From an uncultured Burkholderiales bacterium (GTDB lineage: Bacteria > Pseudomonadota > Gammaproteobacteria > Burkholderiales > Burkholderiaceae_C), in contig CAIRBP010000034.1 of NCBI GenBank assembly GCA_903876885.1, forward strand, positions 17,320 through 81,319: 64,000 nt of DNA. The letters run 5' to 3'. This document shows, piece by piece, positions 1-64,000 of this stretch. A model generated the notes under the pieces. It was not told the origin of the DNA. It did not search any database and saw only the letters and a list, made by a program, of their open reading frames with translations. The translations under genes were made by a program, and so were the position numbers. How positions within the stretch are numbered: position 1 is the stretch's first letter; every line of letters starts with the position of its first letter.

Positions 1-103
1 ACCTTGGCATGCAAGGGACGTATCTTCTTGATGACGTCACCACTGGTTTGAGTTCTCCGTAATAGTTCTTATGCTGTCCTAGTAGCAGAAGGTTTATTGA
101 CAA

Positions 104-528
104 TTAGACCTCTTCTCTAAACCCTCTGGCATATCTCTTTTTTCTCTTCTTCTGACATCTCAGATTCTTCCAAAGAGCCCCTCCACCAGCTTTACCCGCA
201 TAGATATGCTGATAAAGCGTTTCATGGCTAATCGGCAACTCTGCAGCAACCTGCTCGGGGCTAAGTTGCTCAGAGATGCGCTGAATGGCGGCTTTAAGCA
301 CATCAGGCTCAATGCGACTTACATTACAACAACCTATGGGCCGCTCCTGGGCAAGTCGATCGGCTTGCTTTGGTCGGTACCTGCGGCCCCCTTTGTTCCT
401 TCAAATTTCTACAGAAATGATGGACTTAATCCTGCCAAGGTTATTGGCAATTGAGGAGCAGTTCAATCCTTCTTTCATGAGGCAAAAATCTGATATCGTT
501 CAGTCTGGCTAAGGTGTTTATAGGTCAT
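104..528 (-). pseudogene. Decayed IS30-family transposase, N-terminal part only
   Basis: Read on the minus strand from an ATG at 526-528, the sequence gives a typical IS30 N-terminal region: MTYKHLSQTERYQI, an HTH-like stretch with SSIANNLGR, then RYRPKQADRLAQERP and SHETLYQHIYAGK. The frame is broken twice. A one-base deletion lies near 'gcctcatgaaagaagga', where gcc-ctc-atg would be expected, and an in-frame TGA precedes the RNKGGRRYRPKQ segment. The reading stops at 104-106, before the DDE catalytic part that makes up the rest of a family member of more than 300 residues. The remaining open stretch is only 65 codons (104-301). It is non-functional, a relic of an old insertion; no terminal inverted repeats were found. 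Confidence 0.85.
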
Positions 529-697
529 GGCAACTTAACTGTCCAGGTCAAGAAGCTGTGAATACTAAATCAATCCCAGTTTATTGACTTTTAGTCAACG
601 TTGCACTTCGTCCTTAAATTCTCCGCATATTACTATTTTGACTTGGTTTTTTTAATAAACAACCCATCTAAACTCTCATACAAATATACTGACCTAC

Positions 698-1462
698 ATG
701 TATATGCAACTATTTTCAAAAAATATTATTCTCCTTTTATGCCTCACCTATTCCGTCCTAGGCTGGTCGGGTGAAGTGCTTGTCGCCGTTGCAGCTAATT
801 TCTCAGCCCCCATTCAAAGGATTACCGCTGCATTTGAAAAAGATACGGGAAACAAAGTAAACATCTCAATTGGATCTACGGGAAAGTTTTATACTCAAAT
901 TAAAAATGGCGCCCCATATCAAATTCTCCTAGCTGCTGATAATGAGACTCCAGAAAAACTAGAAAAAGAGGGTTTCGCTCAGGTAGGCTCTAAATTTACT
1001 TATGCCGTAGGCAAGTTAGTTTTATGGAGCAAGCAACCGGGTTTTGTTGACGAAAAGGGAGATGTATTGAAAAGTGGGAATTTTATGCACATCTCAGTTG
1101 CTGACCCTAAATTAGCTCCTTATGGATTAGCTGCGGTTCAGACGCTTGCTAAATTAGGGATAGATCATCAAATCACCAGCAAAGTTGTTTGGGGTGAAAA
1201 CATAGGGCAAACTTTTTTGTTCGTTGACTCCAAATCTGCAGAGTTGGGTTTTGTTGCTTTGTCCCAGGTTTACGCAGATGGTCATATCAAAGAGGGTTCA
1301 GCCTGGGTTGTTCCCGAATCCATGCACACCCCCATTAAACAAGACGCCGTTTTATTAAGCCAAGGCGTAAAAAACCCTGTTGCATTAACTTTTTTTTCTT
1401 ACTTAAAAAGCCCAAGAGTTAAAGAAATTATTAAATCCTATGGTTACGAACTTTCAAATTAA
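698..1462 (+). CDS. modA: Molybdate ABC transporter periplasmic substrate-binding protein
   Basis: The 254-residue protein has a Sec signal peptide (hydrophobic residues about 8-25) followed by the ModA-type mature start EVLVAVAANFSAPI. Other family landmarks are the SIGSTGKFYTQI substrate loop, the LLAADNETPEKL segment and the ADPKLAPYGLAA segment. ModA captures molybdate or tungstate for the ModB permease and ModC ATPase. No modB or modC follows; the next features are a terminator and a tRNA on the other strand, so the gene is an orphan here. The start is the ATG at 698, with a second in-frame ATG two codons later; no strong ribosome site is seen. A palindrome, TTGACT-ttt-AGTCAA at 584-598, lies upstream and could be a promoter or operator element. 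Confidence 0.88.
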   Translation: MYMQLFSKNIILLLCLTYSVLGWSGEVLVAVAANFSAPIQRITAAFEKDTGNKVNISIGSTGKFYTQIKNGAPYQILLAADNETPEKLEKEGFAQVGSKFTYAVGKLVLWSKQPGFVDEKGDVLKSGNFMHISVADPKLAPYGLAAVQTLAKLGIDHQITSKVVWGENIGQTFLFVDSKSAELGFVALSQVYADGHIKEGSAWVVPESMHTPIKQDAVLLSQGVKNPVALTFFSYLKSPRVKEIIKSYGYELSN

Positions 1463-1546
1463 GTACGTATTGAAGCTAGTATGTTTGTCCTTGATGGAGA
1501 TGATGCCTACCCCCGTTAATGGTGGAGAGCCGAGCCATTGAACAAA

Positions 1547-1578
1547 GCAAAAAGCTCACTAAAGAGTGAGCTTTTTGC
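1547..1578. terminator. Bidirectional intrinsic terminator between modA and tRNA-His
   Basis: A perfect 14-bp inverted repeat (gcaaaaagctcact and agtgagctttttgc) with a 4-base loop. A-rich and T-rich arms give a U-tract in both directions, so it can end modA on the plus strand and the tRNA-His transcript on the minus strand. Confidence 0.85.
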
Positions 1579-1587
1579 AGGAGTATG

Positions 1588-1664
1588 TGGGGTGGCTGAT
1601 GGGGCTCGAACCCACGACAACAGGAATCACAATCCTGGACTCTACCAGCTGAGCTACAGCCACC
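1588..1664 (-). tRNA. tRNA-His (anticodon GTG)
   Basis: The minus strand folds as a full cloverleaf. The acceptor stem is GTGGCTG/CAGCCAC with the extra 5' G(-1) opposite C73 that marks tRNA-His. The D-arm contains AGCTCAGCTGGTAGAG, the anticodon loop reads TTGTGAT with anticodon GTG, and the T-arm contains GGGTTCGAGCCC. The CCA end is encoded. It lies 50 bases downstream of ppiD on the same strand. Confidence 0.96.
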
Positions 1665-1714
1665 GTATTCTCAATTATACATTGCTTAATTATTTAATGC
1701 GCTTTTGATCTGCC

Positions 1715-3637
1715 CTAATCTACTTTAGGTAGCAACTTTGGGGATGGGGCATTAATTTTGACTTTAAATGTAGTCTTTAGGAAATTGTAGTACGCTAAAT
1801 TTTCTGCAGCAGAAGCCGCTTGTGCGATCGTTGTTGATTGCTCAGATGCGTTTTTAGCAACAACATCGGCAGAGTAAGGAATCACTTTTAAGACTTCTAC
1901 TACTGCGTAGCCCTGGGCATCTAGATCAACACCCGTCCAAGCTGGCAAGGAAGTAGCCGGCACTCTTAGCGCTGCATCTACAACAGTTTGAGCTAGCTTT
2001 TGAGCAGATTGTCGCGACACAATCACTGAAGCACCTAAATGAGCTGACTCTGGATGTTCTCTCCAGGTCGCTTGTCTCTCTATAGCTGTTTTCTTAGCTA
2101 TCAAAAGAGCATTCTCACGCTCGTAAGCAACTCGAACCTTATCCTTAACCTCGTCGTAGGACAAAACTCTTGCTGGAGTGTATTTAACGATACGCGCTGA
2201 GGCTAAGAGGTTAGGCGCTAATTCTATGGCCTCAGTATTTCTCTTTTTATCAACAGAGTCTTTAGAGAATAACGCGGTCAGTATCTTAGGATTTTTCAGG
2301 GCGCCAAGTTGCACAGGGTTGGTTGCAGGTGAGACCCCGGCAAGAGTATGTATCTCTAATTTCAATTTATCAGCTGTTGGCTTTAAGCTATCAGACTGCT
2401 CGTAGACCATGTTAGTGAACAGCTCCGCGGATTCAGCAAATTTCTTTTGAGCACCCTGACGTCTGACCTGCGCCTCCAGAGTTGGCCTCATCTCCTCAAA
2501 GCTCGGTGTATGCAAAGCTTTAATATCTGTTAACTTGATGATGTGAAATCCAAAATCACTTTCAACTACATCACTAACCTGTCCTTTTTGCAATGAGAAG
2601 GCGGAATCTTCAAAGGGCTTGACCATAGATCCACGCGTAAAGAAGTCCAAATCACCGCCCTTTGCGGCTGAGACAGGATCCTGAGAGTTCTTTCTAGCAA
2701 GTTCAGCAAAACTTTGCGGATCTTTTCGAATTGCAGTTAGTAACTCCTGCGCTTTAGCTTTAGCTTTAGCACGAACATCTGCTGGAGCATCCTTCGCAGC
2801 CCCTATCAAAATATGACTAGCTCTTCGCTCCTCTTGCCCTGCTAACTTAGCGTTATTTTGTTCAAAATAAGTTTTTAGATCAGATTCATTAACCGAAACA
2901 GTCTTTTCAATAGAGGGCATATCAAGTAGTAAATACTCAACATCAGCAGACTCACTAGATTTAAACTCTTCTGAGTGAGCTTTATAAAAAGCGTTTAGTT
3001 GTTCTTCTGTCGGTTTAACATCTTTAAGGAAGTCTTCAGCCTTAAATATTTGAACTTGAATTTCCCGTTGCTCGTTGAAAGCTGACGTAGCAACATTTTT
3101 TAACGTGTCTGGCATAAAACTACCATTAGCAACACCAGTTATTACTTGTTGAACTGCTAAATCAGCACGCATACGGCCTTCAAAGGACTCTGCTGACATA
3201 CCTTGAGTTGCTAATAATTGCTTGTAACGATCGATATCCAAGGAGCCATCAGGCTTGCGAAGTGAGGCAATCGTTGGATTTTTTTGAAGCTCCTGTGCTA
3301 AGCGTTGATCACTCACACTCAAATAAAGCTTGGATGAGGCAGTGGACAACAAACGATCCCTGACCATACGCTCAAGAATTTCGTACTTAACCTCTGGAGA
3401 ATCAAGCCATTTTGCGTCAATGTTAGGCATTGACTCACGCAGTTTTTGAGTTTCCGCTCTTAAAGCATTGTCCCATTCTGACTGAGAAATATCTTGACCA
3501 TCAACTACAGCAACTGCCTCTCCTTTTTCTCTGAAGCGGTTGTAACCATCGATGCCAAAAAGTACAAATGAGGGAAATACGAGTAAGACCAGCAAAAATT
3601 GCATGATCTTGTTATGTCGTCTTACGAAATCAAACAT
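1715..3637 (-). CDS. ppiD: Periplasmic folding chaperone / peptidyl-prolyl isomerase PpiD
   Basis: The 640-residue protein is anchored by one N-terminal membrane segment (about residues 12-32, FLLVLLVFPSFVLFGIDGY), followed by a SurA-like N domain. A parvulin PPIase domain covers about 270-370, with RASHILIG (His275), the GGDLDFFTRGSMVKPFED stretch and the FGFHIIKL end strand. PpiD sits at the periplasmic side of the SecYEG translocon and helps newly exported proteins fold. Length matches the family. It follows hupB and tRNA-Val on the same strand, the usual Burkholderiales order, which argues against SurA itself. Confidence 0.93.
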   Translation of the reverse strand: MFDFVRRHNKIMQFLLVLLVFPSFVLFGIDGYNRFREKGEAVAVVDGQDISQSEWDNALRAETQKLRESMPNIDAKWLDSPEVKYEILERMVRDRLLSTASSKLYLSVSDQRLAQELQKNPTIASLRKPDGSLDIDRYKQLLATQGMSAESFEGRMRADLAVQQVITGVANGSFMPDTLKNVATSAFNEQREIQVQIFKAEDFLKDVKPTEEQLNAFYKAHSEEFKSSESADVEYLLLDMPSIEKTVSVNESDLKTYFEQNNAKLAGQEERRASHILIGAAKDAPADVRAKAKAKAQELLTAIRKDPQSFAELARKNSQDPVSAAKGGDLDFFTRGSMVKPFEDSAFSLQKGQVSDVVESDFGFHIIKLTDIKALHTPSFEEMRPTLEAQVRRQGAQKKFAESAELFTNMVYEQSDSLKPTADKLKLEIHTLAGVSPATNPVQLGALKNPKILTALFSKDSVDKKRNTEAIELAPNLLASARIVKYTPARVLSYDEVKDKVRVAYERENALLIAKKTAIERQATWREHPESAHLGASVIVSRQSAQKLAQTVVDAALRVPATSLPAWTGVDLDAQGYAVVEVLKVIPYSADVVAKNASEQSTTIAQAASAAENLAYYNFLKTTFKVKINAPSPKLLPKVD

Positions 3638-3666
3638 GCGCTAAAGCTCTAGTTATAAAAGAAAAA

Positions 3667-3686
3667 AGGCGAACCCGGGTTCGCCT
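3667..3686 (-). terminator. Terminator after tRNA-Val
   Basis: The perfect 20-bp palindrome aggcgaacccgggttcgcct is followed on the minus strand by TTTTTTC and more T-rich sequence. It lies 8 bases past the CCA end of tRNA-Val and upstream of ppiD, so it should end the hupB/tRNA-Val transcript. Confidence 0.8.
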
Positions 3687-3694
3687 AAAAGAAA

Positions 3695-3770
3695 TGGTGG
3701 GTGCTGACGGTCTCGAACCGCCGACCTACGCCTTGTAAGGGCGCCGCTCTACCAACTGAGCTAAGCACCC
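3695..3770 (-). tRNA. tRNA-Val (anticodon TAC)
   Basis: A 76-base cloverleaf on the minus strand. The acceptor stem is GGGTGCT/AGCACCC, the D-arm TAGCTCAGTTGGTAGAGC, and the anticodon loop CTTACAA carries TAC. The T-arm contains GGTTCGAGACC and the CCA end is encoded. It sits between hupB and ppiD, its standard place in Burkholderiales. Confidence 0.96.
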
Positions 3771-3785
3771 CACCGAATCTGTAAA

Positions 3786-4061
3786 TTAATTAAGGGCTTC
3801 TTTTAAAGCCTTACCTGGACGAAACTTGGGAACCTTTGCAGCCTTTATTTTAATCGCATTATGTGGGGGACGTGGGTTACGACCTGTTCGAGCAGCTCTT
3901 TTTGTGACTGCAAATGTACCAAAACCAACCAAAGTAACCGAACCACCCTTTTTAAGAGTTGTTTTTACAGCACCTAAAGTGGCATCTAGCGCACGACCAG
4001 CCGCTGCCTTAGAGATATCTGCATGTTTAGAAATATGTTCAATCAATTCAGTCTTGTTCAC
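3786..4061 (-). CDS. hupB: DNA-binding protein HU-beta
   Basis: A 91-residue histone-like protein with the HU fold throughout: [11 protein letters not shown] start, the [19 protein letters not shown] arm region and the [17 protein letters not shown] end. HU dimers bend and compact DNA and bind gaps and junctions. In most HU proteins the arm tip after GRNP reads with a TGxxI pattern; here it reads RPPHNAIKI, one residue longer and without the TG pair. The rest is conserved, so it should be active. tRNA-Val follows by 15 bases on the same strand. The 259 bases upstream (4062-4320) are AT-rich and hold no gene; they presumably carry the hupB promoter. Confidence 0.95.
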
Positions 4062-4320
4062 GAAATTTTCCCCTAATTAAAGGCTTGAATTAGTATCTAG
4101 AGTCAATAAACCCCTAGCTTATTTAAAGTTCTACTTTAAACGTAGCCAAGGGCTTTAAATTTTTGTCACTTAGACCAGAACTGTTCAAGGAATAAATATC
4201 AATTGAAATATGTTCAGGCTTGCGAAGACTAAATTCTAATCTTATTTATTGATTTATTCCATTCTTTGAAAGTCAAAATTCAAGATAAAAGCAAAAAGAT
4301 TTTGAAAAAATGAATGAAAT

Positions 4321-5415
4321 TTAACCTTTATGGAGTATTTCTGCGATTGATTTGCCTAAATCACTCGTTGTTGCTTTGCCCCCGATGTCAGGGGTGCGGG
4401 GTAATCCGTGAGCTGGGTCAAGTGCTTTTTCAATTGCTTTTAAGACCGCATCATGCGCATCTTTGTAACCAAGGAACTCCAACATCATTGCTCCACACCA
4501 TATTTGTCCAATAGGATTAGCAATTCCTTTTCCGGCAATATCCGGGGCTGATCCGTGGACGGGCTCAAATAGCGAAGGAAACTGACGAGAAGGATTCAAA
4601 TTTGCACTGGGAGCAATACCAATCGTGCCGGTACAAGCTGGGCCAAGGTCGCTCAAAATATCACCAAATAAATTGCTTGCAACTACTACATCAAAAAAAT
4701 CAGGCCGCTGAACAAAGTGCGCGGTCAAAATATCAATATGAAATTTATCTACTTTGACCTCAGGATAAGACCTGGCCATTTCAGCCACACGTTCATCCCA
4801 GTAAGGCATCGTTATAGCAATCCCATTAGATTTAGTTGCACTTGTCAAATGTTTTTTAGGCCGTGATTGAGCTAACTCGAACGCAAATTTCAAAACTCGA
4901 TCTACACCGACCCGAGACATAACGGTCTCTTGCATCACAATTTCTCTCTCGGTTCCTGGGTACATTCGTCCACCAATACTGGAATACTCTCCCTCGGTAT
5001 TTTCTCGAACAATATACATATCAATTTCACCGGGAACTCTTGGGGTACCGTCGCGCCTGACAACGGGCGCAATAATTCCCGGCATTAAGCGCGCAGGTCG
5101 TAAATTCACATATTGATCAAATTCACGTCTAAATAAGAGCAACGATCCCCAAAGCGATAAATGATCGGCAATTTTTTCTGGCCATCCTACTGCACCAAAG
5201 TAAATAGCGTCATGAGAGCCCACAAGATCGCGCCAGTTATCGGGCATCATTTTCCCGTGTTTTTCAAAATAATCCCAACTTGAGAAATCAAAGTGATCAA
5301 AATGAAGGTCTATTCCAAATTTTTCTGCAGCAACCTCTAAGACTCTAATTCCCTCTGGCATTACCTCTTTTCCAATACCGTCTCCAGCTATAACTGCAAT
5401 TCTTTTCTTAGACAT
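4321..5415 (-). CDS. Tartrate dehydrogenase / D-malate-type decarboxylating dehydrogenase
   Basis: The 364-residue enzyme belongs to the isocitrate/isopropylmalate dehydrogenase superfamily: AVIAGDGIGKEVMPEG at the start, YIVRENTEGEYSS, the SNLFGDILSDLG metal-binding motif and EPVHGSAPDIAGKGIANP. The segments LLLFRREFDQYVNLRPARL and the phospho-site region SIGGRMYPGTEREIV fit the tartrate dehydrogenase/DmlA subgroup rather than LeuB. It would oxidise tartrate, D-malate or a related hydroxyacid with NAD and Mn. A good ribosome site (AGAGGAAG, 6 bases before ATG) supports the start. It is the last gene of the dnaE-pgsA-EamA run, 35 bases after the EamA gene. Exact substrate is uncertain. Confidence 0.85.
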   Translation of the reverse strand: MSKKRIAVIAGDGIGKEVMPEGIRVLEVAAEKFGIDLHFDHFDFSSWDYFEKHGKMMPDNWRDLVGSHDAIYFGAVGWPEKIADHLSLWGSLLLFRREFDQYVNLRPARLMPGIIAPVVRRDGTPRVPGEIDMYIVRENTEGEYSSIGGRMYPGTEREIVMQETVMSRVGVDRVLKFAFELAQSRPKKHLTSATKSNGIAITMPYWDERVAEMARSYPEVKVDKFHIDILTAHFVQRPDFFDVVVASNLFGDILSDLGPACTGTIGIAPSANLNPSRQFPSLFEPVHGSAPDIAGKGIANPIGQIWCGAMMLEFLGYKDAHDAVLKAIEKALDPAHGLPRTPDIGGKATTSDLGKSIAEILHKG

Positions 5416-5450
5416 TCTTTTCTTCCTCTTTCATTAATTCAGTAAGTTAA

Positions 5451-6338
5451 TTAACCGGTCTGAGTTTCCCTAACGACCAAACTCACCCCAAAAGCGGTCA
5501 ACGCAACACCAAGTAGGGTAGTAAGTGTAATAGGTTCGTCAAAAAGAAACCAGGCTAAAAGGGCCGTTGTAGGGGGTACAAGGTAAAACAAACTAGTAAC
5601 AGCCGAGGCAGCGCCCTTTTGAATCAACATGTAAAACAATGAGCTCGCACCAACGGTTAAGCCAAAAACTGACCAGGCCAGTGAATATACGAATTGATTG
5701 TTCCACTGTATTGCCTCTGTCTCCAAAAGTGCGAATGGAAGGGTAATAATTAATGCGGCAAATACTTGAAGCGTATTGGCAGTCCTAACATCACAAGGCT
5801 TTACAAAAGCTTTCTGATAAAGGGTTCCAATGGTAATACTCAAGAGCGCGCAAACCTCAGCCCCTAGACCCCAACCAGTTAGGGAAATACCATCACTCAA
5901 TTTATTAAACAATACGAGTATCACCCCGCCAAAACCTAGCCATAACCCACCCCATTGACGAGTTGTGATTTGATGTTTCCTGGACGCCAGCCAAATCGCG
6001 GTAAGTACAGGTTGCAAACCCACAATTAAAGCAGTTAATCCCGATCCAATTCCTGACTTCACACCGACCCAGACCCCACCTAAATAGCCAGCCTGTATGA
6101 AGAGTCCAGTAACGCTTAGATGGAACCACTGTTTACGCTCCTTGGGCCACTGAATTTTCGCAATAAAAATCCATGGAAGGAATACAACAATCGTAAACAA
6201 GAACCTTAACTCCAAGAACTTAAAAGGGGGAGATAAAGGCATTCCGTAGCGAGCAACAATAAACCCAGTGCTCCACAGGAAAATAAATAGCGGTGGGGTT
6301 AGTCTCACCCACGGAACAGTTAAAGACAGTCGCATCAT
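5451..6338 (-). CDS. EamA/DMT-family transporter
   Basis: The 295-residue, very hydrophobic protein has about ten predicted membrane helices arranged as two EamA halves. Typical signatures are STGFIVARYGMPL in the first half and SSLFYMLIQKGAASAVTSLFYLVPPTTALLAWFLFDEP in the second. Members export amino acids, nucleobases or other metabolites through the inner membrane; the substrate cannot be told from sequence. Its ATG overlaps the pgsA stop codon (ATGA), so translation is probably coupled to pgsA. Confidence 0.87.
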   Translation of the reverse strand: MMRLSLTVPWVRLTPPLFIFLWSTGFIVARYGMPLSPPFKFLELRFLFTIVVFLPWIFIAKIQWPKERKQWFHLSVTGLFIQAGYLGGVWVGVKSGIGSGLTALIVGLQPVLTAIWLASRKHQITTRQWGGLWLGFGGVILVLFNKLSDGISLTGWGLGAEVCALLSITIGTLYQKAFVKPCDVRTANTLQVFAALIITLPFALLETEAIQWNNQFVYSLAWSVFGLTVGASSLFYMLIQKGAASAVTSLFYLVPPTTALLAWFLFDEPITLTTLLGVALTAFGVSLVVRETQTG

Positions 6339-6910
6339 TCAGCTGATGCCCGGATATACGGTAGCGCTTTTTGTAAATAATAAATCATTGACCAGACAGT
6401 AAGCACAGCTGCAATCCAAATTAATATCTGACCTATAAATCCAGTATCCCAGTCACCCCATAATTTTCCGTCGTAAAGTAAAAAAGGAATAGCTATCATT
6501 TGCGCACTAGTTTTAACTTTACCAATCATATGGACAGCGACGCTTTTTAAAGCGCCAATTTGGGCCATCCACTCTCTCAGCGCAGAGATAGCAATTTCCC
6601 GTCCGATGATGATCAGAGCAACAAAGACATCTGCACGCCCTAGGTGAACCAGAACCAACAAACTAGCGCAAACGAGAAACTTATCTGCAACTGGATCTAA
6701 GAATGCTCCAAAAGCTGAGGTTTGATTTAATTTCCTGGCCAAATAGCCATCTAGCCAATCCGTTAAAGCAAATACAACAAACATTGCTGTAGCAAGGGTA
6801 TTTTGAGTTTCTTTCTCAAAGGGCAAATAAAAAACAACTGCCAACAATGGGATAGCAACAATTCTGGTCCAAGTCAAAAGCGTAGGTATTGTGTAGAACA
6901 TTTCATTCAA
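6335..6910 (-). CDS. pgsA: CDP-diacylglycerol-glycerol-3-phosphate 3-phosphatidyltransferase
   Basis: The 191-residue inner-membrane enzyme makes phosphatidylglycerol-phosphate, the committed step to phosphatidylglycerol and cardiolipin. The CDP-alcohol phosphotransferase motif (D-G-x2-A-R-x8-G-x3-D-x3-D) is intact: DGYLARKLNQTSAFGAFLDPVADK, residues near 55-80, with metal- and CDP-binding aspartates. Around it are about five membrane helices. It starts inside the dnaE stop region (4-base overlap) and ends overlapping the EamA start, so the three genes form one translationally coupled unit. Confidence 0.94.
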   Translation of the reverse strand: MNEMFYTIPTLLTWTRIVAIPLLAVVFYLPFEKETQNTLATAMFVVFALTDWLDGYLARKLNQTSAFGAFLDPVADKFLVCASLLVLVHLGRADVFVALIIIGREIAISALREWMAQIGALKSVAVHMIGKVKTSAQMIAIPFLLYDGKLWGDWDTGFIGQILIWIAAVLTVWSMIYYLQKALPYIRASAE

Positions 6911-9900
6911 TCATAAATGACTTGGGCTTGCCCCAAATATGCTTGGTGGGTCCAGCCAGCGATTGCTGCATCGGTTGGATAAAAACGGGCAACTTGGCCG
7001 AGTTCAATTTCAGCCTGAATATCGCCTCTTAAAAGCTGCATCCGGACTCCTAGGCCTCGTACGAGTTCCCCGTGCTCTGTCAATTCATGTCTAGGGGGAA
7101 ACTCCTTTATTAAACGAGCAACGTCCGGACTAGAGCCGTTCACGAGGAGTTTAAGATATTTTCCAAATCTACAGCGCGCACCAGCCAAATCCCAGATTTG
7201 TTGAACATTCACTCTCAATGCGCCCGAGCCAGAGAAGCGGTCTGCTTGCACTCGAGCCATAACAACGATCAACTCATCTTCTTTTAGGATATTTTTATGA
7301 GCGTTCATTAACCTCTCATCAACAGATGCATCTAAGCATGCAGTTTTATCATCTAATTTGAATAAAGCAAGTTTGCCTCTTTGTCCTGTGATGACCCTAA
7401 ACTCACTAACCATACCCGCTAAGAGTTGGGGCTCCTTTGATTCCATAACGTCTTTTAAAGAACGTTTAGCAAATCGCCTTACCTCAACTTGAACTTCATC
7501 AAATAAATGGCCAGATAAATAAAAGCCTAATGCAGCTTTCTCGTTGGCTAATTGCTCGCGAACACCCCAAGGTTTTTGTACTACATAATCAGGCTCCTCT
7601 TGCATTGAGCCCACACCGTCGTCGTGGGCATCAAACAGCCCACCTTGATTAGCACTAGCCTCTACAGCGAGGGCATATTCAAAAGCCTTATCTAAAGTTG
7701 CGACCAAAGTAGCCCTATCTCTACTGACACAGTCAAATGCTCCAGCCTTGATCAAAGCCTCTACAGATCGTTTATTTACCTTTGATCTGTCAATACGTTT
7801 GCAAAAATCAAAGAGACTCGTGAAAGGACCATTCTCCTCGCGTTCCCGAACGATGGCCTCTACAGCTTGTTGCCCAGTCCCCTTTACAGCGCCAAGTCCA
7901 TAACAAACCATAGAGTTGGAGACCGGCCAAAAGAAATATTGACCTCGATTTACATTGGGCGACTCAAACTCAACGCCAAATCTCTTTGCATCTTCAAAAA
8001 GTACGCGCAATTTGTCCGTGTTATCCATCTCAACGGTCATATTTGCGCAGAAAAATTCCGCAGTAAAGTGCACCTTCACCCAAGCGGTATGATATGCAAG
8101 AAGTGAGTAAGCTGCAGCGTGAGATTTATTGAATCCGTAACCAGCGAAACGCTCCATTAAGTCAAAAATCTCGTCAGCCGTTTCAATATTAATGTTATTT
8201 TTAACTGCACCGTCTCTGAATATCTGACGGTGCAATGCCATCTCTTCAGCTTTTTTCTTACCCATCGCACGCCGAAGTAAATCTGCGCCGCCTAGTGTGT
8301 AGCCACCTAACACCTGAGCTGTTTGCATCACCTGCTCTTGATAAACCATGATGCCGTAGGTCTCGGATAGCACGCCCTCAACCAATGGGTGGGGATAAAG
8401 AACCTCCTCACGCCCATGCTTTCTGGCAACGAAACTTGGAATCAAATCCATAGGGCCAGGTCGATACAAAGCATTTAATGCAATTAAATCCTCAAGTCGA
8501 GTTGGTTTAGCGTCCCTGAGCATGCCTTGCATGCCACGGCTCTCAAACTGGAAAACCGCTTCTGTTTTACCGTCCGTAAAAAGTTGATACGTTGGCTTGT
8601 CGTCAAGGGGAATATCCTCAAATGCAAAACTCTCTTGCCCTGGATGTCTGGATTTGATGAGTTCTTTCGCCCTCTCCAATATAGTTAGAGTTGCCAATCC
8701 CAAGAAGTCAAATTTCACCAATCCCGCAGCCTCTACGTCATCCTTGTCAAACTGACTTACTGCGGAATCACTGCCGGGTTGTTGATAGAGTGGGCAAAAA
8801 TCAGTTAGTTGACCAGGCGCTATAAGTACCCCACCCGCATGCATTCCTACATTACGAGTCAACCCTTCTAGGTTTTGAGCAAGTGAGAAAAGTATTTTTG
8901 TCTCCTCCTCGTGCGCTAAGCGGTCGGCGAGCAAAGGCTCCGCTTCAACAGCCTTTTCTAGGGTCATATGAACGCCAGGTTTATTGGGAATGAGTTTGGC
9001 TATTCCATCGCAAAATGAATAATTTAAATCCAGTACACGCCCCACATCACGAATAGCAGCACGCGCGGCCATGGTTCCAAAAGTTACGATTTGAGAAACA
9101 GCGTCTCGCCCGTACTTTTGTTTCACATACTCAATAACGCGGTCTCTGTTTGCTTGGCAAAAGTCAATATCAAAGTCCGGCATCGAGACGCGTTCAGGAT
9201 TTAAGAACCTCTCAAAAAGCAAGTTGTATTGCAAAGGATCCAAGTCGGTAATCTTGAGCGCATAAGCAACCAGTGAACCAGCACCCGAGCCCCGGCCAGG
9301 CCCCACAGGACAACCGTTATTTTTTGCCCAATTGATAAAGTCACTCACGATTAAAAAATAGCCCGGAAAACCCATCTTAAGGATGGTGTTGATTTCAAAA
9401 TCTAGGCGATCTACGTAAGTAGGAGTCCTCTCAACTCGAACACTCTCTTGGGGAAACAAATGCAGCAATCTTTCTTGAAGTCCTTTGTGAGACTCTTGCC
9501 TGAAGAATTCATCAATAGGCATGGGGCGACCATCAATCTCGGGCGTCGGATAATTGGGTAACTGTGGCTTACCCAAGGACAAAGATAAATTACAACGCTT
9601 TGCAATTTCAACACTATTTGAGAGCGCAGAGGGAACATCTTTAAAGAGCTCCTGCATTTGTGCACTGGTCTTAAAGTATTGATCAGGCGTAAATTTTCTA
9701 ACCCTTCGCGTGTTGCCCAATATTTCGCCCTCGGCGATACATACGCGAGCTTCATGAGCCTCATAGTCTTCTGGTTTTAAAAACTGTAAGGGATGAGTTG
9801 CGACTACGGGAAGCTTGAGTTGAGACGCGAGAAGCACACTTGCTTGAACTAGTTTCTCATCGTCAACTCTATCTGCACGTTGAAGTTCAATATAAAAACG

Positions 9901-10383
9901 GTGAGGAAAAATTTCTGCTAAATCTATAGCAATTTGACTGGCTTTTGAATTATCTTGGTTAATTAATGCCTGCCCAAGGGCTCCAGTGCTTGCGCCAGAC
10001 AAAGCAATGAGTCCTCCCGAATGCGCTTTGAGCCAATCAAGTTTAATTAGACTTTGTGTTTTACAAACATTCTCAGTCCATCCCTTTGTCAAGAGTTGGC
10101 ACAAGTTCAAGTAGCCCTGGGAATTTTGAACCAATAGCAAAAGTCTGGAACTAAGATCGGATCTGGCTGGATCATGCTGTACGTGAATATCAGCTCCGAT
10201 TAGGGGCTTTACGCCATTTGTGCGACATTCTTTATAAAACTTGATTGCACCAAAGAGATTATTCAGATCAGTAATTGCTAATGCGGGCTGATGATCAGAC
10301 TGCGCGGCTTGAACCACATTCTCAATGCGGTTAGAGCCGTCAATAATGGAGTACTCGGTATGCAAGCGCAGGTGAACAAACAT
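6907..10383 (-). CDS. dnaE: DNA polymerase III alpha subunit
   Basis: The 1158-residue replicative polymerase is full length for the family (E. coli 1160). An N-terminal PHP domain begins FVHLRLHTEYSIIDG. The palm carries the catalytic aspartates D403 and D405 (MPDFDIDF) and D559 (KFDFLGL), matching E. coli D401, D403 and D555. The finger region has GPGRGSGAGSLVAYAL, and helix-hairpin-helix and OB-fold regions lie near the C-terminus. It elongates both strands as part of the holoenzyme. It heads the run dnaE-pgsA-EamA-tartrate dehydrogenase on the minus strand. Confidence 0.97.
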   Translation of the reverse strand: MFVHLRLHTEYSIIDGSNRIENVVQAAQSDHQPALAITDLNNLFGAIKFYKECRTNGVKPLIGADIHVQHDPARSDLSSRLLLLVQNSQGYLNLCQLLTKGWTENVCKTQSLIKLDWLKAHSGGLIALSGASTGALGQALINQDNSKASQIAIDLAEIFPHRFYIELQRADRVDDEKLVQASVLLASQLKLPVVATHPLQFLKPEDYEAHEARVCIAEGEILGNTRRVRKFTPDQYFKTSAQMQELFKDVPSALSNSVEIAKRCNLSLSLGKPQLPNYPTPEIDGRPMPIDEFFRQESHKGLQERLLHLFPQESVRVERTPTYVDRLDFEINTILKMGFPGYFLIVSDFINWAKNNGCPVGPGRGSGAGSLVAYALKITDLDPLQYNLLFERFLNPERVSMPDFDIDFCQANRDRVIEYVKQKYGRDAVSQIVTFGTMAARAAIRDVGRVLDLNYSFCDGIAKLIPNKPGVHMTLEKAVEAEPLLADRLAHEEETKILFSLAQNLEGLTRNVGMHAGGVLIAPGQLTDFCPLYQQPGSDSAVSQFDKDDVEAAGLVKFDFLGLATLTILERAKELIKSRHPGQESFAFEDIPLDDKPTYQLFTDGKTEAVFQFESRGMQGMLRDAKPTRLEDLIALNALYRPGPMDLIPSFVARKHGREEVLYPHPLVEGVLSETYGIMVYQEQVMQTAQVLGGYTLGGADLLRRAMGKKKAEEMALHRQIFRDGAVKNNINIETADEIFDLMERFAGYGFNKSHAAAYSLLAYHTAWVKVHFTAEFFCANMTVEMDNTDKLRVLFEDAKRFGVEFESPNVNRGQYFFWPVSNSMVCYGLGAVKGTGQQAVEAIVREREENGPFTSLFDFCKRIDRSKVNKRSVEALIKAGAFDCVSRDRATLVATLDKAFEYALAVEASANQGGLFDAHDDGVGSMQEEPDYVVQKPWGVREQLANEKAALGFYLSGHLFDEVQVEVRRFAKRSLKDVMESKEPQLLAGMVSEFRVITGQRGKLALFKLDDKTACLDASVDERLMNAHKNILKEDELIVVMARVQADRFSGSGALRVNVQQIWDLAGARCRFGKYLKLLVNGSSPDVARLIKEFPPRHELTEHGELVRGLGVRMQLLRGDIQAEIELGQVARFYPTDAAIAGWTHQAYLGQAQVIYD

Positions 10384-10429
10384 ATCTGTAAAACTATTAA
10401 ATTACTACTTAATTAAAAAATATAAACGA

Positions 10430-11074
10430 TTACTTTTCGATTATTGACTCTTGCATGGCCTCAACAAGTGTTTGTGGAGACTGGGCTCCGCTCACAGCCA
10501 ATCGCCCGTTAAAAACAAAAAAAGGTACTCCCTGAACACCCATCTCACGGGCTTGGGTGTCAGCAACTTCAATTCTTTGTACAGCCTGTGCAGAGTAAAG
10601 TGCCTCTTGAATTTTATGTGCGTCTAACCCGACATCTGTAGCAATTTGCTCCAACACAGCATCGCTGGTCAAGTCCTTACTTTGGATAAAGTAGGCATCA
10701 AAAAGAGTCTGAACCATCTTCTCTTGGAGTGCAGAACCTTCACAAGCAGCAATCAAGCTGTGTGCTTTGCGCGTATTGGGTTGTCTTTGAATTTTGTCGA
10801 AAGCAAACTCAATTCCGACCTCCAAGCCCACTCCCTTTACACGGTCGTAAACATTGGAGGCCCTGTCCCCGAACTTTTGGCTCACATACAAAGCACGGTC
10901 CATTCCTGCTGGGTCTAAAGTAGGGTTTAGTTGAAAAGGGTGCCACCTTACGATTGGCTCCTGCGCCCCTGGATTGGCACTTTTGAATTCCTTCAAAGCA
11001 GATTCTAGTTTCACCTTTCCGATATAGCACCAAGGACAAACCACATCAGAGATGACATCTATAGTTAGAGACAT
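10430..11074 (-). CDS. DsbA/FrnE-family cytoplasmic thiol oxidoreductase
   Basis: The protein has a thioredoxin fold with a CPWC active site at residues 13-16 (SDVVCPWCYIG) and a helical insert typical of the 2-hydroxychromene-isomerase/FrnE branch. GVQGVPFFVFNGRLAVSGAQ near the C-terminus carries the cis-proline loop. No signal peptide is seen, so it probably acts in the cytoplasm on redox or stress-related thiols. The start used is the ATG at 11074, because GGAG lies 9 bases upstream; an in-frame ATG seven codons further up lacks this. It is transcribed away from trxA. Its partner is unknown. Confidence 0.85.
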   Translation of the reverse strand: MSLTIDVISDVVCPWCYIGKVKLESALKEFKSANPGAQEPIVRWHPFQLNPTLDPAGMDRALYVSQKFGDRASNVYDRVKGVGLEVGIEFAFDKIQRQPNTRKAHSLIAACEGSALQEKMVQTLFDAYFIQSKDLTSDAVLEQIATDVGLDAHKIQEALYSAQAVQRIEVADTQAREMGVQGVPFFVFNGRLAVSGAQSPQTLVEAMQESIIEK

Positions 11075-11276
11075 TTTCAAAAACTCCGAATCCATTATTT
11101 GTTATTCTGAACTAGCTCTAGTTTAATTTTTGTCAAAATTGAACCCCTCTTACATCGTCTAGCCTAACTCCAGTGTAGTTCACCTTAATACCCTCCTAGA
11201 AGTGTTTTTTTTAGTTTCTGTCACAATAGCACTTATGTCACAATTTAGGGCTCGGCCCTAAAGCTACCAAGCCCGA

Positions 11277-11307
11277 CGATCAAGATACTCTTTTAGTATC
11301 TTGATCG
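11277..11307. promoter_or_regulatory. Stem-loop in the trxA upstream region
   Basis: A 13-bp perfect inverted repeat (cgatcaagatact / agtatcttgatcg) with loop ctttt, 46 bases before the trxA ATG. No T-run follows on either strand, so it is more likely a 5' leader structure or an operator than a terminator. Confidence 0.5.
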
Positions 11308-11353
11308 CCTTAAAAAATTAACCTCTCCCAAATTAAAACCAAAAGGAAAGATC

Positions 11354-11686
11354 ATGGCAAGCGAGCTAATTAAGCATATTTCTGACGACAGTTTTGAGAA
11401 AGAAGTTCTCCAATCAACCGAGCCTGTCCTTGTTGATTACTGGGCAGAGTGGTGCGGCCCTTGCAAAATGATTGCTCCAATTCTGGACGAAGTTGCGGGA
11501 AATTACCAAGGCAAGTTGCAAATTGCAAAAATGAATGTTGACGAAAACCGCGAAATTCCAGGTAAATTTGGCATACGCGGTATTCCAACCTTAATGTTAT
11601 TTAAGAATGGCCAACTCGCTGCCACCAAAGTCGGCGCGTTAAGCAAGTCGCAGTTAACAGAATTTATCGACCAACAGTTGGCCTAA
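11354..11686 (+). CDS. trxA: Thioredoxin 1
   Basis: The 110-residue classic thioredoxin has active site WCGPC (Cys34 and Cys37), [16 protein letters not shown], and the cis-Pro loop [14 protein letters not shown]. It is the general cytoplasmic disulfide reductant, fed by thioredoxin reductase. AAGGAAAG precedes the ATG by about six bases, a good ribosome site. It lies directly upstream of rho, the conserved Burkholderiales arrangement. Confidence 0.97.
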
Positions 11687-12025
11687 CATTTAGTTGATGG
11701 CTCGGGTTAAAGTCTAAGTTATTTGCCTAACTCGTTGATTTTTAATCTGCTCTGATTTTTTACTTCTGGGCTAACAAGTATCACTTGCTACCCATAACTG
11801 TTTTCTTATTCCCTTTGGTCCAATGAACACATCCATCGGATCAAAGGTTTTTAGAGGGAAAACTACAATTCGTTAAAAACGCTGATTTCCTGTCATAATA
11901 CGGTTGATCACCAGATCTTTTTAACAAAGATCGGTTTAAGTGATTGAATTTGGGCACTATGCCCACACAAGTCTAACGCTTACCCCCCCTTCCTTTATTT
12001 CGAACTCCCCCCTTGGAGTCTTTAC
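11687..12025 (+). other. trxA-rho intergenic region with structured rho leader
   Basis: These 339 bases contain no gene. A hairpin GATCTTT-ttaac-AAAGATC lies at 11914-11932 and a short one TGGGCA-cta-TGCCCA at 11951-11965. A pyrimidine-rich, C-rich stretch (about 11984-12015) runs up to the rho ribosome site GGAG, 7 bases before ATG. An AT-rich cataat near 11893 could be a -10 element. C-rich unstructured leader RNA is what Rho binds, so autoregulation by Rho is plausible; that is inference. Confidence 0.45.
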
Positions 12026-13288
12026 ATGCATCTTAACGAACTCAAGGCACTTCATGTGTCTGAAGTCCTCAAACAAGCAGACGATCTTGAAATAGAAAAT
12101 ACAGGTCGTATGCGCAAACAAGAGCTGATGTTTGCAATTATCAAAAAAAGAGCTCGCGCAGGCGAGCAAGTCTTTGCAGACGGTGTTTTGGAGATACTTC
12201 CAGACGGCTTTGGATTCCTAAGGAGTCCTGACACTAGTTACACCGCGAGTACGGACGATATTTATATCAGCCCAAGCCAAGTTCGCAGATTTAACCTACA
12301 CACAGGCGATATGGTCGAGGGCGAGGTTCGTATTCCAAAGGAAGGTGAGCGTTATTTTGCGCTCACCAAGCTGGATAAAGTCAACGGCGATCTGCCCGAG
12401 AACAACAAACACAAGGTAATGTTTGAGAACTTGACGCCATTGTTTCCAAAAGAACACATGCGTTTAGAGCGTGATATCAAGGGCGATGAAAATATCACAG
12501 GTCGTATTATTGACATTATTGCGCCTATTGGTAAAGGTCAAAGAGCTTTATTGGTTGCACCACCAAAGAGTGGAAAAACTGTGATGATGCAACACATCGC
12601 TCACGCCATCACCGCCAACTACCCAGATTCGCACATGATGGTGCTGCTTGTGGATGAGCGCCCAGAAGAGGTAACTGAGATGCAACGCAGCGTTAAGGGT
12701 GAGGTAATCGCCTCCACTTTTGATGAGGCTGCTGCAAGGCACGTTCACGTAGCTGAAATGGTTATCGAACGAGCTAAAAGGCTTGTTGAGCTCAAAAAAG
12801 ATGTTGTGATTTTGCTTGACTCCATCACACGTTTGGCTAGGGCTTACAACAACGTTGTACCTAGCTCCGGAAAAGTTCTAACCGGTGGTGTTGACGCTAA
12901 TGCGCTTCAAAGACCTAAGCGTTTCTTTGGAGCGGCTCGAAAGGTCGAAGAAGGTGGCTCACTAACCATCATCGCCACAGCACTGGTTGAGACTGGAAGC
13001 CGTATGGATGAGGTGATCTTTGAAGAATTCAAAGGAACAGGTAATTGTGAAATTCACCTAGACCGCAGACTTTACGAAAAACGTGTGTTCCCCGCAATAC
13101 AACTTAACCGAAGTGGAACGCGACGCGAGGAACTGTTGTTCGCACCTGAAATTCTCCAGAAAACTCGTATCCTCAGGCAGCTCATTTACAACATGGATGA
13201 GATCGAATCCATGGAACTGATGCTCAAAAACATGAAGTCAACAAAAACCAACGTTGATTTCTTTGATCTGATGCGCCGCGGAGGCTAA
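12026..13288 (+). CDS. rho: Transcription termination factor Rho
   Basis: The 420-residue hexameric RNA helicase-ATPase matches the standard length. An N-terminal Rho domain begins [15 protein letters not shown] and is followed by the cold-shock-like RNA-binding domain ([16 protein letters not shown]). Walker A is APPKSGKT at 178-185, Walker B is [16 protein letters not shown], and the secondary RNA site and R-finger lie in the C-terminal half. Rho ends transcription of untranslated RNA. The start is supported by GGAG seven bases upstream. It lies between trxA and rpmE2. Confidence 0.98.
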
Positions 13289-13353
13289 ACCAACACTTTT
13301 TGCCTACAATAAAAGTCAGATCTATGGCATAATAGTGGGTTACGCGAAAAGTT

Positions 13354-13372
13354 CGGTAGAAGTGGTCTACCG
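13354..13372 (+). promoter_or_regulatory. Hairpin in the rpmE2 leader
   Basis: A 7-bp stem cggtaga / tctaccg with a 5-base loop sits 33 bases before the rpmE2 start. A tataat-like cataat lies just upstream at about 13329. The hairpin may be a ribosomal-protein leader structure or a processing site; no T-run follows it. Confidence 0.35.
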
Positions 13373-13404
13373 TGGCTATCGCACTTGAAACTTAAGGATT
13401 TATT

Positions 13405-13662
13405 ATGAAAGAAGGCATTCACCCCGAATACCGCGAAGTTTGTTTCGTTGACCTCTCCAATGGTTTTAAATTCGTTACACGCTCATGCCTGAGCGCGAAA
13501 GAAACAGTGAAAATGGACGATGGACGTGAACTTCCCTTGTTCAAGCTAGATACATCAAGCGAATCTCATCCTTTTTACACAGGTACACAAAAATCTGTAG
13601 ATACTATGGGTGGACGTGTTGAGCGCTTCCGCAACAAATACGGAAAAACAGCTGCAAAGTAA
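13405..13662 (+). CDS. rpmE2: 50S ribosomal protein L31 type B (zinc-free form)
   Basis: The 85-residue protein starts [12 protein letters not shown], then [15 protein letters not shown] and the L31B hallmark [13 protein letters not shown], ending [13 protein letters not shown]. The CxxC zinc-binding pairs of the C+ form are absent; only isolated cysteines at 14 and 29 remain. L31 bridges the ribosomal subunits. In many bacteria the zinc-free paralogue is made under zinc starvation, but in Burkholderiales type B is often the only L31, as seems likely here beside rho. AAGGA precedes the ATG. Confidence 0.95.
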
Positions 13663-13681
13663 GCTGCGTATTAATTTACAG

Positions 13682-13712
13682 GGCAGCACGGGCAACCGTT
13701 GCTGCCTTTTTT
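13682..13712 (+). terminator. Intrinsic terminator after rpmE2
   Basis: The stem ggcagcacgg / ccgttgctgcc (one bulge) with loop gcaa is followed by TTTTTT. It lies 20 bases after the rpmE2 stop. Confidence 0.9.
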
Positions 13713-13773
13713 CATGGTCATTCTTGCCTTGTAATCCAAGCATGAAATTCGGCTAAAGTGTTAAAGTAGCTTT

Positions 13774-15588
13774 GTGAATACCCCAACTCCCGCCATTGTT
13801 CCCCAGTACGCAGTTCGAAGACTGCCCCTATGGGCTTTACTTGCACTGAGTGCTCTTTATGTTCTTTCGGGTTTTGTTGGACGCGCACCTTGGAAAGCTG
13901 CTGATATCACTGCCTTTGGTTACATGCTTGAGTTGACTCATTCGGGCCTCAGTCCCTGGACATGGCCTTCAATCACGCCCTCCCTTGGCGGGTTAACTCC
14001 AGAGATAGACAGCACACTTAGTTACGCTGTAGGTGCTTGGTCCATTGAATTCTTTACTAATCACTTGCACTGGTTTGCCGCGGACACTTCAGCTTGCATA
14101 CCCTTCATCATTTTTTTAGCTCTAACGCTTCTTTGTACGTGGCATAGTGTTTACTACCTCGCCTTGAGCCCACAAGCCAAACCCGTGCAATTTGCTTTTG
14201 GAGGGCAAGCCAATTCAAATGACTATGCACTTGCATTGGCCGATGCATGTGTCCTAGCGCTTATAGCAACTCTGGGCTTAGCTCAACTCGGCCATGAAAG
14301 TACACCCACAGTTGCGCAACTGGGTATGGTGAGTTTGGTGATGCTCGGATTCTCCATGATGGCGTTTCAACCTCTCAAAGCACAAGTGATACTAGGAACA
14401 GGACTCTTTGGTCTAAGCCTGATGGGTGCGCCAAGTCTCAGCGTGATTTTAGGTTTGGGTGGAGCATGCGTATGCGCGCTGGACAAAGACTCTAACAGTA
14501 GCAAACAACACAGCTTTATGATGCTGATCCTGTGCCTAGGAGTCGCTGTCCTTAGTCACTTGCTGCATTTGTGGCAATGGAGACTTGCTCCACTAGCTAG
14601 AACGTGGACAGAGTTACCAAGTCTTGGAAGGCTACTTATTTGGTTTTGTTGGCCTGTATGGCCTTTGGTGCTTTGGACGCTTTGGCGTTGGCGCAACCAA
14701 TGGGCAAGTGTGCACTGGAGTCGTCATCTCATTATCCCGTTACTACACCTTTTTGTGATTAGTATTGCTGCAGTGCTCACTTACTCACAAGAACGCACAT
14801 TGCTCTTGGCACTTCCTGCAATGGCCGCTTTGGCTGCTTTTTCACTTCCTACGCTTACTCGTGGCGTAAAAGCGTTGATCGATTGGTTCACACTGCTTTT
14901 GTTTAGCGGATGTGCATTTGTAATTTGGGTTATTTGGATTGCATATCAAACGGGATGGCCTGAACAACCCGCAAAGAATGTGGCAAGGCTGATACCAGGT
15001 TTTATTTCACATTTTTACGTTGAAACTTTTATCTTAGCGCTTTTGGCTACATTTACGTGGGGCTTTATCGTGCACTGGAGAGTAGGACGCAATCCAACTG
15101 CCCTTTGGAAAACACTGATCTTGCCTGCAGGTGGTGCTGCGCTTTGCTGGTTTTTAGTAATGAGTTTGTGGCTCCCACCGGTGGACTATGGACGTAGTTA
15201 TGTGGCCCTCACTCGTAGAGTTCAAGAAAACATCGGTACACCCCCCTGCGCCTATGTTTGGAGACTAACTCGTCCTCAAACAACTGCACTCAAATATCAC
15301 ATTAATTTAAATTTAGTTGACTTCCAAAAGAGTGATCAATTACTAAACGCAGTATTAGACCAATTACGCAGCGATTCAATTAAGAATGATGCCTCCAAAG
15401 TTATACCGAACAATACCCGCGCGAGCACAGCCCCCGAATGCGAATGGTTGCTTGTGAGCGGAGAGCACAAGCAAGAGATACAAACAATCATCAATCAACA
15501 TCAAGCAGGAAATTGGGATATACATAAAGTGCTCAGAAAACCATCCGATCCCGATGAGGATTTGGTAATCTTTAGGCATAAACAGTAA
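13774..15588 (+). CDS. Large polytopic membrane protein, possible GT-C-type glycosyltransferase
   Basis: The 604-residue protein has many hydrophobic helices (about 11-13), concentrated in residues 15-460, then a soluble C-terminal domain of roughly 140 residues. The GRAPWKAADI element after the first helix recalls the first periplasmic loop of ArnT/PMT-like lipid-linked-sugar transferases (GRDxW-D/E), but the usual acidic pair is not clearly present, so the assignment is weak. The start is GTG at 13774 with no strong ribosome site. The MATE gene follows after 9 bases on the same strand. Otherwise unrecognised. Confidence 0.55.
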   Translation: MNTPTPAIVPQYAVRRLPLWALLALSALYVLSGFVGRAPWKAADITAFGYMLELTHSGLSPWTWPSITPSLGGLTPEIDSTLSYAVGAWSIEFFTNHLHWFAADTSACIPFIIFLALTLLCTWHSVYYLALSPQAKPVQFAFGGQANSNDYALALADACVLALIATLGLAQLGHESTPTVAQLGMVSLVMLGFSMMAFQPLKAQVILGTGLFGLSLMGAPSLSVILGLGGACVCALDKDSNSSKQHSFMMLILCLGVAVLSHLLHLWQWRLAPLARTWTELPSLGRLLIWFCWPVWPLVLWTLWRWRNQWASVHWSRHLIIPLLHLFVISIAAVLTYSQERTLLLALPAMAALAAFSLPTLTRGVKALIDWFTLLLFSGCAFVIWVIWIAYQTGWPEQPAKNVARLIPGFISHFYVETFILALLATFTWGFIVHWRVGRNPTALWKTLILPAGGAALCWFLVMSLWLPPVDYGRSYVALTRRVQENIGTPPCAYVWRLTRPQTTALKYHINLNLVDFQKSDQLLNAVLDQLRSDSIKNDASKVIPNNTRASTAPECEWLLVSGEHKQEIQTIINQHQAGNWDIHKVLRKPSDPDEDLVIFRHKQ

Positions 15589-15597
15589 GACCGATTC

Positions 15598-17019
15598 ATG
15601 ACAAATCCACCGCAGGTGAGTCAATCCGACTCACAAACAGATCAGAGCGGAGAAAGCTTTAAACCTCAATCAGAGCGTAAACTCATCTTCAATCACGCCC
15701 TAACTGTTTGGGTAGGACAAATAGCAGTGATGAGTTTTGGGATTACAGACACTGTTGTTGCAGGCCGCTTTAGTGAGCACGCACTAGCAACTCTCTCAAT
15801 CGGATCAGCGTTTTATATTACCGTCTATGTTGCTTTGATGGGCGTACTACAAGCGCTATTACCCGCACTTGCTGAACTAAGGGGTGCAGGCAAAGCGCAC
15901 GCCTTAGGCGCAACATTTAGACAATCTTTGTATCTTTGTCTAATTACAAGTGCTTTGGGCGTAATTGCACTCTTATCACCTCACTTAATATTTGAACGCA
16001 CACAAGTTCCTGCAACATTAAGGATTGAGGCTCAGTCCTATTTAGCAGTCCTTGCAATTGCACTGCCCCCAGCATTATTTTTTCGGATGTTCAGTACGCT
16101 CAACCAAAGTCTTGGCAGACCTCAGCTTGTTACTTGGGTTCAAATAGCTGCCCTATTGGTAAAGATTCCTTTATCAATATTACTTACCTTTGGCGCATTT
16201 GGTATTGATGGTTTAGGGGTTGTAGGGTGTGCAGTGGCAACACTACTTGTTAATTATCTAATGATGATTCTGGCGTTAATCCTCCTTAAAACACAGTCCA
16301 TTTATCACCCCTATAGGGTTTGGGCTCGCTTAGAAAGGGTTAACTGGGGAGAGCTGTATGCGCTTGCCAAATTAGGCATCCCCAATGCCCTTAGCGTGAC
16401 TGTAGAGGTGACTTCATTTACTCTGATGGCCTTCTTTATTGCAAGAATGGGAACGCAAGCCTCAGCAAGTCACCAAATCGTGGCCAATTTTGCAGCTCTT
16501 ATGTATATGGTGCCTCTTTCCTTATCAATTGCAACCAGCGCAAGGGTGAGTTTTTGGATTGGTGCAAACAAAAGAGAGTCTTCACATAAAGCCATCAAAA
16601 TTGGTTTTCAAAACGTCATCTTCATGGCCACTGTAAGTATCAGTTTATTGACAATATTTAGGACTTGGATCGCTGAGATTTACTCACCCAACCCAGAGGT
16701 AGCAAACTTGGCGTCCGACATGTTAGCTTGGTTATGTCTTTACCATATTGGAGACTCATTACAGGTACTGTGTTTTTTCATCTTACGTTGCTACAAAATC
16801 ACCTTAAAGCCCTTGTTGATTTATAGCGTGATGCTTTGGGGCGTAGGACTTTTTGGTGGCTATACCCTTGCGTACGAGGGGGTAGCTTCTACGCCCGCAC
16901 TAATGAGTCCTAAAGCCTTTTGGATTGCTTCTAGTACTGCATTGGTTTTAAGCGCCCTATTACTGATTGCCTTGGTTGTACAAGCACAAAGGGCTAACAC
17001 TCGGTTAGCCAGGTCTTAA
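15598..17019 (+). CDS. MATE-family multidrug/toxin efflux transporter
   Basis: The 473-residue protein has about 12 membrane helices in two homologous halves. MATE signatures include VGQIAVMSFGITDTVVAGRFSEHALA in helix 1-2 and the matching GIPNALSVTVEVTSFTLMAFF in the second half. Members exchange sodium or protons for cationic drugs or metabolites. It has a polar N-terminal tail of about 27 residues before the first helix. It is co-oriented with the preceding membrane protein (9-base gap) and ends two bases from the convergent phoR stop. Confidence 0.9.
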   Translation: MTNPPQVSQSDSQTDQSGESFKPQSERKLIFNHALTVWVGQIAVMSFGITDTVVAGRFSEHALATLSIGSAFYITVYVALMGVLQALLPALAELRGAGKAHALGATFRQSLYLCLITSALGVIALLSPHLIFERTQVPATLRIEAQSYLAVLAIALPPALFFRMFSTLNQSLGRPQLVTWVQIAALLVKIPLSILLTFGAFGIDGLGVVGCAVATLLVNYLMMILALILLKTQSIYHPYRVWARLERVNWGELYALAKLGIPNALSVTVEVTSFTLMAFFIARMGTQASASHQIVANFAALMYMVPLSLSIATSARVSFWIGANKRESSHKAIKIGFQNVIFMATVSISLLTIFRTWIAEIYSPNPEVANLASDMLAWLCLYHIGDSLQVLCFFILRCYKITLKPLLIYSVMLWGVGLFGGYTLAYEGVASTPALMSPKAFWIASSTALVLSALLLIALVVQAQRANTRLARS

Positions 17020-17021
17020 GG

Positions 17022-18353
17022 TTAAAGGACTTTGCGCAATCGTTCTAAAGGAATCCTTAAAGCGAACCGGGATCCTTTACCAAGTTGACTGGATATATTT
17101 AACTGCGCATCATGTCTTTGTGCGACGTGTTTCACAATTGCAAGACCGAGTCCCGTTCCACCACTCTCTCTTGAGCGGCTTCGGTCCACTCTGTAAAACC
17201 GCTCTGTTAACCGAGGTAGATGCTCAGGGGCTATACCTGGACCCGTATCTTCTACACTAAACTCAAATCCCGCCTCAACTTGCCGAATCAACTTGACATT
17301 AATAGAGCCCCCCTCAGGCGTATAACGTACAGCGTTAGTGACCAAATTAGTCATGGCGCTAAGTAACTCGTTTCTAGAGCCAGCGATTTCAAACTCATGG
17401 GCTGACTCATCAATTTCGAAAACTAGGGTTTGAGGTTGTGCTGAGTACAACAACTTTGAGAGTGATCTAGCTTCTTGCTCACACTGCTGCCAAAGGACCA
17501 TAATAGGGGTCCATTCACTCTTACTCGGAACAGGTGACCCCTCTAATTTGGAGAGCGTCAACAAATCGTTAACGAGCGTTTGCATGCGGGTAGATTGTTG
17601 GGCCATCAACTCTAAATAGCCTTGGCTTTCCTCTTTCGTTACAGGCAAAGTCAACAGCGTCTCTATGAACCCCGCTAAAACGGTCAAAGGCGTTCTAATT
17701 TCATGAGACACGTTAGCAACAAAGTCCCTACGCATGACCTCTGCTTGTTCGATTTGAGTAATATCTCGGGAGAGAAGTAGCCGCCTGCCCTCGCCGTAGC
17801 GAAATAATTGAAGTGATATTTTTCGGGGACTCTCTGGCCTACTAGTTCGAGCTTGAATCACAATCTCCTCGCCTGCTCGCTCTTCTCGCAAGTATTGGCT
17901 AAACACTGGATCTCTGACTAAGTTTGGAATCAACTGAAGCAAGTCACGCTCCATATCAATACCTAAGTGTTGAGCGGCAGTTTGGTTACACCACTCTATC
18001 CGTAGCTCAGCATCTAACAACATAACTCCGTTAGGGGATGCCTGTATAGCTGACAAAAAATCGTTTAGGCGCTGAACGCTTTGTTCATTTAATTTTTCTT
18101 GAGCTCGTTGAAGTCGAATTACTTTATCAACGATAGTTTCTAGATCACCCACCTTTGTAGGTCGAACATTGAAATCGGGATTTTGCAACCATCTCAATAG
18201 GTTGGCTCGCTTATACTGCTCAAAAATAAGCCAAGAGATAGCAACTAAGAATAATCCTAAACCAGCTCCAGAACTGGAACTACCGCTAAGTAAGTAACCT
18301 AAGACTGCACCAAGTAGAAGAAGGAGTAAAAATTTAATGACTTGCCAGAACAT
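17022..18353 (-). CDS. phoR: Phosphate regulon sensor histidine kinase
   Basis: The 443-residue membrane kinase has two N-terminal hydrophobic segments (about residues 5-45), a PAS-like region (about 100-195) and a HisKA domain with phospho-acceptor His217 in VSHEIRTPL. The HATPase domain contains NLVTNAVRYTPEGG, DTGPGIAPEHL and GGTGLGLAIVKH. It phosphorylates PhoB when phosphate is scarce and is held inactive by the Pst/PhoU complex. It begins two bases after the phoB stop, so the two are co-transcribed. Confidence 0.95.
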   Translation of the reverse strand: MFWQVIKFLLLLLLGAVLGYLLSGSSSSGAGLGLFLVAISWLIFEQYKRANLLRWLQNPDFNVRPTKVGDLETIVDKVIRLQRAQEKLNEQSVQRLNDFLSAIQASPNGVMLLDAELRIEWCNQTAAQHLGIDMERDLLQLIPNLVRDPVFSQYLREERAGEEIVIQARTSRPESPRKISLQLFRYGEGRRLLLSRDITQIEQAEVMRRDFVANVSHEIRTPLTVLAGFIETLLTLPVTKEESQGYLELMAQQSTRMQTLVNDLLTLSKLEGSPVPSKSEWTPIMVLWQQCEQEARSLSKLLYSAQPQTLVFEIDESAHEFEIAGSRNELLSAMTNLVTNAVRYTPEGGSINVKLIRQVEAGFEFSVEDTGPGIAPEHLPRLTERFYRVDRSRSRESGGTGLGLAIVKHVAQRHDAQLNISSQLGKGSRFALRIPLERLRKVL

Positions 18354-18355
18354 TT

Positions 18356-19057
18356 CTACAAGGCGTGCGCGTTAACCGTTAAACGGTAACCAGCACCTCT
18401 GACAGTCTCAATCATTGAACCAGCCTCGCCTAGAGCCTCTCGTAAGCGCTTGACGTGAACATCGACGGTTCTCTCCTCAATGAAGACATGATCCCCCCAA
18501 ACTTTATCCAAAAGTTGAGAGCGAGAGTGAACGCGTTCGGTGTGGTGCATAAAGAAGCTAAGAAGTTTGAACTCAGTTGGCCCCATTTTAAGGCTTTGGC
18601 CCGCGAACGTCACCCTGTAAGAGGAACCATCCAAACTAAGCGCACCAACAGTCACACTCTCAGCAACTTGCTCAGGGGCACGTCGTCTTAAAACAGCGCG
18701 GATTCTGGCTAGTAACTCCTGCGTAGAAAAGGGCTTGGTAATGTAATCATCAGCACCTGCGTCTAAGCCCATAACTTTATCGCTCTCGTCGCCTCTTGCC
18801 GTTAGCATCAAAATTGGAACGGATTTAATTCTTGGGTCAGCGCGCCACTTCTTGGCTAATGACACCCCACTTTGCCCTGGCAACATCCAATCCAACAAAA
18901 TGACATCGGGTAAGACAGAATCAATCTCTCGCTGAGCAGTGTCTCCATCCTCGGACCATATGGGAGTGAATCCGTTGTGACGCAGATTAACTGAGATCAA
19001 CTCTGCAATCGCTTTCTCATCCTCAACTATTAATACTCTGGGCAAATGTGAACGCAT
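18356..19057 (-). CDS. phoB: Phosphate regulon response regulator
   Basis: The 233-residue OmpR/PhoB-type regulator has an N-terminal receiver domain with the acidic pair in VEDE, phospho-acceptor Asp56 in LLDWMLPG, and TARG and ITKPFS. The C-terminal winged helix ends VWGDHVFIEERTVDVHVKRLREAL and GAGYRL. When phosphorylated it binds Pho boxes; two such sites lie upstream of pstS and ppx at about 23.8 kb. It lies between phoU (56 bases upstream) and phoR. Confidence 0.96.
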   Translation of the reverse strand: MRSHLPRVLIVEDEKAIAELISVNLRHNGFTPIWSEDGDTAQREIDSVLPDVILLDWMLPGQSGVSLAKKWRADPRIKSVPILMLTARGDESDKVMGLDAGADDYITKPFSTQELLARIRAVLRRRAPEQVAESVTVGALSLDGSSYRVTFAGQSLKMGPTEFKLLSFFMHHTERVHSRSQLLDKVWGDHVFIEERTVDVHVKRLREALGEAGSMIETVRGAGYRLTVNAHAL

Positions 19058-19113
19058 ATTCTATTTTTACTATTAGCTTATTCAACAAAAATCTTTGAAA
19101 TTTAAAGGCCACC

Positions 19114-19815
19114 TTACAGGACAGAAGACTCAATCTCTTCGATAGATGTATGTCTAATATCTGCACCTTTGACGATGTAAATAATGCATTCAGCAATATT
19201 TTTTGCATGATCACCGATTCGCTCAATCGCTTTAGCGATAAAAAGCAGGTCTAGACTAGCGGAGATAGTTCTTGGATCCTCCATCATGTAAGTAATCAGC
19301 TTACGAACAAATCCGTCAAACTCCTTGTCAATTAAATCATCCTCTTTCAAAATAGTCACCGCTGATTGGGTGTCTAGGCGAGCGAATCCATCTAGAGCTT
19401 TGCGAAGTTGACTACTAGCCATCTCAGTTGCAAGTCTCAATTCTGAGGAGGGCAGTTTACGGGGTGTTCCCCCCTCGATAATGGAGCGAACCATTTTGGC
19501 AATTTTTTGAGCTTCATCCCCAGTACGCTCTAAATTAGCAGTGATCTTTGAAATTGCCATCAACAAACGTAAGTCCCTGGCGGTTGGTTGACGACGTCCA
19601 ATGATTGATGCTAGTTCTCGGTCGATCTCAACCTCCATAGCATTAACACGGTCCTCTGCCTCTGAGACTTGATCAGTTACATCAGTGCTTAACTGCGTTA
19701 GTGAATATACAGATTGTCTAATTTGCGACTCAACCAAGCCTCCCATCTCCATCACGCGCGAGCAAACGTCGTTGATCTCGCTGTCAAACTGGGTAGATAG
19801 ATGTTTATCTGGCAT
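19114..19815 (-). CDS. phoU: Phosphate-signalling complex protein PhoU
   Basis: The 233-residue all-helical protein has two PhoU repeats: the first with VMEMGGLVESQIRQSV and RRQPTARDLRLL, the second with RKLITYMMEDPRTISASLDLLFIAKAIERIGDHAKNIAE, whose E-R-x-G-D-H motif binds metal. It links the Pst transporter to PhoR and dampens phosphate uptake. It stands 53 bases after pstB in the same operon. Confidence 0.96.
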   Translation of the reverse strand: MPDKHLSTQFDSEINDVCSRVMEMGGLVESQIRQSVYSLTQLSTDVTDQVSEAEDRVNAMEVEIDRELASIIGRRQPTARDLRLLMAISKITANLERTGDEAQKIAKMVRSIIEGGTPRKLPSSELRLATEMASSQLRKALDGFARLDTQSAVTILKEDDLIDKEFDGFVRKLITYMMEDPRTISASLDLLFIAKAIERIGDHAKNIAECIIYIVKGADIRHTSIEEIESSVL

Positions 19816-19868
19816 TTTGCGTCCTTATATCTTTTAAATAACTTATCTGGAATGCTCTTGGGGATTTA

Positions 19869-20642
19869 TTACCCAAAGCGGCCTGTAATGTAGTCTTCGG
19901 TTTCTTTACGCTGAGGTTTAAAGAAGAGTTGTTCTGTGGGTCCGAACTCAACTAAATCACCTAGATACATATAAGCGGTAAAGTCGCTACAACGGGCAGC
20001 CTGTTGCATGTTGTGGGTTACGATGACTACGGTGTAATCTTGTTTGAGCTCAATGATGAGTTCCTCAACCTTTGCCGTAGATATAGGATCCAAAGCTGAA
20101 CAGGGTTCATCTAACAACAAAATTTCAGGTTTGATCGCAATACCGCGAGCAATACAAAGTCTTTGCTGCTGACCACCTGAGAGGCCGCTTCCGCTTTGGT
20201 TTAGCTTGTCTTTGACCTCTGTCCATAGGGCAGCTTTCTTAAGCGCCCACTCCACGCGGTCATCCATGTCGTTGGTATTTAAATCCTCAAACAAACGAAC
20301 ACCGAAAGCAATGTTGTCGTATATTGACATTGGAAAAGGTGTCGGCTTTTGGAAAACCATGCCTACTTTTGCACGGATGAGTGAGACATCCATCTGGGAC
20401 GTAAGAAGATTCTCACCATCGAGCTCAATTAAACCTTCAGCACGTTGCTCTGGGTAGAGTTCATACATACGGTTAAAAGTGCGTAGTAATGTTGACTTAC
20501 CGCATCCAGAGGGACCAATAAAAGCGGTTACTTGATTCTCAGGTATCTCAAGATTAATGTTCTTGAGTGCATGAAATTTACCGTAGTAGAAATTTAAATC
20601 TTTAACGGTAATTTTTGCTTTGTTTGCGACTGCAACTTCCAT
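19869..20642 (-). CDS. pstB: Phosphate ABC transporter ATPase
   Basis: The 257-residue ABC ATPase has Walker [10 protein letters not shown]-loop [15 protein letters not shown], signature LSGGQQQRL, Walker [13 protein letters not shown] and the H-loop VTHN. The [10 protein letters not shown] segment and [25 protein letters not shown] end are typical of PstB. It powers phosphate import through PstAC. pstA lies 21 bases upstream. Confidence 0.97.
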
Positions 20643-20663
20643 ATCATTATTCCTTAGTTAGTG

Positions 20664-21536
20664 TCAGCTCTTTTGGCTTGTGATCGAACGCGCCAATATA
20701 TTCAAACCTAAAACTGCAACAGTTATCAAGAAAACTCCGGCCCAAGCCAGTTGTTGCCAATTTTCATGAGGACTCATTGCAAACTTAAAAATAGTCACCG
20801 GCAAACTAGCCATTGGAGAGCTCAGATCGGTAGACCAAAACTGATTGCTTAGCGCTGTCAGCAGTAATGGAGCAGTCTCACCTGATATGCGAGCAACTGC
20901 AAGCAATATCCCGGTTACTACACCCGCCTGGGCAGAGCGAAGCGTAATACTCAAAATTACTTTCCATTTAGGAGTACCAAGTGCATAGGCCGCTTCACGA
21001 AGTCCGGGGGGCACTAGCGAGAGCATGTTCTCAGTCGTTCTAATCACAACTGGAATCACAATAAGCGCAAGTGCGATAGATCCAGCCCAGCCAGAAAAAG
21101 CCTTGAAGTGAGCAAATAAAAGCATGTTGTAAACAAATAGACCAATCACGATGGAAGGTGCTGAAAGCAAAATATCGTTTACAAAGCGTGTCACAACAGA
21201 TAACGTACCTTTTGGGTTGTACTCAGCCAAGTAGATACCGGCCATGATACCGATTGGTGTGCCAATCAACGTTGCTAAGGTGACCATCAACAGAGAACCA
21301 AAAATAGCATTCGCTAGACCGCCGCCCTCCTCTCCAGGGTTTGGTGTGTCCTGAGTGAGAGTCGCAAAGCTTAAGCCTCCAAATCCCAAGACTAAAGTTT
21401 CATACAAAATCCAAACCAACCATATCAAACCAAAGATCATGGCAGCTACGGATAAAAACAACGCAACTTTGTTGATCCTATTACGTGATAAAAATTTCTG
21501 ATATTTAGGATCTTGGAGTAATTCTTCTTGAGTCAT
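20664..21536 (-). CDS. pstA: Phosphate ABC transporter permease PstA
   Basis: The 290-residue inner-membrane permease has about six helices and the cytoplasmic EAA loop for PstB contact near [15 protein letters not shown]. The [40 protein letters not shown] region is characteristic. Its start overlaps the pstC stop by four bases, so the two permease halves are translationally coupled. Confidence 0.96.
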
Positions 21537-22573
21537 GATTTTGTTCCCTCACTTTTGCGTAACTGAGCCAACATAAACTTGGACATTGACAACACCACAA
21601 AAGTAATAAAGAAAAGCACTAAGCCTAAATAAATGAGAGATGCTTTGTGTAACCCCTCTGATGCCTCTGCAAATTCACTCGCTAACACAGAGGTGATACT
21701 ATTTGCAGCGGAGAACAAGCTGATTGAGGAGAGTTGATTAATATTTCCGATCACAAAAGTAACAGCCATGGTCTCACCTAGAGCGCGACCTAAACCGAGC
21801 ATGACGCCACCAACAACACCTGCTTTGGTGTAGGGGAGCACCACTTTGCTTACAACCTCCCAGGTCGTTGCGCCGAGCCCATACGCTGACTCTTTAAGCA
21901 ACGGCGGTGTAACTTCAAATACATCCCTAATCACAGATGAGATGAAGGGAATAATCATGATGGCCAAAATAATGCCAGCCGATAAAATACCAATTCCAAC
22001 AGGTGGACCACTAACCAATTGATCTAGGAGGGGCACACCTCTTAGAAGTTTTTGCAGAGGCAATTGAACATATGTTGCCAAAATTGGACTAAAAACCAAT
22101 AATCCCCACATGCCGTAGACAATCGAGGGTATAGCTGCTAATAATTCAATCGCAGTACCAAGGGGCCGTTTGAGCCACGCTGGGGACAATTCTGTTAAAA
22201 ATATTGCAATACCAAAACTAACTGGAACTGCTACCAAAAGCGCGATCAGCGACGTAGCAATCGTGCCGTAAATCATAACTAGTCCACCAAACTCTCCTTT
22301 CACAGGATCCCAGACCATACTGGTTAAAAATCCAAGACCGAAGTGGCTGATAGCAGGCCAGGCTCCCACTACTAATGAGAGCAAAATACCAAATAAAACG
22401 GTCAAAGTGACACAGACACTTAAAAAGGCAATGAGACCAAAAGCCTTGTCAAATAAAGTACCGTATCGAGTCGTCCTTGGTGAGGGGGGTGGGGACATAG
22501 AGCGATCTTTGTAATTAGTCATAAATGCAGAATCAAGGGAAGATCTTTGAGGGGATGCGGATGAAATGGACAC
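21533..22573 (-). CDS. pstC: Phosphate ABC transporter permease PstC
   Basis: The 346-residue permease has about seven hydrophobic segments, [34 protein letters not shown] and the EAA loop [30 protein letters not shown]. The N-terminal tail of about 45 residues is polar and proline/serine-rich ([12 protein letters not shown]), somewhat longer than usual; starts at later methionines are possible. A strong hairpin separates it from pstS. Confidence 0.95.
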
Positions 22574-22608
22574 TAAGTGATCTCCCTTGAAAAATCAGAA
22601 AAACTGAG

Positions 22609-22673
22609 AACGTGATCATCAAACTCAAATAAGTAAAGCTTGTGCGGCTTTATTTCAAGTTTGTGATCACGTT
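22609..22673 (-). terminator. Stem-loop attenuator between pstS and pstC
   Basis: The arms aacgtgatca and tgatcacgtt are perfect complements, and the inner sequence (aaact...agttt, taaagc...gcttta) extends the pairing with small bulges to a hairpin of about 65 bases. On the minus strand it is followed by ctcagtttttctgattttt. It lies between the pstS stop and the pstC start, as expected for a partial terminator or 3'-end stabiliser that gives more PstS than permease. Confidence 0.7.
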
Positions 22674-22680
22674 AAACGCA

Positions 22681-23724
22681 TTACTTGTAAGAGATAGTCT
22701 TACCAGAAGCGTCTTTGATTTGATTCCATGCTTGATGGATTTCTTCTTTTACAGCATTAGGCATCACAACAAAATCAAGCGCATCAGCACTCTTGTCGCC
22801 AGTTTTGTAAGCCCAGTCAAAGAATTTCAAAACTTGCGCAGCAACTTCAGGCTTGTCCTGGTTCTTGTACATAATGATGAAAGTAGCACCTGTAATTGGC
22901 CAAGCATCTTTCTCAGTTTGGTTAGTCAAAATTTGATAAAAAGATTTAGCCCAAGTCGCGCCAGAGGCAGCTGATTTGAACGTATTCTCACTTGGCTCAA
23001 CAAAATTACCAGCAGCATTTTTCAAGCTGACGTAGTTCATTTTGTTCTTTTTAACGTAAACATACTCTACATAACCAATTGAATTGGGAAGGCTGTTCAC
23101 GTACTTGGCAACGCCGTCATTTCCTTTACCAGCAGCAGCATTAGCAATGTTAGGCCAGTTAACGGCAGTGTTTGCACCAACTTTCTCTTTCCACTCCGCA
23201 CTAACTTTACTCAAATAATCAGTGAACAGGAAAGAAGTACCAGAACCATCTGAGCGGCGGATAGAGGTAATCTCTGCATCAGGTAGAGTTAGTCCGGGGT
23301 TTAGAGCCTTGATCGCTGGGTCATTCCATTTGCCTACTTTGCCTAGGTAAATATTAGCTAGGACTTCACCAGTTAAGCGAAGTGATCCAGGAGCAATGCC
23401 TGCGATATTAACAACAGGAACAACACCACCAATTACGGTTGGGAACTGAATTTGACCTTTTTTGGCAAGGTCATCATCTGTGCGGGGCATATCTGACGCA
23501 CCAAAATCAATTGTCTTGGCATCAATTTGATTCAAACCAGCTCCAGAGCCGATTGATTGATAGTTAATCTTTACGCCGGTCTCTTTGTTGTAATCGCTGG
23601 CCCACTTAAAATAGATATCAGCTGGGAAGCTGGCACCTGCACCGGTCACTTGTTGAGCAAATGAACAAACGGAAAAGCTCATTGCCGCTGCGGCAACCAG
23701 TTTCAATGCGTTTCTGTTAATCAT
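22681..23724 (-). CDS. pstS: Phosphate ABC transporter periplasmic binding protein
   Basis: The 347-residue protein has a cleavable signal peptide (residues 1-23, ending CSFAQQ). Phosphate-binding segments of the family are GAGASFPADIYFKW, YQSIGSGAG, DFGASDMPRTDDDL and RRSDGSGTSFLFTDYL. It captures phosphate and delivers it to PstC/PstA. It is the first gene of pstSCAB-phoU-phoB-phoR and is preceded by a perfect Pho box and a -10-like element. Confidence 0.97.
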   Translation of the reverse strand: MINRNALKLVAAAAMSFSVCSFAQQVTGAGASFPADIYFKWASDYNKETGVKINYQSIGSGAGLNQIDAKTIDFGASDMPRTDDDLAKKGQIQFPTVIGGVVPVVNIAGIAPGSLRLTGEVLANIYLGKVGKWNDPAIKALNPGLTLPDAEITSIRRSDGSGTSFLFTDYLSKVSAEWKEKVGANTAVNWPNIANAAAGKGNDGVAKYVNSLPNSIGYVEYVYVKKNKMNYVSLKNAAGNFVEPSENTFKSAASGATWAKSFYQILTNQTEKDAWPITGATFIIMYKNQDKPEVAAQVLKFFDWAYKTGDKSADALDFVVMPNAVKEEIHQAWNQIKDASGKTISYK

Positions 23725-23820
23725 GAAATTAATTCCTATGTTGAATTTTTGATCCTAGTACTTGAAAAATCCGGCAGGTTTGCCTGATTTATGACTAGAC
23801 TCATAATGTAAGACTGTAAA

Positions 23821-23838
23821 ATGACAGTTTAATGACAG
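23821..23838 (-). promoter_or_regulatory. Pho box of pstS
   Basis: On the minus strand the site reads CTGTCAT-TAAA-CTGTCAT, two perfect 7-mers with a 4-base spacer, the PhoB recognition architecture. Ten bases further, TACATT (23805-23810) can serve as the -10 hexamer, so PhoB would replace the -35 contact. The predicted mRNA leader before pstS is about 70 bases. Confidence 0.88.
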
Positions 23839-23874
23839 ACAACAAAATGACATTTAATTGTAATATTCTGAAAA

Positions 23875-23892
23875 TTGTCGTCGTTTTGTCAT
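23875..23892 (+). promoter_or_regulatory. Pho box-like site facing ppx
   Basis: The plus strand reads TTGTCGT-CGTT-TTGTCAT, again 7-4-7. The second half matches the consensus closely and the first has one core change. TAAGAT at 23903-23908, ten bases on, is in the right place for a -10. This suggests PhoB control of ppx from the same intergenic region as pstS. Confidence 0.6.
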
Positions 23893-23917
23893 AAATGATA
23901 CTTAAGATAACGTTCTT

Positions 23918-25420
23918 ATGCAAAATGGCACCTTATTAGCCGGGATTGATCTCGGAAGCAACAGTTTTAGGCTAGAAATTGGTCGTTTTGATCATGGCCA
24001 AATCAACCGCACTGAGTACATTAAAGAAACCGTCCGCCAAGGAAATGGTCTAGATGAGGATAGAAATCTCACAAAAGAGGCAATGCAGCGAGGTTGGGAT
24101 TGTTTGGGACGCTTTGCGGAACGGATCTCAGGCTTTAAAAAATCCCAAGTCAGAGCAGTTGCAACACAAACCCTGAGGGAGGCCAGGAACCGAGAAGAAT
24201 TTCTCAGCACAGCTCAAAAAGTATTTGGGTTCCCCATTGAAGTCATATCAGGACGGGAGGAGGCACGACTTATCTATCTCGGCGTAGCTCACCTACTCCC
24301 CCATAATGAGGATAAAAGACTAGTCATCGACATTGGCGGCAGATCAACCGAGCTCATCATAGGTACCGGTTTAGATGCGAATGTATTGGAGTCCTACAGA
24401 GTAGGCAGTGTGGCCTGGAGCATGCGTTTCTTCCCCGATGGAGAGTACACAGCTGCGGCTTTTAAAACTGCAGAAGTTGCTGCCAAAGCCATATTAGACG
24501 AAGCGTTAACGAGTTACCCTCGCCATGCTTGGGACGTAGCCTACGGATCCTCTGGGACGGTAGGTGCAGTGGCTGATATCTTGGGTTTTGCAGGGTGGCC
24601 GCCTACTATCATCAACAGAGACAGTTTGAGTTGGCTCAAACGTTGCCTGATCAGGGCTCAATCCAGCGACAAAATCAGACTCGAAGGCCTCAAAGAAGAC
24701 CGCAAGGCCGTGCTCGCAGGAGGTATCAGTGTTCTCAGCGCCGTCTTTGATCTCCTAGAGATAGATGAGTTGCATGTTGCACAAGGCGCGCTACGACACG
24801 GTGTCTTATACGATATGCTTGATCGAGCTGTTTATGCAACCGATGTGAGAACAACAACAGTTGGCCGACTCTCCAATACCTCGGGGCTTGATAAAGACCA
24901 AGCAGAGCGGGTTAACCGAGTGAGTCAGTATCTACTGAATATGTTAATTGATCAATCAAAACCCGGTGACGCGAACAAGCTCAAACAAAAACTCGAATGG
25001 GCCTCAAAGTTACATGAGATTGGCACCATCATTTCCCACAGCGATTATCACAAACACGGTGCCTATATATTAGACAATACGGACGCACCTGGATTTGCAG
25101 CCTCTGAGCTTCATAGACTCTCGCTCTTGGTGCTAGGCCACAGGGGTAAGCTTCGAAAGTTAGAGGTGGACTTTGATAACGTAGGCTTTATCAAACAATT
25201 ACTATCACTGAGATTAGCCGTTATTTTGTGTCATGCCAGGAGGGACCCTGAATACAAGTCACTGAAACTCAACTTAGTGAGTGAACAAGCTCGTACATTT
25301 AAGTTAACCCTTAGCAAAGACTGGGCAGAAAAATATCCTCAATCCTCGCATCTACTTAAAGAAGAAATCAGCGCTTGGCAAAAAACCACTTGGTCTTTTG
25401 ATCTGAGCTGGGTGGATTGA
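23918..25420 (+). CDS. ppx: Exopolyphosphatase (Ppx/GppA family)
   Basis: The 500-residue protein has an N-terminal ASKHA-type fold with LLAGIDLGSNSFRLEIG (phosphate-1 loop), the VATQTLREARN segment, SGREEARLIYLG and the second loop VIDIGGRSTELIIG. The C-terminal half is helical, HD-like, with KLHEIG. It releases phosphate from polyphosphate and may also hydrolyse pppGpp. It diverges from pstS. No ribosome site precedes the ATG, and the predicted -10 lies only ten bases before it, so the mRNA may be nearly leaderless. Confidence 0.94.
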   Translation: MQNGTLLAGIDLGSNSFRLEIGRFDHGQINRTEYIKETVRQGNGLDEDRNLTKEAMQRGWDCLGRFAERISGFKKSQVRAVATQTLREARNREEFLSTAQKVFGFPIEVISGREEARLIYLGVAHLLPHNEDKRLVIDIGGRSTELIIGTGLDANVLESYRVGSVAWSMRFFPDGEYTAAAFKTAEVAAKAILDEALTSYPRHAWDVAYGSSGTVGAVADILGFAGWPPTIINRDSLSWLKRCLIRAQSSDKIRLEGLKEDRKAVLAGGISVLSAVFDLLEIDELHVAQGALRHGVLYDMLDRAVYATDVRTTTVGRLSNTSGLDKDQAERVNRVSQYLLNMLIDQSKPGDANKLKQKLEWASKLHEIGTIISHSDYHKHGAYILDNTDAPGFAASELHRLSLLVLGHRGKLRKLEVDFDNVGFIKQLLSLRLAVILCHARRDPEYKSLKLNLVSEQARTFKLTLSKDWAEKYPQSSHLLKEEISAWQKTTWSFDLSWVD

Positions 25421-25429
25421 TTTAGCTGA

Positions 25430-25450
25430 GCTTTGAAAATTTTTCAAAGC
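25430..25450. terminator. Palindrome between convergent ppx and sixA
   Basis: GCTTTGAAAA-t-TTTTCAAAGC is a near-perfect palindrome whose arms supply T-runs in both directions. It lies just after the ppx stop and overlaps the sixA stop codon. It probably acts as a bidirectional terminator, though the loop is tight. Confidence 0.55.
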
Positions 25451-25905
25451 ATCTCTGCTGCTTGGACAGAGATAAGTACAGTTTGTTGCTCCTCTTCTTT
25501 TTGTCGAGACCTTAGCCACCAAACTGCCCCTTTGCGCACAGAGCACTCGCCCGAGGGAAGTTCTAAAAGTCTGGCTATAGTTTGCCCTAAAAACGGTTGA
25601 TGCCCTACTATGAGTACTGAATTTTTATTGTGTGGCCACTGAACCAACTCAAGCACTTGATCAGGTTGACTTTGGGGGGACAACTCATCTCTGATTTTGT
25701 ATTTACGTCCAAGTGCAATCACGGTTTGCTCAGCCCTTTTCGCAGGACTGCAGAGTATGCGAACGCCCTCAGGGAGTTGGCGGTCTAACCAAAGCGCCAT
25801 ACGGGTCGCCTGGCGCTCACCGCGCGGCGTTAGCGCCCTTGTCATATCGTCTTCTCCGCCCTCAGCCTCAAAGGCTTCAGCGTGTCTCCAAAAAATCAGA
25901 TCCAT
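25444..25905 (-). CDS. sixA: Phosphohistidine phosphatase SixA
   Basis: The 153-residue histidine phosphatase carries the active site R7-H8 (FWRHAEA, where most relatives have RHG), ALTPRGERQA, ILCSPAKRAEQT and the second histidine in LIVGHQP. SixA removes phosphate from histidine phosphotransfer domains, notably the nitrogen-related phosphotransferase system in E. coli. It begins one base after the ppk1 stop on the same strand, so the two are probably co-transcribed. Confidence 0.9.
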   Translation of the reverse strand: MDLIFWRHAEAFEAEGGEDDMTRALTPRGERQATRMALWLDRQLPEGVRILCSPAKRAEQTVIALGRKYKIRDELSPQSQPDQVLELVQWPHNKNSVLIVGHQPFLGQTIARLLELPSGECSVRKGAVWWLRSRQKEEEQQTVLISVQAAEML

Positions 25906-25906
25906 A

Positions 25907-27994
25907 CTAAGTGTTCCTTACAGCATGTCGCGTCATAAGTGCTTGTTGAGCGCTAAGGGGTGGGATTGCAGTTTGTTGTTTAAAGACTTGGGTATATTCT
26001 CCGTTCGGACCTAATTGCCAAGCGTCCTTAGTATCAAACAAATAAGCAACTAAACATTCATCAATGACCCGACGTTTGAGGACCTCATCTTGAACCGGCC
26101 ATGCCAGCTCAATCCGTCTAAGCATGTTTCGGTTCATCCAATCTGCGCTAGACAAGTAGAGTTTCTCATCCTCGCCAGAGCGAAAATAAAATACCCTAGA
26201 GTGCTCTAAAAAGCGTCCGACTATCGATCTAACCTTGATGCGCTCAGACACGCCCTCGACTTGCGCGGGTAAGATACAAGCACCCCTGACTATAAGATCA
26301 ATATCCACGCCCCACTTACCCGCTTGAATGAGCGCTAATGCAAGTCTCTCATCAGTTAAAGAGTTCATCTTTAAGACAATCCTACCCGGGCGGCCCAACC
26401 GAACGCCCTTAGCAACTCGGTCAATAGATGCGAGTAAATTATTTTGCAAGTCAAAGGGGGCTAACCATATGGTTTTTAGCTTGGGAAGCGTACTTTGACT
26501 AGCCAGGTGAATAAATATATTTTCAACATCTCCAGTTATAGCCGGGTCTTTGGTCAAATAACTGATGTCAGTATACAAACGCGAAGTGACTGGGTTGTAA
26601 TTACCTGTTGATAGGTGAGCATAATGTTTGAGATATTTACCCTCTTTGCGAGTAATTAAAAGCATCTTCGCATGAGTTTTAAGTCCAACTACGCCGTATA
26701 CGACCTGCGCCCCAATTTGCTCTAGCCGGTCGGCCCAATTGATATTGGCTTCCTCATCAAACCGTGCCTTAAGTTCCACGACAACGGTTACTTCTTTGCC
26801 GCGTATCACCGCTTGACGCAGTAAGTCCATTAACTCAGAGTTAGCACCGGTTCGGTAAATAGTTTGTTTAATTGCTAAGACAGAAGGATCATTTACAGCT
26901 TCTCTTAGAAACGATAAAACGCCGTCAAAGCTCTCAAAGGGTTGATGGAATAAAACATCGCCTTTTGAGACTTGGTCAAATATAGATAGACCCGTGTTGA
27001 GCTGCTTAGGAAAGGACGCGGCGTAGGGCTTAAAAAGCAAGCTTGGGTTGTTGACCAAGTCAATAGATTGATTCAGCCTTACCAAATTAACTGGACCTTG
27101 CACTCGGTATAAAGACTCTGGCGGCAGATCAAATTGTTTGAGCAATAAATCGGACAAATATTCCGTACAACCTGAGGATACCTCCAAACGCACAGCTTCT
27201 CCGAAATGGCGGTGCTCTAAACCCTGGCGCAAAGCAGTACGTAGATTCCTTACATCTTCCTCATCAACGGATAGATCCGAATTCCTAGTAACCCTAAACT
27301 GGGAGAAGTGAACGACTTCGCGTCCTTCAAACAAATCTTTCAAGTGCGCACGTATGACGCTTGACAAAGAAACCAGTAGAGTCTGATTTTTTGATACCTT
27401 AGGCGGCAACTTGATCATACGGGGCAATACCCGTGGAACTTTCACAATCGCAATCTCGTTAAAACGACCTAACGCATCTTTTCCTCTGAGGCGAACGATA
27501 AAGTTTAAGGACTTATTGGCTACTTGAGGAAACGGATGAGCAGGATCAAGCCCTACAGGAATTAGTAAAGGTTTAACTTCTTGGTTGAAATAGCGCTTGA
27601 CCCAGTCTGACTGTTCTTCATTTCTCTCACTAAAAGAGAGAATATGTATACCTTTTTTTGCAAAGGCAGGAATGATATTTTGGTTGTAAATCTGGTACTG
27701 ATCATTGACTAATTCGTGCGCTGCTTGGCTCAGACGCTCAAAACTCCCTAGCGAATATGTACCAGTTGTTAACTCCGATTGAGCAGCCTTCAGATGCAAA
27801 GAGGCACGAACTTCAAAGAATTCGTCCAAATTGGAGGAAACAATGCATAAATACCTAAGACGCTCTAACAAGGGAACCGAAGTTTGCTTGGACAACTCCA
27901 GTACGCGCCTATTAAAAGCCAGAAAACTAAGATCTCGGTCAATCAGTTGGACTGCTCGGTCAGCGTTTGGAGAGAAATTATGTGAAATAGCCAT
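25907..27994 (-). CDS. ppk1: Polyphosphate kinase 1
   Basis: The 695-residue enzyme polymerises the ATP gamma-phosphate into polyphosphate. An N-terminal domain starts LIDRDLSFLAFNRRVLEL, followed by the head domain and two catalytic C domains. THAKMLLI and YAHLSTGNYNP carry the autophosphorylated and second active histidines; FDEEANINWADRLEQIGAQVVYG and IVGRFLEHSR are also typical. The start chosen is ATG 27994; the frame stays open four codons upstream to a GTG, but AAGG lies ten bases before the ATG and directly abuts the GTG. It works with ppx and pst in phosphate storage. Confidence 0.95.
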   Translation of the reverse strand: MAISHNFSPNADRAVQLIDRDLSFLAFNRRVLELSKQTSVPLLERLRYLCIVSSNLDEFFEVRASLHLKAAQSELTTGTYSLGSFERLSQAAHELVNDQYQIYNQNIIPAFAKKGIHILSFSERNEEQSDWVKRYFNQEVKPLLIPVGLDPAHPFPQVANKSLNFIVRLRGKDALGRFNEIAIVKVPRVLPRMIKLPPKVSKNQTLLVSLSSVIRAHLKDLFEGREVVHFSQFRVTRNSDLSVDEEDVRNLRTALRQGLEHRHFGEAVRLEVSSGCTEYLSDLLLKQFDLPPESLYRVQGPVNLVRLNQSIDLVNNPSLLFKPYAASFPKQLNTGLSIFDQVSKGDVLFHQPFESFDGVLSFLREAVNDPSVLAIKQTIYRTGANSELMDLLRQAVIRGKEVTVVVELKARFDEEANINWADRLEQIGAQVVYGVVGLKTHAKMLLITRKEGKYLKHYAHLSTGNYNPVTSRLYTDISYLTKDPAITGDVENIFIHLASQSTLPKLKTIWLAPFDLQNNLLASIDRVAKGVRLGRPGRIVLKMNSLTDERLALALIQAGKWGVDIDLIVRGACILPAQVEGVSERIKVRSIVGRFLEHSRVFYFRSGEDEKLYLSSADWMNRNMLRRIELAWPVQDEVLKRRVIDECLVAYLFDTKDAWQLGPNGEYTQVFKQQTAIPPLSAQQALMTRHAVRNT

Positions 27995-28488
27995 TGATTT
28001 ATACACCTTATTCGGCAGTATGCACCAAATTGTTTACAAATTATATGGGTGATTTAAGCACTAGCTTCCAAGACAATCTGACTGACAAATTTAAGCAAGA
28101 CCCGAAATGCTCATTTTTTGATTAAAACCAAGCACACTGTGAATAAATCCATACTCTGAAAATTCTCACACATTATGAGAATTTAGTCCCAATTAAGCCG
28201 ATGACAAAGGTGCGCGGCAAGGGTAGTTACAAACAAACTTCAGCCTGTTTTGAAGTGATGAAAGATCTAAATTAAATGAACTCACTTTGTTTTATTGCAT
28301 CACTACACTGAACTCGAATATACAAAAAATGAAGCTAGTGTGACAAATAAAAGAGGAATACGCAGCTTAGTGTATTTTCATAGAAGGTCTATGTTCAATT
28401 TACCGAAATTAGGTTATAAATTTTCAAACTATTGAAATAAATAAAAAATAAACTACAGACGCCTAACCTAATCTGATTGGAGCGCAAA
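27995..28488 (+). other. Gene-free intergenic region between ppk1 and the unknown gene
   Basis: About 490 AT-rich bases between divergent genes, with no convincing reading frame. The clearest structure is the inverted repeat AATTCTCA-cacatta-TGAGAATT at 28161-28183, which looks like a dimeric-repressor operator. The stretch marks the boundary between the conserved phosphate/polyphosphate block and the accessory genes that follow. Confidence 0.5.
28161..28183. repeat. Inverted repeat, operator-like
   Basis: Eight-base perfect arms (aattctca / tgagaatt) around a 7-base AT-rich centre, in the gap between ppk1 and the gene at 28489. No T-run follows, so a protein-binding site is likelier than a terminator. 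The binding protein is unknown. Confidence 0.4.
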
Positions 28489-29232
28489 ATGATTTCAAGC
28501 AATGGAACACTTAGGGTTATGAAATTAATTGAACGACTCGAGAACGAGGGACACCTTATCGATGTCTACTCTAAAAAGTGGATGAGCGCTAAAAATCAAT
28601 ATGAATTTACTGCTGAAGACCACAGTTGGCTAGCAGAGCGCTACGGTCAACAATTTGACTCTCACCTATTAGTTGTATACCTCGTTGAGCAAGACTACGA
28701 AACATTTCAAGATTTTGTAGATGTTTACCCAATACTTAAAAGAGCACTAATCGACAATGTTTATCAACCGACTTTTTTATTTATAAATCTAGAAACAAAA
28801 CAAATATTATGCGCTGGTCTTGGCAGAAGGAGTTCTTTGTTTTTATTCGATGCAAAAACAAACACATCACTAATACAAGGTGAAAAGCATTACATTGAAT
28901 ATTTAAGAGCATTTACCGCCTTAGATCACCAAAATGTAACTCTTGATTTAATTGATGCACTTGAGAGAATTGGTCAATCTTACTTTGAACTCGATCAAAT
29001 TCCAGGCTCCCTAGAGAAAGTTGAGGCGCTACTAAGTGGCGCTCAAAGCCCTGATGATCTCTACTCTTTTACAAATGATACAAATCAGTACTCAAGAGAG
29101 CAGTTACTAGAATTTGAGATGGATTACAAAGAAATTTTAGACAATCAGGAGGAATGTTGCGAAGTTATACAAAAGTACTTCCCTCAATTCAAATCACATC
29201 ACCAAAATATGATTGCTTTGTTGACTGAATGA
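28489..29232 (+). CDS. Unrecognised soluble protein
   Basis: The product has 247 residues from the ATG at 28489, which has GGAG six bases upstream; the frame extends four codons further up only to a TTG. It has no signal peptide and no membrane segment. It is acidic in its C-terminal third and ends with an ECCEVIQKYFPQFKSHH stretch. The central part (FLFINLETKQILCAGLGRRSSLFLFDAKT) looks like beta strands, the rest helical. I do not recognise a family. It converges with the ParB-like gene 44 bases away; together they interrupt the otherwise conserved ppk1-glmM neighbourhood. Confidence 0.75.
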   Translation: MISSNGTLRVMKLIERLENEGHLIDVYSKKWMSAKNQYEFTAEDHSWLAERYGQQFDSHLLVVYLVEQDYETFQDFVDVYPILKRALIDNVYQPTFLFINLETKQILCAGLGRRSSLFLFDAKTNTSLIQGEKHYIEYLRAFTALDHQNVTLDLIDALERIGQSYFELDQIPGSLEKVEALLSGAQSPDDLYSFTNDTNQYSREQLLEFEMDYKEILDNQEECCEVIQKYFPQFKSHHQNMIALLTE

Positions 29233-29276
29233 ATTTTGCGGGACTTTCCAAATCCAAACCGATCTAATTATCACTT

Positions 29277-29888
29277 CTAATTAGACTTGCCAGCCCAGCC
29301 TGGCAGATAACTTGCCTCCTTATTTTTCGCAACTTTAATAGCTAATGTTAGTGATTCATTTAAATCTGAGATAGATTTTTTAGAAATCTTTGATCTAAAA
29401 AAATCAGCCCATAAAAATTCACTAAACGGGGTCAGATCTTTGGCAAATGCCCCTGCGTCCCTCGCGAGCCCAGCTAAGCTTCTGTAAGGGTCATCTTTTA
29501 GCTTAGCAACGCTGGTAGGTATATCGGAGAAGGCAACCCTTTGTCCTCGCTCGTTAAAGGGATGCACCCACTGGTGAAACTCCATAACTCGCCAAAATGT
29601 ATCTTTATCCAACCAAGATAAATCTTTTAATACCGTTAGATTAACCTCGACTTGTTGTTCAAGGTGAAGGGCCATCCCAAGGTGGTGATGGTCAATGATG
29701 TAATACTCATTTTTTGGACCCAAAATACTTGGGAACCAGTGATCATCTAGCAGTGCATTTCTTTGCTTTTTAGAAAGCTTTTTCCATTCTGCCCTTTTTT
29801 TTGATACCTCTATGTATCCAATTGATACCTGGGTTGGTTTGATATCTTGAAGGTTAGCTTTTATTACGTGATGATGGAGTGGATGCAT
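29277..29888 (-). CDS. ParB-like nuclease-fold protein (ParBc_2 type)
   Basis: The 203-residue protein matches the small ParB-like family often mis-named chromosome partitioning protein. It has a QVSIGYIEVSKKRAEWKKL start, then a WFPSILGPKNEYYIIDHHHLGMAL core whose DHHH motif is the family hallmark, and RVMEFHQWVHPF. There is no HTH domain of true ParB, no parA beside it and no parS site seen, so a role in partition is unlikely. Function in this family is unknown; a nuclease or CTP-type activity is only suggested by fold. The acidic gene at 28489 converges on it. Confidence 0.75.
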   Translation of the reverse strand: MHPLHHHVIKANLQDIKPTQVSIGYIEVSKKRAEWKKLSKKQRNALLDDHWFPSILGPKNEYYIIDHHHLGMALHLEQQVEVNLTVLKDLSWLDKDTFWRVMEFHQWVHPFNERGQRVAFSDIPTSVAKLKDDPYRSLAGLARDAGAFAKDLTPFSEFLWADFFRSKISKKSISDLNESLTLAIKVAKNKEASYLPGWAGKSN

Positions 29889-29980
29889 TTTATTTTTGAT
29901 TAACTAAAGAAAATGCCTTTGAAATTAATTAATTACAAAGGCATATAACTTTTTATTTCGAATTAATTTTTTTGAAATAA

Positions 29981-30673
29981 TTAACGATGGCGATGTCCCC
30001 ATCCGCCGTAAAAACCAAACCCGATCCCAATGGGTGGAACGAAGCCATAAGGGTATGCATAAGGATAGGGATAAGGGGCTGCGATATAAGTTGGAGCCGG
30101 TGCTACAAGAGTGCTCGCAATGGTAGGGGCACCAATTACTTGTGTCGGAGCGGAGCCTGCAGGGGGGGCAGAACCAACAGGAGGTACCTGCCCCTGGGGA
30201 ATAGGATTCAACTGAACCATGATGAATTTCCCAGGATCAGACGGCATCTCAACACTGTATTGCTTACCCGCATATTCATAAACAACTTGATAAACAGTTA
30301 TGTTTTGAATTGTATTTTGTGTAGAACACGTGGTGACATTTTGTGAATCGATCTGAGGAGTTTCTAAATTATTCCCTACTATTGCGCCACCCACCATGCC
30401 AAGAGCAGTGGAGGCTGCCCGTCCAGCGCCTGAGCCCACTGTATTACCAATTAGACCTCCAGCAACTGTTCCGAGCAAAGCCCCAGCACCGGATTTGGGT
30501 TCTACTACTGCGACTTGAGAGGTGCCACAAACTTGTTGAGGTGTGTTGTACTGTTTTATCACCGGGGTGCTAGAGACTACGCGGGCTTGCTCTTGAGCAA
30601 GTGCGACGCAAGCTGATGAGAGACAAACTCCCAAGGCTATAAATTTAGGAATGAAACTGCATTGTTTATTCAT
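29981..30673 (-). CDS. Glycine-zipper 2TM-domain envelope protein
   Basis: The 230-residue protein has a signal peptide (residues 1-26, ending ACVALAQ). It continues with a glycine-zipper segment (GALLGTVAGGLIGNTVGSGAGRAAS and GMVGGAIVGNN, about 64-102) like SlyB/17-kDa surface antigens. The C-terminal tail is rich in Pro, Ala and Tyr, with PYPYPYAYPYG, and ends in a Gly-His-rich stretch. It is probably exported and associated with the outer membrane; it has no lipobox cysteine at the cleavage site. Its role is unknown, possibly envelope integrity. Confidence 0.8.
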   Translation of the reverse strand: MNKQCSFIPKFIALGVCLSSACVALAQEQARVVSSTPVIKQYNTPQQVCGTSQVAVVEPKSGAGALLGTVAGGLIGNTVGSGAGRAASTALGMVGGAIVGNNLETPQIDSQNVTTCSTQNTIQNITVYQVVYEYAGKQYSVEMPSDPGKFIMVQLNPIPQGQVPPVGSAPPAGSAPTQVIGAPTIASTLVAPAPTYIAAPYPYPYAYPYGFVPPIGIGFGFYGGWGHRHR

Positions 30674-30752
30674 AGTGTGTGTCTCATTAATTTAAATTGT
30701 AATAATCTCTAAACTTTTAAAAGCTCCATAACAATCAAAGGCAATTCGGTGT

Positions 30753-30895
30753 TGAGCATATTTTTTCAGTAAATTTATATGCTCAGCTACCTATCCTTCA
30801 TTGTTGTGACTCTCTATTTCTAAAGTATGTACCCTATATTAACGCTTGTAAAGCCACTAGGTTGACGCTTAATCGTCAAGAGTTCTTAGAAATAG
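30753..30895. repeat. Cluster of three inverted repeats upstream of the glycine-zipper gene
   Basis: In the 270-base gap there is TGAGCATA / TATGCTCA (30753-30785), an outer pair CTATTTCTAA (30814-30823) / TTAGAAATAG (30886-30895) and, inside it, TTGACG-cttaat-CGTCAA (30862-30879). The nested arrangement could be a structured leader, a small RNA or paired operator sites. No clear terminator T-run accompanies it. Confidence 0.4.
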
Positions 30896-30943
30896 CAATA
30901 TTAACAATAAGTCACCAATACCTTAGGACTTAAGTTTAATACT

Positions 30944-32275
30944 TTAACCCTCAAAAACCTCAGCTAAATACTGAGCCATGGGCTTGACATCAACACCAGC
31001 TTTCGCCTCCACCATGATCCTTAATAGGGGCTCAGTGCCACTAGCTCGTATCAACAACCTACCTTGCCCTTTTAATTGATCTGCGATTTGATCGCTACGG
31101 CGCTTGAATTCGTGATTGGCCTGCCAATCCATACCCTCTTTGAGCGGAACATTCAATAAGATTTGCGGAAATAGAGGCACTGACTTTAAGATATCAGCAG
31201 GGGTTTTCTTATTTCTTACACAAGCCTGCAAGACCTGTAAGGCACTAATAATACCGTCCCCAGTTGTGTGCTTATCCAGTGCCAGCAAATGACCTGAGCC
31301 TTCGCCGCCTAGAGTCCACCCTTTCTTTTCCAACTCCTCAAGTACATAGCGATCCCCCACCTTTGCACGCACCATCTCAACTCCGCGCTCCTTTAGGGCA
31401 AGCTCAACTGCCATGTTGGTCATGAGTGTTCCAACAACACCATCCACCCTTTGGCCATTGGAGAGTCGCTCGTCCACCATCAGATACAAAATCTCATCTC
31501 CGTTAAATAACCTGCCCGAGCGGTCAACAAACTGCAAACGATCAGCATCTCCGTCCAAGGCAACTCCGTAGTCTGCTTTGTGTTCGAGTACCGCTTTAAC
31601 CAAAGCCTCTGGGTGAGTGGCACCAACGTCCTTGTTGATATTAAAGCCGTCGGGCGAGCAACCAATAGAGACCACTTCTGCACCCAGTTCATGGAAAACT
31701 TTGGGCGCTATTTGGTAAGCAGCGCCGTTAGCTGCATCGACAACAATTTTGATGCCCTTTAAGGTCAAATCGTTTGCGAAGGTACTTTTGCAAAATTCAA
31801 TGTACCTACCTGCTGCATCATCTAATCGCTTGGATCGACCAAGTGTTGGTGAATCAACCCACTGCGGTGGCTCTTTTAACGCATCTTCCACTGAGTTCTC
31901 CCATGCGTCACCTAGCTTTGACCCAGTGGCACTGAAAAATTTAATACCGTTATCTGCAAACGGATTGTGACTTGCACTAATCACTACCCCTAGGGATGCT
32001 CGTTGTGCACGGGTGAGATATGCAACGCCAGGGGTGGGCAAAGGTCCGAGTAACAAAACATCCACACCAGCAGAATTAAATCCTGATTCGAGAGCTGACT
32101 CAAGCATGTAGCCCGATATACGGGTATCTTTTCCAATCAACACAGTAGGGCGAGACTCATGACGCCTTAGGACTCGGCCAACTGAGTGCGCAAGTTTTAA
32201 TACAAAATCAGGCGTAATCGGATCTTTTCCTACAGTCCCACGAATACCGTCAGTTCCGAAATATTGTCTAGTCAT
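30944..32275 (-). CDS. glmM: Phosphoglucosamine mutase
   Basis: The 443-residue enzyme converts glucosamine-6-phosphate to glucosamine-1-phosphate for UDP-GlcNAc, the precursor of peptidoglycan and LPS. Landmarks are YFGTDGIRG, the catalytic serine loop ISASHNPF (Ser102, which carries the phosphate), the metal loop [16 protein letters not shown] and the phosphate-binding [10 protein letters not shown]. The start used is ATG 32275; the frame is open four codons up only to TTG. It follows folP by 18 bases, the normal order. Its product could also feed the glycosyltransferases found after 43.5 kb. Confidence 0.97.
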
Positions 32276-32293
32276 TTTTATTTTCAAACGTAA

Positions 32294-33169
32294 TTAGCTA
32301 TTTATAACTGCCTGCCACATCTCTAAGGCTTGGTGGCTCTCACGAACATCGTGAACCCTGAGAATTTTCGCACCTCGGTCAAGAGCCATCACTAAGGCCG
32401 CAAGGCTGGGCGAGAGTCGATCACCCACCGCACATCCCGTTACCTGTCCCAGTGTAGATTTGCGAGACCAACCGATCAACAAGGGATAACCCAATTCATT
32501 TAATTCAGCTTGATTTTTAAGCAAATATAAATTCTGCTCAACCGTTTTCCCAAAACCAATACCCGGATCGATGACTATACGCTTTGCAAAGTAACCCTCA
32601 CTCTCGAGCACATTGATTCTTTCAGCTAGGAAGTCCTTTACGCTTGCAAAGGCCTCGCGTGGGGTACCGTCTAAGGGAGTACGCTGCATCGTACTAGGCT
32701 CACCGTTCATATGCATCAAACAGACACCGCATTTATAAGTCTTTAACTTCTCGAGCGCATACTCTTGGCGCAAGGCCCAAATATCGTTAATGATATCTAC
32801 CCCTAGATCCAAGGCTCTTAATTGTGTTTCTAATCTGTACGAATCAAGTGAGATTGGAACATTCCACTTCACGGCTTCACGTAACACCTCACCAATTCTT
32901 CGCCACTCCTCAGTCGCATCAATTGGGGTAGCTCCTGGGCGAGTTGACTCACCACCAATATCCAAAATGTGAGCACCGTCTTTTAGCAGTTGAGTTGCGT
33001 GATCAAGAGCGAGGCGGGATTGATAAAACACACCTGGATCAGAAAAAGAATCGGGAGTGACGTTGACAATACCCATGATCAAAGGATTCCCTAGATCAAG
33101 TACAAACCTCGTGGTGTGCCAATCTGAGTGTTGAGCGGTGTGCCCAGTTAAATCTAGACGCTTAGACAT
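32294..33169 (-). CDS. folP: Dihydropteroate synthase
   Basis: The 291-residue TIM-barrel enzyme joins p-aminobenzoate to the pterin in folate synthesis, the sulfonamide target. The two family signatures are IMGIVNVTPDSFSD (about residues 31-44) and GAHILDIGGESTRPGA; other marks are INDIWAL, DPGIGFGKTVEQN and IGWSRKSTLG. The N-terminal 28 residues are longer than in E. coli. It lies between ftsH (84 bases upstream) and glmM. Confidence 0.96.
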   Translation of the reverse strand: MSKRLDLTGHTAQHSDWHTTRFVLDLGNPLIMGIVNVTPDSFSDPGVFYQSRLALDHATQLLKDGAHILDIGGESTRPGATPIDATEEWRRIGEVLREAVKWNVPISLDSYRLETQLRALDLGVDIINDIWALRQEYALEKLKTYKCGVCLMHMNGEPSTMQRTPLDGTPREAFASVKDFLAERINVLESEGYFAKRIVIDPGIGFGKTVEQNLYLLKNQAELNELGYPLLIGWSRKSTLGQVTGCAVGDRLSPSLAALVMALDRGAKILRVHDVRESHQALEMWQAVINS

Positions 33170-33253
33170 AGCCTAAAAGCAAACAAAGAAGTCGGGCGGT
33201 TTGATTAAATAAAACCGCCCAAATCCTAAAAGCCTTAAATTAATTTACTAGCC

Positions 33254-35170
33254 TTAAGCCACCGTGGGGGATGGGTTAACGGGTACTGATTGACCATTCC
33301 CACCACTACCATCTCCGGATGGAGGGATACGTGGTGACCAGTCCTTAGGTGGGCGAGGCGCACGCCCAGCCATAATATCATCGAGTTGCTCAATATCAAT
33401 CGTTTCCCATTCCAAGAGCGCCCCAGCCATAGCATGCATTTTGTCTTGGTTTTCTTCTATAAGACGTCTTGCTAAGTTGTACTGAGTATCAATTATTGAG
33501 CGAACTTCGTCATCAACTTTTTTCATTGTTGACTCACTCATGTGAGTAGTCTTGGTAACTGAACGCCCGAGAAAAACTTCTCCCTCGTTTTCAGCATAAA
33601 CCATAGGACCTAACGCTTGAGACATACCGTAACGCATCACCATATCGCGAGCAATTTGTGTTGCACGCTCAAAGTCGTTAGAAGCTCCAGTAGTCATCTG
33701 GTTCATGAATACTTCCTCAGCAATACGACCACCAAAGAGCATACTGATTTGATTTAGCATGTACTCGCGGTCATAGCTGTAACGATCTTTTTCCGGCAAA
33801 CTCATGGTCACACCAAGCGCACGACCACGAGGAATAATCGTGACTTTATGAACTGGGTCACACTTAGGCAAGAGCCTGCCAATCAAAGCATGTCCAGACT
33901 CGTGGTAAGCCGTGTTGGTACGTTCCTCCTCGGGCATCACCATACTCTTACGTTCTGGGCCCATTAGGATTTTGTCTTTGGCTTTTTCGAAATCTTGCAT
34001 CTCCACTACACGGGCACTTCGACGCGCAGCCATCAATGCAGCTTCATTGCAAAGGTTGGCTAGGTCTGCACCACTCATACCGGGTGTACCACGAGCAATA
34101 ACTGATGCATTTACATCTTGGCCAATTGGCACTTTGCGCATGTGTACGTTAAGAATTTGTTCGCGACCTCTGATGTCAGGTAACTGAACATAAACTTGTC
34201 TGTCAAAACGACCAGGACGGAGTAAAGCAGAGTCCAAAATATCTGGTCTGTTTGTTGCGGCAACTACGATCACACCCAGATTTGTTTCAAAACCATCCAT
34301 CTCAACCAACATCTGATTAAGGGTTTGTTCGCGCTCGTCGTTACCACCTCCTAGACCTGCGCCGCGCTGACGACCGACTGCGTCAATTTCGTCAATAAAA
34401 ATAATGCATGGCGCATTTTTCTTGGCGTTCTCAAACATGTCTCTGACACGGGCCGCTCCGACGCCAACAAACATCTCTACAAAGTCAGATCCGGAGATAC
34501 TGAAAAATGGCACTTTAGCCTCGCCCGCAATTCCCTTAGCAAGAAGTGTCTTACCGGTTCCAGGGGGTCCTACTAAAAGCAAACCCCTTGGTATACGACC
34601 TCCAAGCTTTTGAAACTTTTGTGGATCCTTTAAAAACTCAACAACTTCCTTGACCTCTTCCTTTGCTTCGTCGCAACCAGCGACGTCTGCAAAAGTGACC
34701 TGGTTGTTCGAGTCATCCAGCATTCTTGCTCGACTTTTACCGAAACTGAAAGCACCACCCTTACCCCCGCCTTGCATTTGGCGCATGAAGTAAACCCAAA
34801 CACCGATGAGTAAAAGCATTGGCCCCCAGCTCACCAAAAGCGTCATAAGAAGTGAGCTTTCTTCTCTGGGTTTAACATCGAACTTAACATTATTAGCGAT
34901 GAGGTCACCAACCAAACCCCGGTCAAGATACGTCGCATTAGTGCGTACCTTTCGGTCATCGGTAGTAACAGCCAAAATCTCTGATCCGCCCTGACCCTCT
35001 TGGATCACCGCCGATTTGATACGCTTGCCGTGAACCTCATCCAAGAAGTCGGAGTAAGCAAGATAGCCAGAGCTGCCCTGAGTGTGCGAATCGAATTGCT
35101 TGAATACCGTAAACAGTACCAACGCAATAACTAGCCATACGGCCACCTTAGAAAACCACTGATTATTCAA
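33254..35170 (-). CDS. ftsH: ATP-dependent zinc metalloprotease FtsH
   Basis: The 638-residue membrane protease has two membrane segments (about 6-24 and 103-122) around a periplasmic domain. The AAA domain has Walker A GPPGTGKT (Lys207), Walker B IIFIDEID and the second region of homology [21 protein letters not shown]. The zinc site HESGH spans 423-427. It degrades misassembled membrane proteins and LpxC-like regulators. The start chosen is TTG at 35170, because GGAG (35177-35180) lies six bases upstream and the family start MNNQWFSK follows; the frame runs 14 codons further up without a better site. rlmE lies upstream. Confidence 0.95.
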
Positions 35171-35343
35171 TGCAAGCTCCAGAAAAATAAAACCCTTAAC
35201 GCAGAGGGTCAAGAGGTCATATGAAGACCCATTTTAAGCTTTTCAAGCCTAGTAGGACACTCTTTTTACTTATTCGCCCCCAAAGCGACTAAGGTTTTGT
35301 TGAATTTGCAACCCAAAATACCCAAAATATTGAAAAAAAGGCC

Positions 35344-36009
35344 TTAAAGACCGCCAACTTTCAGGCCTAAGCCAACTATAAAGTTTTCAGAGGAATTAGA
35401 GCGGCTGGCCTTGGGCTTCATTGGTTTGACCACTTTGAAGGTATCTTTAAAGAGTTTTACCAGTTGGCTGTATCCACTCCCATGAAATACCTTGACGACA
35501 AGCGCGCCGTCCTTTTTCATATGCGTTTGCGCAAACTCAACGGCCAACTCTACCAAGTGGGAAATTCGGGCAGCATCGGCAGACTCAATGCCAGATAAAT
35601 TGGGTGCCATATCAGACACCACGATATCAACCACTCGCCCATTAAGTACTTTACTTAACGCTTCGGAAACAGCGGGCTCCCGAAAGTCTCCCAAAATAAA
35701 CTCAACACCTTCTATGGGATCCATCGGCAAGAGGTCAACCGCAATGATGGCTCCTTGCAACTCACCGCTGGCCGCGCCCTCAGGCGCCAGTTTTCTACGA
35801 ACATATTGACTCCACGCCCCAGGAGTGGAGCCCAGATCGACGATGACATGTCCTGGCTTGATGAGCTTGAGTTCTTCGTCGATCTCTTTTAGCTTATAGG
35901 CTGCCCTCGCCCTAAAGCCATCTTTTTTGGCAAGTTTGACGTATGGGTCGTTGACATGGTCATTTAGCCACGCCTTATTGACTTTTTTGCTTTGAGTTTT
36001 AACTTTCAC
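35344..36009 (-). CDS. rlmE: 23S rRNA 2'-O-methyltransferase (U2552)
   Basis: The 221-residue methyltransferase of the RrmJ/FtsJ family. The SAM site is [13 protein letters not shown]. Catalytic K-D-K-E residues are visible as [18 protein letters not shown] and VVKVFHGSG. It methylates U2552 of 23S rRNA late in 50S assembly. It is divergent from yhbY, another ribosome-assembly factor, the standard arrangement beside ftsH. Confidence 0.96.
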
Positions 36010-36043
36010 TAGAGATCCCGTTGTGAGGGAGGATAATACACCT

Positions 36044-36520
36044 ATGTCAGCAATAATCCTAACCCCAAGTCAGCGCAAAGTTCACCGCGCCAATGCTCAT
36101 CACCTTACACCTGTCGTCATGATAGGGCAAGAAGGTTTGAGTGCATCTGTTACCAAAGAAATCAACGCCGCGTTAAATGCTCACGGTTTGATCAAAATTC
36201 GTGTTCACGGCGACGACCGAGCGGCGAGGGAGCAAATGTTTTTAACACTTGCCGAAGAGCTCAGTGCAGCCCCAATTCAACACATCGGCAAACTACTCGT
36301 GCTTTGGCGTCCTACTGCTGAGAAAGAGAAGTCTGTAGACGAAGATCGTAAGCCCGGACCACGTGAATTCAAAGTTTTGAAGTACTCAAAACGCGGCGGT
36401 CAACGCCCCGAAGTACGGACTGTGAAAGTGCTAGGCAATCAACGTCTCAGCGCTGGGGGGCAAGTAAAGCGAGCCAAGCCTAAGCTGAAGTCAGTCAAAA
36501 AAAGAAATTTAGACAATTAA
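36044..36520 (+). CDS. yhbY: YhbY-type RNA-binding protein (CRM domain) with basic tail
   Basis: The CRM domain covers residues 1 to about 97: [28 protein letters not shown], then [17 protein letters not shown] and [12 protein letters not shown]. YhbY binds pre-50S ribosomal particles. A further 60 residues rich in Lys, Arg and Gly ([25 protein letters not shown]) extend the usual short protein and may bind rRNA. The start is ATG 36044, with GGGAGG upstream; an in-frame GTG lies seven codons earlier. It diverges from rlmE. Confidence 0.92.
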
Positions 36521-36546
36521 TTCGGAACAAAGCGGCAAACAGGTTC

Positions 36547-36978
36547 TTACCTGGATCGGCTCAATTTAGTGTAAATTCGCCACATATAACCGGTCGCACA
36601 TATCCACTGCCCCAGATACAAAGCACTACCAACTGCGTGCCAGAGCTCTAAATCCTCTCTCGCAATTATGCGAGGTGCTACAGCAAACTCTAAGAGCAAT
36701 GCACAAAGCATCCCAGTTATAACCCAACCCGAAGGCTGGGCTTTAATGGTTTCACGACTAAATAAAGTGTCGTCAAGTTGTTGCCTTTTTGCGGCAACGA
36801 TCAAGCCAAGGCCACATATGACGCAGACCCATGTCTGAGCACTGAACAGCACAGCAGCAATACGCCCTGCCTGAGCAGGTGTATCCATATTTGCAAACAA
36901 GAGCGGTACCACCATAAAGCCGACAGCGCTCAAACTACCCCACCAAAAGGCAGCCAAGAAAAGTTTAAGTCGGCCCAT
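36547..36978 (-). CDS. DUF4149 membrane protein
   Basis: The 143-residue protein has four hydrophobic segments: FLAAFWWGSLSAVGFMVVPLLFA, then WVCVICGLGLIVAA, WVITGMLCALLLEFAVAP and LYLGQWICATGYMW. The pattern and position between greA and yhbY match the DUF4149 family, common in Burkholderiales here. Function is unknown. Confidence 0.8.
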   Translation of the reverse strand: MGRLKLFLAAFWWGSLSAVGFMVVPLLFANMDTPAQAGRIAAVLFSAQTWVCVICGLGLIVAAKRQQLDDTLFSRETIKAQPSGWVITGMLCALLLEFAVAPRIIAREDLELWHAVGSALYLGQWICATGYMWRIYTKLSRSR

Positions 36979-37063
36979 GTTGTATTTGAGGAGTTAATTA
37001 GGTTTTAAAAAGAATAAAAATTAAGCAAAACTAAAGAATGAATCACAGATTAATTCAATGTCA

Positions 37064-37540
37064 TTAAACATAGGATACCGCAACAATTTCATAGCGTTTT
37101 TGTCCCCCAGGTGCCTGGACAACAGCCGAATCGCCCTCTTCCTTGCCAATCAACGCCCGGGCGATGGGGCTGCTTACATTGATAAGTCCTAACTTCAAAT
37201 CTGCTTCATCTTCACCCACAATTTGGTATGTGACCTTCTCCCCCGTACTCTCGTCCTCAAGTTCGACAGTGCTACCAAAAACAACAAGCCCCTCAGCGTT
37301 CAAAGAACTGGGATCAATAACCTGTGCAATAGATAACTTACTCTCTATCTCTTGAATTCGTCCTTCAATAAAACCTTGCCTGTCCTTAGCTGCGTCGTAC
37401 TCAGCATTCTCAGACAAGTCTCCTTGAGCGCGAGCCTCTGAAATGGCATTGATGACCCAGGGACGGTCTACGGTTTTAAGGCGGTGAAGCTCATCTTTGA
37501 GTAGTTCAGCACCGCGTTTGGTAATAGGTATTGTTGCCAT
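37064..37540 (-). CDS. greA: Transcription elongation factor GreA
   Basis: The 158-residue factor reactivates backtracked RNA polymerase by stimulating transcript cleavage. The N-terminal coiled coil begins IPITKRGAELLKDELHRLK and carries the acidic tip DLSENAEYDAAKDRQ. The C-terminal FKBP-like domain has VFGSTVELED, ISVSSPIARALIGKEEGD-type residues and ends APGGQKRYEIVAV. It follows carB on the same strand with a 220-base gap, as in most Burkholderiales. Confidence 0.97.
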   Translation of the reverse strand: MATIPITKRGAELLKDELHRLKTVDRPWVINAISEARAQGDLSENAEYDAAKDRQGFIEGRIQEIESKLSIAQVIDPSSLNAEGLVVFGSTVELEDESTGEKVTYQIVGEDEADLKLGLINVSSPIARALIGKEEGDSAVVQAPGGQKRYEIVAVSYV

Positions 37541-37716
37541 ATTTAATTTCTTAATTACAAATAACTCAAAATACGCACCATAAAGAATGCATTATGACGC
37601 GTTGCGCTGGAAAAATAAATTAGGTAAAACACGTCCTTCAAAAACCTGAGGGACAAAGTGACCTAATGAGAAATTTGGATAGTATGAAATGCGGGGTTAA
37701 CGCACCGATCATTCAC

Positions 37717-37748
37717 CCAGATCCTAACTAGACCTTGGTTAGGTCTGG
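37717..37748. promoter_or_regulatory. Hairpin downstream of carB
   Basis: CCAGAtCCTAAC / GTTAGGTCTGG pairs over 11 bp with one bulge and a 9-base loop, 12 bases after the carB stop. No T-run follows on the minus strand, so it may protect the 3' end or belong to the greA leader rather than terminate. Confidence 0.45.
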
Positions 37749-37760
37749 ATAAGATCCCAG

Positions 37761-40700
37761 TCAGATTAACTGGGCGTGCATTTCTTGCACAGAATATACA
37801 CCTAACGAGTCCATGTGCTTCATTCCCTCAACTGCCGCCTCCGCACCCGCCATTGTCGTAATCGTAGTCACACGAGCCATGAGCGAGGAGGTACGAATTT
37901 GACGTGAGTCAGCAATTGCATTACGCCGCTCCTCAACAGTGTTGATTACCATTGCAATTTCGTTGTTTTTGATCATATCTACAACGTGAGGGCGCCCCTC
38001 AGCCACTTTATTTACTGCAGTTACTTTTAAGCCTGCAGAGCTTATAGCAGCTGCAGTCCCTTTGGTCGCAACCAATTCAAAACCCATCTCTAGCAGACTC
38101 CGCGCGAGCTCGATGGCTCTGGGTTTATCATTGTTTTTTACAGTCAAGAAAATTTTATTGACTTCATCAGTGGGTCTAGGAAAGCGTGTGCCAGCACCAA
38201 TTTGGCTTTTCACAAAAGCTTCACCAAAGGTTTTGCCAACCCCCATCACTTCACCAGTTGACTTCATCTCAGGGCCAAGTATGGTGTCTACACCAGGAAA
38301 TTTAACAAATGGAAAGACCGCCTCTTTGACGCTGAAATAAGGGGGATGTACCTCACGTGTAACACCTTGTGCAGCAAGTGTTTGCCCCACCATGCAGCGA
38401 GCAGCCACTTTGGCAAGTTGGATACCCGTTGCTTTACTCACATAAGGCACTGTCCGACTGGCTCTGGGATTTACTTCTAAAACATAGATCACATCGCGTC
38501 CACTTTGCTTTTGAATTGCAAACTGCACGTTCATCAGCCCAACTACGTTCAAACCTTTCGCCATCGCAGCGGTCTGAAGCTTAAGTTCTTTGACGGTTTG
38601 TTCGGATAATGAGTAAGGTGGTAACGAGCAGGCTGAATCTCCGCTGTGAACTCCGGCTTGTTCGATGTGCTCCATGACGCCACCTATAAACACATCAACA
38701 CCGTCACAAAGCGCGTCTACATCGCATTCAATTGCATCATTTAGGAAACGGTCCAAGAGTACGGGTGAGTCATGACTGACCTTGACCGCTTCACGCATAT
38801 ATCGCTCTAAGTCTTTTTGTTCATGCACAATCTCCATTGCGCGCCCGCCCAACACGTAACTGGGACGAACAACCAATGGGTAGCCCAGGTCCTGAGCTTT
38901 AAGCAGTGCGTCAGCCTCGGTCCTAGCTGTTGCGTTGGGTGGTTGCAGAAGTTTTAAATCATGAAGCAGCTTTTGGAATCGCTCTCGGTCCTCTGCAGCA
39001 TCAATCATGTCTGGGCTAGTTCCAATAATAGGGACACCAGCAGCTTCTAAGCCTAGAGCCAACTTGAGCGGAGTTTGTCCACCATACTGAACGATTACGC
39101 CGTGCGGTTTTTCTTTATCAACAATTTCAAGCACGTCCTCTAAAGTCAGGGGCTCAAAATAGAGGCGATCACTTGTGTCGTAATCGGTGGATACAGTCTC
39201 TGGATTGCAGTTGACCATAATGGTTTCATACCCGTCTTCACGCATGGCTAGTGCAGCGTGAACACAGCAATAGTCAAATTCAATACCTTGTCCAATGCGG
39301 TTGGGGCCACCACCAAGCACCATGATCTTCTTTTTATCAGTTGGCTCTGCTTCACACTCCTCTTCGTAACAAGAGTACATATAAGCGGTTCGTGTCTCAA
39401 ATTCAGCAGCGCATGTATCAACGCGCTTGTAGACAGGTCGCACGCCAAGTGCGTGACGCCTTGCGCGCACTTCATGCTCTGTGGTTTTCAGTAACTTGCC
39501 AAGTCTTCTGTCAGAAAATCCCTTTTGCTTTAATTTTCTAAGCGATAGCGCATCTATAGCATCTAAAGCCTGAGCCCCCTTGGCCTCTGTTAATCGGTCG
39601 ATATCGAGTTCAATCTTGATAATTTCTTCGATTTGAACCAAGAACCAAGGATCAATTTTGGTTAAAGCGTGAACCTCATTGACACTCATGCCTTGCCCAA
39701 AAGCGTCCCCAACGTACCAAATTCTCTCTGGTCCGGGCTCACCAAGTTCTTTTTCTAAAACCTCTCGGTCTTCGGTCTTTTGATTCATCCCGTCAACACC
39801 GACCTCAAGCCCTCTTAGAGCCTTTTGAAACGACTCCTGGAAAGTGCGACCCATTGCCATTACCTCACCCACAGACTTCATCTGTGTAGTAAGCCTTGAA
39901 TCAGCTTGGGGAAATTTCTCAAAAGCGAAACGAGGAATTTTTGTTACCACGTAATCAATACTAGGCTCAAAACTAGCGGGGGTAGCCCCACCTGTGATCT
40001 CATTTTTAAGCTCATCTAAGGTATAACCAACTGCTAGTTTTGCAGCTACTTTAGCTATCGGGAATCCAGTCGCTTTAGAAGCCAATGCAGATGACCTGGA
40101 TACACGTGGATTCATCTCAATCACAATCATGCGACCGTCAACCGGATTGACAGCAAACTGCACATTGGAGCCGCCTGTGTCAACTCCGATCTCTCGGAGT
40201 ACCGCAAGGGACGCATTGCGCATGATTTGGTATTCTTTATCAGTGAGCGTCTGAGCTGGGGCGACCGTGATGGAGTCACCCGTGTGGACACCCATGGGAT
40301 CTAAGTTTTCAATTGAACAAACAATGATGCAGTTGTCCGCCTTGTCCCTAACAACCTCCATCTCAAACTCTTTCCATCCCAGTAAAGACTCCTCAATCAA
40401 AAGCTCATTTGTGGGAGATGCCTCCAAACCTCGCTTGCAAATGGTCTCAAACTCCTCTGAGTTGTAGGCTATTCCGCCCCCCGTACCACCAAGGGTAAAG
40501 CTGGGTCTGATGACTGTGGGAAAGCCCAAAGACTTCTGAACAGCCCAAGCCTCGTCCATGCTGTGGGCAATTCCTGAGCGCGCTGAGCCCAGACCAATTT
40601 TGGTCATTGCATCTTTAAACTTCAATCGGTCCTCGGCCTTGTCGATCGCCTCTGGACTTGCGCCAATCAACTCAACATCATATTTTTTAAGTATGCCGTT

Positions 40701-41012
40701 ATGCCATAAATCTAGTGCACAGTTCAACGCTGTTTGTCCGCCCATGGTGGGCAAGATGGCGTCGGGTCGTTCCTTAGCTATTATTTTTTCAACGGTTTGC
40801 CAAGTAATGGGCTCAATGTAAGTCACGTCAGCTGTGGAGGGGTCAGTCATGATCGTTGCAGGGTTGCTGTTGATCAAGATGACTTTAAATCCTTCCTCCC
40901 GCAAAGCCTTACAAGCCTGAACGCCAGAGTAATCAAACTCACAAGCCTGTCCAATAATGATGGGGCCTGCGCCAATAATTAGGATACTTTTAATATCAGT
41001 GCGCTTGGGCAT
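37761..41012 (-). CDS. carB: Carbamoyl-phosphate synthase large subunit
   Basis: The 1083-residue protein has two homologous ATP-grasp halves: [29 protein letters not shown] at the start of the first, and [26 protein letters not shown] in the second. Each carries a PSFTLGG/PSYVLGG-type loop. The C-terminal allosteric domain (about 940-1083) is of the MGS type. It makes carbamoyl phosphate for arginine and pyrimidines with CarA. The carA stop is directly adjacent, so the two are one operon. Confidence 0.98.
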
Positions 41013-42233
41013 TTATCTCTTCTCCATGAGCGCTGTGAAGCGATCAAATAAATAAGCTATGTCGTGTGGACCTGGTGAGGCCTCGGGGTGGCCTTGAAAA
41101 CAAAAGGCCGGTCGATCCGTGCGCGTTAGACCTTGGATGGTTGAATCAAACAAAGATACGTGTGTTACTTGTAAATTAGGGGGAAGAGTCTGCGCGTTAA
41201 CAGCAAAACCGTGATTCTGACTGGTTATCGATACGCGTTTACTAGAGATTTCTTGCACTGGATGGTTGGCTCCGTGGTGACCAAACTTCATCTTAAAAGT
41301 TTTAGCTCCACTTGCAAGTGCCATTATTTGATGCCCCAGACAAATCCCAAAAGTTGGTATGCCCGAATCAATAATCGCTCTAGCAGCATCAATAGCATAG
41401 TCACAAGGCTCAGGATCACCGGGCCCGTTGGATAGGAAAACACCGTTTGGGCTGAGCGCCATCACATCCTTAGCAGAGGTCTTAGCAGGAACTACGGTGA
41501 CCCGGCAGCCACGCTCACTGAGCATTCGAAGAATATTTCTCTTGACTCCAAAGTCGTAGGCTACTACGTGGTGTTTTAAATTCTTAGGAGTTCCGTATCC
41601 CTTACCAAGTACCCACTCTGCTTCAGTCCACTCAAAGGACTTCGCAACTGAGACTTTTTGAGCCAAATCAAGCCCACTCATTGAGGGGGCACTCTTTGCA
41701 GCGGCCAAGGCTTTGTCCGTAGCAGACTTAAGTGTGGTTGAGTCTAAGATCTGCCCTGGAGGCAATGCAAGTATGGCTCCGTTTTGAGCACCGAAAGTTC
41801 TAAGTCGCTTGGTCAGGCTTCGGGTATCAATTCCGGCAATAGCCACCGTTCCTTGTCGAGTCAAATAATCGCTCAACGCTTCGTTGCTTCTAAAGTTGGA
41901 TGCAACGAGTGGCAAATCTTTAATGATTAATCCAGCTGCGTGAACCTTCTCAGACTCAACATCTTCACGGTTGATTCCGTAGTTACCTATGTGAGGGTAA
42001 GTGAGGGTTACGATTTGCTGACAATAACTTGGATCGGTAAGAATTTCTTGATAGCCTGTGAGAGCTGTATTAAATACAACTTCTCCGATAGTTTGACCAG
42101 AAGCTCCAATGGAATGACCCACAAAGACTGTACCGTCTGCAAGCGCCAAGATGGCAGGAGGGGATTTCCCCTGAAGAGACAAAAGCAATGGGTTCTCCGT
42201 ATATATTTCGGTGACGCCCATCGCACCATTCAA
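41013..42233 (-). CDS. carA: Carbamoyl-phosphate synthase small (glutaminase) subunit
   Basis: The protein of up to 406 residues has an N-terminal carA domain ([35 protein letters not shown]) and a class I glutamine amidotransferase domain with catalytic Cys in FGICLGHQ and the later His-Glu pair near [11 protein letters not shown]. It supplies ammonia to CarB. The start is uncertain: TTG 42233 has GAAGAG seven bases upstream, while ATG 42221 (402 residues) has no good ribosome site; the conserved part begins only after about residue 28. Confidence 0.95.
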
Positions 42234-42624
42234 GAGCTAACTCTTCGAGGGTGTGTTTGTTCGAGGGATTGGTCTGTAATTAGAGCGTGGGCGTATGTTT
42301 AGAAGGTGCTAAAAAGCAGTTCATTATAGCCGAGCGTATTCTCAACGTTTTTGCACCCCACCAAGCTTAAACACAAACCCTTTGACAAATCTCAATAACC
42401 CATTTGTATGCAGTTTGAACCTCAAATGAAATGGTTCGACCTAAAAGGAGTTTTTAGAGCTTGAGTAGACAAGCCACAAAGTAACAACCCGCCAAAACCT
42501 TTAGGGTTTAGGCGGGTCAGGAGCTAAAAGTTTTAAAGTTCAGCCAAGGCTAGAGCTGGAGAAGGAATACCAAGATAATTCTCTGGAGTAACTTAATAAA
42601 CCAGAGTTGACAACTTGAAGTTGA
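42234..42624. other. Gene-free region upstream of carA
   Basis: The 391 bases between carA and the TerC-like gene hold no reading frame. They contain the GC-rich hairpin at 42487-42517 and a spaced repeat CTCTGG / CCAGAG (42581-42606). The carA promoter should lie in the part closest to 42234; I cannot identify it firmly. Confidence 0.5.
42487..42517 (-). terminator. GC-rich stem-loop downstream of the TerC-type gene
   Basis: acccgccaaaacc and gggtttaggcgggt pair almost fully (7-bp GC-rich base plus an inner AT-rich part) around a short loop. It lies 108 bases past the TerC-like stop. The following minus-strand sequence is only moderately T-rich (ttgttactttg), so it is a likely but not ideal terminator. 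Confidence 0.55.
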
Positions 42625-43323
42625 TCAATTCGGTTCTGAGGATTCCGCTGGTTTATGCCTTGAGGCAATGAACTTGCCAGTGCCGATAACAAAAAGCGCA
42701 CCAACTATTGGGAATATAAGACCTGCATTAGGAATATTGGCCGCTAGAAAATCAGAAACAGCAGGATCATCAACCATCATTTCACCTGATACATAACCTA
42801 GTAAAGCAGCACCAAGAGTGATGACAATTGGAAAACGCTCCATTAGCCTCATGATCATTGCACTACCAAACAAAATCAGTGGGATCGTTATAACCATTCC
42901 AATGAAGAGCATCCAAGTATGTCCTTTTGCAACAGCGGCCATACCAAGTACGTTATCTAAACTCATAACGATGTCTGCAATGATGATGATCTTAACTGCC
43001 TCCCAAAAATGGGATCCACCTTCCAAATCTTCTTCCTCGTCTTCAGCGGCGAGAAGTTTTATAGCAATCCATAATAAAAGAACGCTACCAATCAGAGCTA
43101 CATAAGGAATATCAAGCAGATAAGACGCTGCTGCGGTAAGCCCGGTCATCAGCACAATAATACCGATTGCTCCCACCATAAAAGCAATCTTGGCTTGTTT
43201 GGCTGGCAAAGAGCGGCAAGCTAAAGCTATCACAACCGCATTATCACCGCTAAGTACAACGTTGATAAGGCAGATTTGAAATAGAGCCCACCATGTTTCA
43301 GGGTTGGTAAACAACTCGACCAT
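42625..43323 (-). CDS. TerC-family integral membrane protein
   Basis: The 232-residue protein has about seven hydrophobic helices and the TerC hallmarks LINVVLSGDNAVVIALA and DIVMSLDNVLGMAAVA, each with the conserved Asp-Asn in the membrane. An acidic loop (AAEDEEEDLEGG) lies mid-protein. The family is linked to manganese or calcium export and co-translational metallation of exported proteins; here the role is inferred. The start is ATG 43323, with GAGGAG seven bases upstream; the frame extends ten codons further up. No yybP-ykoY riboswitch is visible upstream. Confidence 0.88.
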   Translation of the reverse strand: MVELFTNPETWWALFQICLINVVLSGDNAVVIALACRSLPAKQAKIAFMVGAIGIIVLMTGLTAAASYLLDIPYVALIGSVLLLWIAIKLLAAEDEEEDLEGGSHFWEAVKIIIIADIVMSLDNVLGMAAVAKGHTWMLFIGMVITIPLILFGSAMIMRLMERFPIVITLGAALLGYVSGEMMVDDPAVSDFLAANIPNAGLIFPIVGALFVIGTGKFIASRHKPAESSEPN

Positions 43324-43510
43324 AAGAAAACTCCTCAGAATGGAATAAAACAAAAAGTTGAAAATTAGTTGTTGGGGATTCTATGAGAAAAAACACTTAA
43401 CAGCCAAAGTGAAATCACTAAGATAGAACTGAAATTCAACAAAAAAAGGTTTTAACGCAAGTAGTTGCGAGAAAAAACAAAAAATACACCACAAAATGCA
43501 CTAGAACGGA

Positions 43511-44356
43511 TCAAGAACTCGTAACAAGACCTTCAGAGGTCCATTCTGTCAATGCAATATAGCCGTCCCTTGCAGCAACTACTAAGATATTGTTAAAGGT
43601 GTGAACAACCTGACCAGGATTGTTTTGATGTGGCTCGCTCCAACCAAGGAGCTGCCTGACCTTTACTCTGTATCCATTCACATTGGCAATGACCTCATGA
43701 ACTCCAAATGCATTAAAAATTCTTAGGAGCTCATCAACTTGGCAGTTAAAGTCTAAAGTCTTATCTTTCTCGCTCCACAAATGCCAAAATTCGCTCTGGG
43801 GTTGTGGCTCCGAGTTTTCCCAAAGTTGATAGAAGTTTTGAGCTACTTTTGCGGCCAATCGTTTATTGGCCATTTGAATTTTAATATCCAAAATATCATG
43901 TGTATCTGTATCCGCCAGTCTAAACTCTTCAACAGTTAATATGTCGCCTGAGTCGAATGCAGGTGCTAATTTATGGCAAGTTACACCCCATTTTGACCAT
44001 TTCTCTTTGATGGCGCGAATCATTGGATAGGGTCCTCGACCGACCGGCAAAGGAGAGGGGTGAAAATTTATAGCGTATTTTAGGAAAGGCGTCCAATCAG
44101 GGATCTTAAAACTATAACTAGCTACAACCAATGCATCGCAGTTATAAACGCTAAGACCTTTCAGATCCTCAGATTTAATGGGCGACATCTGAATTGGTAT
44201 ACCGCGCTGAACAGCAAAATTAATCGTAGCACTAACAGGAAAGACTCGGCTATCATCGGAGGGCAATGTGAAAAGTTTTACGGGAGTCCATCCCGCATCT
44301 ACGAAAGCCTCTATGATTCCTAAATATCGATCCGACGCTGTGAAAGCAAAACGCAT
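43511..44356 (-). CDS. Formyltransferase-family protein (sugar N-formyltransferase-like)
   Basis: The 281-residue protein has the folate-dependent formyltransferase fold. The catalytic segment AINFHPSPLPVGRGPYP carries the Asn-His pair, and FDSGDIL carries the Asp. A C-terminal domain (about 190-281) resembles the OB-like end of Fmt/ArnA-type enzymes. It is not the main tRNA formyltransferase, whose N-terminus and def neighbour are absent. With OGT-like genes next door, formylation of an amino sugar is the best guess. The start used is ATG 44356 (GGAG just upstream); an earlier in-frame start exists 12 codons up. Confidence 0.75.
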   Translation of the reverse strand: MRFAFTASDRYLGIIEAFVDAGWTPVKLFTLPSDDSRVFPVSATINFAVQRGIPIQMSPIKSEDLKGLSVYNCDALVVASYSFKIPDWTPFLKYAINFHPSPLPVGRGPYPMIRAIKEKWSKWGVTCHKLAPAFDSGDILTVEEFRLADTDTHDILDIKIQMANKRLAAKVAQNFYQLWENSEPQPQSEFWHLWSEKDKTLDFNCQVDELLRIFNAFGVHEVIANVNGYRVKVRQLLGWSEPHQNNPGQVVHTFNNILVVAARDGYIALTEWTSEGLVTSS

Positions 44357-44572
44357 GAAACTCCGATCAAAAAGAAGTAATAACTTGACCAAGCAAGCTT
44401 AGTTCTGAGGCTCTTCGGACTCAAACCTAAATTTGAGCTCTCAATGTAATCACAATAAACAGACTAGTTCAATTTTAACTATTCTCAGAGATTGTAATCT
44501 TCACCTTTGATCGAAAAATAAGCAACTTTAAAAATCCTGCCAATTTGGGCTGAATAAGACCATCAAAATCAG

Positions 44573-47032
44573 ATGATGACACTAGCTAAAGCGATACAAA
44601 CTGCTTTAAGTTTTCATGAAAAAGGAGAATTCGCAAAAGCAGTTCACATCTACACAGATGTGATCAAACAAGATCCGAGTCACTTTCAGGCACTGAACCT
44701 TTTAGGGCTGGCTTATCAACAGTTAGAGTGCGATCAAAAAGCCCTGGATGCATTTGAACTCGCCTTAAAACTCATAAATTCAAACTCCTTGACGCACTAT
44801 AGCGCCGGCGCATCTGCTTTAAAACTCGCAAGGCATTCACTAGCACTTAAACACACTAATTTCGCATTAATTCTTGCACCTGGAGATGCAAAGACAATTG
44901 TTAATCAAGGAATTGCGCTGCATAAATTAGGTGAATTAGAGGGTGCACGCAAGTCCTACTCCAGAGCAGTTTTGATAGATCCTTACTTTGCCGCTGCACA
45001 TTTTAATTTGGGTTGTACTTTACAAGAAATGGACTTTGACGGCGCGCTTAATTTGGCCGTACAAACTTACGCGATATCCATCGTATTAAATCCAGCTGAT
45101 CCCGCTGTCTATAACAATATTGGTAATGCCTTCAAAACAAAAAAAATATTTAATGAAGCAATAAAAAGCTTTCAAAGAGCGCTCATCTTAAATCCTTCCC
45201 TTGCTGTAACTCACTACAACAAAGGGACTACAGAGTACTTTGTTAAAAATTACGAATTGGCAATTAAAGACTTGACAAAGGCACTGGAACTTGATCCTGT
45301 TTCAGAATCAAGTTGGAACAATATTGGTAACGCCTTTAAAGAATTAGGCTCATACGCAGATGCTCTGAGGGCATATGAAAGAGTTTTGATATTGACTAGC
45401 GGTAGTCATAACTTTGAAATTTTTTATAACATAGGCGTTGCTCAACATGAACTTGGTCTTTATGCGGAGGCTTGCGATAGCTACACAAAGTCATTAAAAC
45501 TCGAACCTTTGTACACAAGAGCACTAAATGCTCGCGCAATTACACATAGACATTTAAGAAAATTTGATCAAGCTATTAGCGACTTTAAAGAGGTGCTCCG
45601 AATAGACCCCCATTTTGAATACGCTATAGGTAATTTACTGCATACTCAAATGCACATTGCCGACTGGTCTGATTGGGGTAAGTACGTTCAATCGCAACGA
45701 GAAAATACTGAGCTAAATCAACATTTGTTATCTACTCAAATTAGTAACGGCCAAAGAGTCTCGCATCCTTTTCCTGTGTTAGCGCTTTACGACGATCCTG
45801 CGCTAAATTTGAAAGCATCTCAGATTTGGTTCTTAGATAAACACTCTCCCCCACTTAGTGATTTGACTAATGAGCAAAATCAAAATCAAAAGCTCTCAAG
45901 GTCAGATTTAGGAAGGCGTATTCGCTTAGCTTACTTCTCAGCTGATTTTCATAATCATGCAACTGCTTACCTCATAGCCGAACTGCTTGAGTTGCATGAC
46001 AAAGAGGATTTTGAAATTTTCGCAATCTCTTTTGGACCTGAGACAAAAGACGAAATGCAATCTAGGATAATGTCAAGTGTTGATCACTTTTTACAACTCA
46101 GTCATTTAACAGACGCCCAAATCGCATCTCTTTGCAGAGAATTAGAAATCGATATTGCGATCGATTTAAAAGGTTATACGCTTCAAAGTCGCTTCAACAT
46201 ATTTATGTATCGATGTGCCCCAATTCAGGTTGGATACATTGGCTATCCGGGGACAAGTGGATCAACGTGTATTGATTATTTCATAGCGGACTCAATCTGT
46301 GTACCTGAGGGTGATGAACATTTATTTACCGAAAAAATTGTATTTATGCCAGGTGCATACCAAGTTAATGACTCTAAAAGGCACATAAAACCATGTACAG
46401 CATCGAAATCCGAAATGGGGTTACCAAATAATGGATTTGTATTTTGTTGTTTTAACAATGCCTACAAAATAACACCTAACACATTTGAGAATTGGATGAA
46501 TATTCTTCGTCAAGTGCAGGGGAGTGTTCTATGGTTGCTTGAGGATAGTGAAATAATTACTAAAAACCTCAGATCAGCTGCTCACCGTCTAGAGGTTGAC
46601 CCTGACCGTTTGGTATTTGCTAAGCGGCTAAGCTTGGAGGAACATTTAGGAAGACATATTCATGCCGATTTATTTCTTGACACACTCCCCTACAACGCGC
46701 ACACCACAGCTAGCGATGCGCTTTGGGCTGGTTTGCCCGTTTTAACACTCCAGGGTCACAGCTTTGCTGCTCGAGTTGCCTCAAGCCTCCTCAGCGCAAT
46801 CGGTTTGACTGACTTAATCACTGACTCAGCTGAGGCATATATCCAAAAAGCTGTGTACTTAGCCCTTAATCCGAAAGAGCTTGATGCAATTAAACAAACG
46901 CTTACTAGAAACATAGCAAGTTCTTCTTTATTTAACACCGCACAGTTTGCCCTTCAAATTGAAAGCGCTTACAAAACCATGATGACTAGGTTTTTAAAAG
47001 GTGAACCTGTAGATCACATTTTTATGAAGTAG
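44573..47032 (+). CDS. TPR protein with GT41 O-GlcNAc-transferase/SPINDLY-like domain (no. 1)
   Basis: The 819-residue protein has about nine TPR repeats in residues 1-360, then a complete GT41 catalytic domain (about 448-800). Residues matching the human OGT catalytic and UDP-binding set are visible: His462 in YFSADFHNHATAYL, the GYPGTSG loop, Lys632 in NNAYKITP and His710 in YNAHTTASDALW. The C-terminus PVDHIFMK resembles the animal OGT tail PDHMIK. Such enzymes move GlcNAc, fucose or another sugar onto Ser/Thr of proteins. It has no signal peptide, so it acts in the cytoplasm. It diverges from the formyltransferase gene. Confidence 0.88.
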   Translation: MMTLAKAIQTALSFHEKGEFAKAVHIYTDVIKQDPSHFQALNLLGLAYQQLECDQKALDAFELALKLINSNSLTHYSAGASALKLARHSLALKHTNFALILAPGDAKTIVNQGIALHKLGELEGARKSYSRAVLIDPYFAAAHFNLGCTLQEMDFDGALNLAVQTYAISIVLNPADPAVYNNIGNAFKTKKIFNEAIKSFQRALILNPSLAVTHYNKGTTEYFVKNYELAIKDLTKALELDPVSESSWNNIGNAFKELGSYADALRAYERVLILTSGSHNFEIFYNIGVAQHELGLYAEACDSYTKSLKLEPLYTRALNARAITHRHLRKFDQAISDFKEVLRIDPHFEYAIGNLLHTQMHIADWSDWGKYVQSQRENTELNQHLLSTQISNGQRVSHPFPVLALYDDPALNLKASQIWFLDKHSPPLSDLTNEQNQNQKLSRSDLGRRIRLAYFSADFHNHATAYLIAELLELHDKEDFEIFAISFGPETKDEMQSRIMSSVDHFLQLSHLTDAQIASLCRELEIDIAIDLKGYTLQSRFNIFMYRCAPIQVGYIGYPGTSGSTCIDYFIADSICVPEGDEHLFTEKIVFMPGAYQVNDSKRHIKPCTASKSEMGLPNNGFVFCCFNNAYKITPNTFENWMNILRQVQGSVLWLLEDSEIITKNLRSAAHRLEVDPDRLVFAKRLSLEEHLGRHIHADLFLDTLPYNAHTTASDALWAGLPVLTLQGHSFAARVASSLLSAIGLTDLITDSAEAYIQKAVYLALNPKELDAIKQTLTRNIASSSLFNTAQFALQIESAYKTMMTRFLKGEPVDHIFMK

Positions 47033-47082
47033 TGAGTACTATGAGGTTTTTACCCTAAATATGAGCCTTTATAAGTAAAGAA

Positions 47083-48129
47083 TTAAGCGTTTTCTGATCT
47101 TGCCTGCTGCTCAGTTGCGATTTCACGCTCAATGATCCTTCTTGAGTGAACTCCACCCGCATCAATATTTAGCTTCATCAAGCGTCGCTCGGGCCAATGC
47201 AGCAAATTACTTTGTTGACGCTCTAGCATTTGTAGATCTTCACTAAAAATACCACCTTGGCCTTGGCGTATTTGCTCGGTTAATTTAGCATCGTCAGCTT
47301 TGAATTGCCTGGCCATTCCCCAGAAATACCACATAGAGTGTTCATCCTCTGGGGTTATGAAGTCGACAACAGTGCTTCCCGCTTTTTCAGCAGCGGGCGC
47401 TTCATAGCCACCTTTGCCAGCACGTGCCACCCCAACATCTATCATGACGTGTGTGGGAAGAGAGAACTTACAAACTTGCCAGCGATCAACTAATTCATCC
47501 GCAGGCAAGCCCTGAGCAATCAAAGCAGCCTGCCAAAATGGTGGTGCTTTAACATTTTGCATATGTCGACTGGTGCACACAGTATGGCTATCAAAGGTTG
47601 TTTTAACAGGAACCTCTTCGATTTCCGACTGACCAATACTCGTTGCATGAACGTATGTCTCATGAGTCAAATCCATTAGGTTATCAATCATCAGCAAATA
47701 ATTGCAATTGATGTGATACATGCCCCCGCCATATGCCCACTCTGGATTGTCATACCACTTCATTACTGGGATCAATGAGGCATCAGCTTTGTCTGTGTCT
47801 CCTGGCCAAAGCCAGATGAAACCATAACGCTCAACAGCAGGAAAGTTTTTCACTCTTGGAAATTGACTGGTATTTTGACCTGTCATGTGCGCGGCGTGCC
47901 CCTTGCAATCTACGGCCAATCCGTGATAGCCACAAACGATATGATCTCCCCGCTGAAAGCCAAGGGAGAGGGGTGCACCTCGGTGAGGGCAGAAATCCTC
48001 TAATGCAGAGATCTCGCCTTTAGTGTTTCGAAAGAAGACGATTCTTTGGCCACATATTTTCCGGCCTAAAGGCTTATCTTGGACCTCAGCGCTAGAGGCT
48101 GCAACGTACCAGGTATTTAGAAGAAACAT
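47083..48129 (-). CDS. vanA: Vanillate O-demethylase-like Rieske oxygenase, alpha subunit
   Basis: The 348-residue ring-hydroxylating-type oxygenase has a Rieske [2Fe-2S] site CPH (Cys47, His49) and CGYH (Cys66, His69). The mononuclear iron site is in DNLMDLTHETYVHATS (Asp153, His156, His161). The sequence is VanA-like, and the substrate would be vanillate or a methoxy or hydroxy aromatic acid. No VanB reductase gene is adjacent, so the electron donor must lie elsewhere. It stands alone between two TPR genes. A role in sugar or lipid modification is possible but unsupported. Confidence 0.8.
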   Translation of the reverse strand: MFLLNTWYVAASSAEVQDKPLGRKICGQRIVFFRNTKGEISALEDFCPHRGAPLSLGFQRGDHIVCGYHGLAVDCKGHAAHMTGQNTSQFPRVKNFPAVERYGFIWLWPGDTDKADASLIPVMKWYDNPEWAYGGGMYHINCNYLLMIDNLMDLTHETYVHATSIGQSEIEEVPVKTTFDSHTVCTSRHMQNVKAPPFWQAALIAQGLPADELVDRWQVCKFSLPTHVMIDVGVARAGKGGYEAPAAEKAGSTVVDFITPEDEHSMWYFWGMARQFKADDAKLTEQIRQGQGGIFSEDLQMLERQQSNLLHWPERRLMKLNIDAGGVHSRRIIEREIATEQQARSENA

Positions 48130-48326
48130 AATCTTTAAGAATTAGAGTAAATTGGTAACTTAGAAAATCTCTTACGTTGTATTCTAAATCCCAGAACGTA
48201 GGATAGAAATAAAAACGGCCATATTTGAGCCTTGAAAGTCTGTTCAAACGCTCTGTAAAAACAAAAATTAACCCTTAAATGGAGATTAAAAACCGCTAAA
48301 CACATAAGGCTCGTGGAGGCTGTAGA

Positions 48327-49829
48327 CTAGGCATGTGCTTTGCTAAGCAGCATTTGACTAACAGCTTCTTTAGCCTTTAGTATGTGTCCTCGCCGATAAT
48401 CCCAAATTTCATCAGCAGGAGGCAGCGCCATGATCATAGTTGCATTAGCCTCAAACACCACGAGTTCACCTTGTGCGTCAATTGCAAAGTCAATACCCGC
48501 GTAATCAAGGGCTAACTCACGTTGGATCGACTCTAAAGCCTTTAAGGCTTTTGCCCCAATCGTCTCCTCCATTCGCTCAAGAAAAGCTTTTTCTTGATCT
48601 CGGTTCTCTGCAGAATCTTTCATCGCGGCACTGAAATAGTGGACTTTCCAGTGCTTTGAGATTGCAAGATGTAGAGGATATATATTTCCACCAATAAACA
48701 TAACTCTGTATTTCTTAAAATATCCTCTTTCATCCTTTGTATCTAAAAATTCCATTACAAGTAACTCAGCACCAGGAAGACTACTTGCAATGTTCGATAA
48801 GTCCTCTGGAGTTGATGCATACTCAAAGTGCTTTCCCGTTTGGAATCCTAAACTACGAACTAAAACTGGAAACTTTACCTTCAGAGTCAAAGCATCCTTA
48901 ATGGTTTCGGTGGTCTTGAGGTCTTCGCGATTTAATGTTCTGGTGTTTGCGGTTTTAACAAAATGAATCTTTTTAAAACGTTCTGCGTTAAATGTACGTC
49001 CGCTAAGTAGTACTTTATCGGGAGAATTAATTATTTTATTATTGGAATAAAAACTAGTAAACGATGGAATTGAATTGATTTGTTTATCAAAAAAATCTTG
49101 TGCGGCGAGCAAAGATATCTTGGATGAATCAGCATCGCCAATTGCATTTAAGATGAGATCGTATTGATCAAGGGGTTTCAGTAAATCCTTGGCTAATTGC
49201 CAAAATTCAACGGCTAATGTCTGAACAGAGAAAAGACTTTGATCAATGAGTGATGGCCAGGGAATATCCCCGCCGCGTCCACCAATTAGAACAAGCGCCG
49301 ACTTGCTCTTTGGCTTGTTTATCTGATCAAAAAATCTTATAGGCTCCAGAGTGAATCCTGAAGAGTGATGAAAATCTGCACGCTCTTGGTTCCCTTGCTC
49401 AAAGTTAATAAGCGCTAAACCTTGGTGTGCGTGAGCAACTTGCGAGATTGTGAAAGAATCTGATTTATTATTTTTATTTTTTGAATTAGCAATTGCCAAT
49501 ACTTTCTCATAATGATTACTCGCTTCTTTAAAATGCCTTTCTTGAAAATACAAATTAGCAAGATTTATATGGGCTAAAAGAGAATTGGGATGACAGGCTA
49601 AGGCTTGTGAATAAGCTGTTTTTGCAGCACTGTTGTACCCGGTATCTACCAGAAGTACAGCAAAATTAATCAAAGTCTCAAGATGAGTTGGATCGATTTT
49701 TAAGATATCCAGAAATTGTTTACGAGCAGTTTCAACCTGTCCCGTGGTCAACAAAATACTTGCTTGCTCGCATAGTATGTTTAATTGACTAGCACTTAAA
49801 GTTTGTGGAGCTTTTTGATGGTTATTCAT
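48327..49829 (-). CDS. TPR repeats fused to an ATP-grasp ligase domain
   Basis: The 500-residue protein has about four TPR units in the first 160 residues, a middle Rossmann-like part (SALVLIGGRGGDIPWPSL, about 180-200) and a C-terminal ATP-grasp fold (about 260-490). The ATP-grasp marks are KFPVLVRSLGFQTGKHF, LVMEFLDTKDERGYFKKYRVMFI, DYAGIDFAIDAQGELVVFEANATM and the metal residues in that last motif. ATP-grasp enzymes join a carboxylate to an amine via acyl phosphate. The start is ATG 49829 (GGGAAG seven bases upstream). It follows OGT-like gene no. 2 by 38 bases. Substrate unknown. Confidence 0.85.
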   Translation of the reverse strand: MNNHQKAPQTLSASQLNILCEQASILLTTGQVETARKQFLDILKIDPTHLETLINFAVLLVDTGYNSAAKTAYSQALACHPNSLLAHINLANLYFQERHFKEASNHYEKVLAIANSKNKNNKSDSFTISQVAHAHQGLALINFEQGNQERADFHHSSGFTLEPIRFFDQINKPKSKSALVLIGGRGGDIPWPSLIDQSLFSVQTLAVEFWQLAKDLLKPLDQYDLILNAIGDADSSKISLLAAQDFFDKQINSIPSFTSFYSNNKIINSPDKVLLSGRTFNAERFKKIHFVKTANTRTLNREDLKTTETIKDALTLKVKFPVLVRSLGFQTGKHFEYASTPEDLSNIASSLPGAELLVMEFLDTKDERGYFKKYRVMFIGGNIYPLHLAISKHWKVHYFSAAMKDSAENRDQEKAFLERMEETIGAKALKALESIQRELALDYAGIDFAIDAQGELVVFEANATMIMALPPADEIWDYRRGHILKAKEAVSQMLLSKAHA

Positions 49830-49867
49830 TTTAAATCTTCCCATTTCTAAATGCTTCGTAGTAAAAC

Positions 49868-52342
49868 TTATTTACAAATAGATTGAAGTATTTTTTCAAA
49901 ATCTCTAGTAAATTGAACAGTATCGAACAGAGCTAGTTGCCCATTGCGCTTAGCGTTAAGGAGACTATTTTTTATATTCGATAGTTGATGGGGATTCTGC
50001 GCGAGTTCACAAGCCAACTCAACATACTGATTGGGTGTTTGAGCAATCAGATTCTTTAACCCGACATGAGTCAGTAAACTTGCGGCTACTCTACTCGCAA
50101 AAGAATTACCCATTAAAGTAAGAATTGGAACACCGGCCCAAAGAGCATCACTTGCAGTAGTATGCGCGTTACAGGGGAATGTGTCTAAAAACAGATCCGC
50201 ATGTGAGATACGCTCTAAATGTTCAGGGTGCGGCAATCTAGGCGCAAAAATTAACCTATCAGTATTTAAACCTAGTGTCAGGGCTTGTTGGCACAAATTA
50301 ATCCTGGCAACAGTATTATCTTCTAGTAACCATAGAACACTACTAGGAGTTGCCTTCAAGATATGCACCCATCTCCTAAAAATATCTTCTGTTATTTTGT
50401 ATGTACTATTGAATGAGCAAAAAATAATACCGTTATCTGGCAGGCCGTGCTGATATTTTTTTGTATTACTGGAACTAATAGATCTTTGTAAATCGTTCAC
50501 CTGATAGGAAAAAGGCATAAAAAGAACTTTTTCGCCCATGTTTAATTCAAGTTCTTCATTGACTATAGTTTGATCTGCGATACAAAAGTCCATAAATGGT
50601 GCATCCATAGTCCCTGGATATCCAAGGTAAGCAATTTGAACTGGGGCTACACGCGCAGCAAAAATAGCAGTTCGGGCCCCATCTGTATATCCCTTCAGAT
50701 CAATAGCGATATCTAATTCATGCGAACGGGCTAACTCTATGGCCCGTGAATCGGTCAGTGACCCAACCTCGAACCATTTGTCAAAGGATCTCAATAATCG
50801 ATTTCTCATTTGACTTTTATCGTCCGAACTCCATGAATAAGCAATAATCTCAAAATTATGCCTATCATGTAATTCGAAAAATGATGCCATTAAATATGCT
50901 GTTGCGTGTTCTTTGAAATCACATGAAAAATAACCTATCCTGATTTTTTGTGATTTGCCAGATCGAATTAAGTTAAATTTGTTTTGAAGAATTAAATTTT
51001 TATTATTTTTAACAATTAGTTTGCACCACTCACGACTTGCTAGTTGGTGTAAATGCTTATCATCGGTTAGACTAAGAAGTGCAAATGGATGTACTAAAAT
51101 AAGAGCTTCCTTCACTGCGTTTAGAGCAAGCTCCCTAAGGCTTTCAAATTCAATAGAAACTGTTGAATTTTTTTCTTTAATAGTTACCGATGAATGCCAA
51201 TCACAAAGACGCATTCTCAAGTGAAGATAGGCTCCCAGAAGTTGTGGATACAAGGGATTCTCTGCTAGTGCTAGCTCAAAATATTTTCTAGCCAAGGTGT
51301 ATTCATATCGAAGGATTGAGAGCGCCCCAGCATTAAAGTAAAACGGGGCTAATCCTTGATTAAGTTGATCTAACAAGGAGGGATCTTGGCTTATGAGATT
51401 CATAAACCGCTCAACACATGAGTTTGCCAACTCATAATTGCCCATAGCTTGATAGACAACCAAAACGTTATTCAAGCTTAACAGATCATTCGGCTTGTGC
51501 ACTAGGGCAAGTTCATAAGACTCTAAAGCATCACTCCATTTTTCAAGCGAGGATAATATATTCGCCTTTAAATAATAAGCTTGAGGATTTTTCGGATTAA
51601 GCAGTATTGCTTTGTCATAACAATCTAGGATTTGTAATGCTTCGACCCCCATTAAATCACTTGTTCTTAATTTCTCAAGGGCTAAGCCTTTAAGTACAAA
51701 CAAGGAATCATCACCCGGATAAATTAAAGACGTTTCATTTAAAAAATCGATAGCATCACTAAAATAATTGCATTGTATTAGTGCCTTAGCAAGCAAAATA
51801 CCAGAGCTAATGTTTGCGTCAATGCTGTAACTTTTTCTAGCAAAATCAAGCGCCCTTTCATAGTTTTCTGACTTAGTCTCTAATTTATTTATTTGCTCTA
51901 AACTTTCTATCAATAAAGTTTTATGATCCGGGTCATCAATAAATCTATTCTCTAAAGTTAATAGGTTTATGAGTTGCAAAAAACTATGAATAGCTGGTCC
52001 AGTTTCACCGAGGTTTTGCTGGCACATAGCCAGACCTCTCCAAGCATATAACTCTTTTGCATTTATCTGTGTAACCCTTAAAAACCTAGCTCGAGCACTT
52101 CTCAAATCACCAAGTTGACCCTCAATTAACCCAAGGGCCATGAGGATCTTAGAACTTTCACCAAAAGTTTCCAATACTCTTAGGTATTGGAGTTGCGCCC
52201 CTTGCAAATCACCTTGATTCAGAGATTTAGTTGCGCTACGCAACTTGTTATCTAGTGCCTCTTCATTATGATTTAATTCATTATCATTAAACGCACCATT
52301 AGATCCACTGTGACCATTTTGATTTAAGGGATCAATCACCAT
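49868..52342 (-). CDS. TPR protein with GT41 O-GlcNAc-transferase/SPINDLY-like domain (no. 2)
   Basis: The 824-residue protein has TPR repeats over residues 30-370, then a GT41 domain at about 460-815. The catalytic pattern is complete: His479 (YFSCDFKEHATAYL), GYPGTMDAPFMDF, Lys649 (NSTYKIT) and His727 (CNAHTTASDALW). It is a paralogue of the gene at 44573, with a polar, Asn-rich N-terminus (NQNGHSGSNGAFNDNELNHN). The start is ATG 52342, with a TTG directly before it. Six to ten bases separate it from the upstream EamA stop, so they are one transcript. Confidence 0.88.
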   Translation of the reverse strand: MVIDPLNQNGHSGSNGAFNDNELNHNEEALDNKLRSATKSLNQGDLQGAQLQYLRVLETFGESSKILMALGLIEGQLGDLRSARARFLRVTQINAKELYAWRGLAMCQQNLGETGPAIHSFLQLINLLTLENRFIDDPDHKTLLIESLEQINKLETKSENYERALDFARKSYSIDANISSGILLAKALIQCNYFSDAIDFLNETSLIYPGDDSLFVLKGLALEKLRTSDLMGVEALQILDCYDKAILLNPKNPQAYYLKANILSSLEKWSDALESYELALVHKPNDLLSLNNVLVVYQAMGNYELANSCVERFMNLISQDPSLLDQLNQGLAPFYFNAGALSILRYEYTLARKYFELALAENPLYPQLLGAYLHLRMRLCDWHSSVTIKEKNSTVSIEFESLRELALNAVKEALILVHPFALLSLTDDKHLHQLASREWCKLIVKNNKNLILQNKFNLIRSGKSQKIRIGYFSCDFKEHATAYLMASFFELHDRHNFEIIAYSWSSDDKSQMRNRLLRSFDKWFEVGSLTDSRAIELARSHELDIAIDLKGYTDGARTAIFAARVAPVQIAYLGYPGTMDAPFMDFCIADQTIVNEELELNMGEKVLFMPFSYQVNDLQRSISSSNTKKYQHGLPDNGIIFCSFNSTYKITEDIFRRWVHILKATPSSVLWLLEDNTVARINLCQQALTLGLNTDRLIFAPRLPHPEHLERISHADLFLDTFPCNAHTTASDALWAGVPILTLMGNSFASRVAASLLTHVGLKNLIAQTPNQYVELACELAQNPHQLSNIKNSLLNAKRNGQLALFDTVQFTRDFEKILQSICK

Positions 52343-52351
52343 CAATAATTC

Positions 52352-53287
52352 TCATGATTTGGTAATTTTAATGAAGTGGTCCAGTACCTTAGAGCCAAAG
52401 GTATTTAAAAGCATAGCAGTTATGACGAGTCCTGCTGCGAAAATCTTCCACACGGGCAAAGATTCACCTAAAACTACGGCAGAAGCCCCCATTCCAAAGA
52501 CGGGTACCAGTAAGGCAAAAGGTGTTACACAAACAGCCGTATAGCGAGCAAGCAACCAACCCCAAATACCGTAGCCAAATATTGTATTTGCCCAGGCCTG
52601 CCATAGCACTGCGAGCCAAGTCTGCCAATTAAGGGCTTGCAAATGTACTCCAAAGCTCTCAACTCCTTCAAAGTAAAGCGATAAGCAAAATAGTGTTGGA
52701 ACAGAGAATAAGGTTGACCAAACAACGTAACTAACCATATTTACACCAATTGCCCGCTTAGAGAAAAGATTTCCAGCAGACCAACCAATAGCGGCTAAAA
52801 CAGTAAGCGCTAACCCCAGCAAGCTCGTCTGAGCGTCTGCGTGAATACCAATGATTAGTAAACCAAGAACTGCTAAAAGCAAAGCAACTAATTGAAAGGA
52901 TCTTAATCTCTCTCCGTTGAAATACACAGATAGTCCAATTGTAAAAATAACCTGAGTTTGGACAACCAAAGAAGCTAAACCTGGTGTGATGTGACCATTA
53001 ACAGCTATATACAAAAAACCAAACTGAACAACTCCGATTCCTAGGCCGTAGCCCATTAAGTTAGTCCAATTTACACGAGGTCTTGGTAGAAAAAAAACTG
53101 CTGGTATCAGGGTAAAGAAAAAACGAAGACAGGCTAGCATCAGTGGTGGCAGGACATTAACTGTGTTTTTCATAACAACAAAATTAGTACCCCAAATACC
53201 AACTACGCACAAAATGAGAAAGGCATGAGTAATACTCAATGTAGTTTTTAGTGCAGGTAATGAGGTAATTTGATTTGCTTCAGTCAT
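52352..53287 (-). CDS. EamA/DMT-family transporter in the glycosylation operon
   Basis: The 311-residue protein has ten membrane helices in two EamA halves: ILCVVGIWGTNFVVMKNTVNVLPPLMLACLRF, then GHITPGLASLVVQTQVIFTIGLSVYF and the second half ending PVFGMGASAVVLGESLPVWK. It is only distantly similar to the EamA gene at 5.5-6.3 kb. Such proteins export small metabolites, and some relatives flip sugar-lipid or nucleotide-sugar substrates. It is co-transcribed with OGT-like no. 2 and the TPR-ATP-grasp gene, which hints at export of a product or precursor; not proven. Confidence 0.85.
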   Translation of the reverse strand: MTEANQITSLPALKTTLSITHAFLILCVVGIWGTNFVVMKNTVNVLPPLMLACLRFFFTLIPAVFFLPRPRVNWTNLMGYGLGIGVVQFGFLYIAVNGHITPGLASLVVQTQVIFTIGLSVYFNGERLRSFQLVALLLAVLGLLIIGIHADAQTSLLGLALTVLAAIGWSAGNLFSKRAIGVNMVSYVVWSTLFSVPTLFCLSLYFEGVESFGVHLQALNWQTWLAVLWQAWANTIFGYGIWGWLLARYTAVCVTPFALLVPVFGMGASAVVLGESLPVWKIFAAGLVITAMLLNTFGSKVLDHFIKITKS

Positions 53288-53346
53288 TTCAGTTTTATGA
53301 ATAATTGATGAATTATTTTCTTTACCAATGGGGATTCAAGTTATGA

Positions 53347-55008
53347 TTAAATTGAAAATTGATTTTGTAGATCTTTAGTGATCGGTTCTAAAACACTGTC
53401 CCAATTCAATATTTGATTTTGTCGATATAACTTCATACTTGGATACCACGGTGAGTCGGTTCGCTCCATTAACCACCGCCAATCGGGTGAATAGGGGAGC
53501 ATAAGCCAGGTGGGCCTGCCCAACGCTCCTGACAAATGAGCGACGCTGGTGTCGACTGTAACGACTAAATCAACTAATTCGCATAAAGCAGCGGTGTCCT
53601 CAAAATCTTCTATATCCAAAGAGTTATCGATTAATCCCGGGACTTGCCGCAACAGCTCTCGCTCCCCTTCTCTAAATTCTTTTTGAAGACATACCCAATC
53701 AACTTTATCGCTCATTTCCATGAGGTAAGGAAGTAACGTCGCAAGAGGAATACTTCTGAAGGCATCGTTGTGATGAAATACGTTACCGCTCCAAACACAG
53801 CCCACTCGCGGTCTGGTTCTCTCACCGAGTTTGAAGATCCATTTCTCTTTTCTTGCTTGGTCTGCTTTTAAGTAGCTCTCAGTGGCAGGTATCTCATTCA
53901 ATACATTACGAAGCGCAAAGGGTAAACTAATTAATGGACAGTGAAAGTCAAATTCAGGAAGCGTCTCGCCCTGTCTAATCAAGAACTTTGCGCCTATGAT
54001 GTGCTTCATTAAAGAGTAAACAGAGGCCTGAACTTCAAAAAACACCCGATTACCGGTTGCCAAAACGATGGGTATGTAGCGGCAAAATTGCAAAGTATCA
54101 CCAATACCCTGTTCGCAGTGAATAAAAATGGTTCTTGAATTTAAAGATTCACAAAAATCCCGTCCTATCAAATCACTATGCATATTAGTGATGAATTGCC
54201 CAGTCCACTGAGGTTGCGAGAAATTACGCTGTTCTGAGGTAAATTCTTTCATCCTCCAACGCCACTCATGCTCCTCCCAACCTAACCTGTAGTTACCTTT
54301 CAAAAGAAGAGCTAGAGATTTGTTACTATGGGCAGGAGCATACTCAGGCCAAATCTCTAAGGTTTTATCAAAGCTCAGAATAGCTTCATCAATACGGTTT
54401 AGGAACTGCAACATTAATCCACGGTTGTTGTGAGCTTCCGCGTAATTTGGACGAGAATAAATGGCTCGCTCATAATAGATGAGCGATTCTTCCCAACGCT
54501 TAAGGAACTTACAGGTTTCAGCCAAGTTATACAGAGCTTCAGCATAATCTGGCAAAAGCACAACAGCATTTGCATAGCTTTCAAAAGCTTTTTCAAATTT
54601 CCCTAGATCTTTAAAAGCATTACCGCAGTTGTTATAAGCAGCATATAAATTTGGATCTAAATCTATGGCTTTTTCGTAACTATCGATCGCTTCATCGTAT
54701 CGTTTTAAGTCTTGCAAAACCAGACCCAAGTTACTGCGAGCCGCAGCAAAGCGAGGATTGAGAGCGATTACTTTTTTAAAAAGAGTCAAAGCTGCTTCAA
54801 GGTTTTTATTTTGGTACTCAAAGATACCTAATATATGCCAACAATCAAAGTTTAAGGGTTGAATTTTCACAACCTGCAAATAACAAGCCTTAGCTTTTTC
54901 ATTTTCTCCACTGTTTTGATACTCTACAGCTTGAGTAAGCAATTGAGTCAACTGCGAGATTATTCCCTTACTCAGCTTTTGCTGTTGAATTTGAAAAGGT
55001 GGGCGCAT
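53347..55008 (-). CDS. TPR protein with GT9-like glycosyltransferase domain (no. 1)
   Basis: The 553-residue protein has about seven TPR units in residues 12-245, with repeated N-x-G-x2-L and A-x2-N-x2-GN patterns. A GT-B domain of the heptosyltransferase (GT9)-like type follows at about 300-545. Marks are HCEQGIGDTLQFCRYIP (donor loop), GCVWSGNVFHHND and VDTSVAHLSGALGRPTWLMLPYSPDWRW, the last a common TPR-GT9 signature. ADP-heptose or another sugar donor is possible. The start is ATG 55008. It lies between the small membrane gene and the EamA gene in the same minus-strand run. Confidence 0.84.
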   Translation of the reverse strand: MRPPFQIQQQKLSKGIISQLTQLLTQAVEYQNSGENEKAKACYLQVVKIQPLNFDCWHILGIFEYQNKNLEAALTLFKKVIALNPRFAAARSNLGLVLQDLKRYDEAIDSYEKAIDLDPNLYAAYNNCGNAFKDLGKFEKAFESYANAVVLLPDYAEALYNLAETCKFLKRWEESLIYYERAIYSRPNYAEAHNNRGLMLQFLNRIDEAILSFDKTLEIWPEYAPAHSNKSLALLLKGNYRLGWEEHEWRWRMKEFTSEQRNFSQPQWTGQFITNMHSDLIGRDFCESLNSRTIFIHCEQGIGDTLQFCRYIPIVLATGNRVFFEVQASVYSLMKHIIGAKFLIRQGETLPEFDFHCPLISLPFALRNVLNEIPATESYLKADQARKEKWIFKLGERTRPRVGCVWSGNVFHHNDAFRSIPLATLLPYLMEMSDKVDWVCLQKEFREGERELLRQVPGLIDNSLDIEDFEDTAALCELVDLVVTVDTSVAHLSGALGRPTWLMLPYSPDWRWLMERTDSPWYPSMKLYRQNQILNWDSVLEPITKDLQNQFSI

Positions 55009-55074
55009 CAATACACTGGGAATTAAGCTATTGAAATAGTTTTAGCGGCGTTAATCATTGGTAGAGCAATGAAT

Positions 55075-55440
55075 TTATTTTTTTCTGAGAAAATTCATCC
55101 GAATCAACAAAATTTGATCCTGCCAAATGACACCTGTCAGTATGCCAGTTACAAAGACCTCAACGTCATTAATAAAGCCTTGAAGTGGGGTCAAGCTAAC
55201 CGGGTCTGGGGTCAAAAATATTAGAAATTCAAGAAGCACCAATGTGAGAGTAAAAATCGACCGAAGTAACTTAATACGTTGAAAAAAAGAATCCGGATGA
55301 CTCCAGAAAATTTGGCCTAATTTGAACAAAGCCCCGATATTTATCAATAAAGTTAGCTCTATGGGCATGGTTAGGACAAAGGGGGCAGTATAAAAATATA
55401 AAATAGCCAATAGTGCTTGTAAAACCATTAAAAAAATCAT
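55075..55440 (-). CDS. Small hydrophobic membrane protein, unknown
   Basis: The 121-residue protein has three or four hydrophobic helices: MIFLMVLQALLAILYFY, then IELTLLINIGALFKLGQIF, LRSIFTLTLVLLEFLIFL and VFVTGILTGVIW, with a basic end (RMNFLRKK). I recognise no family. It is the first gene of the minus-strand run that continues with a TPR-GT9, EamA, OGT-like and TPR-ATP-grasp gene, so it may belong to the same system, for example as a membrane partner. It lies 162 bases from the divergent OGT-like no. 3. Confidence 0.6.
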   Translation of the reverse strand: MIFLMVLQALLAILYFYTAPFVLTMPIELTLLINIGALFKLGQIFWSHPDSFFQRIKLLRSIFTLTLVLLEFLIFLTPDPVSLTPLQGFINDVEVFVTGILTGVIWQDQILLIRMNFLRKK

Positions 55441-55602
55441 GATTAATCCGGTACTTTTTGGGCTTAAAGGTTAATTTTACCTGCTTAAAGTCGATCAATA
55501 CTGGATATAACTTATGTGCCAATCGCTGTGTCATCCTGGAAATGTACTGATTCGAAGAAAAATTCTCATTAACCGTTGTAATCACCCCCAGATCTGATCA
55601 TT

Positions 55603-57852
55603 ATGAAGACCAAACTATCCCCTAAGGTTTTTCAGGAAAAGTTAACCCAAGCCATTGGTTTACAAAATTCTGGGCAAATCGATGCTGCTGAGACATTATT
55701 CCAAGAGTTACTTAAGGCAGATCCTAAGAGTTCAGCGGTTTTGTACTCTTTGGGAGCCATCGAATCTGCAAAGAAAAATTTCAAGCCTGCATATGATTAC
55801 ATTAAAAAATTACTTGGTTTGAGTCCGAAATTTGCACTCGGTCACCTGGCAATGTCAATTATCGAGTTCAACACTGGCAAATACCAAGAGGCCGTCATTT
55901 CGGCAAAAAAAGCGATTTCTATCGATCCCAAGTTAGATGCGGCTAAAGCTCACCTTGAAACAGTTGAAGTAGTCCTCAAAACTCAACTTCAAAACGGCCC
56001 AGAGACCACTCCGGAGGTTACAGCTCTGACCTCCAAGGGAATATCACTTCAAAATAACGGCGACAATCAAGCGGCTCAAGAAGCAATGCTTAGCGCCTTA
56101 AGGTTAGATAGCAAAAATTTTATTGCTCTTTACACCCTTGGCATAATTAGTATTGCTTTGAACCAAAATGACGCTGCAGTGGATTATTTTTCTAAGGCGA
56201 TTGAATTTCACCCCAAAATTGCTCAAGGCTACCACGCTAAAGGAAAATTACTATCCGATCTAGGAAGATACAACGAAGCATTAGATTGTTATCAAGAAGG
56301 CGCCAAAGTAGACCCTTCCCATCCTGGTATTTACATAAATATTGCTGCTTTATTGCAGTTTCTAAATAGACACAAGGAGGCATTGACTACGCTGCACGAA
56401 GCCTCTGAGATCATTCCAAATCACGTCATGCTTTTGGAGGGGCAAGGCATATTACTCACCCAATTTAAAGAATTTAAATTGGCTGCCAATATGTTCCAGC
56501 GTATTTTGGAGGTCGAGCCACACTCCCAAAAAGCAAATTCTCAGCTAATGCTTTGTAGAACCCACGACTGCGAGTGGGATGATTATGATCAGATTAAAGC
56601 TCGGATCGAACAAGGCATTCAAGATGGATCGAGAATCTGCGCACCCCTTACTTTTATGGGAATGTCTGGCGACGTCAATATGGTGAGAAAAGCCACGCAG
56701 GGGTATGTCAATGAAAAATTTAACTTCAACAATCCCCCACTTTGGAGGGGTGAGCAGTATAAACACCCGAAAAAACGCGTTGCTTTCATGTCCTCAGACT
56801 TCAGAATTCATCCGGTAGGGTATCTGTTTATTTCGATGCTTGAAAAAGCAAACAAATCAGAATTTGAATTAATCGGAATCTCGATCGGTATAAATGACCA
56901 AAGCGATCTGTGGAGAAGGTATCGCTGTGCGTTTGATCAGTACTTGGACTGTCAAACCAAGACAAATATTGAAATTGCCAAAATTTTACGTGCACTCGAA
57001 GTAGATATAGTCATTGACTTATCTGGTCATACTGAAGGCGAGCGCTTAGATGTCTTATCTCATAGACCCTGTCCTGTTCAAATCACATACTTAGGATTTC
57101 CAGGAACGCTTTGCCTACCTTTTGTGGACTATCTGATAACGGACCCAAGGACTGTACCCCCTGAGTACAGAGATGCCTTTACAGAGAAGATCTTAGAGCT
57201 TGAACATTGTTATTTACCCAGAGACAACTCTGTTAAACCTAGCGTCAAAGCACTTCCAAAGAGCGAATATGGACTACCTCCTGATGCTTTTGTATTTTGT
57301 AGTTTCAACCATAACTTTAAAATCACCCCGAGTATTTTTGGACGTTGGATGGAGTTGCTAAAAAATGTACCTAATAGTGTTCTTTGGCTAATGAAACTGA
57401 CTAAGGAAGCACAGGCAAACTTATTAAAAGCAGCTCATTCCCAAGGAATAGGTGAAGACAGGATTGTGTTCGCCTCGCGCGTGCCAAACTTAGAGGATCA
57501 CTTGGCACGCTACCAACATGCTGATCTTTTCCTAGACACACACCCCTACAATGGTCACACAACGGTTGGAGACTCTTTGCTATGCGGTGTACCAGTCGTG
57601 ACGCAAAGAGGATCGAGTTTTGCGTCACGCGTAGCGGGCAGTCTGCTCTATGATGTGGGCATGATGGACAATGTTTGCAATACTGAAGAGGCTTATTACC
57701 AACGAGCCCTTTACTTGGCAACTCATCCTGAGGAACTCGCGAACTCCAAACAGCACCTCAGCCAAGTATTAGAGAGTTCTTGGCCCAGATCGGATGAGGA
57801 TCAGTCAAAAGAGTTTTTTGACACTTTAAAGAAAATACAAATCAATGTATAA
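55603..57852 (+). CDS. TPR protein with GT41 O-GlcNAc-transferase/SPINDLY-like domain (no. 3)
   Basis: The 749-residue protein has two TPR blocks (about 10-120 and 140-310), then a GT41 domain at 385-740. The catalytic pattern is His403 (MSSDFRIHPVGYL), GFPGTLCLPFVDY, Lys573 (NHNFKITP) and His652 (YNGHTTVGDSLLCG), with the end DTLKKIQINV. It is more distant from the other two: the LGFPGT and GDSLLCGVPVVT variants resemble the common bacterial SPINDLY-like branch rather than the NAHTTASDALWAG form shared by nos. 1 and 2. The fatty-acid-hydroxylase gene follows after 33 bases, so the two are one transcript. Confidence 0.88.
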   Translation: MKTKLSPKVFQEKLTQAIGLQNSGQIDAAETLFQELLKADPKSSAVLYSLGAIESAKKNFKPAYDYIKKLLGLSPKFALGHLAMSIIEFNTGKYQEAVISAKKAISIDPKLDAAKAHLETVEVVLKTQLQNGPETTPEVTALTSKGISLQNNGDNQAAQEAMLSALRLDSKNFIALYTLGIISIALNQNDAAVDYFSKAIEFHPKIAQGYHAKGKLLSDLGRYNEALDCYQEGAKVDPSHPGIYINIAALLQFLNRHKEALTTLHEASEIIPNHVMLLEGQGILLTQFKEFKLAANMFQRILEVEPHSQKANSQLMLCRTHDCEWDDYDQIKARIEQGIQDGSRICAPLTFMGMSGDVNMVRKATQGYVNEKFNFNNPPLWRGEQYKHPKKRVAFMSSDFRIHPVGYLFISMLEKANKSEFELIGISIGINDQSDLWRRYRCAFDQYLDCQTKTNIEIAKILRALEVDIVIDLSGHTEGERLDVLSHRPCPVQITYLGFPGTLCLPFVDYLITDPRTVPPEYRDAFTEKILELEHCYLPRDNSVKPSVKALPKSEYGLPPDAFVFCSFNHNFKITPSIFGRWMELLKNVPNSVLWLMKLTKEAQANLLKAAHSQGIGEDRIVFASRVPNLEDHLARYQHADLFLDTHPYNGHTTVGDSLLCGVPVVTQRGSSFASRVAGSLLYDVGMMDNVCNTEEAYYQRALYLATHPEELANSKQHLSQVLESSWPRSDEDQSKEFFDTLKKIQINV

Positions 57853-57885
57853 CGCAAAGTAATTTGCTAATTCATTCCGGTCCTT

Positions 57886-58635
57886 ATGGAAACGTCGCTC
57901 TTAACTTTTTTGCTAAACGCTGGTTTTGCCATAACCCTAATGGTAATGGAACGGTTATGGCCTAACCACCCATACCAGCGTGATGTATCTTGGACTTTAA
58001 GGGCTGCCTTATTGGCAAGTGTTGGTATCGTATTAACGTTGATGCTAGGTAGCGTAGTTGAGGGCAATATAGAATTTATAAGGTTACATACTGATATTTT
58101 ATTTCGTTCAAATTTTTTGACTCATAACTTCAACGTTTGCATTCAAGGTTTGATAGGTTACTACTGTGTGACCTTCTTTGTTTACTGGTGGCACCGCTTG
58201 CGCCATTACAGCGATCATTACTGGAGGATTTTTCACCAAGTCCACCACAGCACCTACAGGCTAGAGACTTTAACTGCCTTTTACGCACACCCTACTGACT
58301 TCTTCTCGAATGCATTGATAGTAAATATTGTTGCCTATGTTTTACTGGGATATAACTTAGAGGCAGCGCTTTGGACATCATTTTGGGTTGGTATATTCGA
58401 GCTTTGGGAGCACACTAATATTAAAACACCTAGATGGCTTGGTTACTTTGTTGTGCGACCTGAGATGCACCGAGTTCACCATGAGCGCGACCGGCATAGT
58501 AACAATTACGGTATACCAATTTGGGACATGATATTTAGAACGTATGAAAATTCTTTAAGATCAGTAGATTGTGGATTTGATATAAAAAATGAGAAAAAAC
58601 TTCTCTCAATGCTTCTCTTTAAAAGAGTTGTATAA
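57886..58635 (+). CDS. Integral membrane fatty-acid hydroxylase / sterol desaturase family protein
   Basis: The 249-residue membrane protein has hydrophobic helices and the three His motifs of the di-iron hydroxylase family: HRLRH (His103, 107), HQVHH (117, 120, 121) and HRVHH (195, 198, 199). Family members hydroxylate or desaturate fatty acids, sterols or aromatic lipids using O2. It has no partner reductase here. It is downstream of OGT-like no. 3 by 33 bases and convergent with the TPR-GT9 gene no. 2. A lipid-tail modification in the same system is a speculation. Confidence 0.87.
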   Translation: METSLLTFLLNAGFAITLMVMERLWPNHPYQRDVSWTLRAALLASVGIVLTLMLGSVVEGNIEFIRLHTDILFRSNFLTHNFNVCIQGLIGYYCVTFFVYWWHRLRHYSDHYWRIFHQVHHSTYRLETLTAFYAHPTDFFSNALIVNIVAYVLLGYNLEAALWTSFWVGIFELWEHTNIKTPRWLGYFVVRPEMHRVHHERDRHSNNYGIPIWDMIFRTYENSLRSVDCGFDIKNEKKLLSMLLFKRVV

Positions 58636-58666
58636 TTAATTTTTAATTATCACTGAAACACTTGAT

Positions 58667-60724
58667 TCAAGATTTTTCGGCAATCAATTGCATAACAATT
58701 TCTCGCAAAACTTCAAAAACCGGTTGCCAATCCCCCCTGTTTTGTTGCCTGATTAGCTTTACACGGTGATAGCAAGTTGCGTCTTCAAAACCCTCACCCC
58801 AGCGCCAGTCAGAGGTGTAAGGTAGTAACACCAGTGTCTCTTTGCCTAGGGCGCCACTTAAATGAACAGTTGTGTTATCAGCAGATATGACCAAATCACA
58901 GGCCTTAATCAGACTGGCTAAAGCGTCCAAATCTTGCATCGCATCTAAATTTGGGGCCTGTTGGACTACGCCGACTTTACTTGACACCTGAATCAACTCA
59001 GACTGTACATCCCCATATTGAAGGTTAACTAAACGAATTCTCGGCATATTCAATGATTGAACCAAATCAGCAAGATTAAGACTTCTAGGGGCTCCAGTTT
59101 TAGGATTTTTACTACGCCAAGAAATTCCTATCAATAACTCCTCAGGACCGCTCAGTAAAGATTTAAAGCTAGCAGCACGGTCCTCGTCAGAGAGTAGGTA
59201 AGCGGCTACTGGGTTAGGTTTGGGCGTGAGAGTATTGCCCTTTACGGCTTCACTCATTTGATTTAATTGCATCACTGCCAAAGGCAAACTACCCATAGGC
59301 ATGTGAGCATCGTAGGAGGAATCATCCACTAAAAATTCTCTTGCCACGAATTGAAGTTCAGGTATTGATCTCTTGAATAAATTAATAAGTCTGCTATCGA
59401 CTCTGCAAATGATGCTTTTTCTTACAAAATTATGAGCGCTGATTAGTTTAGAAAACTCAATCAACCAAGGCAGAAAGAAAATCTCGTCACCAACTCCTTG
59501 CTCATTCCAAATAAAAATTTTCTGAGTATCAGATTCCTTTGTCCAAAGCGGTTTGGATGTTTTTAAGTATTTCCCTAAAAAATCATCAGAAAGCCAGCGC
59601 CACTCATACATTTGCCATCCAATACTGAAGGCTTGAAGTTTCAAATGCAAAAGGGATAAATTAAAGTGCGCATTTGCAAAGTCAGGCCTTAATGCTATGG
59701 CTTTTTGGAAATCGAATTTAGCGGAGTCAAAATTCTTTAGCTGCTCAAAAACAGAAGCTCTATTGAAAAAGGCCTCAACCATTTCTGGATTTTTTAATAT
59801 TGCGAGATCGTAATCCAGCTTCGCTGCGTCGAAAAATTCCAGAGTTTGATAGAGAGAACCACGGTTGTAAAAAGCCTCTGCTAGGTTGGGATCAAGCTCC
59901 AAAGCCTTTGTAAAACTTTGTAAAGCCTCGTCATATTTACCTAGCGCCTGAAGCAAGTTACCCCTATTGTTAAAGGCCAGAGCAAACTGCGGGTCAAGGT
60001 CTATACACGTGTTGTACTTTTCAAGCGCTTTGTCTAATTTGTGGTTACCCTGTAATGCAACTCCCCAGTTAAAGAAGGCTTGAACAAAGCCTGGGTTAAG
60101 TTGAGTTGCTAGCTCATAATCTATGCAGGCTAGCTCAAACCCCTGGGGCAAAACACCTGTCTCATAAAGAGCCTGAAGCGTAAGTCCCCTATTGTTATGA
60201 GCACTCGCAAAACTAGGATTTAATAATAGTGCACGGTTGTAGCACTCTAGTGCTTTCTGACGTTGGTCCGTATCTGGTGCTGCGCTTGTCACAACACCTA
60301 AGTTGAAATAAGCGTCATAAAACTGCGGATTTAACTCTAAAGACTTTGTATAAGCAAAAATTGCCTGATCAAAGCGATTAAGTGACTGGTAGACATTTCC
60401 AAGATTACTTTGACAGACACTGTGGTCTGGGTGAATTTTTATGGCCTGCTCAATTAGAGCTAGCGCTTGAATAGGCTCTCCTTGCTGATAGTGAACTACG
60501 CCAAGGTAATGCAGGGCATCAAAGTGATTTGGCTGAGAATTGAGGATCTCTTGGTAGATAGGTTTTGCAAGATCTAATTCATTTTTTACATGTAATCCTA
60601 TAGCTTGTTCAAGCAATAGTTGAGAGGAAGTATTTATCTGAGTTCCACTAAATTGAATGTGTTTTGGCACGATGCCCTTCTTGGGCTTAGTTTTTGAGAA
60701 GTTTCTGAATTTAGATCCTGACAT
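58667..60724 (-). CDS. TPR protein with GT9-like glycosyltransferase domain (no. 2)
   Basis: The 685-residue protein has about ten TPR units between residues 30 and 355, very regular with GNLLQALGKYDEALQSFTKALELDP-type repeats. A GT-B domain follows at 400-680. Its donor loop is WNEQGVGDEIFFLPWL, then ISWRSKNPKTGAPRSLN and the SADNTTVHLSGALGKETLVLLPYTSDWRWG signature shared with no. 1. The N-terminus is basic (FRNFSKTKPKKGIVPKH). It stands alone on the minus strand and converges with the hydroxylase gene; a divergent region separates it from the DUF1080 lipoprotein. Confidence 0.84.
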   Translation of the reverse strand: MSGSKFRNFSKTKPKKGIVPKHIQFSGTQINTSSQLLLEQAIGLHVKNELDLAKPIYQEILNSQPNHFDALHYLGVVHYQQGEPIQALALIEQAIKIHPDHSVCQSNLGNVYQSLNRFDQAIFAYTKSLELNPQFYDAYFNLGVVTSAAPDTDQRQKALECYNRALLLNPSFASAHNNRGLTLQALYETGVLPQGFELACIDYELATQLNPGFVQAFFNWGVALQGNHKLDKALEKYNTCIDLDPQFALAFNNRGNLLQALGKYDEALQSFTKALELDPNLAEAFYNRGSLYQTLEFFDAAKLDYDLAILKNPEMVEAFFNRASVFEQLKNFDSAKFDFQKAIALRPDFANAHFNLSLLHLKLQAFSIGWQMYEWRWLSDDFLGKYLKTSKPLWTKESDTQKIFIWNEQGVGDEIFFLPWLIEFSKLISAHNFVRKSIICRVDSRLINLFKRSIPELQFVAREFLVDDSSYDAHMPMGSLPLAVMQLNQMSEAVKGNTLTPKPNPVAAYLLSDEDRAASFKSLLSGPEELLIGISWRSKNPKTGAPRSLNLADLVQSLNMPRIRLVNLQYGDVQSELIQVSSKVGVVQQAPNLDAMQDLDALASLIKACDLVISADNTTVHLSGALGKETLVLLPYTSDWRWGEGFEDATCYHRVKLIRQQNRGDWQPVFEVLREIVMQLIAEKS

Positions 60725-60999
60725 CCCTAAATTCTATGTCCACACAGGCAATTAAGTAACAATCGCTACTTTTTTTTAACTCTTAGTAAATCCCCATCAA
60801 ATCGATTGACTCGATTATTTTCAAATTGTTTTGCCCAATTGGTCCGAATTGTCCCTACTTTCCCTAATACTTGTGTTCAAATTTTGAACTACAGTAATCA
60901 AAATCACTGTATTAGACCTATTAGATATTAAAAGCACACGAGGTAAACAGTAGTTCATTTCATTGCAACTCATAACAAACACAACCACATAGGCAACTC

Positions 61000-61599
61000 A
61001 TGAAACGAAATTTTTTCCTAAAACTTAGTACCCTAATACTTTTGACAAGTCTTTGGGGTTGTGCAGATATGGCTCCCCAACAAACCGCTCTAACGCCTTG
61101 GGAAAACTTGCTCGACGGTACAAATCTCAATAGTTGGACTTCAATTGGCAACGCAAATTGGCGTCTTTATGACGGTAATGTTCAAGCTGAGTTGGGCAAT
61201 GGATTCTTGGTTTCGAATAAGTCCTACCAAGACTTTCAAATACAAGCTGAGTTCTGGGTTGACGAAGAAGCTAATAGCGGTATCTTTATTCGGGTCAGCG
61301 ACCCTAAAACCATCACCGCAGTTAATGCATATGAAGTTAATATTTTCGATAAAAGGCCAGACCCCACTTATGGAACTGGCTCTATCGTGAACGTCGCCAA
61401 GGTTGAACCTATGCCAAAAGCTGGTGGACACTGGAATACTTTTGATATCACGGCTAAAGGCAATCATTACGTTGTTTATTTCAATGGAGTAAAAACAGTG
61501 GATGTGACCAACAATAATTTACTCAAAGCAGGTCCTATTGCCTTGCAATACGCTGGCGGTGTGGTTAAGTTCAAGAAACTGCAGATAAGGCCAATATGA
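61000..61599 (+). CDS. DUF1080 (3-keto-disaccharide hydrolase-like) lipoprotein
   Basis: The 199-residue protein has a lipoprotein signal with lipobox LWGC (Cys21), then a jelly-roll DUF1080 domain: LLDGTNLNSWTSIGNANWRL, then SGIFIRVSDPKTITAVNAYEVNIFD, and HWNTFDITAKGNHYVVYFNGVKTVDV. DUF1080 proteins include 3-keto-glycoside hydrolases and lectin-like sugar binders. It is probably outer-membrane anchored in the periplasm. It diverges from the TPR-GT9 gene, with the inverted repeat TACAGT / ACTGTA at 60890-60911 upstream. Confidence 0.85.
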   Translation: MKRNFFLKLSTLILLTSLWGCADMAPQQTALTPWENLLDGTNLNSWTSIGNANWRLYDGNVQAELGNGFLVSNKSYQDFQIQAEFWVDEEANSGIFIRVSDPKTITAVNAYEVNIFDKRPDPTYGTGSIVNVAKVEPMPKAGGHWNTFDITAKGNHYVVYFNGVKTVDVTNNNLLKAGPIALQYAGGVVKFKKLQIRPI

Positions 61600-61627
61600 T
61601 TTAATCATTCCCCACTTTAAATAACCG

Positions 61628-61655
61628 AGCCCTAACCATGTTAGGGCTTTTTTTA
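61628..61655 (+). terminator. Intrinsic terminator after the DUF1080 gene
   Basis: agccctaa-ccatg-ttagggct hairpin (8-bp stem) followed by TTTTTTTAT, 29 bases after the stop codon. Confidence 0.92.
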
Positions 61656-61811
61656 TGATGGAATGTTCTATCAAAGTTCTAATTAGACAAAATTTTGATT
61701 AAATTATAATTAATTAGTATTAATAAATTAAATACTTAGCCAATCCACTAGATAGTCCGTTACCCCTACAACAGATTAAGGGTTATCTCTGTGGCATGAT
61801 AGATATGTATT

Positions 61812-61844
61812 AACTTCAAGCCCTTTTGCAATCCGTTTGAAGTT
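61812..61844 (+). promoter_or_regulatory. Inverted repeat before the efflux operon
   Basis: AACTTCAA and TTGAAGTT are perfect 8-base arms separated by 17 bases, ending 19 bases before the efflux-gene ATG. It could be a repressor operator or a leader hairpin near the ribosome site. The region 61656-61863 is otherwise gene-free and AT-rich. Confidence 0.4.
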
Positions 61845-61863
61845 GTAGGAATTGATAGACAAA

Positions 61864-63462
61864 ATGATAATTAGAAACTTCACAAAAACAGCTTACAAAG
61901 ACGCTAACTCTCTGTGGGATACCCGGTGTCGGGTAAGCAAAGACTCCGCCTTTTTCTCGGTCCGCCCAACTCTGACTCCAACAAGACTTGGTCCATTAGC
62001 CCTTGCTTTGTTAATTAGCGGATGTGCGGTTGGTCCAGACTTTAAAAGTCCATCGGCTCCCCTAAACTCAGATCCAAGCTCTTATACCCAAGAAAAGCTG
62101 CCTAATCAACTCGACCCTGGCGTAGCGTCATCTAAAAAACAAGTCTTTGTACCGGGTGGGCAAATTTCAGCTCAATGGTGGGAGGTTTTCCACAATGAAG
62201 CTCTAAATCAACTGATAGTTAGATCTTTAAAAAACAATCCTAGTTTAAAGGCCGCTCAATCATCTCTTAAATCAGCAGCTGAGATTTATAACTATCAATT
62301 CGGGGGGCTAATGGTTCCCAGTGTCTCCGCTGGCATTAACGATCAAAGGGAACGTTTAAACCAGACTCAGGCATTGCAAGCTGGGGCTGCAAGCCAGCAA
62401 GGAGCTGTGCTTGGACTCCTAAACGCTTCTGTCAACGTCAGCTACACCTTTGATGTATTTGGAGCCAACCGAAGACAACTTGAGAGTCAAAAAGCAGCGA
62501 TTGAATATCAAGCATATCAACTGGAAGCGGCTTACCTCACTTTGACCGCAAACGTTGTCACGACTGCAATTCGTGAAGCATCCTTGAGAGAACAACTTAA
62601 AGCAACTCAGGATTTACTAAAGGCACAGAGCATGCAACTTCAAGTTGTTCAAAAACAATTTGAAGTTGGTGCGATCAGTCGCACCCCTCTACTCCAGCAA
62701 ATCAATATCGTTGCTCAAACCAAAGCAAGCATCCCTGCACTTGAGAAATCACTCTCGCAAACCCGCCATCAACTATCAGTCTACGCGGGGCTATTGCCAA
62801 GCCAATCTGTTGACGTACAGTTTGATTTGGACTCGCTGGACTTGCCATCTGAATTACCAATCTCTTTACCCTCTGAGTTAGTTCGTCAACGCCCAGACAT
62901 CCGAGCAAGCGAGGCGTTACTGCATCAAGCCAGCGCTCAAGTTGGAGTAGCAACAGCTAATCAATACCCACAGTTCACCATATCAGGTAATTACGGTTCT
63001 TCGGCTATAAAGCAAGGGGACTTGTTTACGGCACCTGCAGCCTTTTGGAATTTTACGAGTGGAATCACTGCACCCATCTTTAATGGTGGCGCGCTAAGCG
63101 CAAAGGTAAGAGCGTCCAAAGCCAATTATCTACAAGCCTCTGAAGAATACAGAGCTACGGTGCTAAACGCTTTTCAAAACGTAGCAGATACGCTCAGAGC
63201 ACTTGATGCAGATACACAAACCCTTAATGCTCAAGCTCAGGTTGAATCTATTTCAAAAGAAGCTTTAGAACTTAGCACTAAGCAATATCAGCTGGGCGCA
63301 ACCAGCTATTTGGTGCTGCTTGATGCGCAAAGGACATATCAACAAGCTTTGGTAAATTTGATTGCTGCCAAGGCAACTCGTTACGCTGACACAGCGGCCC
63401 TCTTTCAAGCCTTGGGAGGCGGCTGGTGGAACAAACCCAACAGCCAACTTGATCCGCCTTAA
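61864..63462 (+). CDS. RND efflux outer-membrane lipoprotein (NodT/OprM family)
   Basis: The 532-residue TolC-like channel has the family start GCAVGPDFKSPSAP after a lipobox (LISGC, Cys54), the WWEVFHNEALNQLI motif, two coiled-coil halves and FGANRRQLESQK. LRQRPDIRASEALL and QYQLGATSYLVLLDAQRTYQQA are also typical. It forms the exit duct of a tripartite pump with the adaptor that follows. The lipobox is 54 residues from the first plausible ATG (61864), an unusually long lead; a CTG or an unannotated start nearer the signal peptide is possible. No good ribosome site is seen at the ATG. Confidence 0.88.
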   Translation: MIIRNFTKTAYKDANSLWDTRCRVSKDSAFFSVRPTLTPTRLGPLALALLISGCAVGPDFKSPSAPLNSDPSSYTQEKLPNQLDPGVASSKKQVFVPGGQISAQWWEVFHNEALNQLIVRSLKNNPSLKAAQSSLKSAAEIYNYQFGGLMVPSVSAGINDQRERLNQTQALQAGAASQQGAVLGLLNASVNVSYTFDVFGANRRQLESQKAAIEYQAYQLEAAYLTLTANVVTTAIREASLREQLKATQDLLKAQSMQLQVVQKQFEVGAISRTPLLQQINIVAQTKASIPALEKSLSQTRHQLSVYAGLLPSQSVDVQFDLDSLDLPSELPISLPSELVRQRPDIRASEALLHQASAQVGVATANQYPQFTISGNYGSSAIKQGDLFTAPAAFWNFTSGITAPIFNGGALSAKVRASKANYLQASEEYRATVLNAFQNVADTLRALDADTQTLNAQAQVESISKEALELSTKQYQLGATSYLVLLDAQRTYQQALVNLIAAKATRYADTAALFQALGGGWWNKPNSQLDPP

Positions 63463-63556
63463 GCCCTGAACAAATTGGACGCTAAGGTCTAAATTTTGAG
63501 ATAAGTTTCACACCACATTTTTTTATTCATTCATTTATTTTGAGAGCTATATAAAC

Positions 63557-64000
63557 ATGACCAAACGCATGCTAATCATGCTAGGCGCAGTGCTTCTTTT
63601 GATCGTTGCCTTAGGCTTAGGATTCTTTCTTCACATTCAAAAGTTAATTGCTAGTGCGCCCAAACCAGGGCCCCAAACTGTCTCAACAATCAAAGCCGAA
63701 ATGCTAGATTGGCAGCCACAGATCACTGCAATTGCGTCGCTCTCACCGTCCAAAGGCGTTGACCTATCTAGCGAAATTGCGGGCCTGGTTCGCAGCGTCA
63801 ACTTTCACTCTGGTGATGATGTTCAAGCTGGGCAAGTACTGATACAACTCAACGCTGACGCAGACTCCGCTGCCTGGCGTTCTGCGAGTGCCGCAGCAGA
63901 GCTAGCAGAAGTTGTCCTTAAAAGAGATCAAGCCCAGCTCGCTGCACAAGCCGTATCCCAAGCACAAGTCGATAATGATTTAGCTGATCTCAAAAGCAAA
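63557..64000 (+). CDS. RND efflux periplasmic adaptor (HlyD/AcrA family), partial
   Basis: The gene starts at ATG 63557 and runs off the window end; 148 codons are visible with no stop. An N-terminal signal anchor (LIMLGAVLLLIVALGLGFFLHI) is followed by the biotinyl-lipoyl-like strand motif ASLSPSKGVDLSSEIAGLVRSVNFHSGDDVQAGQVLIQL and the start of the coiled coil. This is the membrane-fusion protein that links the inner-membrane RND pump to the NodT-type channel. It lies 94 bases after that gene in the same operon. Confidence 0.93.
   Translation, partial: MTKRMLIMLGAVLLLIVALGLGFFLHIQKLIASAPKPGPQTVSTIKAEMLDWQPQITAIASLSPSKGVDLSSEIAGLVRSVNFHSGDDVQAGQVLIQLNADADSAAWRSASAAAELAEVVLKRDQAQLAAQAVSQAQVDNDLADLKSK

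Follow-up and report, generated by a model that had tools for sequence, protein, structure and literature searches.

Introduction

HMW1C is a cytosolic GT41 enzyme that N-glycosylates a large secreted adhesin, the client of a two-partner-secretion system, and the serine-rich-repeat adhesins of Gram-positive bacteria are served by the GtfA/B glycosyltransferases and an accessory Sec exporter. FlmG of Caulobacter, as described in PMC7591256, is a soluble cytosolic protein that joins TPRs to a GT-B domain, and its TPR part binds flagellin before secretion; pseudaminic acid is the donor and a single glycosyltransferase is involved. GT41 enzymes have been reported in flagellin islands (PMC4875605), and a donor-pocket residue is given as Cys in OGT and Tyr in SPY (PMC9715652). 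The BapA protein of Paracoccus, according to PMC5588039, is a giant low-complexity protein that is encoded beside its own type I secretion system (T1SS; BapBCD) and required for biofilm.

Here, we analyze a 17-kb gene island within a 64-kb stretch of DNA (the window) from an uncultured Burkholderiales bacterium. Our preferred reading, to which we assign a probability of roughly 0.6, is that the island is a cytosolic O-glycosylation set for giant repeat proteins of the ALTTAQ family, acting before their type I secretion; the step from enzymes to client is the part that we infer.

The island shares with FlmG a cytosolic TPR-GT architecture, but it encodes three GT41 enzymes together with GT9-like and ATP-grasp proteins, and the candidate client linked to it belongs to the ALTTAQ giants. 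Human OGT and plant SPINDLY resemble the island enzymes in catalytic-domain sequence, key motifs, the Cys (OGT) or Tyr (SPY) of the donor pocket and, for some of the TPRs, an Asn ladder, whereas they are eukaryotic regulators with many clients and the present set is bacterial, clustered and close to a repeat protein. The likeness to HMW1C lies in a cytosolic GT41 with a large secreted adhesin as client, or here as candidate client; the island GT41s, however, score at most 34.9 bits (34.9, 31.8 and 22.9) against the cut-off of 1000 for the NGT model NF049992, and an HMW1C-type NGT was rejected on this score. Serine-rich-repeat adhesins offer the same combination of repeat protein, dedicated glycosyltransferases and dedicated exporter, but their repeats, enzymes and secretion route are all different. 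BapA differs in its Asp-Ala dipeptide repeats, which rule it out as a known ALTTAQ protein, and the string 'glycosyl' is absent from the main text of its description (PMC5588039).

Gene content and domain assignments

The Pfam scan of the window covered 40 proteins, out of 56 ORFs of at least 100 aa, and the resulting features are listed in Table 1. A preliminary description, made from the sequence alone, had proposed a cluster of six TPR genes in 17 kb, three of GT41 type, two GT9-like and one encoding an ATP-grasp enzyme, with the key His, Lys and NxHTT residues kept in all three GT41s. The scan confirmed this composition, and the motifs DF..H, FN...K and N.HTT are conserved in GT41a, GT41b and GT41c; the formyltransferase, EamA, small membrane protein and hydroxylase-type genes that it listed are all present as well. 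Its statement that no nucleotide-sugar gene is visible was nearly right, the one qualification being a phosphoglucomutase/phosphomannomutase-family gene in housekeeping surroundings outside the island, and its statement that no target gene is visible holds inside the window, with an ALTTAQ candidate apparently about 4.2 kb beyond the right edge. The Rieske oxygenase gene and the 3-keto-disaccharide-hydrolase-like gene were not part of that description. A MatE-family transporter is also encoded in the window according to Pfam.

Table 1. Features of the island and its surroundings, with positions in the 64-kb window.
Feature	Position	Strand	Evidence
Phosphoglucomutase/phosphomannomutase-family enzyme	30944..32287		
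Formyltransferase-like	43511..44392	-	PF00551/PF02911 above cut-off; 70-81% identity, six relatives
GT41a: TPR + GT41, donor-pocket Tyr	44573..47032	+	PF13844 E 3.8e-83; 47-62% identity, relatives
Rieske/VanA-type oxygenase	47083..48129	-	PF19112 E 3.2e-49, PF00355 E 1.4e-20; 80-89%, relatives
TPR-ATP-grasp ligase, RimK-type	48327..49844	-	PF08443 24.3 bits, cut-off 21
GT41b: TPR + GT41, donor-pocket Cys (OGT-like)	49868..52345	-	PF13844 E 1.7e-88
EamA-type transporter	52352..53287	-	PF00892 E 1e-26
GT9a: TPR + GT9-like	53347..55011	-	TPRs; PF01075 19.7 bits, cut-off 22
121-aa hydrophobic protein	55075..55440	-	No Pfam match; 64-72% in relatives
GT41c: TPR + GT41, donor-pocket Tyr	55603..57852	+	PF13844 E 2.3e-67
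Fatty-acid-hydroxylase-superfamily protein	57886..58635	+	PF04116 E 2.2e-26
GT9b: TPR + GT9-like	58667..60724	-	PF01075 20.8 bits, cut-off 22
3-keto-disaccharide-hydrolase-like, island edge	61000..61599	+	PF06439 E 1.8e-39; missing in two of six relatives
Outer membrane efflux protein, first in OEP-MFP-RND operon	61852..63462	+	PF02321 E 8.4e-44

The three GT41 proteins reach 280, 297.7 and 227.9 bits with PF13844, against a cut-off of 25; in each the domain follows TPRs and matches in two stretches, both catalytic lobes being represented. All three carry Asp where human OGT has a further active-site His, which we take to be His558. Their solved-structure relatives bear protein-glycosyltransferase names, one being a TPR_2 repeat protein, and the island GT41s are predicted to be enzymes of the protein glycosyltransferase type. 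For GT41b the closest solved structures are OGT chains (E 3.8e-82), with SPINDLY at E 9.5e-54, and the pocket Cys is found in all six readable island members; GT41a has the motif LDTLPYNAHTT, with the pocket Tyr in 7/7 island members. Mutual identity among GT41a, GT41b and GT41c is at most 37% for the pairs listed and, judging from their sequences, they are old paralogues that differ in the residue of the donor pocket and in the TPR lumen. A crude scan gave a clear Asn ladder for GT41a, GT9a and GT9b and no clear one for GT41b, GT41c or the ATP-grasp protein.

Both TPR-GT9 proteins fall below the PF01075 cut-off, so 'GT9-like' is the right wording; other GT9 proteins, adjoining GT41 genes at loci L081 and L095, exceed it. 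The TPR-ATP-grasp protein belongs to its family by both score and fold: its AF2 model (pLDDT 92.3) matched D-Ala-D-Ala ligase (7u9k, E 1.6e-8) and RimK (5zct, E 8.7e-8) in Foldseek. The formyltransferase-like protein stays below the NCBIfam cut-offs for ArnA (33 vs 777 bits), dTDP-4-amino sugar formyltransferase (25 vs 238 bits) and fmt (82.8 vs 201.5 bits); these scores do not make it a clear Fmt, nor do they assign it to a named sugar formyltransferase. The hydroxylase-type protein is likewise below the NCBIfam OlsE cut-off (57.9 vs 475 bits).

Conservation of the island and its candidate client

Comparison across related genomes and a search of the flanks for a target, both suggested in the preliminary description, bore out its expectations. 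Among 84 searched genomes of the genus, six others have the gene block in the same order, and clustering therefore exceeds chance; these six are the relatives used throughout, chosen for holding the island, whose synteny across them is a single inherited event. GT9b is missing in two of them (G043 and G051). An ALTTAQ gene lies beside the island in five of the six relatives and also, through a contig overlap, in the organism's own genome.

This candidate target is a giant gene encoding repeats of eight residues, L-[ST]-T-x-Q-[IV]-x-A, assigned to Pfam PF20080 (ALTTAQ) and separated from the island by the OEP-MFP-RND operon as a spacer. Its apparent position in the own genome follows from 141 identical end bases common to the window contig and contig C87, on which the order is ALTTAQ, Adhesin_E, RND and an MFP fragment; at this locus (L137) the repeat gene scores 82.8 bits, over the PF20080 cut-off of 26.4, and the RND protein matches PF00873 at E 1.2e-255. 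Past the same operon, ALTTAQ genes were found in G054, G031, G032, G049 and G043, the last with five extra genes in between, and none was seen past it in G051. By locus, the PF20080 scores of these five genes, all above the cut-off, are 100.1 (L045), 220.1 (L051), 115.7 (L046), 441.7 (L048) and 55.7 bits (L063). Within the own genome, ALTTAQ sequences occur on contigs C112, C21, C87 and C99. No HlyB or HlyD gene was seen adjoining the island's ALTTAQ copy, where the contigs stop inside the gene.

In 1075 octads read in a fixed register, drawn from 43 segments of 200 residues selected for repeat density, Ser or Thr makes up 75-78% of the residues at position 2 and 84-85% of those at position 3. 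An AF2 model of the octad array forms a regular solenoid (pLDDT 92.7), for which a search of solved structures returned weak matches alone, the best being mesothelin (TM 0.41).

GT41 and ALTTAQ genes beyond the island

Association of the two families extends to other loci. In a tree of GT41 proteins scoring above 230 bits in a custom HMM with 280-520-aa envelopes (domain present in 95/96), GT41c falls in a clade of 12 rows (support 100/100) with five members from outside the island; four of these (L055, L057, L058 and L093) have ALTTAQ within 10 kb, the fifth being L078, and at L093 the order is GT41c-like, HlyD, HlyB, ALTTAQ. The GT41a and GT41b clades are island-only, with no ALTTAQ-linked outside member in the tree. 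Three island-bearing relatives hold a further locus (L081-L083) with the order ALTTAQ, HlyB, HlyD, TPR-GT41, and five genomes of another class (L145/146, L147, L149, L150 and L151) combine ALTTAQ and TPR-GT41 with HlyB and/or HlyD; the T1SS genes in these five were called by BLAST to the L082 HlyB and HlyD alone, with HlyD but not HlyB recognized at L145 and the reverse at L147. ORFs in fetched loci were taken by a longest-ORF script, with which antisense frames may win in GC-rich loci such as L155.

On plasmid pA of Cereibacter sphaeroides 2.4.1, ALTTAQ (WP_011836189.1), TPR-GT41 (WP_011836188.1), ABC transporter (WP_011836187.1) and HlyD genes stand together, and plasmids of Pseudomonas sp. 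DTU, P. asturiensis and Pseudoroseomonas combine ALTTAQ, TPR-GT41 and T1SS genes, the ALTTAQ of the last two being found by tblastn only. Among the 27 plasmid records common to both best-60 lists, the top ALTTAQ and GT41 places are at most 10 kb apart in 26. On the other side, 33 of the 60 best ALTTAQ-matching plasmid records have no GT41 match among the matches listed (some of these ALTTAQ matches are doubtful), and no GT41 is annotated within 15 kb of the ALTTAQ locus of Shinella HZN7.

At the genome level, GT41 is present in 65/69 ALTTAQ carriers vs 89/181 others among 250 genomes of the family, with kinship ignored, as in all Fisher tests of this study. ALTTAQ without a detected GT41 was seen in 4/69 family carriers, 11/53 genus carriers and 8/25 phylum carriers (1-5 matches each). 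The TPR-ATP-grasp gene was rejected as a marker of the system: strong matches (E 1.2e-43 or better) in the 250 genomes went with ALTTAQ in 8/17 vs 61/233 (p 0.09). All 250 match the ATP-grasp protein model at E 0.001, chiefly through the TPR part, and the protein is widespread, the best 120 of 2970 protein matches all covering at least 91% of the query in a search that scored the 7996 candidates sharing most words.

Alternative explanations

The main rival to an ALTTAQ client is that the island modifies the cell's large flagellins in the manner of FlmG, the ALTTAQ link being incidental. Two large flagellins (891 and 1163 aa) are encoded in the own genome, FlmG and the GT41s reported in flagellin islands are precedents, and in the family GT41 accompanies flagellin in 128/189 genomes vs 26/61 without it. 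Our locus survey, which covered 42 of the 52 GT41-bearing genus genomes (G002, G013, G017, G021, G048, G050, G055, G075, G077 and G078 were left out, as was, by score, a divergent GT41 on own-genome contig C102), found flagellin (fliC) within 10 kb of at least 19 of at least 65 GT41 loci and ALTTAQ within 10 kb of at least 15; both counts are lower bounds because many contigs end less than 10 kb from the GT41, and four island loci with ALTTAQ at 10.1-13.4 kb lie outside the 15. Against this rival, the flagellin-type matches in the own genome, four in all, are on contigs other than that of the window, and no flagellin gene occurs in the fetched island flanks of the six relatives. Eleven of the 12 GT41s linked to flagellin only fall in a 35-row clade apart from all three island GT41s; in the clade of GT41c, L078 lies near flagellin and L055 near both flagellin and ALTTAQ. 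Moreover, ALTTAQ predicts GT41 even among the 189 flagellin-bearing family genomes (63/67 carriers vs 65/122 others). Because no linkage was found at the island, flagellin is not the best reading, and we judge it unlikely.

Quite improbable, in our estimation, is a set serving multiple exported clients, flagellin and others in addition to ALTTAQ giants, in which six TPR arrays would have different specificities. The divergence of GT41a, GT41b and GT41c in donor pocket and TPR lumen, and the linkage of both flagellin and ALTTAQ to GT41s in the genus, would suit this arrangement, but a second client gene was not found near the island. Decoration of a surface polymer was among the outputs named in the preliminary description. 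A role in making or modifying a polysaccharide or lipid of the cell surface (LPS or an ornithine-type lipid), with the TPRs serving complex assembly, could draw on the GT9-like domains (heptosyltransferase family) and the fatty-acid-hydroxylase-type, formyltransferase and EamA genes, but nothing that we found supports it, and the naming of the solved GT41 relatives, the position outside the island of the sole sugar-phosphate mutase-family gene among the 40 scanned proteins, and the lack of any polysaccharide polymerase or lipid-linked-sugar enzyme among those 40 in Pfam make it very unlikely indeed.

Proposed pathway and implications

A multi-enzyme pathway for O-glycosylation of an adhesin-like protein, close to the outputs first envisaged, fits the comparative evidence. 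According to the preferred reading, the cytosolic island enzymes would place sugars on the Ser/Thr ladder of the ALTTAQ octads, where the TPR superhelix may read the repeat array and set the GT41 sites over octad Thr/Ser 2 and 3. GT41b, with its Cys pocket, would draw on a HexNAc donor, and a smaller sugar would go with the Tyr pockets of GT41a and GT41c; the TPR-GT9-like enzymes could lengthen the first sugar, and the TPR-ATP-grasp enzyme might attach an amino acid (or form another carboxylate-amine bond) on glycan or protein. The glycosylated giant would then pass through type I secretion, to be displayed or shed outside the cell. Points that weigh against this reading are the RND operon lying between island and repeat gene, the lack of visible HlyB and HlyD at the island's copy, the island-only clades of GT41a and GT41b, the higher count of GT41 loci near flagellin than near ALTTAQ in the genus, the ALTTAQ carriers in which GT41 went undetected, the wide spread of TPR-ATP-grasp proteins and the Asn ladder being clear in three of the six TPR enzymes. 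The multi-step pathway suggested at the outset gains from a betaproteobacterial ORF (L129) that fuses TPR-GT9-like and TPR-ATP-grasp parts, and loses from the non-significant association of the ATP-grasp gene with ALTTAQ. As a guess, the EamA, Rieske, formyltransferase and hydroxylase genes may serve donor or lipid chemistry or be bystanders; for the last three of these, no evidence of a link with a glycan turned up.

We also put forward, tentatively and at less than even odds, a broader proposal: ALTTAQ giants may be a widespread and hitherto undescribed class of mucin-like glyco-solenoids, hundreds of 8-residue helical turns with a Thr/Ser pair each, coated in the cytosol by dedicated TPR-GT41s that move along the array and then released through a type I exporter of their own. 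The island would be the most elaborate version in this analysis, a six-enzyme TPR line providing two starter sugars, extension and an amino-acid cap. The literature searched gave no match for 'ALTTAQ' or 'DUF6467' (a guessed older name), and broader searches did not return the ALTTAQ-GT41 pairing in the titles and abstract openings among the matches listed.

If the preferred reading is right, orphan bacterial OGT-like enzymes would gain a client, and PF20080, a repeat family unnamed in the literature searched, would gain a function. The system would represent a bacterial counterpart to mucins and serine-rich-repeat adhesins, tractable in Cereibacter sphaeroides 2.4.1, and the sugar-coating of a near-periodic peptide would provide a clean model for how a TPR superhelix chooses glycosylation sites.

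Gene content of the island and its recurrence in relatives

A Pfam scan of 40 of the 56 ORFs listed for the window bore out the cluster reported in the preliminary description: three TPR-GT41 proteins (GT41a–c, with the DF..H, FN...K and N.HTT motifs retained), two TPR-GT9-like proteins (GT9a and GT9b, both GT9 domains scoring just below the Pfam cut-off) and a TPR-ATP-grasp protein. The scan also placed formyltransferase-like, EamA and fatty-acid-hydroxylase-type proteins and a small protein in the island. The same description had seen no nucleotide-sugar gene; a phosphoglucomutase/phosphomannomutase-family gene 11 kb from the island is, judged by its setting, probably glmM, so the window holds one precursor-sugar gene after all.

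Six further genomes of the genus (G054, G031, G032, G043, G049 and G051) carry the island as well, spread over two contigs in G032 and G051, with the shared order formyltransferase, GT41a, Rieske, ATP-grasp, GT41b, EamA, GT9a, small protein, GT41c, hydroxylase, GT9b. GT9b is absent from G043 and G051, and a 3-keto-disaccharide-hydrolase gene from G043 and G049. Identity to the window copies is low for GT41b (41–52%), GT41a (47–62%), ATP-grasp (51–59%) and the GT9-like proteins (55–67%), which drift fast, and high for the slow-drifting GT41c (72–89%), Rieske enzyme (80–89%) and carbamoyl-phosphate synthase large chain (93–97%).

The structure model of the TPR-ATP-grasp protein (pLDDT 92.3) resembles D-Ala-D-Ala ligases and RimK. 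An open frame of a betaproteobacterial MAG, adjoined by a gene read as GalU, joins a TPR-GT9-like half to a TPR-ATP-grasp half, which ties the two activities together. As a marker of ALTTAQ the TPR-ATP-grasp enzyme was rejected, because it is widespread and because, in the family sample, ALTTAQ is carried by 8 of the 17 genomes that match it strongly versus 61 of 233 others (p 0.09, phylogeny uncorrected).

Positions of features in the window and in fetched loci
Location	Feature	Remark
Window 43511–60724	Glycosyltransferase island	
Window 47083–48129	Rieske/VanA-type oxygenase	Overlooked in the preliminary description
Window, left flank of island	FtsH, FtsJ-like, GreA, carbamoyl-phosphate synthase subunits, TerC	
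Window, right flank of island	Outer membrane efflux protein, then membrane-fusion gene	
Window 30944–32287	Phosphoglucomutase/phosphomannomutase-family gene	
Window 13774–15588	604-aa open frame	No Pfam match; between rho-like and MatE genes
L009:9959–12634	Own-genome flagellin	891 aa
L011:390–3881	Own-genome flagellin	1163 aa
L129:7853–11395	TPR-GT9-like/TPR-ATP-grasp fusion	1180 aa; CAITMU010000010.1
L137:1584–2000; L045:8050–8526	Adhesin_E (PF16747) gene	Between RND and ALTTAQ genes
L089:5022–20000 (G019:C29)	ALTTAQ open frame	6361 aa, longest among the matches listed; begins 187 bp from TPR-GT41 gene
L095:1356–8599 (G034)	Rieske oxygenase and reductase genes, then ALTTAQ gene	Rieske 64% identical to the window's; ALTTAQ 1721 aa
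L153:3250–14553 (G433)	Four-GT41-domain protein (eight Pfam stretches) with many TPRs	3767 aa; adjoins ALTTAQ gene
L055:8540–9700 (G029)	Protein in ALTTAQ-linked glycosyltransferase cluster	386 aa; PF10250 (GDP-fucose protein O-fucosyltransferase) matched weakly, at 22.5 bits (cut-off 31.5)
L055:16783–19353; L057:4161–6719; L058:12196–14763; L097:16758–19367; L115:5124–7709	Metalloprotease-like gene (HE.GH..G..H) adjoining ALTTAQ giants	Pfam M10/reprolysin matches examined on L055 only

A giant ALTTAQ gene beside the island

Beyond the RND operon, a giant gene of eight-residue repeats is found in five of the six relatives (L045, L046, L048, L051 and L063), each over the PF20080 (ALTTAQ) cut-off; five more genes intervene in G043, and no ALTTAQ gene was seen within the 15 kb read in G051. 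In the own-genome assembly (G000; 2.2 Mb, 68% complete), of which the window is C34:17320–81319, PF20080 lies on four contigs, each terminating inside the ALTTAQ gene. On one of the four, C87, the order is ALTTAQ, Adhesin_E, RND, membrane-fusion fragment; in a comparison of contig ends, 141 bases at its end proved identical to the right end of the window contig. This overlap would put the nearer end of the ALTTAQ gene about 4.2 kb past the window. The modification pathway suggested in the preliminary description gains in this giant a concrete candidate client.

The consensus across 42 genus proteins is L-[TS]-T-x-Q-[IV]-x-A. Counted in fixed register over 43 repeat-dense 200-residue stretches, Ser/Thr occupies position 2 in 78% and position 3 in 84% of 225 island-clade octads; for the 850 remaining octads, part of them from other families, the shares are 75% and 85%. 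AlphaFold2, given a 200-residue own-genome segment and 34 related segments, predicted one-turn helices that form a regular solenoid (pLDDT 92.7, pTM 0.82), for which Foldseek returned only weak PDB matches (top, mesothelin, E 1.7e-4, TM 0.41). The literature searched, whose scope excludes most subscription journals and bioRxiv preprints, contained no paper naming ALTTAQ. The metalloprotease-like neighbour of the giants may be a co-secreted processing enzyme.

Linkage of GT41 with ALTTAQ and with flagellin

The main rival client of the GT41 enzymes, in place of the ALTTAQ giants, is flagellin. In the flanks of 65 GT41 loci from 42 genus genomes, flagellin lies within 10 kb of 19 and ALTTAQ of 15, a count that leaves out four island loci with ALTTAQ on the same contig at 10.1–13.4 kb. 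Two own-genome flagellins are unusually large, and flagellins of 1100–1490 aa are frequent in the genus, often adjoining TPR-GT41.

ALTTAQ, HlyB, HlyD and TPR-GT41 form a second locus in three island-bearing genomes (L081–L083), with flagellin nearby in two; two further genomes (L085 and L090) have HlyB, HlyD and TPR-GT41 with no ALTTAQ in view. The G040 cassette (L093) reads GT41, HlyD, HlyB, ALTTAQ. In family f43, of another class, ALTTAQ, HlyB and/or HlyD and a 1249–1358-aa TPR-GT41 occur together in five genomes (L145/146, L147, L149, L150 and L151), and G433 has its ALTTAQ gene next to the 3767-aa protein with four GT41 domains. In G034, GT9 and GT41 genes follow the ALTTAQ gene; the Rieske oxygenase may be a component of the ALTTAQ/GT41 system.

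On plasmid pA of Cereibacter sphaeroides 2.4.1, ALTTAQ (1192 bits) and TPR-GT41 occur with genes for an ABC transporter and HlyD, close to sulfotransferase and dTDP-rhamnose genes; a Pseudomonas sp. DTU plasmid has a similar set plus TolC and GDP-mannose dehydratase, and a Pseudoroseomonas plasmid has ALTTAQ by tblastn, two GT41 genes, UDP-glucuronate decarboxylase, HlyD and ABC. The best ALTTAQ and GT41 places lie within 10 kb in 26 of the 27 plasmid records common to both best-60 lists, an outcome favoured by the C. sphaeroides GT41 query. Against linkage count 33 of the 60 listed ALTTAQ plasmid records, with no GT41 among the matches listed, and the Shinella HZN7 ALTTAQ locus, with no annotated GT41 within 15 kb.

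Across genomes, uncorrected for phylogeny, GT41 occurs in 52 and ALTTAQ in 53 of 84 genus members (both in 42; Fisher 2.6e-5), and in 154 and 69 of 250 in the family sample (both in 65; Fisher 3e-12). Four carriers of ALTTAQ in that sample, G107, G143, G169 and G188, lack GT41. Among 189 flagellin-bearing family genomes, GT41 is present in 63 of 67 ALTTAQ carriers versus 65 of 122 others (phylogeny again uncorrected). In the phylum sample, likewise uncorrected, 17 of 25 ALTTAQ carriers (349 genomes) have GT41, and the remaining eight have 1–5 ALTTAQ matches each.

GT41 phylogeny and donor pockets

In the midpoint-rooted tree, GT41a and GT41b form separate clades of island members only. GT41c falls in a 12-row clade (100/100) with five non-island members, the G040 enzyme included; four of these lie within 10 kb of ALTTAQ, one of the four being near flagellin as well, and the fifth is linked to flagellin. 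A 35-row clade (100/98) unites 11 of the 12 rows linked to flagellin only with the T1SS-cassette GT41s of L079, L081–L083, L085 and L090. According to PMC9715652, the position of human OGT Cys917 and SPINDLY Tyr744 is a proposed donor-size switch. It is Tyr in GT41a and GT41c (7/7 island members each) and Cys in GT41b (6/6 readable, one more being cut by the locus end), which suggests, from these residues, two donor types within one island, whose actual sugars we infer.

The best-supported reading, with a probability of roughly 0.6, is that ALTTAQ giants are substrates of the TPR-GT41 enzymes ahead of type I export. The island is proposed to work like FlmG/flagellin and HMW1C/HMW1, although by the tests made it is neither of these systems; the giant would be modified by TPR-GT41 first and would leave the cell by type I export afterwards.
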